Source: a virus
Length of the DNA: 44,758 bases
Virus record (IMG/VR): IMGVR_UViG_3300020183_000003
Coordinates: 1 to 44,758 of that record
Direction: 5' to 3' (one strand)
Within the stretch, counting starts at the first letter, position 1, and each line of letters opens with the position of its first letter. The notes under the pieces are model-generated. The model saw only the letters and a list, made by a program, of their open reading frames with translations, was not told the DNA's origin and did not search any database. The position numbers and the translations under genes are program-made. This document shows, piece by piece, positions 1 through 44,758 of the stretch.

Positions 1-127
1 ATGCTTGTAAAGCGAACGGATCAGCTCGCGAGAACTTTCTTTATCGCGAAGCAGTAGGGAATAGTGATCAAATGCATCTATCCCCTTTTCTTTCAGAAAC
101 TTTCGGACCTCCGGAATCGGTTTTTTG
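1..127. repeat. Terminal direct repeat, left copy (circular overlap)
   Basis: These 127 bases are repeated exactly at 44632-44758. An exact end-to-end overlap of this kind is what an assembler leaves when a circular molecule is cut open. Only across the join does the replication gene acquire its stop codon, which supports circularity. A real terminal repeat of a linear virion genome cannot be excluded from sequence alone. Confidence 0.95.
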
Positions 128-1218
128 CTATGCTCCGCCAGGTCTATCTCAAATTCGAAGCGATCAATATGTCGCAATGGCGACATTTCAACTGTGAAAT
201 TTGGGTCTCGGAGGCTTTTAAAAAGCTTATCCCTTAAGCTATCTTTTAGCGCCTGAATCATCTTCGCCTCTATAAGGCCTTCTGGCGGCACCTTGCCTAC
301 CGGAACACTTTCGCTGGCTAATTCTTCGGCCATTTGGCGAATTTTAAGCCTCTCAGGCTTTGGGAGTGTATGGATAAGCTCCAGGTATTTTTCTCTAACA
401 AACTTTTCAGCTTCCAATAAATCCACTGAAATATCCTGCTGCTTGGATTTCACCTTTTTGGAATTTTGCTTCTTGATGTAAGAGATCATCCCCTTAAAGC
501 TCTTCTTATCCGCCAGTGCCTTATCAATAACCCCTTGGGTGTAGGATTCCGGTGTCGAATCAATTTCGCCAGCCTCCTCTTTGCACTTCACATACTCCTG
601 GATTATCTTTTCTTCTTGCTCACTAAAATTCAACAACGACGACTCTTTATCTATATCTTTATCTATAGCTGTGACATTCGTGTGACATTTTTGTGACATC
701 TCTGTGACATTTTTGTGACATGAAGCTGAAACCAAGTTCCCATCTGGCACAATTTCATGTTCAAAAAGCGTTTGCTGAAAGTTATGTGGATAACCTGTTG
801 ATAAGTCAGTGGCTACTCTTTTATTTCTCACGCGCCATTGTCTCAAACGTGTTTCGTATTTCACCCTCTCGCCAAGATCAACTTCCTGATATCGGTCGTA
901 GTTTGAAATACACAAGCATTCATCGGAATCAACAAAAAGAAGTTCGTACTCTTGCAGTACATTTAAAGAGCTTTCAAAAGTGTGTGCGTCAAAGCGAAAC
1001 CGGCGAGCTATTTGCGGTACGGTCATTGGCTGATAGTCGGTGAGCGCAATCCGGCCGAAGCGATGTAACTTGTGGGCCAATATTAAAAGCTTCACAAACG
1101 CAAGGATATGAAAAAATCCATTTGGCAGCATTTCAATTGCGCAAATTTTTTCGTCATCCAAAAAAGCGTGATACAGCTTAACCCACAAACCGCGAAACTG
1201 CTTTTGATTTTCGCTCAC
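1..1218 (-). CDS. Replication initiator / phage replisome organiser, N-terminal wHTH (continues across the circular join)
   Basis: The reading frame starts at GTG (1218-1216) and continues through base 1 into 44631-44617, where it ends in GEVGE-like residues and TAG, giving about 410 aa. Residues 5-100 (FRGLWVKLYHAFLDDEKI, then a LPNG turn and a helix-turn-helix around QIARRFRFDAHTFESSL) match the N-terminal domain of phage replisome organisers (PF09681 type), which bind the origin and recruit helicase. A low-complexity linker encoded by five 11-bp repeats lies around residues 165-182, as in phages whose origin lies within the initiator gene. The C-terminal half is helical and charged. It is the last gene of the minus early operon and follows the DnaQ-like gene by 9 bp. 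Family assignment is by pattern, not by search. Confidence 0.85.
   Translation of the reverse strand, partial: MSENQKQFRGLWVKLYHAFLDDEKICAIEMLPNGFFHILAFVKLLILAHKLHRFGRIALTDYQPMTVPQIARRFRFDAHTFESSLNVLQEYELLFVDSDECLCISNYDRYQEVDLGERVKYETRLRQWRVRNKRVATDLSTGYPHNFQQTLFEHEIVPDGNLVSASCHKNVTEMSQKCHTNVTAIDKDIDKESSLLNFSEQEEKIIQEYVKCKEEAGEIDSTPESYTQGVIDKALADKKSFKGMISYIKKQNSKKVKSKQQDISVDLLEAEKFVREKYLELIHTLPKPERLKIRQMAEELASESVPVGKVPPEGLIEAKMIQALKDSLRDKLFKSLRDPNFTVEMSPLRHIDRFEFEIDLAEHSKKPIPEVRKFLKEKGIDAFDHYSLLLRDKESSRELIRSLYKH
645..793. other. Predicted replication origin inside the initiator gene
   Basis: Three origin hallmarks lie within 150 bp. Two tandem AT-rich 12-mers (CTTTATCTATAT at 645-656 and CTTTATCTATAG at 657-668) resemble an unwinding element. 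Five phased iterons follow at 670-721. A perfect DnaA box (TTATCCACA on the minus strand) lies at 785-793. This order of AT-rich repeats, iterons and DnaA box is typical of theta-replicating plasmids and of lambdoid origins embedded in the O gene. Function is inferred. Confidence 0.7.
670..721 (+). repeat. Five iterons TGTGACAT, 11-bp period
   Basis: TGTGACAT occurs at 670, 681, 692, 703 and 714, each exactly 11 bp after the last, so all copies face the same side of the helix. They lie within the initiator coding region and encode a repetitive Cys/His/Thr/Ser linker. The likely role is binding of the initiator encoded by the same gene. Confidence 0.85.
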
Positions 1219-1227
1219 CAAATACTC

Positions 1228-1794
1228 CTAAAGCAGTTTTTGAAGCACTTTGGCGGTCGTTCTAACATCACCAAGCGCATCATGAGCATCTGGGGTTTCT
1301 ACTCCAAAATGCTTCGCAACAGTCGAAAGCTGCATGTTGGGCAATGTTTCTTCAAAAAGAAAAAGTTTTGATATTGCCAAATGCAGCACATCCAGGCTTC
1401 TGTTATCTGCTGGTAGAAAAAGGTTGTGCTTTCTGAAGTAGGATTGAATCCATGGAACGTCGAAACCAGTAGAGTTATACCCTGCTAGTTTCGATACCTT
1501 GAAAGTGTTTCCCTTCTTTGAAACCCTCGAAAAACTTGCGCTCAAACTTAAAAACTTTTGGAAATCTTCAAGCGCTTTTTTCTCCGGAACCGCCTCCATA
1601 TCCCAGTGTTCTGTTTTTGAGTATGTGTTCATACGCAAAGCTTCCGGATCTGCCGTTGAAACATCAAACAAGATTTTTCGCTCAAACTCAGACCTTATCT
1701 CAAAAGATGGGGTAACCGAAACTGCCGCAATCTGGATAAGCGGATGAATTTGCAGGTTCGTTCCTCCGGTCTCGATATCGAATATCACTATCAT
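1228..1794 (-). CDS. DnaQ-like 3'-5' exonuclease
   Basis: A 188-aa protein of the DEDD exonuclease family, the fold of the DNA polymerase III epsilon proofreading subunit. It opens with MIVIFDIETGG (Exo I, catalytic D6 and E8), has an Exo II segment GYNSTGFDVPWIQ near residue 110, and ends with HDALGDVRTT (Exo III, His and Asp). The start at 1794 was chosen because it follows a GGAG ribosome site and begins exactly where family members do; an in-frame ATG at 1875 lacks this support. In the replication operon it could trim DNA ends for the neighbouring Sak4-like ATPase or take part in replication. Confidence 0.85.
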   Translation of the reverse strand: MIVIFDIETGGTNLQIHPLIQIAAVSVTPSFEIRSEFERKILFDVSTADPEALRMNTYSKTEHWDMEAVPEKKALEDFQKFLSLSASFSRVSKKGNTFKVSKLAGYNSTGFDVPWIQSYFRKHNLFLPADNRSLDVLHLAISKLFLFEETLPNMQLSTVAKHFGVETPDAHDALGDVRTTAKVLQKLL

Positions 1795-1906
1795 TTTGAA
1801 ACTCCATTCCTTTTTTGATTTTTTCTTCAAGTTTCGATTCAGCGATTCCGCGAAAATACTCTTCCGCAGGATCAATTGAAATGTCTAAATCCCTTCCGCC
1901 ACCCAT
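1700..1906 (-). CDS. Small hypothetical protein, overlaps exonuclease start
   Basis: A 68-aa frame whose ATG overlaps the stop of the upstream zinc gene (TGATG), suggesting translational coupling. The first ~37 codons (MGGGRDLDISIDPAEEYFRG...) lie outside the exonuclease and look like ordinary coding sequence. The remaining ~30 codons overlap the exonuclease start in another frame, which is unusual. No family recognised. It may instead only deliver ribosomes to the exonuclease start. Confidence 0.4.
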   Translation of the reverse strand: MGGGRDLDISIDPAEEYFRGIAESKLEEKIKKGMEFQNDSDIRYRDRRNEPANSSAYPDCGSFGYPIF

Positions 1907-2076
1907 CAGTTATCCTTAAACTGCAAATCGCGGTAAGAAACCAAGCTTTTTTGTTCATCAGTCTGCTTGAGTTTAATTTCAAAACCAAGACGCCATTTGT
2001 GGTTGATGCAGTAACGGTATTTATCAGCAATTGGACGACCGCATTGCTCACAATTTTTTGTCCGTATTTTTCGCAT
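1906..2076 (-). CDS. Small zinc-finger protein
   Basis: A 56-aa protein with CEQC and, 11 residues later, CINH: a CxxC...CxxH pattern likely to hold one zinc ion. It begins with MRKIRTKNCEQCGRPIADK and ends in a lysine-rich tail. Its ATG overlaps the stop of the AAA ATPase gene (TGATG), and its own stop overlaps the next ATG the same way, so the three are probably translated as a coupled chain. The role is unknown; small zinc proteins in phage recombination operons are often nucleic-acid binding. Confidence 0.7.
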   Translation of the reverse strand: MRKIRTKNCEQCGRPIADKYRYCINHKWRLGFEIKLKQTDEQKSLVSYRDLQFKDN

Positions 2077-2990
2077 CAGGCCACCCCCTTTGCTTTGTCG
2101 TTTACTAATTTAAGTCTAGCCTTTGCCTTATCTGCTAGATCAGGAATAGTTTTGTTGTATTCGTTAAAGATTTTTGCAAGCCATTTGGTGTCATCACATA
2201 AATCAATTTGAGCCATGTATTCATCTATTTTTTCCTTGGTAAGTGGCTGTGACTGAGTTGAAAATTCAGGCTTCTGCTGATGTGTCTCCTGTTGAATTGC
2301 TGTAACTGGTCGATCCACACCAGAATTTAGCCAATCCAAAAGCATGGTGCCAGTTTCAACGGTTAATGGCTTTGGGTCTCCCTTAAATAGCCCTGTCCGG
2401 TCTTTTGTTGCCATCACCAGATGGTTGCTATGGCTCAAAGTCAAAACAGTCGTAAACTCGTATTCTGCACCCTCTTCCTGCTGGGCCTTCATACCAAGCC
2501 TGACAATTTTTTTATCGTCATTCATGGCCGTCTCAGTTTTTGAGCGCATGGTGGCAATGATGTGAAGCGGTGACTGAATGAGCGCGTCTAAAAAAGCCCT
2601 GTGTCGCGGTTTCGTCTCACTCCAAGCTGACCATGTATTGCCTCTGAACTTTGTCTGAGCAATCTGATCATTGATCTCTAAACAGCCTCCACTCCCATGC
2701 CACTCGTGCGTTATGCTATCTATAATGAGGACTTCATAGCCGGCTGTTTCCGCAGTTTTTATGGCCTGCTTGAATCGCTCCGGAGAAAATGGAGGATTAA
2801 GTTCAAGTGTGTCAAACTCCAAGAGATGCGAATAAAGAGATGCAGATCCTCGTTCTGTATCTATAACCGCCACTTTTCCTCCAATGCCCTTTGCAAGGGT
2901 CAGCGCTCCCCAGGTTTTACCGGAACCACTAGGCCCCTCTAGTGCCAGTCTAAGTTTGCTTTTTGCCCGTGTTGCTTTTGTAAATTGCAT
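2076..2990 (-). CDS. AAA_24 / Sak4-like phage recombination ATPase
   Basis: A 304-aa RecA-core ATPase. Walker A is GPSGSGKT (residues 19-26). A Walker B-like strand VLIIDSI lies near residues 85-91, and the segment VAVIDTERGSASLY follows the first helix. This architecture matches the AAA_24 phage family, which includes the Sak4 single-strand annealing recombinases. The last ~90 residues are a polar, charged tail. It sits between two unknown early genes and a zinc protein/exonuclease, a context typical of phage recombination modules. I infer annealing or recombination rather than helicase loading; helicase loading is the main alternative. Confidence 0.75.
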   Translation of the reverse strand: MQFTKATRAKSKLRLALEGPSGSGKTWGALTLAKGIGGKVAVIDTERGSASLYSHLLEFDTLELNPPFSPERFKQAIKTAETAGYEVLIIDSITHEWHGSGGCLEINDQIAQTKFRGNTWSAWSETKPRHRAFLDALIQSPLHIIATMRSKTETAMNDDKKIVRLGMKAQQEEGAEYEFTTVLTLSHSNHLVMATKDRTGLFKGDPKPLTVETGTMLLDWLNSGVDRPVTAIQQETHQQKPEFSTQSQPLTKEKIDEYMAQIDLCDDTKWLAKIFNEYNKTIPDLADKAKARLKLVNDKAKGVA

Positions 2991-2991
2991 A

Positions 2992-3459
2992 TTAGTTTCC
3001 TTTCAAAACTGCTTTGAAAATGCTAAAAAGATGGCTAATAATTCCTAATTTTTTTGCTACAATTCCAGAGACTATCGTGCCTGAAATAATGGGCTCTTCA
3101 GACCTAGCAGAAACAAGAATGTTCCAGACAACGCGACACTGCCCGGCCTTTACCATTTCCTTTACCCACCTATTTGTCATCTGGCTCCCAAAATTTACCA
3201 GATAGCCTTTCTGATTAAGGTAGTACTCATTATTTTCTAAGAGCATGTTGTAACGCTCTTGCTCTGACTCTGATTCAAGAGACTCTTGAACCTGCTTCAA
3301 CATAGATGAAAAACGATATTGTGGTATGAGTCGAAAACGTGATAGGCTTCTACCCGGAGTTAATTCTCTGGTCTCGGATATCTTACTCAGGTCGCCGAGA
3401 CCTTTAAAAACCGTGTGTGGTCCCACCGCTCTTCCCTCTCTAATTGCTTGTGTTTGCAT
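2992..3459 (-). CDS. Early-operon protein of unknown function
   Basis: A 155-aa protein with a strong ribosome site (AGGAGG) before ATG at 3459. No domain recognised. The N-terminus is basic (MQTQAIREGRAVGPH). The middle is glutamate-rich and helical (QESLESESEQERYNML). The C-terminus (SGTIVSGIVAKKLGIISHL) is mildly hydrophobic but not clearly a membrane segment. It overlaps the upstream gene by 20 bp and ends 1 bp before the ATPase gene, so it belongs to the same operon. Confidence 0.75.
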   Translation of the reverse strand: MQTQAIREGRAVGPHTVFKGLGDLSKISETRELTPGRSLSRFRLIPQYRFSSMLKQVQESLESESEQERYNMLLENNEYYLNQKGYLVNFGSQMTNRWVKEMVKAGQCRVVWNILVSARSEEPIISGTIVSGIVAKKLGIISHLFSIFKAVLKGN

Positions 3460-3706
3460 GATGACCTACCTCCTTAATTAAGTTGTTTGCGTCTACTCCA
3501 CAGGAAACAATAATTGCGCAACAGACAAAGAAGTCGTACTTCTTCAATTTTCTGTTGGCTATTTTTGCTAAAACCCGATGATCAATTGATGCGCCCGTTG
3601 CGACAAAAATTTGGTTACTCAGCTCCATAAACTTGGCCATTTTCTTTTTCGCCATGAAGTCCAAAATTACTTTTGAAAGCGCTTTTTTCAAGTTGTCTGT
3701 TTTCAA
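3440..3706 (-). CDS. First gene of the early minus operon, unknown function (TTG start)
   Basis: An 88-aa protein starting LKTDNLKKALSKVIL and containing a cysteine pair (FVCCAIIVSCGV). The TTG at 3706 was chosen because GAGGTG lies 6 nt upstream and because the diverged duplicate upstream (3757-3872) keeps the same ribosome site/TTG arrangement. A longer ATG form from 3745 has no ribosome site. No family recognised. It is the first gene after the early promoter at 3876-3904. Confidence 0.65.
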   Translation of the reverse strand: MKTDNLKKALSKVILDFMAKKKMAKFMELSNQIFVATGASIDHRVLAKIANRKLKKYDFFVCCAIIVSCGVDANNLIKEVGHHANTSN

Positions 3707-3756
3707 ATATTTCACCTCTTTTTTCCTTAAAGTATGGCACCTCAAAACGCCACACT

Positions 3757-3872
3757 AATTTTTCATCGACACGAAGTCTCAAATTGCTTTTAAAACTGAT
3801 TTCCTTACGTTATCTTTCTTCAAAACTTCACCTCTTTCTTTGTTAAAGTATGGCACTTCGTAGCCCCACACT
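3757..3872 (-). pseudogene. Diverged tandem duplicate of promoter-proximal region and 5' end of the next gene
   Basis: A ~116-bp unit is present twice in tandem: AGTGTGG, then GTGCCATACTTTAA, an AGAGGTGAA ribosome site and a TTG codon. In this upstream copy the frame from TTG at 3823 encodes LKKDNVRKSVLKAI and stops at 3779. The intact copy encodes LKTDNLKKALSKVI and continues. Either it is a decayed duplication or a 14-codon leader peptide in front of the operon. Confidence 0.7.
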
Positions 3873-3875
3873 CAC

Positions 3876-3904
3876 ACTATATACCCTTTATTTTCAATTT
3901 TCAA
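3876..3904 (-). promoter_or_regulatory. Promoter of early minus operon
   Basis: Reading leftward, TTGAAA (3899-3904) is separated by 17 bp from TATAGT (3876-3881). Both boxes are close to sigma70 consensus. It lies directly upstream of the duplicated leader and back to back with the HTH gene, so the HTH protein is the obvious candidate regulator. Confidence 0.7.
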
Positions 3905-3923
3905 ACACATTTATATTTTCCGC

Positions 3924-3952
3924 TTATACAAACGGTTTTGATTGTGTATTAT
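3924..3952 (+). promoter_or_regulatory. Possible promoter of the HTH gene
   Basis: TTATAC (3924-3929) and TATTAT (3947-3952) with 17-bp spacing lie 55 bp before the HTH start. The -35 box is weak. Confidence 0.4.
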
Positions 3953-4006
3953 ATCTACATGTTACGATACGAAACCCTACAAAAGTATGATGTTTAAGGA
4001 CACCAA

Positions 4007-4324
4007 ATGCGCTATGTTGAATTGTTAAAATTTTTTAGGGATCGGTACAACAAGAACCGTAAAACTAAAGTCACGAAAGCAGAAATTGCAAGATCTTTGA
4101 ACCGATCAAAAAGCCACATAAACAACATCTTCAAAGACAACAATCAGCAACCCCCTATGTACGAAATAAATAGGCAAATTGGAGAAATTCTTGAGCTCTC
4201 ACAAGAAGAGATGAAAAGACTCGAAGCCACAGCTGTTGCAGAGCGGATTGCGGTAGAAGATATCCGATACTTGAAATCAATCGGCGTGTGGAAATATATT
4301 CAAAAAATAGCAGGGAATGAGTAA
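4007..4324 (+). CDS. Xre/Cro-like HTH transcriptional regulator
   Basis: A 105-aa DNA-binding protein. A helix-turn-helix spans about residues 22-45 (VTKAEIARSLNRSKSHINNIF), preceded by a basic helix. The second half is helical and acidic (ILELSQEEMKRLEATAVAERIAVEDIRYLK), probably for oligomerisation. It is divergent from the early minus operon and convergent with the partition genes. Position suggests control of the early promoter, i.e. a repressor or Cro-type function, or copy-number control. There is no peptidase domain, so it is not a LexA-type CI. Confidence 0.75.
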   Translation: MRYVELLKFFRDRYNKNRKTKVTKAEIARSLNRSKSHINNIFKDNNQQPPMYEINRQIGEILELSQEEMKRLEATAVAERIAVEDIRYLKSIGVWKYIQKIAGNE

Positions 4325-4334
4325 ATCAAGTACC

Positions 4335-4370
4335 GTACCAGGTACCATACCATTGTACGGTACCTGGTAC
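4335..4370. promoter_or_regulatory. 16-bp inverted repeat between HTH and par genes (candidate RHH/parS site)
   Basis: Arms GTACCAGGTACCATAC (4335-4350) and GTACGGTACCTGGTAC (4355-4370) are complementary at 15 of 16 positions with a 4-bp spacer. The arms carry the TACCATAC motif seen at the par centromere. It lies between two convergent genes. It can form a hairpin but lacks a U-tract, so a binding site is more likely than a classic terminator. Confidence 0.7.
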
Positions 4371-4376
4371 TAAAAT

Positions 4377-4748
4377 TTAGAATTCATGCTCCCGACCAAG
4401 CTCTTTTAATCTAGCCCGGACGTTCTTATCAATACCTGCGCAAGCAGCCTCGATTAAAAACTTGGATTTACTTTTTCCGTTCCTTGAAATCAGGTTACCG
4501 TTCACATCCAACTTCGATTGTTCGTGAATCCAGTCCAGCTTTATCATGTATTCTTCGCGAAGTCTCAAATTGAAACCGCGAATCACATCCTGGCGAACGC
4601 CTGGCTTTTTCCAAGGTAGAGGCTCATTGATTCTACGGTCCGCCTCCACTTCAGGCCTATCTTTACCCGCAGAGTTGATAAATTCTTCCGGACTAACAGA
4701 CGGCCCTAATTTTGAGGGCCTTCCCAAACTCATCTTTTCCTTGTCCAC
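4377..4748 (-). CDS. ParG/RHH-type partition DNA-binding protein
   Basis: A 123-aa protein with an unstructured N-terminal half and a C-terminal ribbon-helix-helix-like region: strand GFNLRLREEYMIKLDWIHEQ near residues 58-77, then helices KSKSKFLIEAACAGIDKNV near 93-111. Starts at GTG 4748, preceded by GGAGGTG, overlapping the ParA stop by one base (TAGTG). A ParA gene followed by a small RHH gene is the ParFG-type arrangement. In those systems the RHH protein binds the centromere and represses the operon while its flexible N-terminus stimulates ParA ATPase. Family assignment is inferred from fold pattern and context. Confidence 0.75.
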   Translation of the reverse strand: MDKEKMSLGRPSKLGPSVSPEEFINSAGKDRPEVEADRRINEPLPWKKPGVRQDVIRGFNLRLREEYMIKLDWIHEQSKLDVNGNLISRNGKSKSKFLIEAACAGIDKNVRARLKELGREHEF

Positions 4749-5419
4749 TATTTTTCACCTCCGAAAATTTCTTGATACAATACTTCCATTTCTTGAATAG
4801 CCTTACTTTCTTTCTTTTCCGCTTCGCTAACACCCCTACCCTTATAAATTGAGTTCTTGATGCTGACGCGACGGTGAATTACAGCCTTAGACAACTGTAA
4901 AAGACCCGTCTTATCTTCAAGAATGGCATCCCTGACTTCTTCGTCGTCCTTTATTCTATAATTCGTTTCTGCCATGTTGATGAATGGAAACGCAACAATA
5001 TCAGGTCGAATAGCTCTTGCTTGCTCCAAAATATCTAGTAAACGCGATAAGCCCCAGATGTCAGGAGCTCCCGTTGGAACTGGGGTGTAAAATTTATCCG
5101 CAATGAGTAAAGAAGATCTCAACTCTGGACTGTCATATCCGCCAGCATCAATTATGATGTGATCAAATAATTGGCGCAAATATTGAACCTCATCTCTGAT
5201 TGAAGATCCGTATTTTTGGAACAACGGAATCGACTTTAGATTATCGCCACGCTCTATTTTTGATTGCCGAAGCGCTTGCCAATCTGTCGCACTCCCCTGT
5301 CTATCCGTATCTATGATAACCGTTTTCTTGCCGCGATTTATCGACTCAACGGCCAAATTAACGACCATTGTCGTTTTTCCGGTCCCCCCCTTGGATCCCC
5401 CAATCAACACAACTGACAT
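4748..5419 (-). CDS. ParA-family partition ATPase
   Basis: A 223-aa deviant Walker A ATPase with GGSKGGTGKTT (residues 7-17), a Walker A' segment VIIDTDRQGSA near residue 36, and HIIIDAGGYDS as the Walker B region. It has no N-terminal HTH, so it is the small class (ParF-like, type Ib). ATG 5419 was chosen because AGGAGG lies 7 bp upstream and the protein then begins MSVVLIGGSKGG; an in-frame ATG at 5488 would start inside the operator repeats. It should position replicated molecules at cell division together with the RHH protein. Confidence 0.93.
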   Translation of the reverse strand: MSVVLIGGSKGGTGKTTMVVNLAVESINRGKKTVIIDTDRQGSATDWQALRQSKIERGDNLKSIPLFQKYGSSIRDEVQYLRQLFDHIIIDAGGYDSPELRSSLLIADKFYTPVPTGAPDIWGLSRLLDILEQARAIRPDIVAFPFINMAETNYRIKDDEEVRDAILEDKTGLLQLSKAVIHRRVSIKNSIYKGRGVSEAEKKESKAIQEMEVLYQEIFGGEK

Positions 5420-5442
5420 GCTAATGCCTCCTGTTTTAAATT

Positions 5443-5600
5443 GTGGTATGGTACCACTTAATAAGTACCATACCACTTTCAAACTCAAGAATCAACGGAA
5501 ATAAACACCATACCAGTTTTCTAGTACCACACAACAATACACACCATACAGATGTACCGTATATAGCACCACACCATGGTGCTATACATAGTACCATAAT
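5443..5600. promoter_or_regulatory. par centromere/operator: array of TACCATAC-type repeats
   Basis: Just upstream of parA is a perfect 12-bp inverted repeat, GTGGTATGGTAC (5443-5454) and GTACCATACCAC (5465-5476). It is followed by ACACCATACCA (~5506), TAGTACCACAC (~5522), CACACCATACA (~5541), TGTACCGTATA (~5554), a perfect 10-bp inverted repeat TATAGCACCA (5562-5571)/TGGTGCTATA (5577-5586), and GTACCATAAT (5591-5600). Such clustered short repeats are typical of RHH-bound centromeres. The leftward candidate promoter TTGATT-17-TATGGT overlaps the first inverted repeat, so autoregulation is likely. Confidence 0.8.
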
Positions 5601-5633
5601 TGAACTCAAAAACAGGTATTTTTCAAAAAAACG

Positions 5634-5662
5634 TTGACTTTTATCACCAAAATAATTACGGT
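5634..5662 (+). promoter_or_regulatory. Weak candidate promoter for the replication leader
   Basis: TTGACT (5634-5639) is followed 17 bp later by TACGGT (5657-5662), with a GTGGTGGTAT repeat resembling the par operator immediately after. The -10 is poor, so this is tentative; a promoter is needed here to transcribe the leader and the replication genes. Confidence 0.35.
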
Positions 5663-5692
5663 GGTGGTATCAAATACGAAAGGAGGCTATCG

Positions 5693-5710
5693 ATGGGAAC
5701 ATGCGTATAA
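5693..5710 (+). CDS. Leader minicistron MGTCV
   Basis: AGGAGG (5681-5686) stands 6 nt before ATG GGA ACA TGC GTA TAA. It is one of the best ribosome binding sites in the window, yet it serves only a five-codon frame, whose stop touches the hairpin of the antisense RNA. Such minicistrons control initiator translation in several antisense-regulated plasmids. The next gene starts 130 nt downstream. Function is inferred. Confidence 0.55.
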   Translation: MGTCV

Positions 5711-5744
5711 AAAACAAAAACCGCTGATTGCAGTCAACGGTTTT
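5709..5744 (-). terminator. Intrinsic terminator of the antisense RNA
   Basis: On the minus strand AAAACCG and CGGTTTT (pairing 5738-5744 with 5717-5723) enclose an inner TGA/TCA pairing. The stem is followed by TTTTTGTTTTTT. There is no leftward gene upstream for it to end, which points to a dedicated small RNA. Confidence 0.8.
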
Positions 5745-5768
5745 CAAAAAAAAATTATTCGTAATATA
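5709..5768 (-). ncRNA. Candidate counter-transcribed (antisense) RNA, ~60 nt
   Basis: A near-consensus leftward promoter (5774-5802) is followed after about 24 nt by an intrinsic terminator at 5709-5744, and no gene lies between. The product would be a ~60-nt RNA whose hairpin is antisense to the leader minicistron and upstream region of the replication genes. Size, position and structure resemble copy-control ctRNAs of plasmids. Ends are predicted, not measured. Confidence 0.65.
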
Positions 5769-5773
5769 CCCTA

Positions 5774-5802
5774 ACTATAGTAATGACAAAAAAAATTGTC
5801 AA
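5774..5802 (-). promoter_or_regulatory. Strong leftward promoter of the antisense RNA
   Basis: TTGACA (5797-5802), exactly 17 bp, TATAGT (5774-5779): one of the best sigma70 matches in the window. It points away from the replication genes into the leader. Confidence 0.8.
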
Positions 5803-5816
5803 GCAATAGATAGGTT

Positions 5817-5832
5817 TCGTATGCCCATACGA
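5817..5832. promoter_or_regulatory. Palindrome in front of the replication gene
   Basis: TCGTATGCCCATACGA is a perfect 7-bp inverted repeat with a 2-bp centre, 7 bp before the ATG at 5840. No clear Shine-Dalgarno is visible there, so a protein bound here or an RNA hairpin could control translation or transcription of the gene. Confidence 0.55.
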
Positions 5833-5839
5833 TGCTTTT

Positions 5840-6670
5840 ATGGCTTTAAATTCATACGTCAAGGTGGATGAAAATTTATTTCGCTTACTCGATGAGAGAG
5901 GGGTAGGGGATGATTTGCAATTGGCCTATATTAGGCTTGCCAGCTTGATCCACACCGCCAATTTTACGGAATTGACAACAGCGCAACTTCAAAAAGTTTT
6001 GCGATGCGGATACAAACGCGTTAATGCCATTTTATCCAACCTGTCACAGGCTGGTCTTGTTCGACTAGCCAAAAGGAATGGTGTCCCAATGCGATTGGAG
6101 TTCCTGTTGGGTGTCTATAAGGGTTACCGAGAATGCGACTTAGGAAAAAGGTCACCTTTGTCCTCTTTACCTAGAAAAGAAAAAGGCTCTATAGAATATA
6201 CACATAGAGAGAAACAACCACAACAAAGTAGTCGTGGTTTTTCATTTGATGCCCAAAAGGTGGGGCTTGCAAAAAAGTACATAGAGCTTTTACAAGAAAA
6301 TGGGGTAGTAATACGCAATTTTCCAAGGTATTTGGAAACAGTGGTACAAGCAAATGATCGCATGGGGACTTGGGATAAATTGCCAGACCAAATTGAAGCC
6401 TTAAACACCCAAATTGAATCGAAAAAGACTGTGGATAAACGCAAAAAATTGATTTTGGAATTTGAGCCCATTGACGATTCATCTTCCGTAGTAACTCCAG
6501 AAAATAGGCTTAGGGCAATAAACACTCTTCTTGACGACCACACCATAATTGGTCAAAAGTTCCGAGAATGGAAACGAAGCGGTGAGGCCTGCACCCCTGT
6601 CATTGAAGCCATGATTTTGAGCAAAACTCTTGAGCTTGAAACAGAAAGGGAGGTGAGGGTAGTATGCTAA
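5840..6670 (+). CDS. Winged-helix replication protein (initiator or helicase-loader candidate)
   Basis: A 276-aa protein. Residues 15-90 form a predicted winged helix, with LTTAQLQKVLRCGYKRVNAILSNL style helices and a wing around VPMRLEFLLG. Residues 105-140 are a polar linker, and the C-terminal half is helical. It overlaps the DnaB start (GTATGCTAA), so it is very likely coupled with the helicase, as helicase loaders and initiators are. Its upstream region carries the minicistron, antisense RNA and palindrome, which is how plasmids control their limiting initiator. No precise family recognised. Since 1-1218 already encodes an initiator-like protein, a loader role is a good alternative. Confidence 0.65.
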   Translation: MALNSYVKVDENLFRLLDERGVGDDLQLAYIRLASLIHTANFTELTTAQLQKVLRCGYKRVNAILSNLSQAGLVRLAKRNGVPMRLEFLLGVYKGYRECDLGKRSPLSSLPRKEKGSIEYTHREKQPQQSSRGFSFDAQKVGLAKKYIELLQENGVVIRNFPRYLETVVQANDRMGTWDKLPDQIEALNTQIESKKTVDKRKKLILEFEPIDDSSSVVTPENRLRAINTLLDDHTIIGQKFREWKRSGEACTPVIEAMILSKTLELETEREVRVVC

Positions 6671-8016
6671 AAAAATCCCACAGAAGGGAATCCTCAATCG
6701 ATATGGATATTCCAAAAAATGATGAGGCTGAAGTAGCCATACTTTGTGCCGCGCTTGGATCAAAAATTTCAGCCGCAAAAATATTCGAGAAACTCAGACC
6801 TGAACATTTCTACAACGACCAAAACGCTACTATTTTTTCGGCAATGTTGAGCTTGTTTCAATCAAATATTGGCATTGATTTGATTACGCTTTCAAACAAG
6901 TTAAAAGGTATTGGCAAATTGGATAGGGTAGGGGGCAATGTCTATCTAGCCGAAATTTCAAATGCCGTACCAAGTTATTCAAACGTGTCTGAGCATATAA
7001 AGATTGTTCAAGATATGGCTTATCGTCGTCACATGATGGATATTGCGAATTCGTTGCTACAAAAGGCTGTGGATGAGGGCGTTGATTTTTCAAAAATTTT
7101 AGACGAGGCAGAGACTAACTTAGTTGCGCTATCAAACAAGCAAATTTCAAATCGGTACAAAAGCGCAAAAGAGGCATTTCACGATTTGTTTGATGAACTG
7201 TCCGATCCGAAGCTGAATACCGCCATCCCAACTGGATACGTAGACCTAGATTCAATTACGGGTGGTTTTAAAAGAGGCACCCTCACCATTTTGGCGGCAC
7301 GTCCTTCCGTTGGTAAAACGACTTTGGCTCTGAACTTTGCTATGAAAGTAGCCGAAACCAAAAAAACTGTTCTGATTTTCAGTTTGGAGATGTCCACATC
7401 GGAGCTTAGTATTCGACTTGCTTCCGGAGATTCAAGAGTCAATTCAGATGTCATGCAGGATCCAAAGGTTTCATCCAGAAAAGAATTCCCTACCATTTTA
7501 AAATCTATAGGGCGACTCTCGGAGCTACCTATTTTCATAGACGACACTGGAGGCATCACTGTTTTGGAAATGAAGTCTATTGCAAGACAGATTCAGTTTA
7601 AGCAACCCATTGACTTGATTATTGTGGATTATCTACAGCTCATGAAGGGTTCTCGTATTGAAACCAGGTTTCAAGAAGTCTCGGAGAACGTCAGAGATCT
7701 TAAAGCTCTGGCAAAGACATTGGATGTTCCAATTGTCGCTCTTTCTCAACTCAGCCGAAACCTCGAAAGCCGGCAAGACAAAAGGCCAATGTTATCGGAC
7801 TTGCGCGAAACAGGGGAGATTGAGCAAACAGCCGATGTGGTCATGTTTCTGCATCGCGATGATTACTTTAAACCGGATCTGGAAGAGGGCTTGAACATTA
7901 GTGAGACAGAGCTGCTCATTCAAAAAAACAGAAATGGTCGCACCGGTAAAATAGATCTCATTTACCGTAGAGACGTTTCAAGATTTGAGTCTAAACAAAG
8001 GGAGTTGAAAGCATGA
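6664..8016 (+). CDS. dnaB: Replicative DNA helicase DnaB
   Basis: A 450-aa hexameric 5'-3' helicase, normal length for DnaB. The N-terminal helical domain lies at about 18-125. The RecA-like domain follows from about 185, with Walker A ARPSVGKTT (212-220), Walker B LIIVDYLQL (318-326), and the arginine-finger region DLRETGEIEQTADVV (379-393). No intein seen. Translation starts at 6664 after GGGAGGTGAGG, overlapping the upstream gene. The element therefore brings its own fork helicase and depends less on the host's. Confidence 0.96.
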   Translation: MLKKSHRRESSIDMDIPKNDEAEVAILCAALGSKISAAKIFEKLRPEHFYNDQNATIFSAMLSLFQSNIGIDLITLSNKLKGIGKLDRVGGNVYLAEISNAVPSYSNVSEHIKIVQDMAYRRHMMDIANSLLQKAVDEGVDFSKILDEAETNLVALSNKQISNRYKSAKEAFHDLFDELSDPKLNTAIPTGYVDLDSITGGFKRGTLTILAARPSVGKTTLALNFAMKVAETKKTVLIFSLEMSTSELSIRLASGDSRVNSDVMQDPKVSSRKEFPTILKSIGRLSELPIFIDDTGGITVLEMKSIARQIQFKQPIDLIIVDYLQLMKGSRIETRFQEVSENVRDLKALAKTLDVPIVALSQLSRNLESRQDKRPMLSDLRETGEIEQTADVVMFLHRDDYFKPDLEEGLNISETELLIQKNRNGRTGKIDLIYRRDVSRFESKQRELKA

Positions 8017-8333
8017 ATTCTTCATTTCAAAAACCGATTCAAATAGCTATTGAGGCAGGCGAACACAAACTGGCTTTACAATTGATGGATATTAGTACCT
8101 TTGGAATGCCGTATCATTCACACGTTCAGCTTGTAAACAGTAGGGCAAGATATCGATTTTTGACGATAGTCGTTTTTTCACAGGCAATTTGTTGTGGGGT
8201 GGGGGCTATACGAAAAGACTATGGATGGGTTTTGCTTTGCTGTACGTTTGCCTTTGTGATGTGCATTTTATCAATGTTCATTTTTGGAGCAAACCAACAA
8301 AAGCCACTGATTAAGCAACAGAAAGAACTTTAG
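8013..8333 (+). CDS. Small two-TM membrane protein
   Basis: A 106-aa protein starting on the ATGA overlap with the dnaB stop. Residues ~1-45 are soluble. Two hydrophobic segments follow (about FLTIVVFSQAICCGVGA, and WVLLCCTFAFVMCILSMFI), then a short basic tail. No family recognised. Its 3' end overlaps the convergent gene at 8311 by 23 bp. Confidence 0.7.
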   Translation: MNSSFQKPIQIAIEAGEHKLALQLMDISTFGMPYHSHVQLVNSRARYRFLTIVVFSQAICCGVGAIRKDYGWVLLCCTFAFVMCILSMFIFGANQQKPLIKQQKEL

Positions 8334-8826
8334 GTGGTGTTTTTTCTTGTTGTTTTTTGTCACTATTTGATGAGCTAAATAGGTTCATTTGGGCACGGTC
8401 ACCTTTGATGTAATCTTCAACTTCTGAGAGAACGGTTTGCAGATCCCCAATGCATTGGTCTGATAGAAGTTGATTTTCATCCGCAAAGTCAGCGAATGGT
8501 TCGGATGCTTTGTGAGGAGTGACGATGTTTAATGGGGCATTTGATCGAAGCAATATTTTTTGGGCAATCATAGTCGCACCCATTACCTCGTCTGGCCCTC
8601 CATAGCTGAAAGAAACCCCGGTAACCTTTATGCGATCAAGAGGACAGTTGAGCTCGCACATCTGGTCCACATGCTCTCTAAGTGCCTGAAGCGCAGAGTA
8701 AAAAGTCGGCTTGGCTTCATCAGCGCACACCATGGTGTACTGATCCCACTCGTTTTTGCGGTTTTTAATTTCGTGCTCAATAGTGATTTTCCCATCCTTG
8801 CTAACTTTGACTTTTTGGATGCGCAT
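8311..8826 (-). CDS. Conserved phage protein of unknown function
   Basis: A 171-aa protein. Residues 1-110 look like a compact alpha/beta domain (MRIQKVKVSKDGKITIEHE, then TFYSALQALREHVDQMCEL, then VTGVSFSYGGPDEVMGATM). I recognise this GVSFSYGG..VMGATI pattern from uncharacterised phage early proteins but know no function. The C-terminal 50 residues are acidic/polar. A clear AGGAG site precedes the ATG. Upstream (8861-8913) lie par-type operator repeats, so the RHH protein may regulate it. Confidence 0.8.
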   Translation of the reverse strand: MRIQKVKVSKDGKITIEHEIKNRKNEWDQYTMVCADEAKPTFYSALQALREHVDQMCELNCPLDRIKVTGVSFSYGGPDEVMGATMIAQKILLRSNAPLNIVTPHKASEPFADFADENQLLSDQCIGDLQTVLSEVEDYIKGDRAQMNLFSSSNSDKKQQEKTPPKVLSVA

Positions 8827-8860
8827 AAAGGGAGCTCCTTTTTAAAGTAATACTGGAATA

Positions 8861-8913
8861 AGTATCGTACCATATACAATGTATTATTCAAGGTGTGGTA
8901 TATGGTATGGTAC
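8861..8913. promoter_or_regulatory. par-type operator upstream of gene 8311-8826
   Basis: GTACCATATAC (8867-8877) faces GTATATGGT (8898-8906), immediately followed by ATGGTAC (8907-8913). The half-sites match the TACCATAC/GTATGGTA family of the par centromere although the locus is 3.3 kb away and unrelated in function. Confidence 0.65.
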
Positions 8914-9174
8914 TATTTTTACCTAACTTTCAATCTGTTCAAAATTTTTTGAAAGGATTCTGTTTTTGATGTGGATTCGTTTATTTTGAGCCTTTTAAAA
9001 ATGGCGATAGCGTCTATCAGCTAGCGAAAGCCAAAAGAGGTCCTAAAAAAGATCGTTTTTTAAAAACAAGCGGTTTTATGACAATTCTAGCCACTTTCTT
9101 CATCCAGCCCTAACGTCCATATCTAATGGGGTTGTCTCGCGCATTTCTGGAGTCGTTAATGACCCGCCATTTTT
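8914..9174. other. Non-coding stretch between operator and recombination site
   Basis: No convincing reading frame with a ribosome site on either strand. It is AT-rich with small dyads (GATAG CGT CTATC near 9005; a CGTTTTT/AAAAACAAGCG patch near 9053). It may belong to the recombination locus as accessory DNA, but I see no clear signal. Confidence 0.4.
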
Positions 9175-9206
9175 CTATGTCCTGTAATTCTGGTTATCGG
9201 ACATAG
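9175..9206. other. Candidate tyrosine-recombinase core site (13-6-13)
   Basis: CTATGTCCTGTAA (9175-9187), spacer TTCTGG, TTATCGGACATAG (9194-9206). The 13-bp arms are inverted with 11 of 13 matches. The inner ends read TAA...TTA around a 6-bp centre, the geometry of dif/Xer and lox-like sites. It lies 38 bp beyond the stop of the recombinase gene. The predicted role is dimer resolution, or attP if the element integrates. Confidence 0.7.
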
Positions 9207-9243
9207 GCAATTTAAATTCATTTATTGAAAGGTGCCCGAAACT

Positions 9244-10221
9244 TCAAGAAGCGTAGGCGACTTGCTCAAGCTTTTTGTGAAGCAATTCAACATCCTCATC
9301 CCGTTGAATTTCGTCATTGTAGACTTGAAGCATATCGATGCTTTTGTGTCGGGTGAACTTTTGTGCACGGTGAGCAGGTAACACTTTCAAGGTTTCGGTA
9401 GCAAAAAAGTGCCTGAAGCCATGGGTTGAGTTGTCCACACCAAGAAAGCCTAGGAGTTGTTTTACAATTCTCCGAATGTGGCGCGTGGTTAGCCGGCCGT
9501 CTTTGTTTTTGTTTCCGAGACTTAAAAACAGGGGCCCATCACTCACTTTGTTTATGGCAATGTGGTTTTCGATGGCCGACAAGGTTTTTTTGTGAAGCTT
9601 AACGGGCTGTCGATCATCATGACCTTTTCCAAGAACCATCGCAATCCCACGTGAAAACAGGATGTCTTTTTTCGATAAACGCGCAATTTCAACTTGTCGG
9701 AATCCCTCCAGGGCAAGCAAGTGAAATACGGCGTTAAGCCTAGCGATCTGAGGGGTGTTTGGAGCATTTAAAAGGAAAGCGGACATTTTTGAAACTTCTT
9801 CGGCGGAAACACCATCACGCTTGTGAAGCTTTCCCTGCCCAAAACCCCTTATATTTATGGTGATATCCGGTATAAAACCGTGTCTTGCAAGTTCCTTTAA
9901 AAACACGCGCGTTCCTGCAATGTACTTTGATTTCGAAGACACTGACCAATCCAAGCCAGAAACAGCCTCTTTGTACCTCAAGAAGATATTAAGGTCGAGT
10001 GTTTCGTTTTCGCAAAAGTCAAAAAAGTGCCTAACTCTATAAGAGTAGTCCGACCTTGTTTCGCTTTTAACGTCCAGCTCCATAAAAACGGAGTCCGCCT
10101 CGTTCCTGTTTTGCAGAAAATGCGAAAGAATTGTGTTTATCGATTCGACTTCTAACTGTCGTTTTTCGTATAGCCGTCGGTATTTTTCAGCTAACGGGCT
10201 ATCAGGTTTTAAAACAAGCAT
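9244..10221 (-). CDS. Tyrosine recombinase (dimer resolvase or integrase)
   Basis: A 325-aa protein with the full catalytic set: R175 (EGFRQVEIARL), K199 (LGKGHDD), H267-x-x-R270 (THGFRHFFAT), H292 (TRHKSIDM) and Y301 (VYNDE). The N-terminal core-binding domain is around 45-125. Length and layout fit Xer/Cre-like enzymes. With ParA and an initiator present, resolution of dimers at the neighbouring 9175-9206 site is the most economical role. Integration into the host cannot be excluded. No strong ribosome site before ATG 10221. Confidence 0.92.
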   Translation of the reverse strand: MLVLKPDSPLAEKYRRLYEKRQLEVESINTILSHFLQNRNEADSVFMELDVKSETRSDYSYRVRHFFDFCENETLDLNIFLRYKEAVSGLDWSVSSKSKYIAGTRVFLKELARHGFIPDITINIRGFGQGKLHKRDGVSAEEVSKMSAFLLNAPNTPQIARLNAVFHLLALEGFRQVEIARLSKKDILFSRGIAMVLGKGHDDRQPVKLHKKTLSAIENHIAINKVSDGPLFLSLGNKNKDGRLTTRHIRRIVKQLLGFLGVDNSTHGFRHFFATETLKVLPAHRAQKFTRHKSIDMLQVYNDEIQRDEDVELLHKKLEQVAYAS

Positions 10222-10285
10222 GTGACGATCTTAACAAGATTCAAGCGTGAAATGCAAATGATCAGTTTAGACTTTTAGATAAAGT

Positions 10286-10389
10286 TTAGTTATAGATTAG
10301 ATCTAAATTAGTTATAGATTAGACCAATTTGAGTTCAAAACATGGTATTTTCTAGATTTAAAACGGTGTTTTCTAGATTTAAATCTAGA
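10286..10389. repeat. Iteron-like direct repeats and 18-bp palindrome
   Basis: TTAGTTATAGATTAGA occurs at 10286-10301 and 10308-10323 (22-bp period). GGTRTTTTCTAGATTTAAA occurs at 10344 and 10365 (21-bp period). The perfect palindrome TCTAGATTTAAATCTAGA lies at 10372-10389. The gap 10222-10496 holds no gene. Two-turn spacing suggests protein binding on one helix face: regulation of the recombinase gene, recombination accessory sites, or a second origin. Confidence 0.65.
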
Positions 10390-10496
10390 TAAAGAAATAG
10401 AAAGGTTGATAGTCTTTTGCTTTTTAAAAAAAGGCCAATGCAATTCATACTAACCACATGTGTTTGTATGATTTTAATCTGCAAATTCATACCAAG

Positions 10497-11057
10497 CTAA
10501 AAGCGAGTACCTAATCCAACTGAAAAACTCGCGCCATTTTGTGCCCACTCTTTTTCAACCCCAATTCTAACCCTAGAATTATCGCCTAACGGCCAATAAA
10601 AACCAAGATTGAGGCCAGCAACTCCGACCATGAAATCAAGGCTACCTGTGAACGGGATGTCGAAGATAACCCCAACATTTGGAGTTAGGCGGGAGTTAAT
10701 CCCGTAACCGATGGTCCACATCGACACGCGCTTTTGATAGATGGTTTTTGGATTAAGCTTGAGGTCGAAAGGATAGCTTTGTCCGGATACAGTCGCGTTT
10801 CCCGTAACTCGATCTGACACCAATACTCGACCATCGGTTGTTTTCACCAGCTCGATCGGGTTTGAGGTGATCGTTAATGTAGGCTTTCCACCATTCATGA
10901 CATCGAACCTGGTCTGAACCTGTGTCACCACTTGCGGTGTGTATGAGCTATCAGATTTAATCGTGCTTGTTTGGGGTGGATCTTGAAAATAATTTATCGT
11001 GAAGTACACATTGACAGCAATGCTGATACTTAAAAACCCAAGCAGCCATTTTGTCAT
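10497..11057 (-). CDS. Membrane-anchored, beta-rich protein of unknown function
   Basis: A 186-aa protein with an N-terminal hydrophobic segment (WLLGFLSISIAVNVYFTINYF). The rest is beta-rich, with alternating hydrophobics and many glycines and a terminal GLGTRF. A C-terminal Phe after alternating residues resembles an outer-membrane beta-strand signal. It is the last gene of the late strand, directly after small membrane proteins, so a lysis (spanin-like) or envelope role is possible but unproven. Starts on an ATGA overlap with the upstream gene. Confidence 0.75.
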   Translation of the reverse strand: MTKWLLGFLSISIAVNVYFTINYFQDPPQTSTIKSDSSYTPQVVTQVQTRFDVMNGGKPTLTITSNPIELVKTTDGRVLVSDRVTGNATVSGQSYPFDLKLNPKTIYQKRVSMWTIGYGINSRLTPNVGVIFDIPFTGSLDFMVGVAGLNLGFYWPLGDNSRVRIGVEKEWAQNGASFSVGLGTRF

Positions 11058-11281
11058 GAAGCAGCTTTGCTAACCCAACTTTTAAAAGAATCTACAGTTG
11101 CGACTGCTCCAGTTTTAAAAACCACAAGCCCAGCACTTATTTCCACACCCTTAAAAAGGGCGCTAACATCCTTAAATTTAAACGCGTAGAATGAACAAAC
11201 AAAGAATATCAAATAGGCCAAAACTTTTGATTTGGAGTATTTCTCGATTTTTTCGATTATGGATAGAAAAGCCACTTTCAT
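11054..11281 (-). CDS. Small membrane protein
   Basis: 75 aa, starting MKVAFLSIIEKIEKYSKSK at 11281 behind AGGA. One clear membrane segment (VLAYLIFFVCSFYAF) and a second mildly hydrophobic stretch (EISAGLVVFKTGAVATV). Its stop overlaps the next start (ATGA). Its position among lysis-side genes suggests a holin or holin-like role, which I cannot confirm. Confidence 0.65.
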   Translation of the reverse strand: MKVAFLSIIEKIEKYSKSKVLAYLIFFVCSFYAFKFKDVSALFKGVEISAGLVVFKTGAVATVDSFKSWVSKAAS

Positions 11282-11282
11282 T

Positions 11283-11636
11283 TTATGTCCTAAAAATCGA
11301 TTGAATTTTAGCGCGAAATTTGAACAAAAAAGATGGTTTTTGCTTGTATTCAATAAATTTAAATTCAGAATCAAGTTCAAACTTATCATAGTCAAAAAAC
11401 CATTTGTTTAACTTTAAGTGCTTGATAAATGGATATCCTAACAAATCTCTTGCACCGCCATTGTAGGATTCGCTAATTGGAAATGGAGGTATGTCATCTG
11501 ACAGGTCCATGTTTTTAAGCTTGAATGGCTTTGGTGTGGACAAGAGGTATTCGACGAAAGATAAAAATAAAATCAAAAAAGAGACGGTCCATATTAAGCT
11601 AAGATAATCCGTATTCGTATCGAGTACATTGATCAT
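11283..11636 (-). CDS. Small membrane-anchored protein
   Basis: 117 aa from ATG 11636, which overlaps the upstream stop (ATGA). One N-terminal membrane segment (SLIWTVSFLILFLSFVEYLL), then a polar domain ending in a basic tail. No family recognised. One base separates it from the next gene, so it is part of the same small membrane-protein cluster. Confidence 0.7.
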   Translation of the reverse strand: MINVLDTNTDYLSLIWTVSFLILFLSFVEYLLSTPKPFKLKNMDLSDDIPPFPISESYNGGARDLLGYPFIKHLKLNKWFFDYDKFELDSEFKFIEYKQKPSFLFKFRAKIQSIFRT

Positions 11637-11869
11637 GAGTGGTTCCATCCATTCATCTTGAGTAGAAAATAGGCAAACGCGACAACTCCTGCTGCACCCA
11701 GTGCTTGGAGAGACCATTTCCCAAAGGTTTTGAAAATATCATCGAGCCAGTTAGCCATAACCTCTTTTTGAATGGATACCCGTTCATCGCGACTAAGGTT
11801 TTCAAGTTTACCTTCCCGGATAAGCTCTTGAATCGCTTCTTTAAACAGTTTTTTTTGCTCCTCAGACAT
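11633..11869 (-). CDS. Small single-TM protein, holin-like candidate
   Basis: 78 aa: an acidic/basic amphipathic N-terminus (MSEEQKKLFKEAIQELIREGK), then a membrane segment (ALGAAGVVAFAYFLL) near the C-terminus. Size, orientation and place after fibre and peptidase genes suit a phage holin or antiholin, but no family-specific motif is visible. Confidence 0.65.
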   Translation of the reverse strand: MSEEQKKLFKEAIQELIREGKLENLSRDERVSIQKEVMANWLDDIFKTFGKWSLQALGAAGVVAFAYFLLKMNGWNHS

Positions 11870-11913
11870 TCTATTTTCCTTTTCTAACAGACTCTATCTT
11901 TGTTTCTAACATT

Positions 11914-12099
11914 TCACTTGCCATTTTTCTTTTTTTCTTCAGTTTTTTTCAAAGAATCTGCGTTCTCTATTTCTTGCAAACCTTGAAGCATAAGAAAAAC
12001 GGAATTGATTTGATTAACTGTGAAATTTGGATACGAACCATTTGCCATAAAATTTCGCAATTCTTGCAACTGGTTTTCACAAATAATGTATTGTTTCAT
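11914..12099 (-). CDS. Small hypothetical tail-region protein
   Basis: 61 aa, helical, ending in a lysine-rich tail (LKKTEEKKKNGK). Its ATG overlaps the stop of the upstream gene (ATGA). The helical middle (VNQINSVFLMLQGLQEI) is not long enough for a membrane span. It forms a pair with the 97-aa gene downstream of the tail fibre and may be a fibre-assembly helper; unproven. Confidence 0.65.
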   Translation of the reverse strand: MKQYIICENQLQELRNFMANGSYPNFTVNQINSVFLMLQGLQEIENADSLKKTEEKKKNGK

Positions 12100-12389
12100 G
12101 ATTCAAATACCTCTTTTTTCAAAAAGGCATCAATTTCTTTTGCATCTTGCAATGCTTTGTCACGAACGGCAAGGAGTTCGTTTATCGGTATGATTTCTTC
12201 TCGAACTTCATCAGGAATCAACTGTCCCGTTACAGGTGAGAATTTTTTGTAGCCAACCTTTAGACAAGGCTGTTGAGATTCCCCGGTAGCATCATGCAAA
12301 TTGACAATCTCTTGAGAGTGAACTGCACCTTGCTCAACAGCGGCTAGGTGATCTCTGATCATTTGAATTGGCGCGTATCTAAAATCCAT
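12096..12389 (-). CDS. Hypothetical protein following the tail fibre
   Basis: 97 aa (MDFRYAPIQMIRDHLAAVEQG...). Mixed alpha/beta, acidic, without membrane segment. It lies immediately downstream of the long tail fibre gene, where myoviruses often carry fibre chaperones; no recognisable chaperone motif. Coupled to the next gene by ATGA overlap. Confidence 0.65.
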   Translation of the reverse strand: MDFRYAPIQMIRDHLAAVEQGAVHSQEIVNLHDATGESQQPCLKVGYKKFSPVTGQLIPDEVREEIIPINELLAVRDKALQDAKEIDAFLKKEVFES

Positions 12390-12448
12390 AAAAAACTCCT
12401 TTTTGATTTTTTTTAAACATCATTAAACTTCTCATTATTTTGTCCTTT

Positions 12449-14017
12449 CTAAACATAAAAAATTATGACAAAACCGCGATTGAAAGACGTTGAGTCGTAG
12501 TTTGAATTGGCATACTCCCCCCCGGCAAGTCTTTCGAGATAAATATTTGTAGAGTCCCAATATGCAGCCCCACCAAGATCAGTCTTGCTAGCAGAGTAAT
12601 ATAAGGGTGAGTAAATGGTGTCGTCATCACGGCGCACTACAACATGTACCGATCGTATGGTGCTATGTGTAAGTCCGTGTGGAACCGCAACGCTGGCCGT
12701 TGTGAACATGTTCCAATTGTTGATCTGAACAATCTTACATTTAATCGTGGCGTTTCCTGTCCCCAAAGCCGCACCATTCGCAAATGTAGGGGAACTACTC
12801 CAGGTCATTGGGTTAGAACCACCGCCGCCAGAGACTAATACATCGCCAGAACTGCCAGCGCTTGTGGGCAGATTAAAATTGTAAGTACCAGCCGCTGCCT
12901 GAGGTTGGATGGTTACATTGCCTGAAGTTGACCCAATAAGTCCTAAAGCTCCTGTGGTACTTCCTGCTGCGCCGAGGGTCATGGTTCTAACCCAATTCAG
13001 AACGTCACTGGTGTTTTTGGATAAATTTAAGTCAGCTGTGTTTGCGTTATTCCTCCAGGTAATGACCTCAGCATTAGAAAGCCGATAAAGCCCAGCCTTT
13101 GGTGGATTTGAAGCCCCAGAAAGATAGGCGGCGCAAAAAATAGCATTCGCTGAAAAATTTCCCGCCGAGTCTCTAGCGACCGTTGTGTTTGGTGTATTCG
13201 TCGAAACCGCACGAATTGAAGAATTCCAAGTACCTGCCGGCGTGCTGTTGTTTGTCAAAACAAGCCTTACGTAATATAAAGAGATGTTCATAGAAACTAA
13301 TAGCCCAGAAGCTGCATTATTAACTGTCAGGAGGCCACCTGTAGTGGCTCTCACAATTTCAAACTCTTCACCCACCATCATAGTTGTTGCATCTGGAAGT
13401 ACAACGGTGTGATTGCTTGATCCTGTAAATATTTGGGTTTTGGTTGAGTCTGAGGTAAGTGTAGTGGTTCCTCCTGATGTTGTTGTAGAAGTAACTCCTA
13501 TAGTGTTCCCCCAAGCCATTGCGTTAGCACCACCGCCAGAAGACACTAGCGGCTGACCAGCAATCCCAGCTGTGATTGGCAGATTAAAGTTATAGGTTCC
13601 CGCCGCTGGTTGTGACTTTACAGACACCTTCCCAGATGTTTCCCCAATAAGCTCAAGAACTCCTGAGGAGGCACCCACTTTACCAATCGCGACTGATACG
13701 TCTGCGGATAAGCCAGTAATCCCTGTAATGTTGTTTGAGTCGTCAATAAATATGCCCGAATTCTTTACAAACTTTCCAGAAGTACTATCGAAGCGTGGAA
13801 TCGCATTGCTACTAGATAATCCTGTGTTTTTAACAAAGTTCGGATCATAGGCTTGTATATCAGAACCAATAGCTAACCCTAATGAAGTTCTTGCCTGAGA
13901 AGGTGATTTTAATTGCCAATGGCTACCATCTCCCACCATAATATGGTTTGCAACAGGTACTAGTCCTCCGATGTCCGTTAAGTCCGAATCCAAAATTGGT
14001 GGATTTGCTAATGCCAT
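12449..14017 (-). CDS. Tail fibre / receptor-binding protein 1
   Basis: 522 aa, starting MALANPPILDSDLTDIGGL. Rich in Ser/Thr/Gly/Asn. It contains two copies of a shaft-like repeat (SGKVSVKSQPAAGTYNFNLP near residue 130; SGNVTIQPQAAAGTYNFNLP near 368), each ending in a glycine-rich SGGGG turn. The last ~95 residues (from about NNWNMFTTASVAVPHGL) closely match the C-terminus of the second fibre at 15111-15827. The shared tip is presumably the receptor-binding head. The ATG directly follows the stop of a 26-codon leader frame. Confidence 0.85.
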   Translation of the reverse strand: MALANPPILDSDLTDIGGLVPVANHIMVGDGSHWQLKSPSQARTSLGLAIGSDIQAYDPNFVKNTGLSSSNAIPRFDSTSGKFVKNSGIFIDDSNNITGITGLSADVSVAIGKVGASSGVLELIGETSGKVSVKSQPAAGTYNFNLPITAGIAGQPLVSSGGGANAMAWGNTIGVTSTTTSGGTTTLTSDSTKTQIFTGSSNHTVVLPDATTMMVGEEFEIVRATTGGLLTVNNAASGLLVSMNISLYYVRLVLTNNSTPAGTWNSSIRAVSTNTPNTTVARDSAGNFSANAIFCAAYLSGASNPPKAGLYRLSNAEVITWRNNANTADLNLSKNTSDVLNWVRTMTLGAAGSTTGALGLIGSTSGNVTIQPQAAAGTYNFNLPTSAGSSGDVLVSGGGGSNPMTWSSSPTFANGAALGTGNATIKCKIVQINNWNMFTTASVAVPHGLTHSTIRSVHVVVRRDDDTIYSPLYYSASKTDLGGAAYWDSTNIYLERLAGGEYANSNYDSTSFNRGFVIIFYV

Positions 14018-14098
14018 TTATATACTCCCCATTACACAGAGACTACGATCTGAGACTGTTGTAATGCGTATTTCGTTACAGTACAAAACTTCTTTCAT
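14018..14098 (-). CDS. 26-codon leader peptide coupled to the tail fibre
   Basis: ATG at 14098 follows AGGA. The frame begins MKEVLYCNEIRITT and ends at TAA directly abutting the fibre ATG (TAAATG). It starts 17 nt after the terminator of the leader RNA element. The arrangement suggests that ribosomes reach the fibre start by reinitiation. It could instead be a tiny functional protein. Confidence 0.5.
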   Translation of the reverse strand: MKEVLYCNEIRITTVSDRSLCVMGSI

Positions 14099-14114
14099 AC
14101 AGGTCCTTTTTTGC

Positions 14115-14196
14115 AAAAAAAAAGGCACTTAATTTTCGGTTACCCGACTTTTAAGTGCCTCTTTGCGGTGAGCCTTTGCCTCCGCATTTAGTTAGC
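14115..14196 (-). promoter_or_regulatory. Late leader RNA element, copy 1 (tail fibre)
   Basis: Reading leftward: GCTAAC (14196-14191), TAAAT, hairpin GCGG-A-GGC-AAAG-GCT-CA-CCGC, AAAGA, then a terminator hairpin GGCACTTAA...TTAAGTGCC (14159-14124) and nine T residues. It shares order and sequence with five other copies. Its terminator loop CGGGTAACCG is nearly that of copy 4 (CGGGAAACCG). Confidence 0.8.
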
Positions 14197-14321
14197 TTTA
14201 TTTTGACTATCAATAGTCTATACTAATAGAGTAAAAATTTCAATTTTTTAACTTAAAAATATCCATTTTTGGGTAGCGCGTTTAATCCATCCTTGAAAGA
14301 TCTTCTACCGATACTCATTGA

Positions 14322-14606
14322 TTAGTAAGAAGCATTTTGGCCCTGAGCAACAACAATTTTTATGTTCCCCTCCGCCGAGATAGCCATGATTTTGTTTGTA
14401 GGGGCCTCCTGTGGTGAATAACTGCCACCGGGTCTAATCTCAAACCCATCATTAGCACTTGCGTTCGAATCAAATTTGAAATATAGGGTCGAAGATCCTC
14501 TGTTTTGAATTAAAAGAGATGTCCTCTTTGGATCGTTATCCACAAGCATTACATTTTCAGAATCTCCCACAGTATATTCTTTTTGGTCATCAAATTTAGC
14601 TGACAT
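14322..14606 (-). CDS. Small virion-associated protein
   Basis: 94 aa, beta-rich (SLLIQNRGSSTLYFKFDSNAS, then FEIRPGGSYSP and IKIVVAQGQNASY). This pattern is common in short proteins near phage fibres and capsids that form small beta-sandwiches. It overlaps the M15 peptidase gene by 11 bp and uses the GGAG inside it. Precise role unknown. Confidence 0.7.
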   Translation of the reverse strand: MSAKFDDQKEYTVGDSENVMLVDNDPKRTSLLIQNRGSSTLYFKFDSNASANDGFEIRPGGSYSPQEAPTNKIMAISAEGNIKIVVAQGQNASY

Positions 14607-15066
14607 TTTTCATGTCTCCTTTCTTAGGTGAATAAAACGGTATTAAAAGTAATCCCTCTTTCAGAGTCCACTCGCAGGATAAGTGCGTCCAACCATTTGT
14701 ACCTTCTTCCATTGCTGTAACACCAAGAGGTTTGTAAACGGCCTCGTAATTTTTTTTCACATCATCTTGGAACTCCTTTGAAGAAACACCATCAATTTTA
14801 AGATCTTCGGCTAATCCAAGTTTGTGTCGACTAAAAAAAGACCCTTCTTTACAGTTTGGTGGCCGATAGCCTGAGTAGTTATATTTTGTGCCCCCAAAAA
14901 TCCAGTCATTGATTGTCACTTTTTTACCAAATCGATCCCTCACCCCTTGCGCAATAATGGGCAGCTTTGGGCTCAAAAACTTAACGGATGTGTACCCAAA
15001 GCTAGCATAAATTTCCTTTGGCACAAATTCTTCGAGTAAAAAACTAGGCGCTGATTCCAACTGCAT
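14596..15066 (-). CDS. M15-type peptidase (endolysin candidate)
   Basis: 156 aa. Zinc-ligand pattern of M15/VanY-like DD-peptidases: H81 and D88 in SRHKLGLAEDLKI and H128 in GWTHLSC, preceded by SGYRPPNC near residue 65. These enzymes cleave peptide bonds of peptidoglycan. Encoded between two fibre genes with the membrane-protein cluster downstream, so it is probably the lysis enzyme; a virion-bound murein hydrolase is the alternative. No signal peptide is visible, so release would need a holin. Confidence 0.8.
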   Translation of the reverse strand: MQLESAPSFLLEEFVPKEIYASFGYTSVKFLSPKLPIIAQGVRDRFGKKVTINDWIFGGTKYNYSGYRPPNCKEGSFFSRHKLGLAEDLKIDGVSSKEFQDDVKKNYEAVYKPLGVTAMEEGTNGWTHLSCEWTLKEGLLLIPFYSPKKGDMKNVS

Positions 15067-15110
15067 AAAATTCCTTTCTTAAGACCTTACTCTCATTATT
15101 TTTGTACTTT

Positions 15111-15827
15111 CTAAACATAAAACAGAATGACAAATCCGCGATTGAAAGACGTTGAGTCGTAGCTTGAATTGGCATACTCCCCCCCGGAAAGTCTTTCGAG
15201 ATAAACATGTGTTGAGTCCCAATATTCCGCGCCCCCAAGATTCGCTTTGTTTGCTGAATAGTAAAGTGGTGTGTAAACCATGTTATCATCACGGCGCACC
15301 ACTGCCTGTACCGCTCGTATGTTGACATGATTCAGTCCGTGCGGAAATGAAACGGTGGCCGTTGTGAACATGTTCCATTCACCAATCGGTTCAAATTTAA
15401 CTTTAAAGGGGAGATTTAAAAGGGATCGAACGGCTTCATAATCAGCAGCGCCGAGAAGTGAAAAAACATTTGCAGATGACGCCAATTCCTCAAAATTACC
15501 GACCCCAGCACTAGATCTTCCAAGTAGTTTGTATTGTTCACTTGCGTCGACAAACTTTGCTAGGGTAACAGAATTGTCTTGAAGTTGGTTTGTTGATATT
15601 GAATTATCGCCAAGCAGATAGTCTGTTGCGTCTTCAAGATATTTAAACCATTGTGAAGCCATTTTATGGAGCCAGTTAAAAATTTGCATAGAGGGTTTTT
15701 CTGGAATGCCCCCTAACTTTTCCCACCCACTGTTTTTTTTGCCAGTAGAAGGTTCGATGATTTGATCATCGCCAGTTGCTGTTTTTGCGAATTCGTATTT
15801 TGTTGTTGGTTTTATGGGTGCGGGCAT
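15111..15827 (-). CDS. Tail fibre / receptor-binding protein 2
   Basis: 238 aa. The N-terminus (MPAPIKPTTKYEFAKTATGDDQIIEP) is typical of short fibres attached to the baseplate. An aromatic helix (SMQIFNWLHKMASQWFKYLED) follows, then a shaft, then the ~95-residue tip shared with the long fibre (EWNMFTTATVSFPHGLNH to GFVILFYV). Located straight after the DUF2612 baseplate gene, so it is the proximal fibre. The tip duplication between 12449-14017 and this gene is visible at both DNA and protein level. Confidence 0.85.
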   Translation of the reverse strand: MPAPIKPTTKYEFAKTATGDDQIIEPSTGKKNSGWEKLGGIPEKPSMQIFNWLHKMASQWFKYLEDATDYLLGDNSISTNQLQDNSVTLAKFVDASEQYKLLGRSSAGVGNFEELASSANVFSLLGAADYEAVRSLLNLPFKVKFEPIGEWNMFTTATVSFPHGLNHVNIRAVQAVVRRDDNMVYTPLYYSANKANLGGAEYWDSTHVYLERLSGGEYANSSYDSTSFNRGFVILFYV

Positions 15828-15836
15828 GACTTTCTC

Positions 15837-16421
15837 CTAAATTATGTCGGCAAGATTGCCGCCTATTTCTAAATCTGAATAATCTCCAAACCCCATCCCG
15901 TTTGATTGTGGATCACTTTCAAATACAAAAGGTGTGGAATTGGTTATTGAAAGAAGTGGAAACGCGACCCCTGCTGGCTTCGCTGATTTGATCGCTTTTC
16001 TTATTTCAGAAACAGAACCAATAGGATCAGCGTTAATGGCAATCATTTGAAGTTCGGCTGGATATACTTCTCCATACTGAACCGAGTCACATCCGGTTAA
16101 GATTTTGAAAATTTGGATAACATCTTCCTGCGTGCCTTCTGATATGTGCTCAGATATTTTTGATCCAAGCTTAATTCGATATGTCGAATCCTCCACACCG
16201 TTTCTTTTTAAGTTTAAAATTGTTCCGAGATTGTCGAGTTGAATGCCCTCAGAATTAACCAAATTTCTGTTGCTGAGCATCGGAAATAGAATGTTTTCAA
16301 TTTCTTGAATTTTGGAAGCGTAAACGTTTAAAATTCCCGAGATATTTTTTTTGTCTCGATATTGTGTGATGAGCCGATTAAACGCATCTGTTGCGTGTGT
16401 GTTTATTTGAGTTATGCTCAT
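15837..16421 (-). CDS. Baseplate protein, DUF2612-like
   Basis: 194 aa. Contains the family's helical N-terminus and the core EGIQLDNLGTILNLKRNGVEDSTYRIKL, where the GvQLDxiGxIxxxxR pattern is diagnostic. It overlaps the baseplate J gene by 4 bp (ATGA). In related phages this protein connects the J-like wedge to the fibres, the role P2 gpI plays. Confidence 0.85.
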   Translation of the reverse strand: MSITQINTHATDAFNRLITQYRDKKNISGILNVYASKIQEIENILFPMLSNRNLVNSEGIQLDNLGTILNLKRNGVEDSTYRIKLGSKISEHISEGTQEDVIQIFKILTGCDSVQYGEVYPAELQMIAINADPIGSVSEIRKAIKSAKPAGVAFPLLSITNSTPFVFESDPQSNGMGFGDYSDLEIGGNLADII

Positions 16422-17902
16422 GTGCTACTCACGGTGATTCTGGAGCTATCAAAAACCGCTATTTCTGTAACAGAAACGGGAATGTTGTCAGATTCTGTTG
16501 GTGATGCTGAAGTCCCGATCAAAATTTCAAGGCCAATGACGCCAGGAACAGTGTTTACGGGGGTGTAAAGCCGATTAACAATTACATCTTGTCCAATTTT
16601 AAAGCCCTGTACAAAATCAATGATGGCATCTTTTATTTGTTGATCGCCGTTTTCTGGATAGATTTCCCCCTCGTTTTCATCAGAATTGGCTACAACATTT
16701 ACCACCATGTAAATGTTCAGAGAATTTGGCCTTGAAAACTTTATGGTTTGCGTAAGACCTTGAGAATCCACCACATCCTGTGAAATATCGCCATAGGCCT
16801 CTATTCCGGCTGGTTTTGAATCCCAAATGGCCTTTGCGATGTTCGCGCTTGAGCCACCAAGGACGTATGCCTGAAACGATTTTGCGGGCCTGTCGTCTTC
16901 GTCTGGCTCATCGCCTACATTCTCAATCAGGATTGCTTGAATCACGTCCGTTACGGCTAAAATTTTGTTTTTTATGCCTTCTAAGGTTGCCGTACCGGCA
17001 CGCTGTAGTAAGTTCAATCGTCTCAATTTTAATGCGGAATCGGTTTCAACATCCCGCCCAACAGCAGCATCCAATAAGTTGGTTACCGACTCCACACCTG
17101 AGGTCGGGGTTTTGATCACTGTTAGTGATGCAGCATTCGCAACGGTTGAACCTGAGAGAGTGCAAAGAAGTGGGATGTCCACAAAAGAGGAGTAGCCTTT
17201 AGTAGTCTCTGTTACAGTCACGCTAACGGCTCCGCTGTTACTAAGCGAATTACTCGTTACGCTTAAAAGCGGCTGATCAATTTCCCCTGCACCCCCTGCA
17301 AAAGTAACAACAAAACCGCTTGAAAAAGATCCGGTTACCGTCACATCTCCAAGTCCACTTATTGCTCTAAGTGCTGTTTGAAGGGCGGCGGCATTCGCTG
17401 TATGGCTGATAGCCGAGGTTTCAATTTCATCGTATCTCAATTTAAAAGATCCGGAAGATGGTGTAGCGCTGAAGCTTATAGTCTGTACTTCGTTGATACC
17501 GGCATGAATCGTTTTATCTTCTGAGGACTCAAATATGGCTGTTTCATTTCCAGCGACCGCAGCTTGAAAACCTGCTGGTACAATCGTATTCAGATCGCCG
17601 AATACTCGTGCAGTCACACTTGATTTTGTTGCTGGTAGCCTTACCACGCCGGTAATAGACACAACGTTATCCAATGAGGTATCTGAAGCTGTGTTCGGAT
17701 ACTGAGAGTTATAAACAGATTGGGCGAGTTCCCATAGCAGACTTAAACGTTCGTCCATAATGGCCTTAATTTGGCCAAGTGGAGACGTTTCGCTAAGGTT
17801 GATGCCGTCCCCAAGGGAAGCACGCAACTCAGAATCTGTTTCTGCGCTGATATCTGTTAAACGTTTTAAGTTAAAACCAGTTTCTGTAACTCCGTAGCCC
17901 AT
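16418..17902 (-). CDS. Baseplate J-like wedge protein
   Basis: 494 aa, Baseplate_J family. N-terminus MGYGVTETGFNLKRLTDI, conserved SPLGQIKAIMDERLSLLWELAQ, and a C-terminal domain with FKIGQDVIVNRLYTPVNTVPGV. Around residues 150-235 lies an inserted beta-domain (SGSFKLRYDEIETSAISHTANAA..LQTAL...VTVTGSF). This type of Ig-like/sugar-binding insertion is common in phage structural proteins. Its ribosome site GAGGA lies directly behind leader element copy 2. Confidence 0.92.
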   Translation of the reverse strand: MGYGVTETGFNLKRLTDISAETDSELRASLGDGINLSETSPLGQIKAIMDERLSLLWELAQSVYNSQYPNTASDTSLDNVVSITGVVRLPATKSSVTARVFGDLNTIVPAGFQAAVAGNETAIFESSEDKTIHAGINEVQTISFSATPSSGSFKLRYDEIETSAISHTANAAALQTALRAISGLGDVTVTGSFSSGFVVTFAGGAGEIDQPLLSVTSNSLSNSGAVSVTVTETTKGYSSFVDIPLLCTLSGSTVANAASLTVIKTPTSGVESVTNLLDAAVGRDVETDSALKLRRLNLLQRAGTATLEGIKNKILAVTDVIQAILIENVGDEPDEDDRPAKSFQAYVLGGSSANIAKAIWDSKPAGIEAYGDISQDVVDSQGLTQTIKFSRPNSLNIYMVVNVVANSDENEGEIYPENGDQQIKDAIIDFVQGFKIGQDVIVNRLYTPVNTVPGVIGLEILIGTSASPTESDNIPVSVTEIAVFDSSRITVSST

Positions 17903-17919
17903 TTAATCCTCGTTTAGGC

Positions 17920-17991
17920 AAAAAAAAAGCGAGCCATTCTTTTTAGAACGACTCGCCTCTGTTGTTGGTTTTTTTGCCAGTGTCAGTCAGC
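17920..17991 (-). promoter_or_regulatory. Late leader RNA element, copy 2 (baseplate J)
   Basis: GCTGAC (17991-17986), a degenerate small hairpin TGG...CCA, then CAGAGGCG and a terminator GCGAG...CTCGC with nine T residues. A TAAAAT box is at 17999-18004 and TATAAT further upstream. It is the most diverged copy, but keeps order, spacing and the position just before the ribosome site. Confidence 0.7.
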
Positions 17992-18104
17992 GACAAATAT
18001 TTTAGCCAAATTATAACACATGACAAATTCCTACCAAAACATCTACTATGAATTCACCGAAAAAGAACCTCGCTCTTATTGAGCGCTATCAAGAGGGTAA
18101 TGTA

Positions 18105-19091
18105 ATGGCCACAGCAGAACAATTAAAATCGTTGATTCGATCCCACTTTGGAGATGATCCAGAGAGGTTTTTCACTCTTGCTCTTCAGGTGGCCGCGCAT
18201 GAAGCACAACAAGGGCATGGTGCATTGGCCCATGATATACGCGACATTATTGACAAGGCTAGAAGAGAAAAAAGCCCAAAGTTACTTAAATTTCCTAAGG
18301 AATTGCAAGGACTAGTTCTTCTAGAGAAGCCCGAAATTCCAAAAGCCTCTCTTGTTGCTCCAACGGGTCTCATAGGCCGGATTGAAAGGATCATCTATGA
18401 GCATCGACAAGGGGGTAAGTTAAAAAGTCATGGTCTTTCTCCGAGACGAAAGATTTTATTGGTTGGGCCTCCAGGAACTGGCAAAACGATGACTACAAGG
18501 GTTTTGGGACACGAACTGGGTTTGAATTTTTATACGGTTCAGGTAGATAAGCTAGTCACAAAGTTTATGGGTGAAACAAGCGCAAAACTACGGCAGATAT
18601 TTGACTTAATTCAGGAGGAGCCTGGAATTTATTTTTTTGATGAATTTGATGCTATTGGTGGCGAAAGAACTCTCGAAAATGATATTGGGGAAATGCGAAG
18701 AGTCTTAAATTCATTTCTTCAATTTATTGAGCAGGATTCATCAGACAGCATCATTGTTGCCGCAACCAATAGCCCGAAACTCTTAGATCGAGCACTTTTT
18801 CGTCGTTTTGATGATTTATTGTATTACGAGTTGCCACAAGAAATGGATAGAAGGCGACTGATGGAAAATCTGCTGGCAGCGTTTCTTCCAAACAGGTTTG
18901 TCTGGAAAGATGTTCTTGCTAAAAGCGAGGGCCTTAGCCACGCTGAAATTGACAACGCTTGTAGAGATGCAATTAAAGAAACTGTTCTTGCAGATAAGAA
19001 GGAAATTAATACTCAAGTAATCTTGAAAATGTTGGATGAGCGACAGAGCATACATCGCGAGCTGAATTTGAGTTTGAAGAAGTTGTTCTAA
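18105..19091 (+). CDS. AAA+ ATPase (accessory, moron-like)
   Basis: 328 aa from ATG 18105, chosen for the GAGGG 8 nt upstream; an ATG at 18048 is also in frame. An N-terminal helical domain (MATAEQLKSLIRSHFGDDPERF) is followed by a classic AAA+ module: Walker A LVGPPGTGKT (about 119-128), pore-type FMGET, Walker B IYFFDEFDAI, sensor VAATNSPKLLDRALFRRFD with the arginine finger. Such ATPases are often paired with a subtilase; no protease is present here. It is the only gene on the plus strand among baseplate genes and separates gp25 from J. A TATAAC box precedes it. The role could be host takeover or defence against rival phages (inference). Confidence 0.85.
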   Translation: MATAEQLKSLIRSHFGDDPERFFTLALQVAAHEAQQGHGALAHDIRDIIDKARREKSPKLLKFPKELQGLVLLEKPEIPKASLVAPTGLIGRIERIIYEHRQGGKLKSHGLSPRRKILLVGPPGTGKTMTTRVLGHELGLNFYTVQVDKLVTKFMGETSAKLRQIFDLIQEEPGIYFFDEFDAIGGERTLENDIGEMRRVLNSFLQFIEQDSSDSIIVAATNSPKLLDRALFRRFDDLLYYELPQEMDRRRLMENLLAAFLPNRFVWKDVLAKSEGLSHAEIDNACRDAIKETVLADKKEINTQVILKMLDERQSIHRELNLSLKKLF

Positions 19092-19100
19092 AATTTCCGG

Positions 19101-19344
19101 ATATATCGTATGTTTGCGCAAAAGTCTGCGCGTTGAAACTTGACGCATCGAATAGGTTTCCACTAGAGCGTCTATGTTTCAAATTTTTGGAAATGGGGCA
19201 CAACATATATTGTAGGCTTGTGCAAAAGTTTGAGCGTTGAAACTTGACACGTCGAATAGGCTTAGTTTAGGATTACCGAGGTGTGTACTATCATAAGCTA
19301 CAATATTAGTCGATATTTCGAATAGTGTTAGTTTAGGATTACCG
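19101..19344. repeat. Imperfect tandem repeats after the ATPase gene
   Basis: A 56-bp unit at 19101-19156 recurs at 19205-19260 with 8 mismatches. It contains GCGTTGAAACTTGAC and TCGAATAGG. The latter part, TCGAATAGG.TTAGTTTAGG through ATTACCG, recurs at 19252-19278 and 19318-19344. No reading frame. The TTGACG/TTGACA inside each unit resembles a rightward -35 box, so the units may be duplicated small-RNA promoters. Confidence 0.75.
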
Positions 19345-19354
19345 CACTCAGTGT

Positions 19355-19387
19355 TCTCCGCCCAACGGAAGACGGAGATTTTAGTTT
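19355..19387 (+). terminator. Rightward terminator after the repeat region
   Basis: TCTCCG (19355-19360) and CGGAGA (19373-19378) form a 6-bp stem followed by TTTTAGTTT. It would end the ATPase transcript or a rightward small RNA. Confidence 0.55.
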
Positions 19388-19429
19388 AAAAAGTCTTGGC
19401 AGAGTTAGTACCTTCCAGCCAAGACTTTT
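19388..19429. terminator. Strong 12-bp hairpin, bidirectional terminator
   Basis: AAAAGTCTTGGC and GCCAAGACTTTT pair perfectly around an 18-nt loop. On the minus strand the stem ends in TTTTT; on the plus strand in TTTTG. It lies at the convergence of the ATPase cassette and the late strand, and its sequence is also the 3' end of the small peptide gene. Confidence 0.7.
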
Positions 19430-19485
19430 GTTATAGCGAGGACAAGCTCTAAAAAGAGTATTATCATCTTAATAACTTTAGCCAT
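19405..19485 (-). CDS. Hydrophobic 26-aa peptide, type I toxin candidate
   Basis: ATG 19485 (or 19491, two codons longer) encodes a lysine start (MAKVIK), a membrane-length hydrophobic run (MIILFLELVLAI) and a basic end (AGRY). Length and layout resemble TisB/DinQ/Zor-type inner-membrane toxins. The AGGTAGG ribosome site can pair with CACCTGCCTACAAA upstream, hiding the start as in type I toxin mRNAs. It has its own extended -10 promoter and its own terminator. No antisense antitoxin is identified; the repeat region just downstream is the candidate place. Confidence 0.6.
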   Translation of the reverse strand: MAKVIKMIILFLELVLAITKVLAGRY

Positions 19486-19575
19486 TTGCATCACCTACCT
19501 CTACAAAATAAATAATTTGTAGGCAGGTGGCTCAATGAGCCAATCCGTTGTGGCCTCTTTTCGGAGGTTGCTTCG

Positions 19576-19584
19576 ATTATAGCA
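19576..19584 (-). promoter_or_regulatory. Extended -10 promoter of the toxin-like mRNA
   Basis: TGCTATAAT on the minus strand is a perfect extended -10; no clear -35 is needed or seen. The transcript would start near 19569, within ~20 bp of the gp25 stop, and run to the hairpin at 19388-19429: about 180 nt with a ~80-nt structured leader. Confidence 0.6.
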
Positions 19585-19590
19585 GGCCGT

Positions 19591-19947
19591 TTACGAAAGC
19601 TGAACCACTAAAGCGTCTATGTTTCCGCTTTGGGTTGTAACACCAAAATTGATAGTCATCCTTCGATTTAGGTTATCGTAGGAAAAATCAAACTTTGTAA
19701 TGTTCAAAACACCCGGCGTTTCTGTGATTGTTTTCTTGAAAATCGCTGAAATGGTATCCCGCGATACGTTTTTCTGCATGATCGTCTGAAAATAAGGGAC
19801 TCCTTTGCTTTGATCCAGAAACCATTCTCCATAAAAAAGTTGCAATCTTTGCTTTAAGAGCTGCCGTATTTCTTCCACACCAGTAACCATGCTGACAACA
19901 TTGTTGGTGAGATCTATGTCGTGATCGTCGTTTAGTTTTATGTCCAT
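19591..19947 (-). CDS. gp25/W-like baseplate wedge protein
   Basis: 118 aa with the GPW_gp25 hallmarks: MDIKLNDDHDIDL start, EEIRQLLKQRLQLFYGEWFLD core, then a C-terminal beta region. These proteins sit at the sheath-baseplate junction and are sheath-like initiators of contraction. It is normally followed directly by baseplate J; here ~1.7 kb of accessory DNA intervenes. Confidence 0.92.
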   Translation of the reverse strand: MDIKLNDDHDIDLTNNVVSMVTGVEEIRQLLKQRLQLFYGEWFLDQSKGVPYFQTIMQKNVSRDTISAIFKKTITETPGVLNITKFDFSYDNLNRRMTINFGVTTQSGNIDALVVQLS

Positions 19948-20144
19948 TATGCAATGCTTCCTGGTCCCGCCGGGGTTGTGATTGTCGCATTGTTTTTTAT
20001 GTGATCAATGATTGCACCCGCACTTGCTCCAGCTAATGCGCGAACATGCTCTGAAGTCATTGGGCTATTGGTAGGCAATGTCGCAATCACGGCCTGCATT
20101 GCGTCTGCCATGTCTGCTGCCAACTGGGATGCGTTCATTGTCAT
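19947..20144 (-). CDS. Small conserved baseplate-region protein
   Basis: 65 aa (MTMNASQLAADMADAMQAV...). Helical N-terminus and a small-residue C-terminus. Short Ala-rich proteins of this kind often sit between spike and gp25 genes in phages of this class. Its stop/start overlaps both neighbours. Function unknown. Confidence 0.7.
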   Translation of the reverse strand: MTMNASQLAADMADAMQAVIATLPTNSPMTSEHVRALAGASAGAIIDHIKNNATITTPAGPGSIA

Positions 20145-20782
20145 AGTTTCATTCCTCCTATTTTGTTTGCTATTACTGAAAATGATGCCGCGTTTATTGG
20201 CGGTTGCGGTCCAATTTGAGTGTTTGTGATGATATTGGCACAGGCAGTGGCGAGCTCTTGTAGGATGGATAAAACCTCGTTTGAACCATTTCCAATTGCA
20301 AACTTGCCATCCTGCGATAACTTTATAAAGGCACTACCATGTTGGATAAGCGCATGTTGGGTATCTACGGGCATGCCTTTACCAACAGGCTTGATGGACG
20401 GGTAGGCAATAGCATCGCTTAAATTAAACTTGCGAGGATCTTTTGGGTTTACTACCCCGCCCTGAACCTTCCAGATATCCAAAGAACGCTCACTGACTAT
20501 TAAGTTGACGGTATCGCCCTTTTTTAGGGGAAAGCTAAAAATGAAGCTGTCTGTTTGATAAAAACCGACCGGAACATCAGTCAGTAAAGCATGATCTAGC
20601 TCGGTTCCATCCAGGAGTGTTTTTTTGAGAGCGGGCTTCACTGTGCATGTTTTTTTTTCTGCGTTATAGGACTCAACAATGCCAGGAATTGAGGTGTGGA
20701 TATCCAAAAGCTTTCTTTCGACCATAGTCGAAATAACCTGATCGAGTGTTGGTGTGTCAGGCAAATTCTTAGGATTGCTCAT
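20141..20782 (-). CDS. Baseplate spike protein, Gp138-N-like
   Basis: 213 aa from ATG 20782, which overlaps the hub stop (ATGA) behind GGGGGAGG. Residues ~30-130 form the Gp138 N-terminal OB-like domain (PGIVESYNAEKKTCTVKPAL, then VPVGFYQTDSFIFSFPLKKGD). The end is glycine/aliphatic-rich and probably trimerises as the membrane-piercing tip. It is placed between hub and gp25 as in P2/Pam3-type baseplates. Confidence 0.88.
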   Translation of the reverse strand: MSNPKNLPDTPTLDQVISTMVERKLLDIHTSIPGIVESYNAEKKTCTVKPALKKTLLDGTELDHALLTDVPVGFYQTDSFIFSFPLKKGDTVNLIVSERSLDIWKVQGGVVNPKDPRKFNLSDAIAYPSIKPVGKGMPVDTQHALIQHGSAFIKLSQDGKFAIGNGSNEVLSILQELATACANIITNTQIGPQPPINAASFSVIANKIGGMKL

Positions 20783-21639
20783 GTCAAAATAGCCTCCCCC
20801 TTTATTGTCCAACTACCCTCTTGTGTATCTCCGGTGTAGCTGCATTTTTTCACAAGATAAAAGGATTTTTTCTTTGGGATAAATGGACTCTCAATTTTAA
20901 CGGTTTTTGTTGGCTCAATTTTGGGGTTAATAAAGCACTCAAAAGTAACTGTATTTGGGCTGTTTTCATCCTGTGTTTTTTTATTTTTGCCTACCTCTAC
21001 CGATATAAGCCCAGTTTCAGCGGATAAGACTTCCTTCATCTTTTTATCTATTTGATTTGGGCTTGAAAGAACAATTTTGTCGTTTTGGATACTCCAAAGC
21101 AAACCTTCTTTGTGGACGATTGCATCCAGAAAGTGCTTAATGTGACCGGATAGGGTTACGCCATGCTGGTATTTTGAATTGCTTACTTTTGAAAAAATAG
21201 CATCATCTAACTTTCCACTCTTAAGCTGTTTGAAAAGGTATTTCAAAACATCAACTGTGGAAGTTCCGGCCGCGAAGCTTTGCGAAACCTGGGTGTCTGT
21301 GATCGCCTCTTGACCCTCCCCACACGAGATTTTCGTGATGATTTCAGTACCACTTTTTGAACTACTTACGAAGTTAATGTCGCCCACAAATATTTGGCCC
21401 AATACTTCTTCTTCTGTAACAGGAGCATAGCCAACCTCAAGAGATACCCCTGTTGCTTTTAGGAGCTTGTCTCTTGTTTTTTCGCTTAAGTTGTAGATGC
21501 TGATTACGGCCGAGTTTACGGTGCTATCATCTGTTTTTTCGATTCTAAATCCGATGCGGTTTTCTGAAATTATCAGTGGAGCGCTTCCATTTTTAAATAA
21601 AAAAACGGCGGATGCTTTTCGCAAAAAAAGCTTGCTCAT
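20779..21639 (-). CDS. Baseplate hub protein (gpD/gp44-like)
   Basis: 286 aa. MSKLFLRKASAVFLFKNG start, then VISIYNLSEKTRDKLLKATGVSLEVGY, where the 'IYNLS' pattern is typical of phage hub proteins of this class, and VLGQIFVGDI. The C-terminus contains a second beta-domain ending GSWTIKGEAIL. It forms the trimeric hub at the tube end that holds the spike. Coupled to the neighbouring genes by ATGA overlaps. Confidence 0.85.
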   Translation of the reverse strand: MSKLFLRKASAVFLFKNGSAPLIISENRIGFRIEKTDDSTVNSAVISIYNLSEKTRDKLLKATGVSLEVGYAPVTEEEVLGQIFVGDINFVSSSKSGTEIITKISCGEGQEAITDTQVSQSFAAGTSTVDVLKYLFKQLKSGKLDDAIFSKVSNSKYQHGVTLSGHIKHFLDAIVHKEGLLWSIQNDKIVLSSPNQIDKKMKEVLSAETGLISVEVGKNKKTQDENSPNTVTFECFINPKIEPTKTVKIESPFIPKKKSFYLVKKCSYTGDTQEGSWTIKGEAILT

Positions 21640-21959
21640 AAAGTGCTTTCCTCGTAAAGGAGTACAACTCTATCGCCAAAGTCTGTGTCGTCAGGGTCTT
21701 TATCTTTTCCTTGTGTGTCGTGAACGAGGAATGTCCCTTTTGGCAAATTTAGGTGTGGATATTGAAAGCTTAGATGCACGTTTGTTTGCAACAAAAGCCC
21801 GGAAAGAATAGGTTTACGGTCTAAATTCAAAATATTCATAACCCACAAGCTAAGGCGTTTATTGAATAAAAATTGCAACACATAAAATTGATTGTCGAGT
21901 GAAACGGTCTCCTCAAATGATCGAAGCCTTCTGTTAATTGGAATTTGAATAATGCTCAT
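21636..21959 (-). CDS. Baseplate plug protein, Pam3 gp18-like
   Basis: 107 aa: MSIIQIPINRRLRSFEETVSLD, then FNKRLSLWVMNILN and a conserved end GDRVVLLYEE. The pattern RlsLWxxxIxxxdxxpIlsG and GDRVxLxY matches the small plug family described from the cyanophage Pam3 baseplate (DUF6983). It probably closes the central channel beside the hub. Confidence 0.8.
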   Translation of the reverse strand: MSIIQIPINRRLRSFEETVSLDNQFYVLQFLFNKRLSLWVMNILNLDRKPILSGLLLQTNVHLSFQYPHLNLPKGTFLVHDTQGKDKDPDDTDFGDRVVLLYEESTL

Positions 21960-22657
21960 TTCAAAATACCCTTAACGGACTCGGTGAGATTCATTAGAAT
22001 CGAAGATGCTTTTTTGACAGACCTCGGCTGTTCAGTACTCTTTTGCCCAAGATCAACTGTTGGAGTAGCTGTATGTTTTATGCTTTCAACGGCGTTTTTT
22101 GCCTGTACACTCACTTGGGATGTGTGCGCGATTTTGATTTGTTCCATGGTGGCGGTAAAAGATAAGGTGTTCTTTGTTTTTGATGTTTCAATAATCGAAA
22201 TATTTGTGAACAAAACATTTTCGTAATTTGTAATCCCAGCAACAATTGAAAATGGGATTCTGTTTTCAAAAGTATCTTTTAAAAAAGTATAGGCTTTTTG
22301 AACTTTGTCTTTAGGTTGCAACAGCAACCCGCTGATCGATCCGGATAGTGCCGCCAGTGCCGGATCATTGCTTACTATTTGCTGAAAGCCCGCAATAATC
22401 GCTGTGGAATAGGCAACACTTAAAAAGGTTGTTGGCGAATCTGATATTCGTCCCTCGATCGTTATTTTTGGATTTTCCAGGTTGACATGATTGGTAAAAA
22501 TACTTCCATCTTCGACTGGCGAGGATGTAACCGTAGCGCTTTTTTCATGCATTATTTGTGAAGTGACATCTATTTCCAATATTTCCAAATTACCCTCCCT
22601 AGAGTAGGCGATAATTTGCACTTTTTTAGCGGGTTTCAGTAAGTCTAAATTGGCCAT
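21956..22657 (-). CDS. Dit-like tail/baseplate protein
   Basis: 233 aa. Residues 1-100 look like a Dit-type N-terminal domain (SSPVEDGSIFTNHVNLENPKITIEGRIS). Residues 125-185 form a second beta region (FENRIPFSIVAGITNYENVLFTNISIIE). It lies downstream of the tape measure in gene order and upstream of plug and hub, as for distal tail proteins. Its ribosome site GAGGT follows directly after leader copy 3. Confidence 0.8.
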   Translation of the reverse strand: MANLDLLKPAKKVQIIAYSREGNLEILEIDVTSQIMHEKSATVTSSPVEDGSIFTNHVNLENPKITIEGRISDSPTTFLSVAYSTAIIAGFQQIVSNDPALAALSGSISGLLLQPKDKVQKAYTFLKDTFENRIPFSIVAGITNYENVLFTNISIIETSKTKNTLSFTATMEQIKIAHTSQVSVQAKNAVESIKHTATPTVDLGQKSTEQPRSVKKASSILMNLTESVKGILK

Positions 22658-22667
22658 AAATACCTCG

Positions 22668-22746
22668 AAAAAAAAGAGGCGGGCAATACGTTAAGTACAC
22701 CCGCCTCCGTTGTGTGATTGGCTTACGCCTCCACTAATTGGTCAGC
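22668..22746 (-). promoter_or_regulatory. Late leader RNA element, copy 3 (Dit-baseplate block)
   Basis: GCTGAC (22746-22741), CAATTA, hairpin GTGG-A-GGC-GTAA-GCC-AA-TCAC with a GNRA loop, then CGGAGGCGGG...CCCGCC terminator and T-run. TAAAAT at 22758-22763 lies 11 bp upstream of GCTGAC. The hairpin arm GGAGGCG could pair with the terminator's CGCCTCT instead, giving an antiterminator. Confidence 0.8.
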
Positions 22747-22783
22747 TTGATGCTACAATTTTACCATAAAGGAAGGTGCTTCA

Positions 22784-23572
22784 ATGAATAAAGTTTTTAT
22801 TGCCATTTTACTGCAATTGGTTATTGTGAACTCTGTTTTTTGCTCAATTGAATCAAAGAAAATGTTGGGTAATAATGCGAATGGTGATTTGGTCACACTT
22901 ACACCATCTTCAGATCCCAAGGAATTAAGATGGAACGCTGTTCGTTCCTTAAAATACGCTGGGCTATCAGACATTCAAATTGAAAGTCTGTTTTCTGAGC
23001 TAGATAAAAAAATGAATAAAGACAACATCCCAAATTATTTTTCATTTGAAAAATTGGAGGAGTCACTGAAAATTGGCAAATTTATAGCATACGGACTAAC
23101 TTTCGAAGACTTTGTTGCTTGTGAAGATTTAAATGCGAGTATGCCATGGGAAAAAAAATTATGTAATAAAGAGCAAGTTTATCGGTGTAAAGTCCTAGGC
23201 GCGCCATTAGATAAGATTGTTGGGTATGAATATACCTCAGATAGGATTGAGGATGATGAAAAAGTTGTTGATTATTATTACTGTGGCCATTTGTTGATAG
23301 ATAGATGGTCTAGCATTTCGATATTGGTTAGCTGCCTTTCCCAAATGGGATATCAAAAACAACAAATAAAGGCTGTTTTGAATAGGGAATTCGAAGAGAA
23401 AAACAAGTCAGTAAGGTTCTTTCTTGAGAGTAATAAATATATTCCTTACAAAAGGGTTTTAGAAATATTGAGAAAAGAAGGCTATAAAATAGAAATAGTT
23501 CAAGGCAAAATCGAAAGTGTTTTTAAGGATGAGGATGAATACGATAGGTTTAGAGGCGACAGCCGATTATAG
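22784..23572 (+). CDS. Secreted/periplasmic protein of unknown function (moron-like)
   Basis: 262 aa with an N-terminal signal peptide ([20 protein letters not shown]); the lipobox is imperfect, so probably not a lipoprotein. The mature part is acidic/polar, with cysteines (ACEDL, KKLCNK, YRCKV, YYCGH) that may form disulfides in the periplasm. AAGGAAGGTG precedes the ATG. It is on the opposite strand to the late genes. Such cargo genes may alter the lysogen's envelope or exclude other phages; no family recognised. Confidence 0.75.
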
Positions 23573-23580
23573 GTAGATAC

Positions 23581-23668
23581 GGAGAGATGGCAGAGCGGTT
23601 TAATGCGGCGGTCTTGAAAACCGTTGAACCGAAAGGTTCCGTGGGTTCAAATCCTACTCTCTCCGCCA
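23581..23668 (+). tRNA. tRNA-Ser (UGA)
   Basis: Complete cloverleaf with acceptor arms GGAGAGA and TCTCTCC, discriminator G and encoded CCA (23666-23668). The anticodon loop CTTGAAA gives UGA. A long type II variable arm (GAACCGAAAGGTTCC) is diagnostic of tRNA-Ser. It starts 9 bp after the secreted-protein stop. It may supplement UCA decoding during late expression, or be a remnant of transfer from a host. Confidence 0.96.
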
Positions 23669-23699
23669 AAAGTTTCAAAACAACCAAAATGGGGGTAAA

Positions 23700-23850
23700 A
23701 TTAAGAAAGGTGCTCAGGCACTAGCGTAAACACCGCGCTACTGTGTGTTACTTAAAGCCGGATTGCGCAACTCGTGGCTACGGGGGATGGATGGGTAGGG
23801 TATGGTGAAAAAGCCCGCTGTGAGCCACCACAGCCCCCTCCGGCAATAAT
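23700..23850. ncRNA. Candidate structured non-coding RNA next to tRNA-Ser
   Basis: A visibly GC-richer block without reading frame. Pairings: GTGC/GCAC (23710-23721), TAGCG/CGCTA (23722-23740), a long-range GCCGGA (23757-23762)/TCCGGC (23839-23844), and GCTGTG/CACAGC (23817-23834) inside it; GGGGG (23782-23786) faces CCCCC (23834-23838). On the minus strand the GCTGTG hairpin is followed by GGGCTTTTT and may end the 68-aa gene. Strand and function undetermined. Confidence 0.5.
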
Positions 23851-23862
23851 TTCCCATTCTGT

Positions 23863-24069
23863 TTATTCCTCTATCTCAACTTCCTTAATTTTAAATTCCG
23901 CCATGTTTTCGTCCATAATTGATTTAGCGGCTTCCTCTGCCTCTTCTTTTGTTTCAAAAAGGGTTGAGTCATGCATCCCGCCAAAGTGCCATCTATAGTC
24001 CGATGGACACCCCACTAACTCAGCCCATTCCCCACCCCATGATTTTGCCCAAGCTTGAAATTTTTGCAT
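23863..24069 (-). CDS. Small tryptophan-rich protein under the divergent switch
   Basis: 68 aa (MQKFQAWAKSWGGEWAELVG..., ending acidic IKEVEIEE). AGGAG precedes the ATG. It is driven by the leftward arm of the switch at 24117-24192. No DNA-binding motif, so it is not an obvious Cro; it may be an effector or anti-repressor partner. Family unknown. Confidence 0.75.
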   Translation of the reverse strand: MQKFQAWAKSWGGEWAELVGCPSDYRWHFGGMHDSTLFETKEEAEEAAKSIMDENMAEFKIKEVEIEE

Positions 24070-24116
24070 CGTTTTTTCTCCTATCTACAGTTTTTTTATT
24101 CGCCGATATTAATATT

Positions 24117-24192
24117 ACTTTAGCCTTTTTAGGCTAATATGTCAATAGTTGTTTTTAGACTATTTGACACAAAAATGTTTCGCGCTTATTAT
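24117..24192. promoter_or_regulatory. Divergent promoters with operators (lambda-like switch)
   Basis: Leftward: TTGACA (24140-24145), 17 bp, TAAAGT (24117-24122), with the perfect inverted repeat TTAGCCT/AGGCTAA (24120-24137) over the -10 and spacer. Rightward: TTGACA (24164-24169), 17 bp, TATTAT (24187-24192). Between the -35 boxes lies GTCAATAGT (24141-24149) facing ACTATTTGAC (24159-24168). The rightward start would fall at about 24199, giving a leaderless mRNA for the HTH gene. Confidence 0.8.
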
Positions 24193-24200
24193 CATAGACC

Positions 24201-24398
24201 ATGAATAAAACTAATTTTTCAAGATGGTTTAAAGCGAAGCTGTCTGCCTCAGGTAGAACATTTTCAGATATAGAGCGCGAAATGCGCCTACCGCCCAAAT
24301 CCATATCCAAAAAGCTCCGCATGGGAACCATGAGGTCTACTGAAGAGCGCGCCATAGCAAATCATTTGGGGTTCGATGTGGATTGGACGAGACCATGA
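24201..24398 (+). CDS. Small HTH regulator (Cro/CI-like)
   Basis: 65 aa with an Xre-type helix-turn-helix (RTFSDIEREMRLPPKSISKKL, about residues 19-39) and no further domain. It is probably translated from a leaderless mRNA, as lambda cI is from PRM, since no ribosome site precedes it and the -10 lies only 9 bp upstream. Likely binds the inverted repeats at 24120-24168. Coupled by ATGA overlap to the next gene. Confidence 0.75.
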   Translation: MNKTNFSRWFKAKLSASGRTFSDIEREMRLPPKSISKKLRMGTMRSTEERAIANHLGFDVDWTRP

Positions 24399-24718
24399 AA
24401 ACACTACAAGAATCTCTTCAGCCCGTAACTAAATGGTGGGCAGACCATAAAGACGCATCGAGTGAGGACTTAGAGCTTCAATGCGCTCAGATCATTGACG
24501 ATTGGTATTTGGAAATTAAAGACGAGCTTCGGAGTGTTCCGCATATGATAGGTGCCTTGAAAGAGAGCCTTAAGGTGCACTTACACGATATTTGTGGTGT
24601 ACCAGAAGATATAGAGGTCGGGCTTCATCTCATATTTTCAAACAGCGTTAAATATATTGACGATTATGTTGCAGTACAAATGAAAAAGTGTGGTAAAAGT
24701 TACCCGCCAAGGGTGTAG
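24395..24718 (+). CDS. Hypothetical protein co-transcribed with HTH regulator
   Basis: 107 aa from ATG 24395 inside the HTH stop (ATGA). Helical and acidic (LEESL-type helices, WYLEIKDELRSVPHMIGALKESL). No recognisable domain. Gene order suggests a partner of the regulator, for example a co-repressor or an effector kept silent with it. Confidence 0.7.
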   Translation: MKTLQESLQPVTKWWADHKDASSEDLELQCAQIIDDWYLEIKDELRSVPHMIGALKESLKVHLHDICGVPEDIEVGLHLIFSNSVKYIDDYVAVQMKKCGKSYPPRV

Positions 24719-24725
24719 CCCTTTG

Positions 24726-24752
24726 CAGTTATCAAGGATTCCTTGACAACTG
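24726..24752. terminator. Hairpin after the switch operon
   Basis: CAGTTATCAAGG and CCTTGACAACTG pair with one mismatch around ATT. No U-tract follows, so a factor-dependent terminator, mRNA-stabilising hairpin or operator are all possible. Confidence 0.4.
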
Positions 24753-24886
24753 AATGCTCATCTAATTTCAAGCAAATTACATTTTTTCTGTAGGAACACT
24801 AATATTTTCTGTAATTTGGGGATTTGGGATAATTTTGAACTTAGTTTTGGGCGATTTTTTTATTCAGGCGTAGGTGACGACGCGGT

Positions 24887-25378
24887 TTATTCAGCGCTTT
24901 CTGGTAATTGCAAAGGGATTTTTTTGAGCGCATCAAAAATCATGTCCATAAGCTCGTCTTTGTGTCGAAGTTCTTTTTTGGCCTTTTTTTCTAGGGCTTG
25001 GATGTGATCATGAAACACTTTTTTTATTGGATTTGGTAGGTAGTATCCGTGTTTTCTTATGGAAGGCAAAACTTCAGTTGTTACCCACTTTCTGAAGTTT
25101 TGGGCTTCCTTTTTTCTACTTAGAAAAACTAAAATGTAAAGTCCCGGCTCGTTTACAATATAGCTTTGTTGCTTTCTTCCCACAGAATCGATGACTTCAG
25201 TACTACTTAAGTCATCTCTGTCTAACCGCTTAAGTGTTTCGCTGATATTTTTTAGTCCGAGCGCCTTGCAAATATCGCTAGCAACAAACCAGGGAAGGTT
25301 GTCTTTTTCGACAACACGAATGTTACCAAACTTTGTGCTCTCAAAAACTGTTAATGATGTATTCAAGATTTTCATCAC
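24887..25378 (-). CDS. BRO-N domain antirepressor
   Basis: 163 aa. Residues 8-110 carry the BRO-N pattern: GNIRVVEKDNLPWFVASDICKALGL, then VNEPGLYILVFLSRKKEAQNFRKWV, then VLPSIRKHGYY. The C-terminus is a lysine-rich helix. BRO/Ant proteins bind repressors or DNA and promote phage induction. Placed between the switch cassette and the tape measure, it is probably part of the same regulatory import rather than of tail assembly. Confidence 0.9.
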   Translation of the reverse strand: MMKILNTSLTVFESTKFGNIRVVEKDNLPWFVASDICKALGLKNISETLKRLDRDDLSSTEVIDSVGRKQQSYIVNEPGLYILVFLSRKKEAQNFRKWVTTEVLPSIRKHGYYLPNPIKKVFHDHIQALEKKAKKELRHKDELMDMIFDALKKIPLQLPESAE

Positions 25379-25457
25379 TCCGCCTGCTTTAAAACTGGTA
25401 AAGGATGATTATAGCCCAGCCAATTTTGCAACGTCCACTCAGAAGCGAATTTTTTCC

Positions 25458-27038
25458 TTAATAAGAAACCGATGGAATAGAGTTTCTCATAGTTGCTCTA
25501 AAGACATCACCGAGAGCTTCGTGAATCCCTGATTTTACAGCGTGCCCAACGTCTCCTGATGGTGTGCCTGCGGGTACATTAACTGTAACAGGCGAGCTAA
25601 CAACAACGCTTGTTTGGCTGCTGTTTGTTGTTGGTGAAAAAGTTGGTGGTGACTGGATGTTCTGAATTGTTCCTATCGGCATTCCAGAAAAAAATTCCAA
25701 ACCAAACCCAGCTATTTTTTTGAAATTGAAAACGTCTTTAATTTTTGTTTTGATTTTGTCGATGATTGAAGACACGAAATTTTCGACCATAGATACAAAA
25801 TCTTTCAGTTTTTGGAATCCATCTTTGATCCAGCCCACAAAAATTTCCGTAAAGGAATTTCGACCTTGGAAAAAAGACAAAACATCTTCTGCTAACAACA
25901 GAGCTGCAATTATAAGAGCTCCTATCAGGGCTGGAATCCCTAGAATTACGCCTTCTGCAAATAATGCTGCAACTCCCACTGCTCGAATTGCTGTTACCAA
26001 TTCCCAAATTGCAATCCCAATTACCCCGATTCGAGAGACCAAACTCAAAGCCAAAAACGAAATTAGAGCCAAAGTTAAGAGTTTGACGGATTTTTCAACG
26101 CCTCCAAAAATTTGTGCTAGATCATAAAGACCCATTACCAAAAATTTAGTTGTGATCCAAACTTCTTTTAAAAATCTGGCAAGCATTCTCATAAAATGAA
26201 CGCTTTTTTCCAAAATCAATTCCCTGTTTGCCTCTACCCAATTAAGGACCTCACTCACAAACGCTTTAGCTGCGGGAAGTAAAGCTTCCCCAACTTCTGA
26301 AGAAAAAAGGACAGCAAAATCATAAGCGTTTGATAAAAGCCCTGACAATGTCTTGGATTGCTTAATCATTAAGTTTGCAAACCGCCCATTCCCTGTGGTC
26401 ATTCCTTTCAGTAATGAAAGAACGTCCTGGTATGATATCTGTCCCCCCTCAATCATTTTCATGATTTGCTCTGAGCTTTTCCCATACTTTTTAGAAAGCT
26501 CAGGAATAATTGCAACTCCTGAATTTGCAAATTGGAGAACTTCTCGTTGCATCAATCGACCAAGCCCACGAACATCTGCAAGAGCTTTTACCAAAAATGG
26601 GAGCTTATCTTTACCGACACCGGCAGCAATATTTCCGATCATGTTCAAAGTGGGCACAAGTTCTTCAGCACTAAACCCAAAGGCAAGTAATTTTTTCGCT
26701 TCTTCCAGTATTCCTGGTACGGTAAACGGTGTTTTTCTTGCAAATGAGAACAAATCATTAAGCGTTTTCTTTGCAAGCTTAGAATCCCCTATCAACGTTT
26801 GAAAAGAGATCTTAATTTGCTCCATTTTTGATGCTTCGTTGAGCATAAACCCAATTTTTACGGCCGCCGCCGCAATAACGCCACCGAGTATAAGACCCCC
26901 TGTCTGCAAACCTCTAGTCGTTTTTTGAAGCTCGGTTTTGGCGTTTTTGATTTTGGCTTCCATTTTGTCCAATGGTGCCGAATCCACATCAAAACCAAAC
27001 CTTGTTACAAGCTCGCGAACGGTAGTGCTTCCAGCCAT
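25458..27038 (-). CDS. Tail tape measure protein
   Basis: 526 aa, short for the class, so a short tail. The N-terminus has coiled character (MEAKIKNAKTELQKTTRGL) and the tape measure domain (SKMEQIKISFQTLIGDSKLAKKTL...GILEEAKKLLAFGFSAEEL). Several hydrophobic helices occur at about 310-390. The C-terminus is Ser/Thr/Pro-rich. The ATG overlaps the upstream stop (TGATG). It sets tail length and enters the cell with the DNA. Confidence 0.92.
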   Translation of the reverse strand: MAGSTTVRELVTRFGFDVDSAPLDKMEAKIKNAKTELQKTTRGLQTGGLILGGVIAAAAVKIGFMLNEASKMEQIKISFQTLIGDSKLAKKTLNDLFSFARKTPFTVPGILEEAKKLLAFGFSAEELVPTLNMIGNIAAGVGKDKLPFLVKALADVRGLGRLMQREVLQFANSGVAIIPELSKKYGKSSEQIMKMIEGGQISYQDVLSLLKGMTTGNGRFANLMIKQSKTLSGLLSNAYDFAVLFSSEVGEALLPAAKAFVSEVLNWVEANRELILEKSVHFMRMLARFLKEVWITTKFLVMGLYDLAQIFGGVEKSVKLLTLALISFLALSLVSRIGVIGIAIWELVTAIRAVGVAALFAEGVILGIPALIGALIIAALLLAEDVLSFFQGRNSFTEIFVGWIKDGFQKLKDFVSMVENFVSSIIDKIKTKIKDVFNFKKIAGFGLEFFSGMPIGTIQNIQSPPTFSPTTNSSQTSVVVSSPVTVNVPAGTPSGDVGHAVKSGIHEALGDVFRATMRNSIPSVSY

Positions 27039-27259
27039 CAGTGCGACCTCTTAGGGTAATGAAGCCCTTGCCAAAAGGTGTTCTGTTCATAGCTCGTATT
27101 TGCTTTTGCAGGCCCAATAAAATGATCTTCCGTCACACAATTCCTCAAGGCGTCTTTGTAGTTTTGAAAGACACCAACAAACGACCAGCCATCAATCCAA
27201 TTATCGGATTCTGGAACATGTTGATTTGTTTTTTTACCTACTACATAAATTAGATTCAT
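27038..27259 (-). CDS. Small hypothetical protein before tape measure
   Basis: 73 aa (MNLIYVVGKKTNQHVPESDNW...), aromatic-rich, with WIDGWSFVGVFQNYKDAL. Its 5' end overlaps the frameshift extension of the chaperone gene. A regulatory or chaperone role in tail assembly is possible; no family recognised. Confidence 0.7.
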   Translation of the reverse strand: MNLIYVVGKKTNQHVPESDNWIDGWSFVGVFQNYKDALRNCVTEDHFIGPAKANTSYEQNTFWQGLHYPKRSH

Positions 27260-27485
27260 TTTGTGATTTCCTGTCGGCGATATATTGAGCTTGTTCCCTG
27301 ATATCTAAAATTTCATGAGCATCGGCCAAATCCACAAGCGTCCATTTTTCTTCGATTTCTGATCTTGTGGCGAGGCCTTCAACCACTGGTCGCCAAAGAT
27401 ACCAATCTACGAAATGCTTTTCTGGAGCCCAGCCACCCTCTCCACTTGAAGGCCTTTTATAGCGGAGAGGATTGGACCTAAAAAA
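27234..27485 (-). CDS. -1 frameshift extension of the tail assembly chaperone
   Basis: At 27485-27479 the minus strand reads T TTT TTA in the correct phase (gaT TTT TTA ggt), a classic slippery heptamer. After a -1 shift the frame stays open for ~82 codons, to TAA at 27236-27234, and has no start codon of its own near its 5' end. It encodes WAPEKHFVDWYLWRPVVEGL and an acidic helical end (LVDLADAHEILDIREQAQ), typical of the T part of G/GT or E/E' chaperone fusions. Confidence 0.8.
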   Translation of the reverse strand, partial: FFRSNPLRYKRPSSGEGGWAPEKHFVDWYLWRPVVEGLATRSEIEEKWTLVDLADAHEILDIREQAQYIADRKSQNESNLCSR

Positions 27486-27871
27486 TCGGCATAGTTCACC
27501 TCTAAAGCTTTCGTAACGACGCCAAACAAAAGACCTATTTTCCCCTGGAAAGTTAGGTCCAGATTCACCGAGATGAACTTTCCTGATTCTGTTTGAATTT
27601 CAACCGTGCTAAGTAGGTCGTTCAAGATATCAACGACGACCTGCTCTTCAAGACGATCACCAAGGCATTTTACTGCCTCTCCGATGACCTCCATGTTTAT
27701 TTCTTTATCCATAACAGATCCAGAACCGGCGTTTAAAGCCCCGACAGCGTTACCAATTGGACCGCTAGCGATCTTGGTAAGGCGTGTCAGGGTTTTGATT
27801 GCTTTTGTAGTCGGAAGGCACTGCATCTGGAAATTTGCGTCCTTAACCGTAAACTTTGTAAATCCATGCAT
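27407..27871 (-). CDS. Tail assembly chaperone (short, unshifted product)
   Basis: 154 aa (MHGFTKFTVKDANFQMQCLPTTKAIKTLTRL...). The gene lies between tube and tape measure, the usual position for the chaperone that coats the tape measure. Full-length termination is at 27407; part of the ribosomes should shift at 27479-27485 to make a ~213-aa fusion. The N-terminal sequence is similar in style to Pam3-class chaperones. Confidence 0.85.
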   Translation of the reverse strand: MHGFTKFTVKDANFQMQCLPTTKAIKTLTRLTKIASGPIGNAVGALNAGSGSVMDKEINMEVIGEAVKCLGDRLEEQVVVDILNDLLSTVEIQTESGKFISVNLDLTFQGKIGLLFGVVTKALEVNYADFLGPILSAIKGLQVERVAGLQKSIS

Positions 27872-27886
27872 TTTTTAGAGCCCTTC

Positions 27887-28309
27887 CTAAACGTTCTTGC
27901 CTTCAAAGCCGATCAAATGGCCGCAGGTTAGCTCCCACTTGTTCTCTCCGGCCTGTCTTCCTCTTGTGGTATCAGGAATGCGTTTAATGGCGCAATCTGC
28001 GGACTCATAGAGGGTTGTGCCGTTCTGGTCGCGCATCAAAAAGTTGAATTCTTTTTGACCGCCAACACGTGCTGCGTTGTAGATGGTGCTGAGATACTCA
28101 TTTGCTTCTGCGCCTTGTCGGATGTTAAGGGTGATCATCCCGGATTGATTTGCGTCCTCGTTCAAAATTGTTTCGCCGTCGACGCCAACAGAGTGGTTAT
28201 AGCCATCGCCATTGAACTTTACTTCGATGAAATCGTTTTCACCAAATCCAGTAAGTTGACGACCACCAAAAATAATCGAATGCGCTTTTGCTGAAAATAA
28301 TTTTGCCAT
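27887..28309 (-). CDS. Tail tube protein, DUF3277-like
   Basis: 140 aa. Beta-barrel tube pattern with GRQLTGFGENDFIEVKFNGD, SGMITLNIRQGAEANEYLS and a C-terminal ENKWELTCGHLIGFEG. It sits directly after the sheath gene in the operon, the standard order, and forms the inner tube hexamers through which DNA passes. Confidence 0.92.
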   Translation of the reverse strand: MAKLFSAKAHSIIFGGRQLTGFGENDFIEVKFNGDGYNHSVGVDGETILNEDANQSGMITLNIRQGAEANEYLSTIYNAARVGGQKEFNFLMRDQNGTTLYESADCAIKRIPDTTRGRQAGENKWELTCGHLIGFEGKNV

Positions 28310-28321
28310 TTTTTAAGCCTC

Positions 28322-29911
28322 CTAGACTGAAAGATTCCCATTCAGGATCGTTTTGTGAATCGCTCCTGCATAGGTTGCGCTAAATTTGACATTCCTTAAA
28401 ATTCTGTCGGATTTATCGCCACTTGAAATTGCGGAGATGTCCGGTGCAGTAACAGTTGGCGCTGGCGAACTGGCCAAAATTCTTTGATCAACGGCTTGTA
28501 ACAAAACCTGTTTAACCAAAGACTTCACCACATCAATTCCTTGGTTTGTGAATGAAACTTTCTTTTCGCTTGCAAGTGTGCCAAACACATTCTCTTCTAG
28601 TCGAGCTTGAATGTAGTCCGTGCCTTGCATAATGTCGATGAACTCACCTTCAGAAGTAACGCCATTTTGCATGATGTTAATCCCTGCTTTTTCGATAAAG
28701 AAATTGCAGTTTTTAGAGGCCAAAACAGCTTTCTCTGTCGATGTTAGGCTCTCAGGCGTTACACCAGAAAGACTTTTGAAGTTCCATGTAATACTTCCGG
28801 CAGCCTCTGGAGCATTAAGACCTACCCATGCCGCTTCTACATGGTTGCTTGAACTTGCTGTGTAAACCAAAAAAGTTCTGTCATAGCTGTTGAGTTTTAG
28901 AATGCTCGCAATATCGGAAACTGGGTCTGCGGTTGTTGCCACCGTTACTGTAGCCTGGCTTCCTCCACCTGTGATCCCGATATCCGTAATGGGAAGCGCA
29001 ACCCCACCAATAGCTGCAACTACTGTGATTACTCGGGCCCCAGTCACTGTCGCGCTTTCCACATCATCGAGCTCTGCAATTGCTTCTGCTAAAGCCAAAA
29101 TTGTAGCCGCGTGGCTTGTTGCATAGGTTACGCTTATCGTTTCCCCACCAACGTTTGCAGACAACACATTGCTGCTCACAAAATCTGCTGACAATGTAAT
29201 CGTTTGGGCATGTTTAACGAGCGTTTTTACGTTTGAGTCGTGTGAAAGTGCTGAAAAAAGCTTTTGCTTTGTTTGGATATACTCCGCCACCTGCTTGATA
29301 TCAAGTAGAGTTGACGAGGTCAAAATTAAAAAGTACCAGTCATTATCGACTTGAGTGATGTCTTGCAACTCAGTAACAACACTGACATTGACTTGCTCGG
29401 TTGAAACAATCAAGTTTGACGATACGCTTATTGAGAACCCTACACCGGCAGTATTAGCCTCAATATCCAACTCATTACTATTGTCCGTTGTGGTAACGGG
29501 CTCATCCCCCGCATCAACGGCCGCCTTGATTGCATCTACGATGTTGGCAGCTGTGGCACTTCCACCAGAAGTTGCCGTGAAAACCGTTCCATTGATTGTT
29601 ACGGTGTAATCTGTTGAGTTCTGAACCTGGCTAATGCTAAGCGTTACAGCCTGCTTTTGGTTAGCCAGACGTTTTCCTATTTTAATTTTCTCAGGCTTAA
29701 CTTGTTGTGAAAATAAGGCCTGTGCTTTTTTATACTCCAAATCTGAAGTTTGAAAATCGAGAGCAACCTCATCAAGAGAGGCATACTCTTTTATTTTTTC
29801 TGAAAACCTGGTGTGTTGCCCTAAAACAAGCGGAACACCAAACCCTTTTTGAGTAACGGAAGCCGTTTCTCTTGTAATGTTGACCTGTACGACATCGCTA
29901 ATTTGTGACAT
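28322..29911 (-). CDS. Tail sheath protein, DUF3383-like
   Basis: 529 aa. The sheath core is split by two inserted beta-domains, at about 88-170 (TVTINGTVFTATSGGSATAANI) and 236-325 (ADFVSSNVLSANVGGETIS..TYATSHAATI). The second is closely related to a domain in the cement protein at 33112-33906. The C-terminal part (QARLEENVFGTLASEKKVSFTNQGIDVVKSLVKQVL) matches the DUF3383 sheath end. Contracts to drive the tube into the host. Confidence 0.93.
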   Translation of the reverse strand: MSQISDVVQVNITRETASVTQKGFGVPLVLGQHTRFSEKIKEYASLDEVALDFQTSDLEYKKAQALFSQQVKPEKIKIGKRLANQKQAVTLSISQVQNSTDYTVTINGTVFTATSGGSATAANIVDAIKAAVDAGDEPVTTTDNSNELDIEANTAGVGFSISVSSNLIVSTEQVNVSVVTELQDITQVDNDWYFLILTSSTLLDIKQVAEYIQTKQKLFSALSHDSNVKTLVKHAQTITLSADFVSSNVLSANVGGETISVTYATSHAATILALAEAIAELDDVESATVTGARVITVVAAIGGVALPITDIGITGGGSQATVTVATTADPVSDIASILKLNSYDRTFLVYTASSSNHVEAAWVGLNAPEAAGSITWNFKSLSGVTPESLTSTEKAVLASKNCNFFIEKAGINIMQNGVTSEGEFIDIMQGTDYIQARLEENVFGTLASEKKVSFTNQGIDVVKSLVKQVLLQAVDQRILASSPAPTVTAPDISAISSGDKSDRILRNVKFSATYAGAIHKTILNGNLSV

Positions 29912-29922
29912 GTTTTCCTCCT

Positions 29923-30402
29923 TTATTCTTGTTCGAATTCGTAATTTTCAATTGTGCTTGCCACAGATTCGACCTCCTCTGCGGCATTAAAAAAGACATC
30001 CATATTTGCGCGCTCCTCGATCAGAGTTTCTACAACGCCTGAAAGATCTATAACTCCGGAAGACTCTCTGACAGACAGCCCCTTTAACCTAAAATACTCA
30101 TCCGTTTCTGGAAGATTCAGCAGTGTTTTAATGTCTGACAGGTACTGGTTTGAATCACGGCCAAAAGAATTGAGGCTCAAAGTGAACGTTCGCAAACCTC
30201 TAACCTTCGTTGACTCAGAGTCCACATCATAAACAACCTCATCGGTTCCTACTTCGTCTGGACCGGAGATGATGTTCATTGTCAAATATGGAGGGCTTGG
30301 CTGTGGGGCACTTTGGTTTGCCCAAATTATCGAGGATGCATCAAATTCACTGTTGTTTTTAAACCAGTCATAGATATCGAGCTTGATTTGTGACAAATTC
30401 AT
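29923..30402 (-). CDS. Neck/tail terminator protein (gp12-like)
   Basis: 159 aa. MNLSQIKLDIYDWFKNNSEFDASSIIWANQ, then a beta-rich middle and an acidic end. N-terminal helix plus 'IIWANQSAPQPSPPYLTMNI' fits the phage neck terminator family found just before the sheath gene. It probably caps the tube and sheath at the neck. Confidence 0.8.
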   Translation of the reverse strand: MNLSQIKLDIYDWFKNNSEFDASSIIWANQSAPQPSPPYLTMNIISGPDEVGTDEVVYDVDSESTKVRGLRTFTLSLNSFGRDSNQYLSDIKTLLNLPETDEYFRLKGLSVRESSGVIDLSGVVETLIEERANMDVFFNAAEEVESVASTIENYEFEQE

Positions 30403-30776
30403 TGAACAACCCTCTGGTTTGCGCTAACGGGCCGTTTACTTGCAAAAGAAACAAAGTGTGGCAAGCTACTAGCTAGACGGTTTTGGACTTGAAATACCTC
30501 ATACTCCACATCGTTCCATACAACAATATCTCCTAAAGTACCTGCAGACTCGTCTAGCGTTTTTAACTGCTGTTCTGTGTAAAGTCTGATGTTTTCTTGG
30601 GTTCGAAACTCTTCTGGCAGACTCAATAGCTTTTGTCCGCTAAGAAACTGAATCACGGCATCCATTTGAGATGTCGTTTCAGAACCGGCCTCCCAAATTC
30701 CATTTACATACGAACCTGCAGATTTTCGTTTAAATGTAATTGTCGCATTTTTGAATGACTGCACTATGCTTGCCAT
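30399..30776 (-). CDS. Head-tail connector / stopper protein
   Basis: 125 aa, beta-rich (ATITFKRKSAGSYVNGIWEAG...DIVVWNDVEYEVFQVQN). Size and place between the DUF4054/HK97 gp10-like genes and the terminator gene suit a stopper such as SPP1 gp16-like proteins. Overlaps the next gene by ATGA. Confidence 0.72.
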   Translation of the reverse strand: MASIVQSFKNATITFKRKSAGSYVNGIWEAGSETTSQMDAVIQFLSGQKLLSLPEEFRTQENIRLYTEQQLKTLDESAGTLGDIVVWNDVEYEVFQVQNRLASSLPHFVSFASKRPVSANQRVVQ

Positions 30777-31255
30777 GAGCTCATTACCTTTACAGACCGA
30801 ATTGATTGCACCATCTGTGCCGTGTCGATTAAAATTTTTGTACTTCCTTTTTTGGCAATCGTTTGTGCAGAAAGTGGTGGCCAGTCGGGTATTTGCTTCA
30901 AAATTGTGTTTTTGATATCGGATTCAATCGCTTGTCCCAAAATATCCAAGGCTTTATCAATGGAAATGTCCCCCGTGATTATTTTTCTTTTCAACAGTGT
31001 TACGATAGCCGCCCACCTCGTATGTCGACGATCGTAGGTTGTTCTTAACCAAGACCTCTCAGGCGTTCTAACAGTTCCGAATTCATGAAAAATTCCGACC
31101 TCAACAACCGTTAAAGAATTCCCTTTACCCGAACTCGTTTTTTTGGGAGTGCTTCCCATTAAGCCTGACTTCACGTATGGCTTCTTTGCCAACAGGTTGA
31201 TCTGTCGCAAAATCTTCTTGAATCCCATGTCAGTATCTTTAACTACTGTAGGCAT
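30764..31255 (-). CDS. Neck protein, HK97 gp10-like
   Basis: 163 aa with a conserved 'VEVGIFHEFGTVRTPERSWLR' segment (the EFGt..pRpf pattern of HK97 gp10-like completion proteins) and an N-terminal basic region. The C-terminal helix region is ILGQAIESDIKNTILKQIPDWPPLS. Joins head connector to tail. Confidence 0.82.
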   Translation of the reverse strand: MPTVVKDTDMGFKKILRQINLLAKKPYVKSGLMGSTPKKTSSGKGNSLTVVEVGIFHEFGTVRTPERSWLRTTYDRRHTRWAAIVTLLKRKIITGDISIDKALDILGQAIESDIKNTILKQIPDWPPLSAQTIAKKGSTKILIDTAQMVQSIRSVKVMSSWQA

Positions 31256-31605
31256 CAGATCATCAAGGGCCGTTCAGCCCGTGTCCGAATAATTCTGCGA
31301 TACTGAGTCCCGTAACTGGTACTGAAAAGGTCGTTTCCTTCTGCCATCATTGGAGCAGCATAGGATCTCTGCATATCTCCAACCCTTTCGGATACAACGG
31401 CTCCAGGGTTCCCCCCCCTGCTTGACCTACCCATTGATAGGTAATGCGCCGTTAAGGCCAAAATAGCATCTTTTGCGCGGTTTCCAAGGGCGAGCCTGCT
31501 AATCTCATTCTCTGCTTGAGCGATGGCAGAGTCAAAATACTCGCCGTCGGCAATATCAGAAAATTCAGGATATCTCGTAATTACTTGGGACCGCGTGACA
31601 GACAT
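31255..31605 (-). CDS. Head-tail adaptor, DUF4054-like
   Basis: 116 aa. MSVTRSQVITRYPEFSDIADGEYFDSAIAQAENEI followed by AILALTAHYLSM, where the FPEF..v.d...ALaeA and LtAHyl pattern is that of the DUF4054 adaptor family. It attaches to the portal after packaging. Its start lies just after the upstream stop. Confidence 0.87.
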   Translation of the reverse strand: MSVTRSQVITRYPEFSDIADGEYFDSAIAQAENEISRLALGNRAKDAILALTAHYLSMGRSSRGGNPGAVVSERVGDMQRSYAAPMMAEGNDLFSTSYGTQYRRIIRTRAERPLMI

Positions 31606-31607
31606 TG

Positions 31608-32087
31608 CTACTCTTCTACCTCATCTGAGCCAGACTGTTCTTCGATTGCTTTGATCTGAGATTCAATTGCAGAAATAACAGTCGCTCGTTTCTCTGTTTT
31701 TGAGTAAGCTTCAAGTTTTGAAAGGTCGAACGTCCGCTTAATGACATCAACAGCTTCCCTTGCATTGAATCCAGATAAAGCATCTGAGGCCCCGTCTTTC
31801 AGGTTTTGCTCAACTTGTTTGTTGGCAGACTTGAGATCTGAGCCACTTTTATTTTCAGTTACTGAAGAAACAACTTTCAAAAAGTCGCGCTCCAATTTTC
31901 GCTGAATTGATGGGTCTTTCTTGATTATTTCCCAATCCGAATCTTCCACATCATTCACGCCTGGTTTAAAAACAACCAGGCGGGGTTTTTGAACCTCGGT
32001 CAATCCTTTTGGATAAGTTCCGTCGCTCTTTTTTTCAAGAACAGGAACTGAAAGGATAGATTTTGTTTTGTTGTCGATTTTTAACAT
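31608..32087 (-). CDS. Head-region protein of unknown function
   Basis: 159 aa. The first ~85 residues have beta character (ILSVPVLEKKSDGTYP, LVVFKPGVNDVEDSDW); the C-terminal part is helical and acidic (EAYSKTEKRATVISAIESQIKAIEEQ). Small proteins at this position, between capsid and DUF4054 adaptor, are frequent; function unknown. Confidence 0.75.
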   Translation of the reverse strand: MLKIDNKTKSILSVPVLEKKSDGTYPKGLTEVQKPRLVVFKPGVNDVEDSDWEIIKKDPSIQRKLERDFLKVVSSVTENKSGSDLKSANKQVEQNLKDGASDALSGFNAREAVDVIKRTFDLSKLEAYSKTEKRATVISAIESQIKAIEEQSGSDEVEE

Positions 32088-32108
32088 CGCTGGAACTCCT
32101 TTTTTAAA

Positions 32109-33098
32109 TTAGATACCCATGCCTTTTGCAACGGTTAGCGGATAGTAAACAATCACGCCGCCAGTGGTTAGCAAGCAAGGCACCTTAAAGGCTAGATTTT
32201 GCTGTTGAACTTCCAACATTTGGAATGAATCAGGAATTTCCAATGTTAGATTTTCAGGGTTGCGATTGTAAGCGATGATGACATCATCCCCATCAACTGC
32301 ATCCTTAAGTTTGTTCACAGGGATTATATTTTTGATCCATCCGTTGTTTTCGAGAAAGAAATTCTTGATGGTTTTATCGCTATGATCAGATCTTGGAGTG
32401 TTTGAAATAAGTTCATACTGAGCAATTGGCATTAAAAGGGTGTCTGGATTTTCAATACCTTTTGTAACGTCAATGATGCTAGATACCATCAGGTTCAAGT
32501 CTCTCAAAATTTGAGCAGGGGTTTTTGACGTCCATGTTTTCGAAGATCCTGTGCCATCAGCAGGGATAGTAACCTCAGGGATATTTGGATGTGAAAGCAA
32601 CCCTACGAGCCCAAAAGAAGAGTCACCTTTTACAGCAATCTCATCCAATGCCATCATCATTGCTCGCTTAGCAGCACTCGCTAAACGGGCATTAAGTGGT
32701 TTCCCGCTTTTTGCGGCCGCTTTGATATCCATTACCGAATAATCAAAACCAACGCCCAAATCTCTAACTTTGACGCGAGTTTCTTCCGCTTTTACAGATG
32801 CTCGTGGCAAATCTGAAGCGTAGTTCGAAATAATTTTTGCCATACCAAGCTCTGTGTATTGTTGGTAGACAATCTCACGAGTTCCAGGACCTGCTTCGTT
32901 AGAAATAGGAATTAGCTGCCCGGATGCAAATTGAAGGTTGGGGTATTTGGTATCGTAAGTTCTGGCTTTTACAGTTTCAAGCTCTCGTTGAAAGAAAATG
33001 GTTTCATCCCCATCCAAACGAGTCATCTGTTGTGTTTTATACTTAACGTTGGCCACAAACTGGCTAGGTGCAAAAATAAATTCAAGTTCGTTTTTCAT
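32109..33098 (-). CDS. Major capsid protein, DUF2184-like
   Basis: 329 aa, HK97-fold class. MKNELEFIFAPSQFVANVKYKTQQM start, E-loop region with RTYDTKYPNLQFASGQLIP, then the P-domain segment VSSIIDVTKGIENPDTLLMPIAQYELI and an A-domain ending GGVIVYYPLTVAKGMG. Follows cement and protease/scaffold in the operon. No protease site can be identified by eye. Confidence 0.92.
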   Translation of the reverse strand: MKNELEFIFAPSQFVANVKYKTQQMTRLDGDETIFFQRELETVKARTYDTKYPNLQFASGQLIPISNEAGPGTREIVYQQYTELGMAKIISNYASDLPRASVKAEETRVKVRDLGVGFDYSVMDIKAAAKSGKPLNARLASAAKRAMMMALDEIAVKGDSSFGLVGLLSHPNIPEVTIPADGTGSSKTWTSKTPAQILRDLNLMVSSIIDVTKGIENPDTLLMPIAQYELISNTPRSDHSDKTIKNFFLENNGWIKNIIPVNKLKDAVDGDDVIIAYNRNPENLTLEIPDSFQMLEVQQQNLAFKVPCLLTTGGVIVYYPLTVAKGMGI

Positions 33099-33111
33099 GT
33101 GTTAATGCTCC

Positions 33112-33906
33112 TTATAGGTCGATTTCTAAAACTGCAAGATCGCCAACGCTCTCGTTTGACTTCAAAATTCGAGATTTTGGCAAGGCAGCCGCAGTTGCTG
33201 CGGATCCTTCGTCGTTGTCTACAGTTGCACGAATTTTGCCAACATCGGTCGTCAAAACCCTGGCCTGTGTTTGGGTGATTGTTTCATCTGCTTGCGAAGA
33301 TCCCGCCGCAACAACCCAATCGCTCAATTCAAGCTCTTGATCCCAGTCGCTTACAACAGTGATCGTTCTGCTGCTTGCCGTAGCGCTCAATACCTTAGTG
33401 TTAGCCGCCGCGATTGCAGTAGCCACAGCCGCAATTGTAGCCGCATGACTTGTAGCATAGGTAACTTGAGATATTGCAACACCACCAACTTTACCGTTGA
33501 TCGTATTTGAAGCAACGAAATCGGCGTCCCAAACGATTGTTTGAACCTGCTTCTTCCCTTTAAAACGTACGTAGGGTGTGGAAGTGGGGTCCATGACCTC
33601 TTCAGGTTTAACAAAAACGCGACCTTTATGTGCCACAGAGACCGCTTCTTTGTTAGCGTAGCTTGTCTGACCATTTAAAGCCCTCGAATCCAACATTGCG
33701 ACGCCCAGTGCCTTGCCTTGAGCTGTGATGTCTGTAGAGACTGTAGGCAATTTACACTGAACATCTTTGTCAGTACCAATAACAACAACACGACCAACTG
33801 GGACAGATCCTTCTGCCGCACGGCTCAAAACGTCGACGTTAGACAGATCTGCTTTTTGGCCTTCAACCCCAAGTTCCATCTCATTGCTATAACTTAATTG
33901 TGACAT
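33112..33906 (-). CDS. Capsid cement/decoration-like protein with inserted domain
   Basis: 264 aa. Residues 1-115 resemble phage structural cement proteins (MELGVEGQKADLSNVDVLSRAAEG, VAHKGRVFVKP). Residues 121-207 hold an extra beta-domain (DADFVASNTINGKVGGVAISQ, TYATSHAATI) shared with the tail sheath. The end is acidic. Directly upstream of the capsid gene in the transcript. The domain may decorate the virion surface. Confidence 0.8.
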   Translation of the reverse strand: MSQLSYSNEMELGVEGQKADLSNVDVLSRAAEGSVPVGRVVVIGTDKDVQCKLPTVSTDITAQGKALGVAMLDSRALNGQTSYANKEAVSVAHKGRVFVKPEEVMDPTSTPYVRFKGKKQVQTIVWDADFVASNTINGKVGGVAISQVTYATSHAATIAAVATAIAAANTKVLSATASSRTITVVSDWDQELELSDWVVAAGSSQADETITQTQARVLTTDVGKIRATVDNDEGSAATAAALPKSRILKSNESVGDLAVLEIDL

Positions 33907-33909
33907 TTT

Positions 33910-35058
33910 TTACTCCTTTGCTTTCCAAGCATTTTTCAAATCATCGTTTTGCTTTTTAAAAGACTCATCAGACGTTACTTCTTCCGCATCAGCCTTAGCT
34001 TTTCTGCCTTCAGTTAGTGCTTTACCAAGATCTGAACCTTGTTTTTTGCTGAGGGCGTTGATTGAGGAGTAGCAAGCATCAATATGAGCTTCACTTTGGC
34101 CATCCAACTTCAGATCTGTTGTCTCTTCAACGATTGCTTTCTTGATATCCGTATTTGACAAAGAATCAAGCGTTTTCCGTTTTTCTTCGGAGAGAACTTT
34201 TTTAGCGTCTTCCAAAAGAACGGCACGTTCTTTTGCGGCATCCGAAACAGCAGAATTGAATCCATCAAGCTTTTTTTGTAGGTTTTCAACTTCAGCCCGA
34301 AGTCCTTTAACTTCCCCTTCTTTGCGATCCAAACGTTTCTCAGTGTCATCCAAATCCGCCTTTACGGTTTTAATTTCCCCGTTCTTTTGTTCAGAATCTG
34401 CTTTTACCTTTTCGAGCTCTACTTCTAAAGCGTCAAAAAGCTCTTGAGTAACCTCGAACTCCTTACCGTTTAACGTAATCTTCTTCATATTGTCCTCCTT
34501 AATTTCTTTGTTTTCTGTTTCAATTAAAATTCCATCTTCTGCATCGAGCTTTAAACGTGCTCCACGCCCGGCTCGACCTCTCATAACAACGGCAACGTGG
34601 TTGTAGCGGATATTACGCTGAACCGCGTCATATTTTTCGCCGTTGTAGATTCCGGGTTTAAAATCTAAGTCAGTTGTATATCCACAGCTAAGCTCCTGCT
34701 TCCCTTTTTGGATGTCCTTGATGGTCGAGTCATCCATTATGGTCACCATAGAACCAACGTGATCAGCCTGTTTTTCGACGCTATCGCCTGTCCATCCGAT
34801 CGTCAGATCCTTGGCGTTCTGTGAATTAACGGAAACGGTAGGGTGGTCATTTGTGACAGGCAATCCCAACATGGATTTAAGAGTATCTGCATTGAAAACC
34901 TCTTCAGGGGGCCGAAACTCGTTTCGAATAGTCCCGTCTGGCAATCTATAAACAAAAACGCCTACGCGAGTCAGCGTGGCCGGTACCGTTAAAAAACCTT
35001 TATCGTCGGTTTTTGTACTTGAGGTATCAATTTTTTGTGAGTCAATTCGTACTGCCAT
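33910..35058 (-). CDS. Prohead protease fused to scaffold, DUF2213-like
   Basis: 382 aa from ATG 35058 (MAVRIDSQKIDT). Residues ~20-160 form the DUF2213 protease-like domain (GFLTVPATLTRVGVFVYRLPDGT, LGLPVTNDHP, YNHVAVVMRGRAGRGARL). From residue ~190 a coiled-coil scaffold follows (MKKITLNGKEFEVTQELFDAL, with its own ribosome site GGAGGA), so a separate scaffold could be made from an internal start at about 34487. No clear ribosome site precedes 35058; the leader element terminator ends 15 nt upstream. Confidence 0.85.
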   Translation of the reverse strand: MAVRIDSQKIDTSSTKTDDKGFLTVPATLTRVGVFVYRLPDGTIRNEFRPPEEVFNADTLKSMLGLPVTNDHPTVSVNSQNAKDLTIGWTGDSVEKQADHVGSMVTIMDDSTIKDIQKGKQELSCGYTTDLDFKPGIYNGEKYDAVQRNIRYNHVAVVMRGRAGRGARLKLDAEDGILIETENKEIKEDNMKKITLNGKEFEVTQELFDALEVELEKVKADSEQKNGEIKTVKADLDDTEKRLDRKEGEVKGLRAEVENLQKKLDGFNSAVSDAAKERAVLLEDAKKVLSEEKRKTLDSLSNTDIKKAIVEETTDLKLDGQSEAHIDACYSSINALSKKQGSDLGKALTEGRKAKADAEEVTSDESFKKQNDDLKNAWKAKE

Positions 35059-35073
35059 TTTTGTTTTTTTCGC

Positions 35074-35156
35074 AAAAAAAAAGGCGTTCAACTTTTCGGT
35101 TTCCCGATGGTTGAACGCCTCTTTATGGTTGGCTTGCGCCTCCGTTTTTAGTTAGC
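35074..35156 (-). promoter_or_regulatory. Late leader RNA element, copy 4 (protease-capsid block)
   Basis: GCTAAC (35156-35151), TAAAAA, hairpin GG-A-GGC-GCAA-GCC-AA-CC with a GNRA loop, then AAAGA, terminator GGCGTTCAAC...GTTGAACGCC and nine T residues. TAAAAT (35185-35190) with TTGAAA 18 bp further up forms a promoter that overlaps the end of the 59-aa gene. Best-preserved copy with copy 3. Confidence 0.85.
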
Positions 35157-35187
35157 GTGGTTTAAATTTTCAAAGACACTCTAGATT

Positions 35188-35367
35188 TTAGCGCACCAAC
35201 TGCGCACTTTTCAACTTTGGCAACAAAACCTTGGTTACTTTACCCCGCAAAGGAACAATATCAATTTTCTGTGGATGCTCTGTAATCACAATTTCCAAAC
35301 GACAATACTGTTCATCACGAATCTGTTTAAGCCCCTCTACAATTAGCTGAAGATGATCCTCTCTCAT
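35188..35367 (-). CDS. Small 59-aa protein inside the head cluster
   Basis: ATG 35367 behind GAGGG; encodes MREDHLQLIVEGLKQIRDEQ, then a beta-like middle (RLEIVITEHPQKIDIVPL) and a basic end (KVTKVLLPKLKSAQLVR). Stop TAA overlaps the TAAAAT box of leader copy 4. The upstream par-type operator (35393-35434) suggests that it is expressed in the plasmid state rather than as a head gene. No family recognised. Confidence 0.65.
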   Translation of the reverse strand: MREDHLQLIVEGLKQIRDEQYCRLEIVITEHPQKIDIVPLRGKVTKVLLPKLKSAQLVR

Positions 35368-35392
35368 TTTTCCCTCTTTATCTCAAAAAAAC

Positions 35393-35434
35393 GGTACAAT
35401 GTATGATGTATTGTATGGTATTAAGTATGGTACC
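35393..35434. promoter_or_regulatory. par-type operator inside the head gene cluster
   Basis: GGTAC (35393-35397) faces GTACC (35430-35434). Between them are ACAAT/ATTGT arms and two GTATGG half-sites (GTATGGTA 35413-35420 and AAGTATGGTACC 35423-35434). The half-sites match the centromere at 5443-5600. Located between the MuF gene and the 59-aa gene. Confidence 0.65.
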
Positions 35435-35449
35435 AAAAATTGACACATT

Positions 35450-36322
35450 TCACAATACCTCTGACAGCTTTGGTTTTGCCACACAACGACACTGAATCGC
35501 CTCCCCAGGATGTCCTCCTTTTGGGGGCTTTGCCCAACTAAAAACTTTACCCTCTCGCTCCCAATGAGAAGGCTTTGCTTTTGGGTATCGGCCATCAGGA
35601 CGACCTCTCACTCTTTCATCTCCAACAGTAACCCATACATAATTTTGAACGCCGACACTTTGCTGTCGAACTTGGCTCAACTGACCATTGAATTTAGAAA
35701 CCTGGTCCCTTGCGATCAAGCGGGCTCGTCTTGAGGTAACCTCATAAAGATTTTGTATTTGCTTTGCCAGCTCAGTGCTTCTAAATCCCTGTCTAGCACC
35801 GCCATAGACCATCGATTCAAGCTTTTGAAAGTACTGTTGAGGAATCGATTTAATTAACCCTACATTGCTTGCAACAAAGGCCTCCATGATCGATTGAAGG
35901 TAGGGCTCATGCAGAATCACATCCACAGCTGTGAACGCTGATAAAATTCGCGTCACGTCTTTTCGATTAAATTCGGATACTTGCTGCCCAATTTGCATTG
36001 CAAGATCTTCCATTTCCCAATTTGCAAATTGATCGTCAAACTCGATCTGGGATTTGAGAAGATATTCAGCAACTTTTCTAGCAAAACCATCATCATTTCG
36101 AATAGTATCTGTTCTTGGCTTATCTTCATTTGCAAGTAAAAGAAGCTCTGATAGGTTCTGCACAACATTCTTTTTCACAATACCGTTTAAGATACCAACC
36201 TTTGAAGCCAATAGGGCTTTATATCTTCTTTCGATATTCATCGGAAACCGAGGAGTTAAAACCCTCTTTGAATGCTTTTTTTTGGCCAATAAAGGCAATG
36301 AAAACTTTGTGTTGATAGGCAA
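35450..36322 (-). CDS. Minor head protein, Mu gpF-like
   Basis: 290 aa, TTG start at 36322 behind GAGGAG, 3 bp after the portal stop. The C-terminal MuF domain is clear: RRARLIARDQVSKFNGQLSQVRQQSVGVQNYVW, DERVRG, and the end HPGEAIQCRCVAKP, with the conserved cysteine pair CRC. The N-terminal part is helical. Packaged with the portal; may be ejected with the DNA. Confidence 0.9.
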   Translation of the reverse strand: MPINTKFSLPLLAKKKHSKRVLTPRFPMNIERRYKALLASKVGILNGIVKKNVVQNLSELLLLANEDKPRTDTIRNDDGFARKVAEYLLKSQIEFDDQFANWEMEDLAMQIGQQVSEFNRKDVTRILSAFTAVDVILHEPYLQSIMEAFVASNVGLIKSIPQQYFQKLESMVYGGARQGFRSTELAKQIQNLYEVTSRRARLIARDQVSKFNGQLSQVRQQSVGVQNYVWVTVGDERVRGRPDGRYPKAKPSHWEREGKVFSWAKPPKGGHPGEAIQCRCVAKPKLSEVL

Positions 36323-36325
36323 ACG

Positions 36326-37687
36326 CTACTCCTCAACTTCGTCTTCATCGTCCGATTCGGGGTCATTTTCGATAATTGGTTTTAATCTCTCGCAATTGAT
36401 CCTTGTCTCCATCGAATACTCTTGACCGCCAAACCTGGCCATCGCAATTTCTTCTGGCATTGCGACTTGCATCTCAACATAAATCTTGTCAGTTTCAGCA
36501 ACGGATTTACGAACATCCGCTTTTTCCTTTTCATCCATCTCTTTAAGAGGGTAAAAGTGAAATGATATGTCCTTAGAAAAATGGCCATTTGTAGGACCAT
36601 CTTGTGCCGCTAAAACAAGCTCAAGCAATCTACTAATGGCTGGCTCAAGCACTTCTGATTGCTCTGCCGAAACATAATCTGTCCAGTCGTCGTCTTCTGA
36701 TTTTCCGGTTGCGCCAAGCCCACTTGGAGCTTCCCCAAAAAGGACTGTGTGTGGCATGTTTGCTGCACCTGCAAGACGAACGTTTATTTTCTCGATTACT
36801 TTGTCGATATTTTGAAAGGATGTTTGGAGTAGAGTTAGCTCATCCTCTGCATCAATCACATCCGTTTTAAGTGTTGACCGAATAAGATCCTGGAGCTCCA
36901 TTCTTCTCTTAATGGTATCCTCTCCACCACTGCCGATCATTTCTGCTAAACCCTTAATTTTTAAAATTCTTTGGTAGAACTCCATGATCATTGTAGCCAT
37001 ACTGTCGTGGGCTTGAGAAAAATTGATGATGGCATTCCAAAGCCCGGACATAACAGAATCGTGCCAGTAATTGTTTAGAATGAATAGGTTCATAGGAAGC
37101 TCAGATCCGTCAAAACGAATTAGTCTGCTAGCATGAACATTAACCCCTGTGAAATTTCCGTTTCTTCCATAAATTGTATAGGTTCGTGGAAGATTAAACA
37201 GCGGGCTTTCAAGACGCGATTCAATGTCAGAGACATTGGCAACGAGCTCATAACGATTTAAAACGACAAGCGACTTAATACCTCTAATTTTGGACTCAAT
37301 AACTGGCTGATCTGAATTTAAGCCATCGTCTAAATGAACATAAACTGCGGCCCCACCATAAACACGTGCTGTGGTCCATGCATTTGAAAAGTATTTTTTA
37401 ACCCTAAGTTTCTTAAAATATTCTGAAACTGCTATTTTATGTGCGTTGTTTATTGCTGAAAACTGAATCCACTTTCTTGTCGCATCCTTGACCACTTTGG
37501 TGACGATCTTCCGCGCCTCTGGACTTGCTGCAAAAAGGTTTTCTGCTTCCCAATGCGTAAGTCGTACAGCGTTTGCCTTAACGCTCACACGTTTATCTCT
37601 GCCTCGTTGGCCGAGTCCCGTTACAAAATTTTCAAGGCCATCATTTCTTTGAATCGCGGACTGTATGATCGTTGCCTTTTGTGACAT
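36326..37687 (-). CDS. Portal protein, DUF1073-like
   Basis: 453 aa. FVTGLGQRGRDKRVSVKANAVRL, then a long alpha/beta core with RVYGGAAVYVHLDDG and HASRLIRFDGSELP, and the late signature GEAPSGLGATGKSEDDDWTDYV, which is characteristic of DUF1073 portals. Between terminase and MuF as expected. GGAGG ribosome site immediately after leader copy 5. Confidence 0.93.
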   Translation of the reverse strand: MSQKATIIQSAIQRNDGLENFVTGLGQRGRDKRVSVKANAVRLTHWEAENLFAASPEARKIVTKVVKDATRKWIQFSAINNAHKIAVSEYFKKLRVKKYFSNAWTTARVYGGAAVYVHLDDGLNSDQPVIESKIRGIKSLVVLNRYELVANVSDIESRLESPLFNLPRTYTIYGRNGNFTGVNVHASRLIRFDGSELPMNLFILNNYWHDSVMSGLWNAIINFSQAHDSMATMIMEFYQRILKIKGLAEMIGSGGEDTIKRRMELQDLIRSTLKTDVIDAEDELTLLQTSFQNIDKVIEKINVRLAGAANMPHTVLFGEAPSGLGATGKSEDDDWTDYVSAEQSEVLEPAISRLLELVLAAQDGPTNGHFSKDISFHFYPLKEMDEKEKADVRKSVAETDKIYVEMQVAMPEEIAMARFGGQEYSMETRINCERLKPIIENDPESDDEDEVEE

Positions 37688-37704
37688 GTTTTCCTCCAGA
37701 AAGC

Positions 37705-37776
37705 AAAAAAGGCGAGCTCTCCGTTCTGGAAAACTCGCCTCTTTTAGGTCACGCTTACGCGTTCCTGTTAGTTAGC
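37705..37776 (-). promoter_or_regulatory. Late leader RNA element, copy 5 (portal)
   Basis: GCTAAC (37776-37771), TAAC, hairpin AGG-A-ACGC-GTAA-GCGT-GA-CCT with a GNRA loop, AAAAGA, terminator GGCGAG...CTCGCC and six T residues. TAAAAT at 37792-37797, 15 bp upstream. The stem differs from copies 3 and 4 (ACGC/GCGT instead of GGC/GCC) but still pairs: compensatory change. Confidence 0.8.
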
Positions 37777-37814
37777 GTTTATTTATCTTAGATTTTATCA
37801 TAGCAAAAAAACTA

Positions 37815-39305
37815 TTATCCACCCATCATCAGTAAAGTGGAGTTTTTAGAACCTCCCACGAGATAATTGATGCCCTGACAGACCGCATCTACCTGGTCAT
37901 CGTTTGTGCCATTAGGAAACGAGACCATTTCCTCAACAAACGGATCCACCCAGTTAAACATACCCGGCTCTGGTAGATACACATTCCCCGCTTCAAAATA
38001 GGCACTTGCTGCATTTGCTCGGCTTTCCTTAGAGTCCTTCCCGGGGTTGTACTCTATCAAGCCCGGTAGCTCGTCCTTCAGCTCCGATATGATGGCCGGG
38101 CCATTTGCTTTGTCTTCCACAACTTTTTTGTATGCGTTCGGATGGCGGCGATGCATCATACGAACGGCGGCCTTTGTCTCCGGGAAGTTCATCCTTTCCC
38201 TTAGCATGTCGATTAAATAAAAACGGCCTGCCTTTTTCCCGATAACCGCGCAAGTAACATAGTCTGATTTCTTTTTTTTCGGGTCCTCTTTTTTCTTGAA
38301 CGCCATATCCCAGCTCTGAATAATAATGTCGAAGGAATCAGGAAGCTGCCGGTAATAATTCTGAAACCAACCTCTCTTGAACATATTTCCCTCTGGAGGG
38401 GTAGGCCGTTGCTGAAAAAGGGCAGAGAACCAAAAAGAGGAGTTTTTGCGAATGCTGTCTAAGCGCTCAAGATCCATTTTATTTGGCCACAACGCATCGC
38501 CAACAAGTCTGGGATCACAGTCGTTTCCATCGTCCAATGTTTCCCGAATTGCGGGCAATGTGAGCTGAGTCCACACCCCAGGCTCATTAGCCAAAAGCCG
38601 ACCGGCAAGATCATCCTCGTGCCATCTGGTTTGTGTGACCAAAATACCCCCAGGATGTCCTTTCAGCGACTCCAAACGAGTAAGAATATCTGCCACATAG
38701 CTGTCCCAAACGTTTTCACGAGTGGTTACTGACAAAGCCTGCTCCCGGCCCTTGATTGGGTCATCAATGATAATGAAGTGCGCGCCCATACCTGTGACCG
38801 CGCCACCAATCCCTGTCGTTCGTAAACTACCGCGAGGGCCAAGTATCTCCAATAGTCCTGTGTTTCTTGTTTCACCGTATGCAGACTTGAGGTTGTGAAT
38901 CTTGGATTGTGGCAGCAAAACATCCGGAAATATAGACATATAAGCTTTGGTGTCCATGATACGCTGAACGTCTCTATTCATTCGCTGTGAAAGGCTGTCC
39001 GAGTAGGTTAGGCACATGATCTGGGAATCCGGATTCCGACCAAAAATAAAGGCTGGAAGGCGTCTTGAGACAAGCTCGGATTTTCCGTGCCGTGGTGGCA
39101 TAGATACGATCAACCTTGTGATCTCACCCTTCACAAAGCGATCTAGGTGGTCGCAGAGTACCTGGTGGTGCCAGTTAATCTCGTAATCAGGCTTTGTGTA
39201 GAGAGTAAAGTCAAGGATTGATCGCCTTGCCAGTTCTCGATTAACCTCTTCGAGCGTTGGAATCTTTGTCAATCCCGCTATTTTTTTTAAGTTGCTGCTT
39301 CGCAT
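37815..39305 (-). CDS. terL: Terminase large subunit
   Basis: 496 aa. ATPase: Walker A-like SMPPRHGKSE (68-77), Walker B FIIIDDP (177-183), coupling motif LVTQTRWHEDD. The nuclease domain has D333 in QSWDMAF, ED at 397-398 (VVEDKANGP) and a late NDDQVDA. Packages DNA into proheads. Overlaps the small subunit gene by 65 bp if started at ATG 39305; a TTG near codon 12 is an alternative start. The motor class suggests headful or cos packaging cannot be decided here. Confidence 0.95.
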   Translation of the reverse strand: MRSSNLKKIAGLTKIPTLEEVNRELARRSILDFTLYTKPDYEINWHHQVLCDHLDRFVKGEITRLIVSMPPRHGKSELVSRRLPAFIFGRNPDSQIMCLTYSDSLSQRMNRDVQRIMDTKAYMSIFPDVLLPQSKIHNLKSAYGETRNTGLLEILGPRGSLRTTGIGGAVTGMGAHFIIIDDPIKGREQALSVTTRENVWDSYVADILTRLESLKGHPGGILVTQTRWHEDDLAGRLLANEPGVWTQLTLPAIRETLDDGNDCDPRLVGDALWPNKMDLERLDSIRKNSSFWFSALFQQRPTPPEGNMFKRGWFQNYYRQLPDSFDIIIQSWDMAFKKKEDPKKKKSDYVTCAVIGKKAGRFYLIDMLRERMNFPETKAAVRMMHRRHPNAYKKVVEDKANGPAIISELKDELPGLIEYNPGKDSKESRANAASAYFEAGNVYLPEPGMFNWVDPFVEEMVSFPNGTNDDQVDAVCQGINYLVGGSKNSTLLMMGG

Positions 39306-39705
39306 ATGCCTTGGCCATGACTCCTTGCAATGACTTTAAATCAGACTTAGAAAGACCCGATAAATCAACTGTTTCCTTGGTGTGGATTTCGACCGGATTA
39401 ACTTGTTCGTTTTCAATTTTCTCAATGTATCCCCTACTCTTCCCCTTTCGGCTTAAATAAAACGTAATTGCGCGCATATCCCCACGGTTAATGGCAATAG
39501 ATAGTTTGCTTTCTGCAACATCGAGAAGATCTTCGCTTGCACTGTGAATGATTTGTTTTAAATCGTTATTCGCCTGAATGCGCTTGTAGATAGCCTGTCT
39601 GCTGATCGTGAGCTGGAATTTATCACGAAGCATATCGATCGAGGGACCAATAAGCCCACGATTTTTCTTCAAAACAAACGCCAAGTTTTCTTCAGTCACT
39701 TTCAT
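39241..39705 (-). CDS. Terminase small subunit
   Basis: 154 aa. N-terminal HTH (SIDMLRDKFQLTISRQAIYKRI, about 22-43), then a helical oligomerisation region (LLDVAESKLSIAINRGDMRAITFYL). The C-terminal tail VDLSGLSKSDLKSL resembles the peptide that contacts the large subunit. Recognises the packaging site. Precedes the large subunit and overlaps it. Confidence 0.88.
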   Translation of the reverse strand: MKVTEENLAFVLKKNRGLIGPSIDMLRDKFQLTISRQAIYKRIQANNDLKQIIHSASEDLLDVAESKLSIAINRGDMRAITFYLSRKGKSRGYIEKIENEQVNPVEIHTKETVDLSGLSKSDLKSLQGVMAKAYAKQQLKKNSGIDKDSNARRG

Positions 39706-39956
39706 AAATCATCAAGCTCACTTTTTTTTATTTTGACAACTTCGGACAACGTTGATTGTAAAATTTTTTTGCAGTGGTCCAGCTGACGAGCATTAACAGT
39801 TACGCTAACAGTTAATACGGCTGCGGAAAGCCAATAAACAGCCTTTAAATAGGCGTCTGCCCCAAAGGTACGGGCATTACCTATCCACACTACCGCTGCA
39901 CATAAATCAAGAAAACAGAGCACTGATGGGAATAGCCATGTCGGAATCTTATGCAT
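39702..39956 (-). CDS. Small two-TM membrane protein
   Basis: 84 aa with two membrane segments (WLFPSVLCFLDLCAAVVWI and LKAVYWLSAAVLTVSVTV) and a helical cytosolic tail (HCKKILQSTLSEVVKIKKSE). Overlaps the small terminase by ATGA. Size suits a holin or a superinfection-immunity protein; the location before terminase is unusual for a holin. Confidence 0.7.
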   Translation of the reverse strand: MHKIPTWLFPSVLCFLDLCAAVVWIGNARTFGADAYLKAVYWLSAAVLTVSVTVNARQLDHCKKILQSTLSEVVKIKKSELDDL

Positions 39957-39994
39957 CCTAAAAACTCCTTAAATCACGAGGTGGGCAGCACTTT

Positions 39995-40975
39995 CTAAAA
40001 CTCATACAAACAGCATTCTCTCTTTCGGTATTTTTTTTCAATTTCGATATACTGATCGTTTGACTCAATTCCCAAATAATTTCTCCGAAGACGAAAAGCT
40101 ACTCGTCCGGTTGTTCCTGAACCCATGAAAGGGTCTAAAACAATGCCTCCCTCTGGACATCCAGCCAAAATACAGGGCTCAATCAATTTTTCTGGAAACG
40201 TGGCAAAATGAGCTTCCGGGAAAGGCTGGGTAGCAACATTCCAGACGGACCTTTTATGCCGACCATTTTCTTGTTGTTCAAATTTAGAAACTTGATCTAA
40301 TTTTGAAAGTCCTTCATGAGTTCTCGAATGTCCTCTACCTTTTCTATGTATCGTTCCATGAGATCCTTTTTCAACGTCCCATCCAGTTGGAACACATCGT
40401 TTTCGTCTTCCATTTACCGATTCGGTAGGATGGCTTTTTACGGAAACACGGTCAAGACGTGATCTCCAATTTTTTTCAGTTGATGCTTCTCGAATAGATT
40501 CATGATCAAAATAATAGTTAGAACTTTTGCTCAACAAAAAGATATACTCATGCGCTTTTGTACAACGATCTTTTACACTTTCTGGCATGGGGTTTGGCTT
40601 AGCCCAAATAATGTCTTGTCGCAGATGCCATCCTGAATCTTGTAATGAAAAAGCAACACGCCAAGGAATTCCAACTAGCTCTTTATTCAAATAGGAATCT
40701 CCGAGATTAAGCCAAAGGGTTCCATTTTTTTTCAAAACTCTTTGTATTTGATCAAAAGTAATTTTTAAATGCTCAACAAAAAGATAAGGTGTTTTTTCCA
40801 TTCCCAAGCAATAAATGGAATCATCCGGCCACTTAACAGGCGTGATTTCGTAGTCCCTAAGTCCCCAATATGGTGGTGAAGTCACACAACAATCTATGCT
40901 TTCATCTGGAAGTGTTCTAAGCACTTCGAGCGCATTTCCATGAATCGTTGAATTAATCGGGTAATTTCCAATCAT
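39995..40975 (-). CDS. DNA methyltransferase, SPPY type (beta class)
   Basis: 326 aa. Motif IV TSPPYWGLRDY near residue 32 precedes motif I DPFMGSGTTG near 287, i.e. beta-class order. SPPY favours N4-cytosine methylation, with N6-adenine possible. The variable region at 170-250 is very basic and probably reads the target. No restriction gene is adjacent, so it is likely a solitary enzyme protecting phage DNA from host restriction. Confidence 0.92.
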   Translation of the reverse strand: MIGNYPINSTIHGNALEVLRTLPDESIDCCVTSPPYWGLRDYEITPVKWPDDSIYCLGMEKTPYLFVEHLKITFDQIQRVLKKNGTLWLNLGDSYLNKELVGIPWRVAFSLQDSGWHLRQDIIWAKPNPMPESVKDRCTKAHEYIFLLSKSSNYYFDHESIREASTEKNWRSRLDRVSVKSHPTESVNGRRKRCVPTGWDVEKGSHGTIHRKGRGHSRTHEGLSKLDQVSKFEQQENGRHKRSVWNVATQPFPEAHFATFPEKLIEPCILAGCPEGGIVLDPFMGSGTTGRVAFRLRRNYLGIESNDQYIEIEKKYRKRECCLYEF

Positions 40976-40978
40976 GCT

Positions 40979-41497
40979 TTATGGCCTAAAAATTCCGTAA
41001 TAACCCTGCCGATTTGATGCATTAAAAGCAATTGGCGAAAATCCGCAATGGAAACACTCCCAGGCATATAAAATACGCCCAATACGGCCATTCCCATCCC
41101 AAAACGGGTGAATCATTTCAAATTCGCGATGCCGTTTTAAGGCATCTATTTGAGAAAATTTGTCTTGAAATTTTTTATTTGAAAAACTTTTGTCAGAATG
41201 TGGTCTTAAAAAATCGTCCATCAAGTTCTGAATTGTAATGGGTAATGGCGCTTTTCTTCCGCCAATAAACACATTTCCCGATCTAAAAACGCCAAGCTCT
41301 TCTTTTTTTAAGTGCCCTGTCATCAAAATACGGTGACACTCTAGTATGCTTGAAACATTAAGCAACTGTTCATGCCACAAAAATGACCAGGCCTCAAGTG
41401 CATTTATACGAGAATTACGGTCTTTGACACCCTCTATTTCGTTTGAGTGCTGTAAAAAATCTTCCATGAATAGATAAAGCATGAGTCTGTCCAACAT
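40979..41497 (-). CDS. Fic-domain protein with N-terminal inhibitory motif
   Basis: 172 aa. Complete Fic signature HPFWDGNGRIGR (130-141), flap-like GVFRSGNVFIGG (69-80), and an SxxxEG inhibitory helix SNEIEG (18-23), the class II arrangement in which a glutamate blocks productive ATP binding. Such enzymes usually transfer AMP to target proteins. Located between a methyltransferase and DUF1064. The C-terminus is short after the active site. Target unknown. Confidence 0.92.
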   Translation of the reverse strand: MLDRLMLYLFMEDFLQHSNEIEGVKDRNSRINALEAWSFLWHEQLLNVSSILECHRILMTGHLKKEELGVFRSGNVFIGGRKAPLPITIQNLMDDFLRPHSDKSFSNKKFQDKFSQIDALKRHREFEMIHPFWDGNGRIGRILYAWECFHCGFSPIAFNASNRQGYYGIFRP

Positions 41498-41913
41498 TAA
41501 GCTCTAATCTCCTCAAAAATAATGTCTGGAAACTTTGCCTTAAAAAGCTTTCTTTTTGTGATAGCTACCTGAGTCCACATACCCTTTTTTTCACGCACAA
41601 CCCATGACCTTTTACTGATTGAATAGTAAAAAAAGTCAGCCACATAAATGATAGGCTTTTCACTTTTTGTGCCTTCTTGCAAAACAAACGGCTCCTGCAA
41701 CCTTAGTTCACGCACATCTGGGTCGATTTTTATGAACTGAAACTCCATCATTTCGGACAAAGAATCAAACTTTATTTTTTGCGCTCTTCCCCGCCAAACA
41801 CCTACCCAAACGGGCTTTTTATTCCGATATTTTGTCTGTTTTTCGGAATTTTTCTTAATTAGCTCTTCATACCCCCCCATTTTACGAACATCTGATGCGT
41901 TAATAATCATCAT
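41497..41913 (-). CDS. DUF1064 protein (nuclease-like)
   Basis: 138 aa. Core KYRNKKPVWVG, FDSLSEMMEFQFI, ELRLQEPFVLQEG, PIIYVADFFYYS and WVVREKKG...TKRKLFKAKFPD match DUF1064, whose members resemble Holliday-junction or restriction-type nucleases (D...ExK core: VADFFYY and VREKKG). Probably acts in DNA recombination or packaging-substrate processing. Confidence 0.85.
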   Translation of the reverse strand: MMIINASDVRKMGGYEELIKKNSEKQTKYRNKKPVWVGVWRGRAQKIKFDSLSEMMEFQFIKIDPDVRELRLQEPFVLQEGTKSEKPIIYVADFFYYSISKRSWVVREKKGMWTQVAITKRKLFKAKFPDIIFEEIRA

Positions 41914-42238
41914 AATTTTTTCTCTTTTTAAAGTGGGTTAATTCAATAAATTTACCATCGTCATTTTTATAATCCATGTTGTGTATTTCAAGAAGCTTAT
42001 CAGCAAAGAGATACTGAAAATAATTCTCGCCTGTTTCCTTGTTTTGAAGACGAAAAATGAAATCAAACTTTTGGTGTTCCACAATCTCTTTTCCATTTAT
42101 TTTTTTGAGATTTTGAACTGTGTTTTTTAACGATGCGTTTTGTGATTTTAGGGTATAAATCTCAATAAATTGAAGCCACGCCAAAAAGGCTGCGGATACC
42201 AAAATCAAAACTGTTAAATATATGGCTGTGAAAATCAC
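41900..42238 (-). CDS. Small membrane-anchored coiled-coil protein
   Basis: 112 aa. N-terminal membrane segment (AIYLTVLILVSAAFLAWL), then a coiled coil (LKSQNASLKNTVQNLKK) and a polar C-terminus. The start overlaps the upstream methylase stop (ATGA); its 3' end overlaps DUF1064. Layout recalls inner-membrane spanin subunits but context is not lysis; unknown. Confidence 0.65.
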   Translation of the reverse strand: MIFTAIYLTVLILVSAAFLAWLQFIEIYTLKSQNASLKNTVQNLKKINGKEIVEHQKFDFIFRLQNKETGENYFQYLFADKLLEIHNMDYKNDDGKFIELTHFKKRKNYDDY

Positions 42239-43536
42239 TTTTTTTCTGCCTCAACTAAGCCATACTTTGTAAAATCAGTGATCGTCTCCCCATTTCTCTT
42301 AACCGTCGGCTGAATATTGTTCTTTTTGCAATAATCGACATACCGCAAAACAATGGCATCACAATAGCGTTCATCAAGCTCAATAGTTCTACAGACACGT
42401 TTGTGTTTTTGGCAGGCAATTAACGTGGTTCCGGACCCTGCAAATGGGTCATAGACCGTATCCCCGCGTTCAGTGTTGTTCAAAATAGGAATCTCCATAC
42501 ACTTAAGCGGTTTCTGTGTACCGTGACCATAGGTTTCCTCTTTGTCCGAGTTTCCAAAGCTGTTGTTATTTTTTATCTGCCAGGTTGTTGCCTGATCCCT
42601 TCTTCCTTGCCAGTTGTGCTTTTCACCTTTTTTGACTGCATACCAGCAAGGTTCATGCTGCCAATGGTAGTCTCCACGACTCATTGCAAAGTGTTGTTTT
42701 ACCCAGATTATTTGGCTTATGATTTCAAAGCCACAATCGATCAAATTTTGCGCGATGGTATAAGTAAGGCGTCCCGCATGCCAAACATACGCTACATTTC
42801 CTTTAAAAAGGCTATATGCCTCAGACCAATCAACTTTATCGTCATTCTTTACTTTTCCATTTGATCTCTTGTCAAACACTATACCAAATTCTTCCCGCCA
42901 TTCTGGATCATACTCCACACCATACGGAGGATCTGTGACCATGAGGAGTGGATTATCACTCCCCATCAACTTATCAACATCAGTTGAGACAGTGCTATCC
43001 CCACAGAAAAGACGATGCTCACCCAATTCATACAAATCTCCTCTGACTGTTTCTGAGGATTTTAACGCCAGTGGGTCTGGAATATCGTCCTCACCTTCGG
43101 ATTCTCCGCCTTCAGAGTCATCGAGCTTAAAATCAACCTCTTCAAATCCCCAGTCAAGAAGTTCAGGGATCTCAAACTCAGCTTGAAGAATCTCCCAATC
43201 CCATTCACCCGTGTTCTTGTTGAGACGGATGTTTAACTCTCGCTCTTTATCCAGAATCAAATCCAGATAAATAACTGGAACCTCAGATTCCCCCATAGCC
43301 CCCCAAACCTTTACGCGTTGATGCCCACCGATAATGACGTTTTCACGATCTTTATTTTTGTTCACAATAATGGGGTCAACAAACCCAAATTCCGTTAGGG
43401 ATTTTTGGATATCCTCGTGTTGTTTTTCAGAAAGTTTCCGAGGATTGTATTCTGCAAATTTTAGATCACTAATTTTAACCCAAACATGCTCTTTGATTCT
43501 ATTTTTTTGTGTTTCTTTTTGCTTTTTCATACCCAC
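42235..43536 (-). CDS. ParB-nuclease-like domain fused to DNA methyltransferase
   Basis: 433 aa. Residues 18-110 form a ParB/Srx-type domain (VKISDLKFAEYNPRKLSEKQ, VIIGGHQRVKVWGAMG). The methyltransferase follows: motif IV TDPPYGVEYD near 200 (DPPY, favouring N6-adenine) and motif I YDPFAGSGTTLIA near 372, beta-class order. This fusion is common in phages, where it modifies phage DNA. An acidic linker (DSEGGESEGEDD) joins the domains. Overlaps the zinc-finger gene by 38 bp. Confidence 0.92.
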   Translation of the reverse strand: MGMKKQKETQKNRIKEHVWVKISDLKFAEYNPRKLSEKQHEDIQKSLTEFGFVDPIIVNKNKDRENVIIGGHQRVKVWGAMGESEVPVIYLDLILDKERELNIRLNKNTGEWDWEILQAEFEIPELLDWGFEEVDFKLDDSEGGESEGEDDIPDPLALKSSETVRGDLYELGEHRLFCGDSTVSTDVDKLMGSDNPLLMVTDPPYGVEYDPEWREEFGIVFDKRSNGKVKNDDKVDWSEAYSLFKGNVAYVWHAGRLTYTIAQNLIDCGFEIISQIIWVKQHFAMSRGDYHWQHEPCWYAVKKGEKHNWQGRRDQATTWQIKNNNSFGNSDKEETYGHGTQKPLKCMEIPILNNTERGDTVYDPFAGSGTTLIACQKHKRVCRTIELDERYCDAIVLRYVDYCKKNNIQPTVKRNGETITDFTKYGLVEAEKK

Positions 43537-43681
43537 TCCAATCGTTTATCGTTTTGCAAGCCCCCCCACAACTTTTACAGGCGTGTTCGTATTGATTGTT
43601 TTTCAACACAAACGGTGGCGTTCTTTTTACCAATCCAAAACAGCATGCAGAAACGAGTCCTAAAGAAAACTTTTCTTTCAA
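43499..43681 (-). CDS. Small Com-like zinc-finger protein 2 (TTG start)
   Basis: 60 aa with CKSCGGACK near residue 35 and an earlier CC pair. TTG 43681 follows AGGAGG at 6 nt and lies right after the previous stop. Together with the gene at 43684 it precedes a DNA modification gene, like Mu com before mom, where the zinc protein activates translation of the modifier. This parallel is an inference. Confidence 0.65.
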   Translation of the reverse strand: MKEKFSLGLVSACCFGLVKRTPPFVLKNNQYEHACKSCGGACKTINDWSGYEKAKRNTKK

Positions 43682-43683
43682 AG

Positions 43684-43863
43684 CTAACCTCCTCTAAACT
43701 CTTTGGGACGCCAAAATGGTTTAGACTTCACATCGACAAACCTAAAACAGCGTTTACAAAAAAACAAAATCACTCCAAAAAAACTAAAAAATTTAGGTGG
43801 TAATCCACAACATTTGCAAACAGGGGCATGAATCGCGCATCGGCTTATAATCTTTGAGCTCAT
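43684..43863 (-). CDS. Small zinc-ribbon protein 1
   Basis: 59 aa from ATG 43863 (MSSKIISRCAIHAPVCKCCG...), behind AAGGCGG. Ligand pattern CKCC and CKRC about 18 residues apart, a treble-clef or ribbon. An in-frame ATG at 43995 would read through leader copy 6, so it is rejected. First gene after that leader; cysteine content suggests RNA or DNA binding. Confidence 0.7.
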   Translation of the reverse strand: MSSKIISRCAIHAPVCKCCGLPPKFFSFFGVILFFCKRCFRFVDVKSKPFWRPKEFRGG

Positions 43864-43879
43864 TGAAACCGCCTTAAAG

Positions 43880-43956
43880 AAAAAAAGGCGAGTCGGTGCA
43901 ATTTCTGCACTAACTCGCCTCCTGCTGGTTTGTCTTTTGACTTCCGTTTGGTCAGC
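43880..43956 (-). promoter_or_regulatory. Late leader RNA element, copy 6 (zinc-finger/methylase block)
   Basis: GCTGAC (43956-43951), CAAAC, hairpin GG-AA-GTC-AAAA-GAC-AAA-CC, CAGGA, terminator GGCGAGT...ACTCGCC with an inner GTGCA/TGCAC stem, and a T-run. TAAAAT at 43973-43978. Most upstream copy in the late strand. Confidence 0.78.
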
Positions 43957-43998
43957 TACTATTTTTTTGTCAATTTTAACACTTAGAAAAATCATTGA

Positions 43999-44361
43999 CT
44001 ACTTACCCAAAAAAAATCTTATCTTTTTCAACATGGTATCAACCGATTCGGGCTTGTCTAAAACCCCAACGAACCCATGTAAAAAATCACCAATATTTGG
44101 GGCTCCCGAAACTGAAGAAAACAAGAGAATTTTTTGATTTGGTTTCTTAACCAAAATTTGTTTAGCCGCATCTACACCATTTATTTTTGGCATCATGAAG
44201 TCCATCAAAATTAGTTCAAACTCATTTTTGATAGCCTGCTGTATTCCATTTTTTGGTGAATTTTCGGCAATAGCTTCAACCTCTGGCATTTCCTTTTTCA
44301 TCAAGTACAAAATCGATTTTGTAATTGCGATATCGTCATCAATGATCAAAAGCTTCTTCAT
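43999..44361 (-). CDS. Stand-alone response regulator receiver domain
   Basis: 120 aa, a single CheY-like domain. Acidic triad DDD (8-10), phosphoacceptor D54 (LILMDFMMP), S82/S83 at the switch position (LLFSSVSG) and K103 (DKPES). No output domain. GGAGTG ribosome site. It heads the late strand next to leader copy 6. It may intercept a host kinase signal or act as a protein-protein switch; phage-encoded free receivers are rare. Confidence 0.92.
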   Translation of the reverse strand: MKKLLIIDDDIAITKSILYLMKKEMPEVEAIAENSPKNGIQQAIKNEFELILMDFMMPKINGVDAAKQILVKKPNQKILLFSSVSGAPNIGDFLHGFVGVLDKPESVDTMLKKIRFFLGK

Positions 44362-44593
44362 GAAACACTCCTTTTGGTTTGGATGGTTTGGACGGCCTTA
44401 AATAAAGCACCTGTTCAAGAACCTCAATCCGGGCATAATTTCGTGAAAGCTGTCCTCGCAATAGATTTCTGATTTCTTCGTTTTCTCTCGTCGGCCTAAG
44501 CTTTTTTAGGCGATCCTCTTTTTCCTTCGCCAAAAAAATATCGATTCGAATCTGACTTCTTATACGTTCTCTTAAATCCTGTTCTGTGTTCAT
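44339..44593 (-). CDS. Small charged helical protein
   Basis: 84 aa, strongly charged and helical (LRERIRSQIRIDIFLAKEKEDRLKKL..., RNYARIEVLEQVLYL). Overlaps the response regulator start by 23 bp, so likely co-translated. Coiled-coil formation is plausible; a partner or dimerisation adaptor for the receiver is an inference. Confidence 0.7.
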   Translation of the reverse strand: MNTEQDLRERIRSQIRIDIFLAKEKEDRLKKLRPTRENEEIRNLLRGQLSRNYARIEVLEQVLYLRPSKPSKPKGVFHEEAFDH

Positions 44594-44616
44594 GTTTGAC
44601 TCCTTTTAATTGCTAA

Positions 44617-44758
44617 CTATTCCCCCACCTCATGCTTGTAAAGCGAACGGATCAGCTCGCGAGAACTTTCTTTATCGCGAAGCAGTAGGGAATAGTGATC
44701 AAATGCATCTATCCCCTTTTCTTTCAGAAACTTTCGGACCTCCGGAATCGGTTTTTTG
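44617..44758 (-). CDS. 3' end of the replication initiator gene (circular continuation)
   Basis: From 44757 down to 44617 the frame is the same as 126-1 and continues ...SLYKHEVGE then TAG at 44619-44617. Joined to 1-1218 across the join it gives the full 410-aa protein. It is not a second gene. Confidence 0.95.
   Translation of the reverse strand, partial: KKPIPEVRKFLKEKGIDAFDHYSLLLRDKESSRELIRSLYKHEVGE
44632..44758. repeat. Terminal direct repeat, right copy (circular overlap)
   Basis: Exact copy of 1-127; see there. When the overlap is removed the element is 44,631 bp. Confidence 0.95.

Follow-up and report, generated by a model that had tools for sequence, protein, structure and literature searches.

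A putative replication origin with helix-phased iterons inside the replisome organizer gene of a tailed phage

Does an array of short phased repeats inside a phage gene mark the place where replication begins, and is it the DNA or the encoded peptide that keeps the repeats alike? We addressed this in a record of 44,758 nt, analyzed over its whole length (the window), which represents a circle of 44,631 bp with a 127-bp terminal repeat at the ends of the record. The first-pass annotation had proposed an origin with phased iterons within an initiator gene. This proposal is supported by the PF09681 and PHROG profiles, the layout of related genes, selection at the DNA level, and the precedent of mapped phage origins. 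From sequence and analogy, positions 644-721 are very likely the core of a theta-type origin inside the gene of its own initiator, where the initiator would bind the iterons, the adjoining 12-mers would melt and DnaB would be loaded. The intragenic architecture as such is already known; the window is a new, divergent PF09681 member with same-direction iterons at 11-bp steps.

The array and the gene that holds it

The features of the locus are as follows.

670..677, plus strand: iteron TGTGACAT, copy 1, exact match
681..688, plus strand: iteron TGTGACAT, copy 2, exact match
692..699, plus strand: iteron TGTGACAT, copy 3, exact match
703..710, plus strand: iteron TGTGACAT, copy 4, exact match
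714..721, plus strand: iteron TGTGACAT, copy 5, exact match
644..667, plus strand: two identical AT-rich 12-mers TCTTTATCTATA, candidate DNA unwinding element, encoding IDKDIDKE
785..793, minus strand: perfect DnaA box TTATCCACA, 63 bp from the array; a role is unsupported by relatives
796..804, minus strand: DnaA-like box TTATCAACA with one mismatch, same orientation, 11 bp from the perfect box
1..1218, minus strand: initiator (replisome organizer) gene, main part, by PF09681 and PHROG 4880 profile matches
44617..44631, minus strand: last codons and stop of the initiator gene across the circle joint, from the 127-bp terminal repeat and the 411-aa frame
826..1185, minus strand: Phage_rep_org_N domain, residues 13-132, predicted winged helix-turn-helix (Pfam; pLDDT)
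44632-44758: terminal repeat of 1-127
6664-8016, strand opposite to the initiator gene: dnaB helicase gene, full

The initiator gene crosses position 1 of the circle. Given the 127-bp repeat at the record ends, it runs on to 44617, and its stop codon was read at 44617-44619. The start was likewise read from the sequence as GTG at 1218, which is better placed behind AGGAG; TTG at 1221 is an alternative. The N-terminal 132 residues match Phage_rep_org_N (Pfam PF09681, E 1.2e-16), passing the curated cut-off with 61.2 bits versus 23.3 over profile positions 1-120 of 121, and the replisome organizer family PHROG 4880 matches with E 4.5e-22. By profile, the gene is thereby an initiator. It narrowly missed the cut-off of NCBIfam TIGR01714 (47.3 bits versus 49.8, E 2e-12). 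The protein is only about 18-29% identical to its relatives, and a single-sequence search of IMG/VR returned no close ones. Only the N-terminal domain was recognized in Pfam, with no DnaB_2 (DnaD-like) or Phg_2220_C domain at the C-terminus; these are not a required feature, being found in only 8 and 9 of 34 PF09681 members, respectively. In the structure model, the N-terminal winged-helix domain is predicted with confidence (pLDDT about 87-97 over residues 21-110), the linker is disordered (residues 149-199; pLDDT 31-42 over residues 151-200) and the C-terminal half is helical. A fold search with this model returned generic winged-helix regulators only, all weak (E above 0.04), and a search of solved structures by sequence gave no convincing match.

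The linker is where the repeats lie. Five TGTGACAT words occupy 670-721 in perfect 11-bp steps, with exact matches at 670, 681, 692, 703 and 714, just as the first-pass annotation had stated. The two AT-rich 12-mers that it placed directly beside them are present at 644-655 and 656-667, adjoining the iterons, and its perfect DnaA box within 65 bp was found at 785-793. TGTGACAT is the only exact 8-mer of the window with at least four copies at a constant step of 8-30 bp, and no comparable array arose in 30 copies of the window generated by a first-order Markov model. All eight core columns are invariant and all three spacer columns vary. CRP sites (TGTGA-N6-TCACA) were ruled out, as all five words run in the same direction. 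The other three TGTGACAT words of the window coincide with the start codons of three structural genes (29904, 33899 and 37680), which share GGAG(G/T)AAAA(C/A)ATGTCACAA, a common ribosome-binding and start context.

By analogy with known systems, we infer that the initiator binds the repeats, melts the AT-rich DNA and takes part in helicase loading, and that the locus is used as an origin. The N-terminal winged-helix domain would bind the five iterons at 670-721, which, at about one per helical turn, would present one face of the DNA and allow a nucleoprotein filament or wrap to form. This structure could strain and melt the adjoining 12-mers at 644-667, and the helical C-terminal half of the initiator may help to load the phage DnaB helicase.

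Lambda, SPP1 and pSK41 are established examples of an origin placed within the gene of its initiator. In SPP1, gp38 binds direct repeats inside gene 38 at oriL, beside an AT-rich DUE (PMC6316719), and by this published layout the window is alike, with tandem repeats and an AT-rich tract inside a replisome organizer gene. SPP1 differs in having oriR and a separate helicase loader, gp39, whereas the window has one array; no helicase loader was recognized in it, and dnaB lies about 6 kb away on the other strand. The ori-lambda likewise has iterons and an AT-rich tract in the middle of gene O, which are read through as protein (PMC7466680), but the window initiator has no match to the lambda O family in Pfam or PHROGs, and the iterons differ. 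In pSK41, four Rep boxes lie midway in rep and are bound by the N-terminal winged-HTH domain of Rep, whereas the ori-coded central segment forms a linker that the protein can do without (PMC5703833). The predicted winged-HTH domain and central ori-coded linker of the window protein resemble this arrangement, but there is no match to RepA_N PF06970 in Pfam at E 0.1, and the sites differ.

A GTNAC pattern in the linkers of PF09681 relatives

Related genes were compared in a sample of 40 non-redundant PF09681 genes, chosen by similarity to the seed alignment and leaning to Bacillota. The named relatives come from phages and phage-like plasmids, for the most part of Staphylococcus, Streptococcus, Listeria, Enterococcus and Bacillus. 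In 32/40 genes, the linker held three or more GTNAC half-sites within 72 nt, a density that the parts of the gene before and after the linker reached in 1/40 and 2/40, respectively; owing to shared ancestry, these counts are not independent events. Neighboring half-sites of the same direction were 10-12 bp apart in 44/52 cases, and opposed neighbors 5-7 bp apart in 66/73. Two of the eight exceptions, L239 and L290, carry an HNH-like endonuclease domain inserted in the linker, and the site cluster and AT-rich tract are displaced behind it. The remaining six show, by eye, variant repeats (TAACG, TGACG, GTCAATGAC and GTCGTCTGAC). The order in the linker of relatives is the same as in the window, namely DNA-binding domain, repeat cluster and AT-rich tract.

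The initiators of Listeria A500, Streptococcus SM1 and Enterococcus phiEf11 have a homologous PF09681 N-terminal domain. In Bacillota phages, repeats of the GTAACGTTACA type occupy this part of the gene, with GATAAAGATATAGATAAAGA-like DNA after them. The likeness of these linkers to that of the window lies in GTNAC half-sites and then GATAAAGATATA-like AT-rich DNA. Most of these initiators have opposed GTAAC/GTTAC or GTGAC/GTCAC pairs, in contrast to the five same-direction sites at 11 bp in the window, and no shared C-terminal domain was recognized between them and the window protein. Same-direction sites were found in two further PF09681-domain genes, one with four GTCAC sites in 11-bp steps (L313, from L025) and one with seven GTCAC sites 10-11 bp apart (L315, from L017).

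The latter mostly alternates 11 and 10 bp, averaging close to the 10.5-bp helical turn, and as a result its peptide repeats every 7 codons (VTDMSQD, VTDESQS, VTDMSQG). In Veillonella sp. VA139 (L067/L314), the PF09681 frame stops immediately before a TGTCACA 11-bp array with AT-rich repeats; the iterons lie just outside the gene, not inside. The rep of TP901-1 was set aside, as it showed no obvious relationship and had no such sites in its linker.

On balance, we slightly favor a general rule in which PF09681 organizers carry the origin in their own linker, with GTNAC sites at half-turn spacing when opposed and full-turn spacing when in the same direction, followed by an GATATAGATAAAGA-like melting tract; the window would be a divergent, purely same-direction 11-bp member. 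If true, the position and specificity of the origin could be read from the predicted linker peptide (NVT/CH/MSQ/DVTSRD/SHVT, then IDKDIDKE), the origins of such phages could be located from sequence alone, and specificity-swap tests between relatives would become possible. No account of the GTNAC rule turned up in the open-access papers that our search covered. The rule is a more interesting by-product than the window case.

The DnaA box did not generalize. Although the first-pass annotation was right that a perfect box is present, a box occurs in only 2/40 PF09681 linkers; DnaA dependence was rejected as a family feature and is unsupported for the proposed origin.

The same iterons could bind the initiator and yet act as an autoregulatory operator or a replication roadblock rather than a start site. 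There is a precedent in SPP1, whose second gp38-bound repeat cluster, oriR, has been proposed to stall forks and trigger the switch to concatemers (PMC6316719), and the window array sits in the middle of a transcribed gene. However, it is the only array of its type in the window, which leaves no other site of that type to serve as the origin, and no sigma-70-like promoter was found in 1-2500. Furthermore, the array has an AT-rich tract directly beside it, as known origins do, and in 32/32 relatives tested the 60 nt past the iterons are AT-richer than the gene. We therefore regard an operator or roadblock as improbable and retain the intragenic origin as the preferred reading.

Other candidate replication sites in the window

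The first-pass annotation had named a GC-skew switch at the array as a check of the origin. No switch was found there: negative skew extends around the circle from about 38.6 kb as far as 6 kb, and the change of sign near 6 kb coincides with a change in gene direction. The skew follows gene direction and gives no support for or against an origin at the array. Several features do speak against the origin reading, among them the low identity of the initiator to its relatives and its lack of a recognizable DnaD/DnaB_2 C-terminal domain. The initiator gene is also some 6 kb from dnaB and on the opposite strand, and a separate gene for a winged-helix-like protein of 276 aa (5840-6670) overlaps dnaB. 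This gene could encode a second initiator or a helicase loader, which makes 5.4-8.0 kb a second candidate replication locus, and two origins are possible.

In this alternative, the working origin would lie at 5.44-6.67 kb, where the winged-helix-like protein would bind GTACCATAC-type repeats at 5446-5599, leaving the PF09681 array as a relic or an additional origin. The clustering of GTACCATAC-like sites there, the overlap of 5840-6670 with dnaB, the skew sign change near 6 kb and the existence of two-origin phages such as SPP1 are all consistent with it. However, the 276-aa protein has no replication-family match, and no relative of it was found. In addition, GTACCATAC-type sites also occur at 4330-4363 and 8862-8913, by other genes and around the ParA gene, a distribution that fits a partition site or operator better. 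We give an origin at 5.44-6.67 kb little credence beside the array within the initiator gene.

The GTACCATAC-like sites, 16 with at most one mismatch versus 3.5 expected, are clustered at 4330-4363, 5446-5599 and 8862-8913. The ParA gene (4748-5488) and its small partner (4377-4748) lie amid them. Since the sites surround ParA and another gene as well, they are more likely a candidate partition site or operator of a phage-plasmid.

The alternative named by the first-pass annotation (10286-10389), an origin in the AT-rich repeat region 10275-10389, does have 11- and 21-bp AT-rich repeats, but it sits just upstream of the integrase gene (9244-10221), in a place where one would expect arm sites for the recombinase, has no adjacent initiator gene and does not match the family iterons, and we consider it very improbable. 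This region, whose repeats come with TCTAGATTTAAA palindromes and which borders the tyrosine integrase gene on its upstream side, more likely serves recombination, as candidate arm sites or attP.

The other genes of the window are those of a tailed phage, including a baseplate J-like gene. Terminase matches were broad, and a terminase-led search for sister phages reached only the broad family, with about 45% identity at best. The portal is closest to those of cyanobacterial and proteobacterial phages and ParA to those of proteobacterial plasmids, and from these affinities the host is probably Gram-negative. The window looks like a divergent PF09681 member in a phage whose structural genes appear Gram-negative. 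Other observations were a DNA methylase with an N-terminal ParB_N domain (42235-43536), a second methylase (39995-40975), a tRNA-Ser with anticodon TGA (23581-23668), and a 51-bp direct repeat, 80% identical (3706-3756 / 3822-3872), which comes with GTGCCATAC words and is located within and next to the start of a small gene.

One DNA word in three reading frames

Read along the coding strand, the iteron is ATGTCACA. A step of 11 bp does not preserve the reading frame, so the copies shift frame in turn (2,1,0,2,1) and encode CH, NVT, MSQ, CH and NVT, giving the linker peptide SCHKNVTEMSQKCHTNVTA-IDKDIDKES. One DNA word is thus kept in three frames, for which selection on the peptide cannot account. 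Synonymous codon choice points in the same direction: linker codons in the PF09681 family are biased to ATA, with an odds ratio of 7.4 (p 8e-19), and to CAC, with an odds ratio of 6.6 (p 3e-5), statistics that, given shared ancestry, do not represent independent events, and this bias indicates that selection acts on the DNA. Furthermore, synonymous codon shuffles usually failed to recreate the linker site clusters of relatives. The earlier proposal that DNA function constrains the protein is therefore borne out, both by the one word in three frames and by the family-wide codon bias. Here DNA function clearly overrides protein sequence, with a single 8-bp word held in three reading frames.

The array could instead be a by-product, either of recent tandem slippage of an 11-mer, which does create short tandem arrays, or of selection for a Cys/His-containing peptide, and TGTGACA 11-bp arrays are also found outside genes in many genomes; yet this is hardly credible, as spacers diverged and cores did not (all four internal changes fall in spacers, P 0.0018 if changes were random), peptide selection cannot keep three frames identical, and relatives whose peptides differ have the site cluster too.

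A literature search for TGTGACA iterons returned nothing. A collection scan for TGTGACA(N4) x3 gave 52 viral and 89 genomic stretches. Most such arrays in public genomes lie outside long genes, so the TGTGACA word alone is not diagnostic. Viral arrays in the middle of long gene-like sense frames were found in L017, L025, L043 and L040. The frames of L017 and L025 are both PF09681, that of L043 matches a PHROG for replication initiation / replisome organizer, and that of L040 had no family match. At least six of the TGTGACA 11-bp arrays (L064, L073, L091, L095, L123 and L131) lie at separate places on a single Dehalococcoidia chromosome, OY282365.1.

What the first reader, a model, noticed from the sequence alone, without database searches (positions are those of the whole stretch)
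14115..43956. One leader RNA element repeated six times, each ahead of a late gene block
Seen: at 14115-14196, 17920-17991, 22668-22746, 35074-35156, 37705-37776 and 43880-43956 the minus strand carries GCTRAC(Y), a small hairpin with GNRA- or AAAA-type loop closed by GG...CC, then GAGGC-type terminator hairpin plus T-run. Five of the six end within ~20 nt of the ribosome binding site of a gene that opens a module (zinc-finger/methylase, portal, protease-capsid, Dit-baseplate, baseplate J); in copy 1 a 26-codon leader frame lies between it and the tail fibre. Stem bases change with preserved pairing (GGC/GCC versus ACGC/GCGT versus GTC/GAC). Known: riboswitches, put/nut RNAs and attenuators act by terminator read-through. 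Inference: a phage-encoded or host-sensed signal opens all six terminators together, giving co-ordinated late expression without a single late promoter. I do not recognise it as any riboswitch class.
Basis: partly seen in the sequence, partly recalled or inferred. Interest (0 to 1): 0.92.

Follow-up and report, generated by a model that had tools for sequence, protein, structure and literature searches.

The report
Repeated late-gene leader RNA in phages
A virus, probably of a little-known uncultured bacterial group, carries the same small leader RNA, each with a stop signal and most with a promoter of their own, ahead of six blocks of late genes, and distant relatives keep it in the same places, which suggests an unrecognised way of turning on virus assembly genes together.

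Summary
All six minus-strand copies are at the stated places; the strict pattern occurs 6 times on minus, 0 on plus, and 0.003 times per dinucleotide shuffle. I count 13 further copies in prophages of three genomes of the uncultured phylum Margulisbacteria (models recover most), all ahead of late phage genes, 12 of them in modules that carry one in the window (portal, DUF2213, Dit, baseplate J, ParB-methylase), with proteins about 35-59% identical. Five of six hairpin pairs show two-sided changes. The typical unit is: extended -10 promoter, GCTRACYRA box, small hairpin, strong intrinsic terminator, RBS, gene. I find no conserved antiterminator pairing and no Rfam match at a leader, so a ligand-switched attenuator is unlikely. 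Best explanation: a put/nut-like antitermination leader repeated at the late operons and opened by a trans-acting factor, probably phage-encoded. The RNA family and its syntenic conservation are shown; read-through control is inferred; the factor was not found. New variant of a known kind: antitermination, here spread over many late operons with an unlisted RNA element.

The parts
14115..14196 (-). Leader copy c1: box GCTAACTAA 14196-14188, hairpin 14186-14164, terminator 14161-14115; ahead of a 26-codon frame and the tail fibre gene 12449-14017 (fibre by eye)
17920..17991 (-). Leader copy c2: box 17991-17983, degenerate hairpin, terminator 17959-17920; ahead of baseplate J 16418-17902
18010..18020 (-). 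Extended -10 TGTGTTATAAT of c2
22668..22746 (-). Leader copy c3: box 22746-22738, hairpin 22734-22714, terminator 22707-22668; ahead of Dit gene 21956-22657
22758..22768 (-). Extended -10 TATGGTAAAAT of c3
35074..35156 (-). Leader copy c4: box 35156-35148, hairpin 35143-35127, terminator 35121-35074; ahead of the DUF2213 gene (ATG at 35058, end 33910)
35185..35195 (-). -10-like TGCGCTAAAAT of c4 (not significant alone)
37705..37776 (-). Leader copy c5: box 37776-37768, hairpin 37766-37746, terminator 37741-37705; ahead of portal gene 36326-37687
37792..37802 (-). Extended -10 TATGATAAAAT of c5
43880..43956 (-). Leader copy c6: box 43956-43948, hairpin 43945-43927 (only with the box held open), terminator 43921-43880; ahead of a 59-aa CxxC ORF (43684-43863) and the ParB_N-N6_N4_Mtase gene 42235-43536
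43973..43983 (-). -10-like AGTGTTAAAAT of c6 (not significant alone)
19388..19434 (-). Separate terminator (T-run from 19392, -16.7 kcal/mol) after the last gene of the Dit module (19591-19947); c2's terminator is therefore not needed to end that module
   Evidence: (limits approximate)

Best explanation
Late operons carry a transcription-control unit of their own. An extended -10 promoter starts a transcript an estimated 3-20 nt before a single-stranded box GCTRACYRA, followed by a small hairpin with an internal loop or bulge and then, usually 35-39 nt after the start of the box, by a strong intrinsic terminator that ends just before the ribosome binding site. Unmodified RNA polymerase would release a short leader RNA. 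When a trans-acting factor, most likely phage-encoded and made late, binds box plus hairpin on the nascent RNA (or lets it bind the polymerase), the polymerase becomes termination-resistant and the operon is expressed. Because the operons share the element, one factor could open them together. Shown: RNA family, structure, promoter-like signal, terminator, synteny, confinement of secure copies to prophages. Inferred: promoter activity, read-through control, processivity. Unknown: the factor.
For: Six copies against 0.003 expected. Three-copy model R1 recovers c5, both G001 Dit leaders, the G027 baseplate-J and sheath leaders, both G001 portal leaders and c6 at E 5e-4 to 0.3, above the first false match at 0.67, in loci chosen beforehand. 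R2 (10 copies) finds in a genome scan two leaders not known before, both ahead of baseplate J in G001 (E 3e-5 and 5.7e-4). Copies occupy the same positions ahead of portal, DUF2213, Dit, baseplate J and ParB-methylase in three other host genomes at about 35-59% protein identity. Covariation: 5 of 6 pairs with two-sided changes (shuffles 2.2, 10 of 500 reach it), 13 such cells (2.7, 0 of 500), score 0.495 (0.202, 0 of 500; slid structures at most 0.060); RNAalifold predicts the same six pairs. Extended -10: 0 of 3000 shuffles reach the sum over 16 leaders. No antiterminator pairing. In the window the terminator lies 12-30 nt before the start codon, downstream of the promoter-like sequence, so expression needs read-through unless a promoter hides in that gap. 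At c2 and c3 the upstream neighbour is divergent (18048-19091 +, 22784-23572 +), so the terminator has no adjacent operon to end. G001's baseplate-J leaders have a second hairpin with a short T-run before the gene (by eye), which fits processive rather than local antitermination.
Against: No regulator was identified. c2, G027 Dit and the G002 ParB copy lack a stable small hairpin; G027 Dit also lacks a T-run; the ParB copy has GCC for GCT and L275 a changed box. R1 misses c2, the three G002 copies and G027 DUF2213, and ranks G027 Dit below a false match. R2 misses G027 DUF2213 and G002 ParB at E <= 3 and, in the genome scan, all three G002 copies plus G027 DUF2213 and Dit. c1 and the ParB copy have no good -10, and only 7 of 16 are significant alone. 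Alignments A11 and A13 were fitted to the structure; the -10 consensus was chosen after seeing the sequences and its shuffles keep only single-base composition. No transcript data.
Confidence: 0.6

Rival explanations
1. Protein-free put-like RNA: the nascent box plus hairpin itself makes RNA polymerase termination-resistant, as in HK022. Regulation lies in the promoters, and the terminator only blocks polymerases that did not start at the leader.
For: HK022 putL is an RNA of about 70 nt just downstream of a promoter that acts without dedicated proteins (PMC9378689, passages). Here too the element seems to lie near the transcript's 5' end and no regulator was found.
Against: put has two stem-loops; here one small hairpin of 5-8 pairs precedes the terminator and three of 16 copies barely fold. 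Polymerases reading in from upstream would transcribe the element as well.
Confidence: 0.17
2. Feedback or antisense attenuator: a late phage protein or a small antisense RNA binds the leader and causes or relieves termination locally, for dosage control rather than late switching.
For: Antisense RNAs complementary to gene leaders are known in P1, P7, N15 and P4 (passage in PMC7567579).
Against: Outside the leaders the full complement of the box occurs at two places only, about the number expected by chance (my estimate), both merely the other strand of box matches without a leader (window only, partial complements not searched). The same element precedes genes of different function.
Confidence: 0.1
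3. Ordinary end-of-operon terminators, with promoter and box of no regulatory meaning.
For: At c1, c4, c5 and c6 the upstream gene is co-directional, so the terminator could also end it.
Against: c2 and c3 follow divergent genes, and the Dit module has its own terminator at 19392. Box, hairpin and synteny are conserved at about 35-59% protein identity. The terminator lies between the promoter-like sequence and the gene.
Confidence: 0.06
4. Ligand riboswitch or RNA-pairing attenuator sensing a host signal.
For: A compact structured leader followed by a terminator looks like one.
Against: No antiterminator pairing; no Rfam match at a leader; no secure host-gene copy in 69 genomes of the phylum.
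Confidence: 0.04
5. DNA-level Q-like system: the box is a promoter-proximal pause or loading site for a Q-type protein.
For: Q loads at a promoter-proximal pause of the late promoter and makes polymerase read the following terminator (PMC6606751, passages).
Against: The -10 to box distance varies from 10 to 28 nt in 14 of 16 leaders, while the box lies 1-4 nt from the hairpin in 12 of the 13 copies that fold. Compensatory stem changes point to RNA.
Confidence: 0.03

Closest known systems
HK022 put RNA (putL, putR)
   Same: RNA element in a phage transcript, putL just downstream of its promoter; read-through of terminators; two copies per genome (PMC9378689, passages)
   Different: put serves the early operons, has two stem-loops and needs no dedicated protein; here six copies on late operons, a conserved single-stranded box plus one small hairpin, terminator directly behind
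Lambda-type N/nut antitermination (also mEp021 Gp17 with three nut sites)
   Same: single-stranded box followed by a small hairpin; several sites served by one factor (PMC11893012, passages)
   Different: nut sites there serve early antitermination; no copy of our box was seen in 12 rRNA leaders of the phylum; loop sequence and length are not conserved; no N-like protein found, though none was specifically sought
Lambdoid Q / late promoter PR' with tR'
   Same: late promoter, leader, terminator, then late genes (PMC6606751, passages)
   Different: Q uses a DNA site embedded in the late promoter; here the element shows RNA covariation and is repeated
P2 late operons with several activated promoters (Ogr; recalled, not looked up)
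   Same: several late promoters in a myovirus switched by one factor (recall)
   Different: P2 control is at initiation (recall); here a terminator separates each promoter-like sequence from its gene
Bipartite antitermination system of Gram-positive conjugative elements
   Same: antitermination system of a mobile element (title seen in a reference list; paper not held)
   Different: its elements could not be compared

Membership tests
Rfam families (4227) | score at or above gathering | tested here: not met
   window: tRNA only; at E <= 1 no hit on a leader in the window or in L225, L227, L186, L185; L235, L269, L275 not scanned
RNA-pairing attenuator / riboswitch | alternative pairing of the leader with the terminator's 5' arm | tested here: not met
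   mean z 0.01, range -0.94 to 1.59, over 13 of the 19 leaders
N/nut | boxA like that of the host rRNA leaders | tested here: inconclusive
   12 of 20 16S loci gave a usable upstream region; 6 of 12 share CTTTGAAAA; one upstream region and three downstream regions hold GCTAAC without the rest of the box. None is from G001, G002 or G027
N/nut | boxB hairpin with a conserved loop | tested here: not met
   loops range from 3 to 6 nt and their sequence differs between phages
N/nut | arginine-rich N protein encoded | not tested
   no dedicated search; family scans named none
HK022 put | two stem-loops in about 70 nt | tested here: not met
   one small hairpin; the only other stem is the terminator
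HK022 put | antitermination without protein, through the beta' zinc-binding domain | not testable with these tools
   needs biochemistry
Q/qut | DNA site and pause at fixed distance from the promoter | tested here: inconclusive
   -10 to box 10-28 nt in 14 of 16 leaders; in the other two the best match lay at the 48-nt limit of the search; no search for QBE-like repeats
Q/qut | Q homologue encoded | tested here: inconclusive
   none named among the window proteins scanned; not all ORFs scanned
P2-like activated late promoters | upstream activator site | not tested
   not scanned

The most novel reading that the evidence does not exclude
A new class of phage RNA element that turns late expression into a distributed antitermination regulon: each late operon has its own promoter, antitermination RNA and gate terminator, and one unidentified phage factor acting on box plus hairpin opens them all. 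It would be an antitermination machinery evolved in phages of the uncultured phylum Margulisbacteria, unrelated to N, Q or put.
Probability: 0.45. Interest if true: 0.85.

Novelty: new variant of a known kind. Interest (0 to 1): 0.7.

Why it matters
The antitermination systems I could compare act at few sites per genome (two put sites, three nut sites in mEp021, a late promoter for Q) and come from well-studied hosts. A compact element repeated at six late operons, with stems exchanged by covariation and kept at the same genes in distant relatives, offers a self-contained and testable antitermination module. It would explain how a phage with several separated late operons keeps them in step, and how cargo genes can sit between late operons without disturbing them. 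The element is also a search handle for phages of this phylum: the model gave no match up to E 1 in 1.04 Mb made up almost wholly of terminase-, portal- and capsid-related viral contigs.

Tried and rejected
Viral-contig pattern scans: one search gave 6 loci of one lineage, chance matches; one search gave 7 loci (four of them one sequence), none matched by R2 up to E 1. L362 looks alike by eye (terminator, then RBS and ATG) but is a single copy ahead of a portal-like gene of another kind; left open. The genome-contig scan gave 79 loci; three (L129, L149, L178) hold prophage leaders, and no other locus reaches E 0.7 with R2; L125 and L128, listed by the filter, are not matched. The phylum pattern search hit 6 of 74 genomes: G001, G002, G027 and, once each, G031, G036 and G069, which I take as chance from their sequence; the reversed control pattern hit 7 genomes once each.

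Distant portal relatives: 27 loci; the stretch upstream of the portal match was read in 24 of these plus L013 and L014 (under 100 nt in L188 and L190), without a leader. R2 gave no match in 26 of 27 portal, 47 of 80 terminase and 3 of 3 capsid loci plus L229 and L277. DUF2213 relatives: 45 of 80 loci plus the 7; one match, L292, E 0.62, which looks like coding sequence.

Regulator hunt: the 105-aa HTH ORF 4007-4324 (sub-threshold Sigma70_r4) has three 25-29% partial matches in G001 and none in G002 or G027. The 276-aa ORF 5840-6670 has no match in 69 genomes (the tool warns that an empty answer without a positive control shows little). Blast of the window's frames against 12 prophage loci shows shared structural, packaging and methylase genes only; the early regions of those prophages were not recovered, so this does not exclude a shared regulator. 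No candidate is put forward.

Antisense RNA against the whole box: no candidate. Riboswitch: rejected. End-of-operon terminator only: rejected for c2 and c3.

Literature: ten searches. None listed a description of repeated late-operon antitermination leaders; the library is open-access papers only, two queries returned nothing, and I opened few of the papers listed. PMC9378689, PMC6606751, PMC11893012, PMC7567579 and PMC8708921 were seen as passages; no paper was read whole.

Dropped rows: of 19 leaders counted, one search used 16 (L187 and G001's baseplate-J pair L269/L275 not included; both G001 portal copies kept); one search used 16 (near-duplicates L187, one G001 portal copy and L275 left out); one search used 13 (also without G027 Dit, G002 ParB and L269); A13 has 14: near-duplicates L187, L226, L275 and also L225 not among the sources, G002 ParB not found. 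The L185 11144 row of A13 is misaligned and adds no pairs; 72 of 84 cells could be counted.
Full report
What the window is. The contig is a virus record with an exact 127-base direct repeat at its ends, so probably a circular genome of about 44.6 kb. It encodes a contractile-tail phage: portal, Mu-F, DUF2213, Dit and baseplate J by Pfam, terminase and capsid by tblastn to annotated phages, sheath and fibre by eye. It has a tyrosine integrase, ParA and DnaB: a temperate, possibly plasmid-like phage. Near-identity search of 14100-36000 found no phage record beyond a tRNA.

Checking the observation. The strict pattern gives 6 on the minus strand, 0 on the plus and a mean of 0.003 per dinucleotide shuffle. 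Single-sequence folds give the hairpin with a one-by-two internal loop in c1, c3, c4 and c5; c6 folds otherwise unless the box is held open, and c2 is degenerate. The six terminators are the six strongest on the minus strand in my scan. Rfam has no match at the leaders.

Relatives. I found no close phage relative in the collections searched. A pattern scan of genome contigs followed by a structure filter pointed to three loci, two of one Margulisbacteria genome (G001) and one of a genome in the same phylum (G002). A phylum pattern search added a third genome, G027, and three single matches elsewhere that I take as chance; the reversed control pattern hit 7 of 74 genomes once each, so single pattern matches alone carry no weight. 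Reading the DNA showed 13 further leaders: G001 has two each at portal, Dit and baseplate J; G002 has ParB-methylase, portal and DUF2213; G027 has DUF2213, sheath, Dit and baseplate J. All 13 stand ahead of late phage genes, and 12 of the 13 at modules that carry one in the window (the exception is the G027 sheath; in the window a 59-aa ORF lies between c6 and the methylase). The two G001 baseplate-J leaders have a second hairpin with a short T-run before the gene, and one of them (L275) has a changed box. Proteins are 42% (portal), 37% (Dit), 57% (capsid), 45% (DUF2213) and 59% (baseplate J) identical. From this I infer, without proof, that the window's phage infects Margulisbacteria.

Is it one RNA family? 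A model from only c1, c3 and c4 recovers c5, both G001 Dit leaders, G027 baseplate J and sheath, both G001 portal leaders and c6 at E 5e-4 to 0.3, above the first false match (0.67); it misses c2, the G002 copies and G027 DUF2213, and G027 Dit ranks below the false match. These loci were chosen because they held candidates. A model from ten copies recovers c2 and finds two unseen leaders in G001, both at baseplate J (E 3e-5 and 5.7e-4). In 69 genomes of the phylum the eight matches below E 1e-3 are prophage leaders of G001 and G027; twelve weaker ones (E 0.05-0.93, ten other genomes and G001) I take as chance, having read only some; all three G002 copies and two of G027 are missed. Related viral contigs gave nothing. 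Covariation on 14 copies: 97.2% of counted cells paired (shuffles 77.8), 5 of 6 pairs with two-sided changes (shuffles 2.2; 10 of 500 reach 5), 13 such cells (shuffles 2.7, 0 of 500), score 0.495 (shuffles 0.202, 0 of 500) against at most 0.060 for slid structures; RNAalifold predicts the same six pairs. The alignment was fitted to the structure, which leans in its favour; the slid controls and the independent folds (hairpin in 13 of 16, c6 and G027 DUF2213 only with the box held open in this form) are the counterweight.

Anatomy. Upstream of the box most leaders carry TATGNTANNAT-like extended -10 sequences; the sum over 16 leaders is reached by 0 of 3000 shuffles, and 7 of 16 are significant alone. 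The consensus was chosen by eye first, so the number is optimistic. The box follows the -10 by 10-28 nt (14 of 16; c1 and G002 ParB have none near). The hairpin follows the box by 1-4 nt in 12 of the 13 that fold, and the terminator arm GAGGC starts 28-39 nt after the start of the box, 35 or 39 in 11 of 16. In the window the RBS and start codon follow directly, with the 26-codon frame in between at c1. Expression of the gene therefore requires passing the terminator, unless a promoter hides in the short gap.

How it works. I tested whether the leader could pair with the terminator's 5' arm, as an attenuator would: mean z 0.01 over 13 leaders. The terminators are not merely ends of upstream operons: c2 and c3 follow divergent genes and the Dit module has its own terminator. 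No complement of the box is encoded elsewhere in the window beyond chance. This leaves modification of RNA polymerase or binding of a factor to the nascent leader. The conserved single-stranded box beside a hairpin whose sequence is free but whose pairing is kept resembles nut and put in logic. The box was not seen in the rRNA leaders of 12 loci of the phylum, and put differs in its two stem-loops (PMC9378689, passages). Tandem hairpins at the G001 baseplate-J leaders fit processive action. Against: no factor found, some copies decayed, and G027 Dit without a T-run.

Verdict. Real, conserved RNA family with its secure copies in phages and prophages: very likely. Control of read-through: likely. 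Processive antitermination with a phage factor: the best single reading, about 0.6 overall for the explanation as stated.

Noticed in passing
window 1-127 and 44632-44758: Exact 127-base direct terminal repeat: the contig is probably a complete circular genome of about 44.6 kb.
   Followed up: partly
window 18048-19091, 22784-23572; L235 10155-11863; L149 391-2562; L269 1-1343: Accessory genes (AAA ATPase, a 262-aa protein, AbiEi/AbiEii-like pairs; Abi names by eye, no family search) sit next to or near leaders on their upstream side, divergent in several cases: leaders may mark tolerated sites for cargo genes.
   Followed up: partly
window 43999-44361: Stand-alone response-regulator receiver domain upstream of c6.
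   Followed up: no
window 42235-43536: ParB_N fused to an N6_N4 DNA methylase, conserved in G002 at 45% identity and also behind a leader.
   Followed up: partly
window 23581-23668: tRNA-Ser (TGA) between cargo genes, 84% identical over 93 bases to a tRNA-Ser region of Phage C48C1, a Kyanoviridae record.
   Followed up: no
window 12449-14017 and 15111-15827: Two tail proteins share a closely similar C-terminal end (about 90 residues by eye), a partial duplication of the fibre tip.
   Followed up: no
L235 9958-10080: The Dit leader of G027 keeps its box but has no T-run: a decayed or bypassed gate next to an Abi-like pair.
   Followed up: partly
L362 3990-4068: Single GCTAACTGA ... GAGGCGAG terminator, RBS, ATG ahead of another kind of portal-like gene in a viral contig; not matched by the model.
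   Followed up: partly
window 40979-41497 and 24887-25378: Fic/DOC-domain protein within the late block and a BRO-N protein upstream of the Dit module.
   Followed up: no
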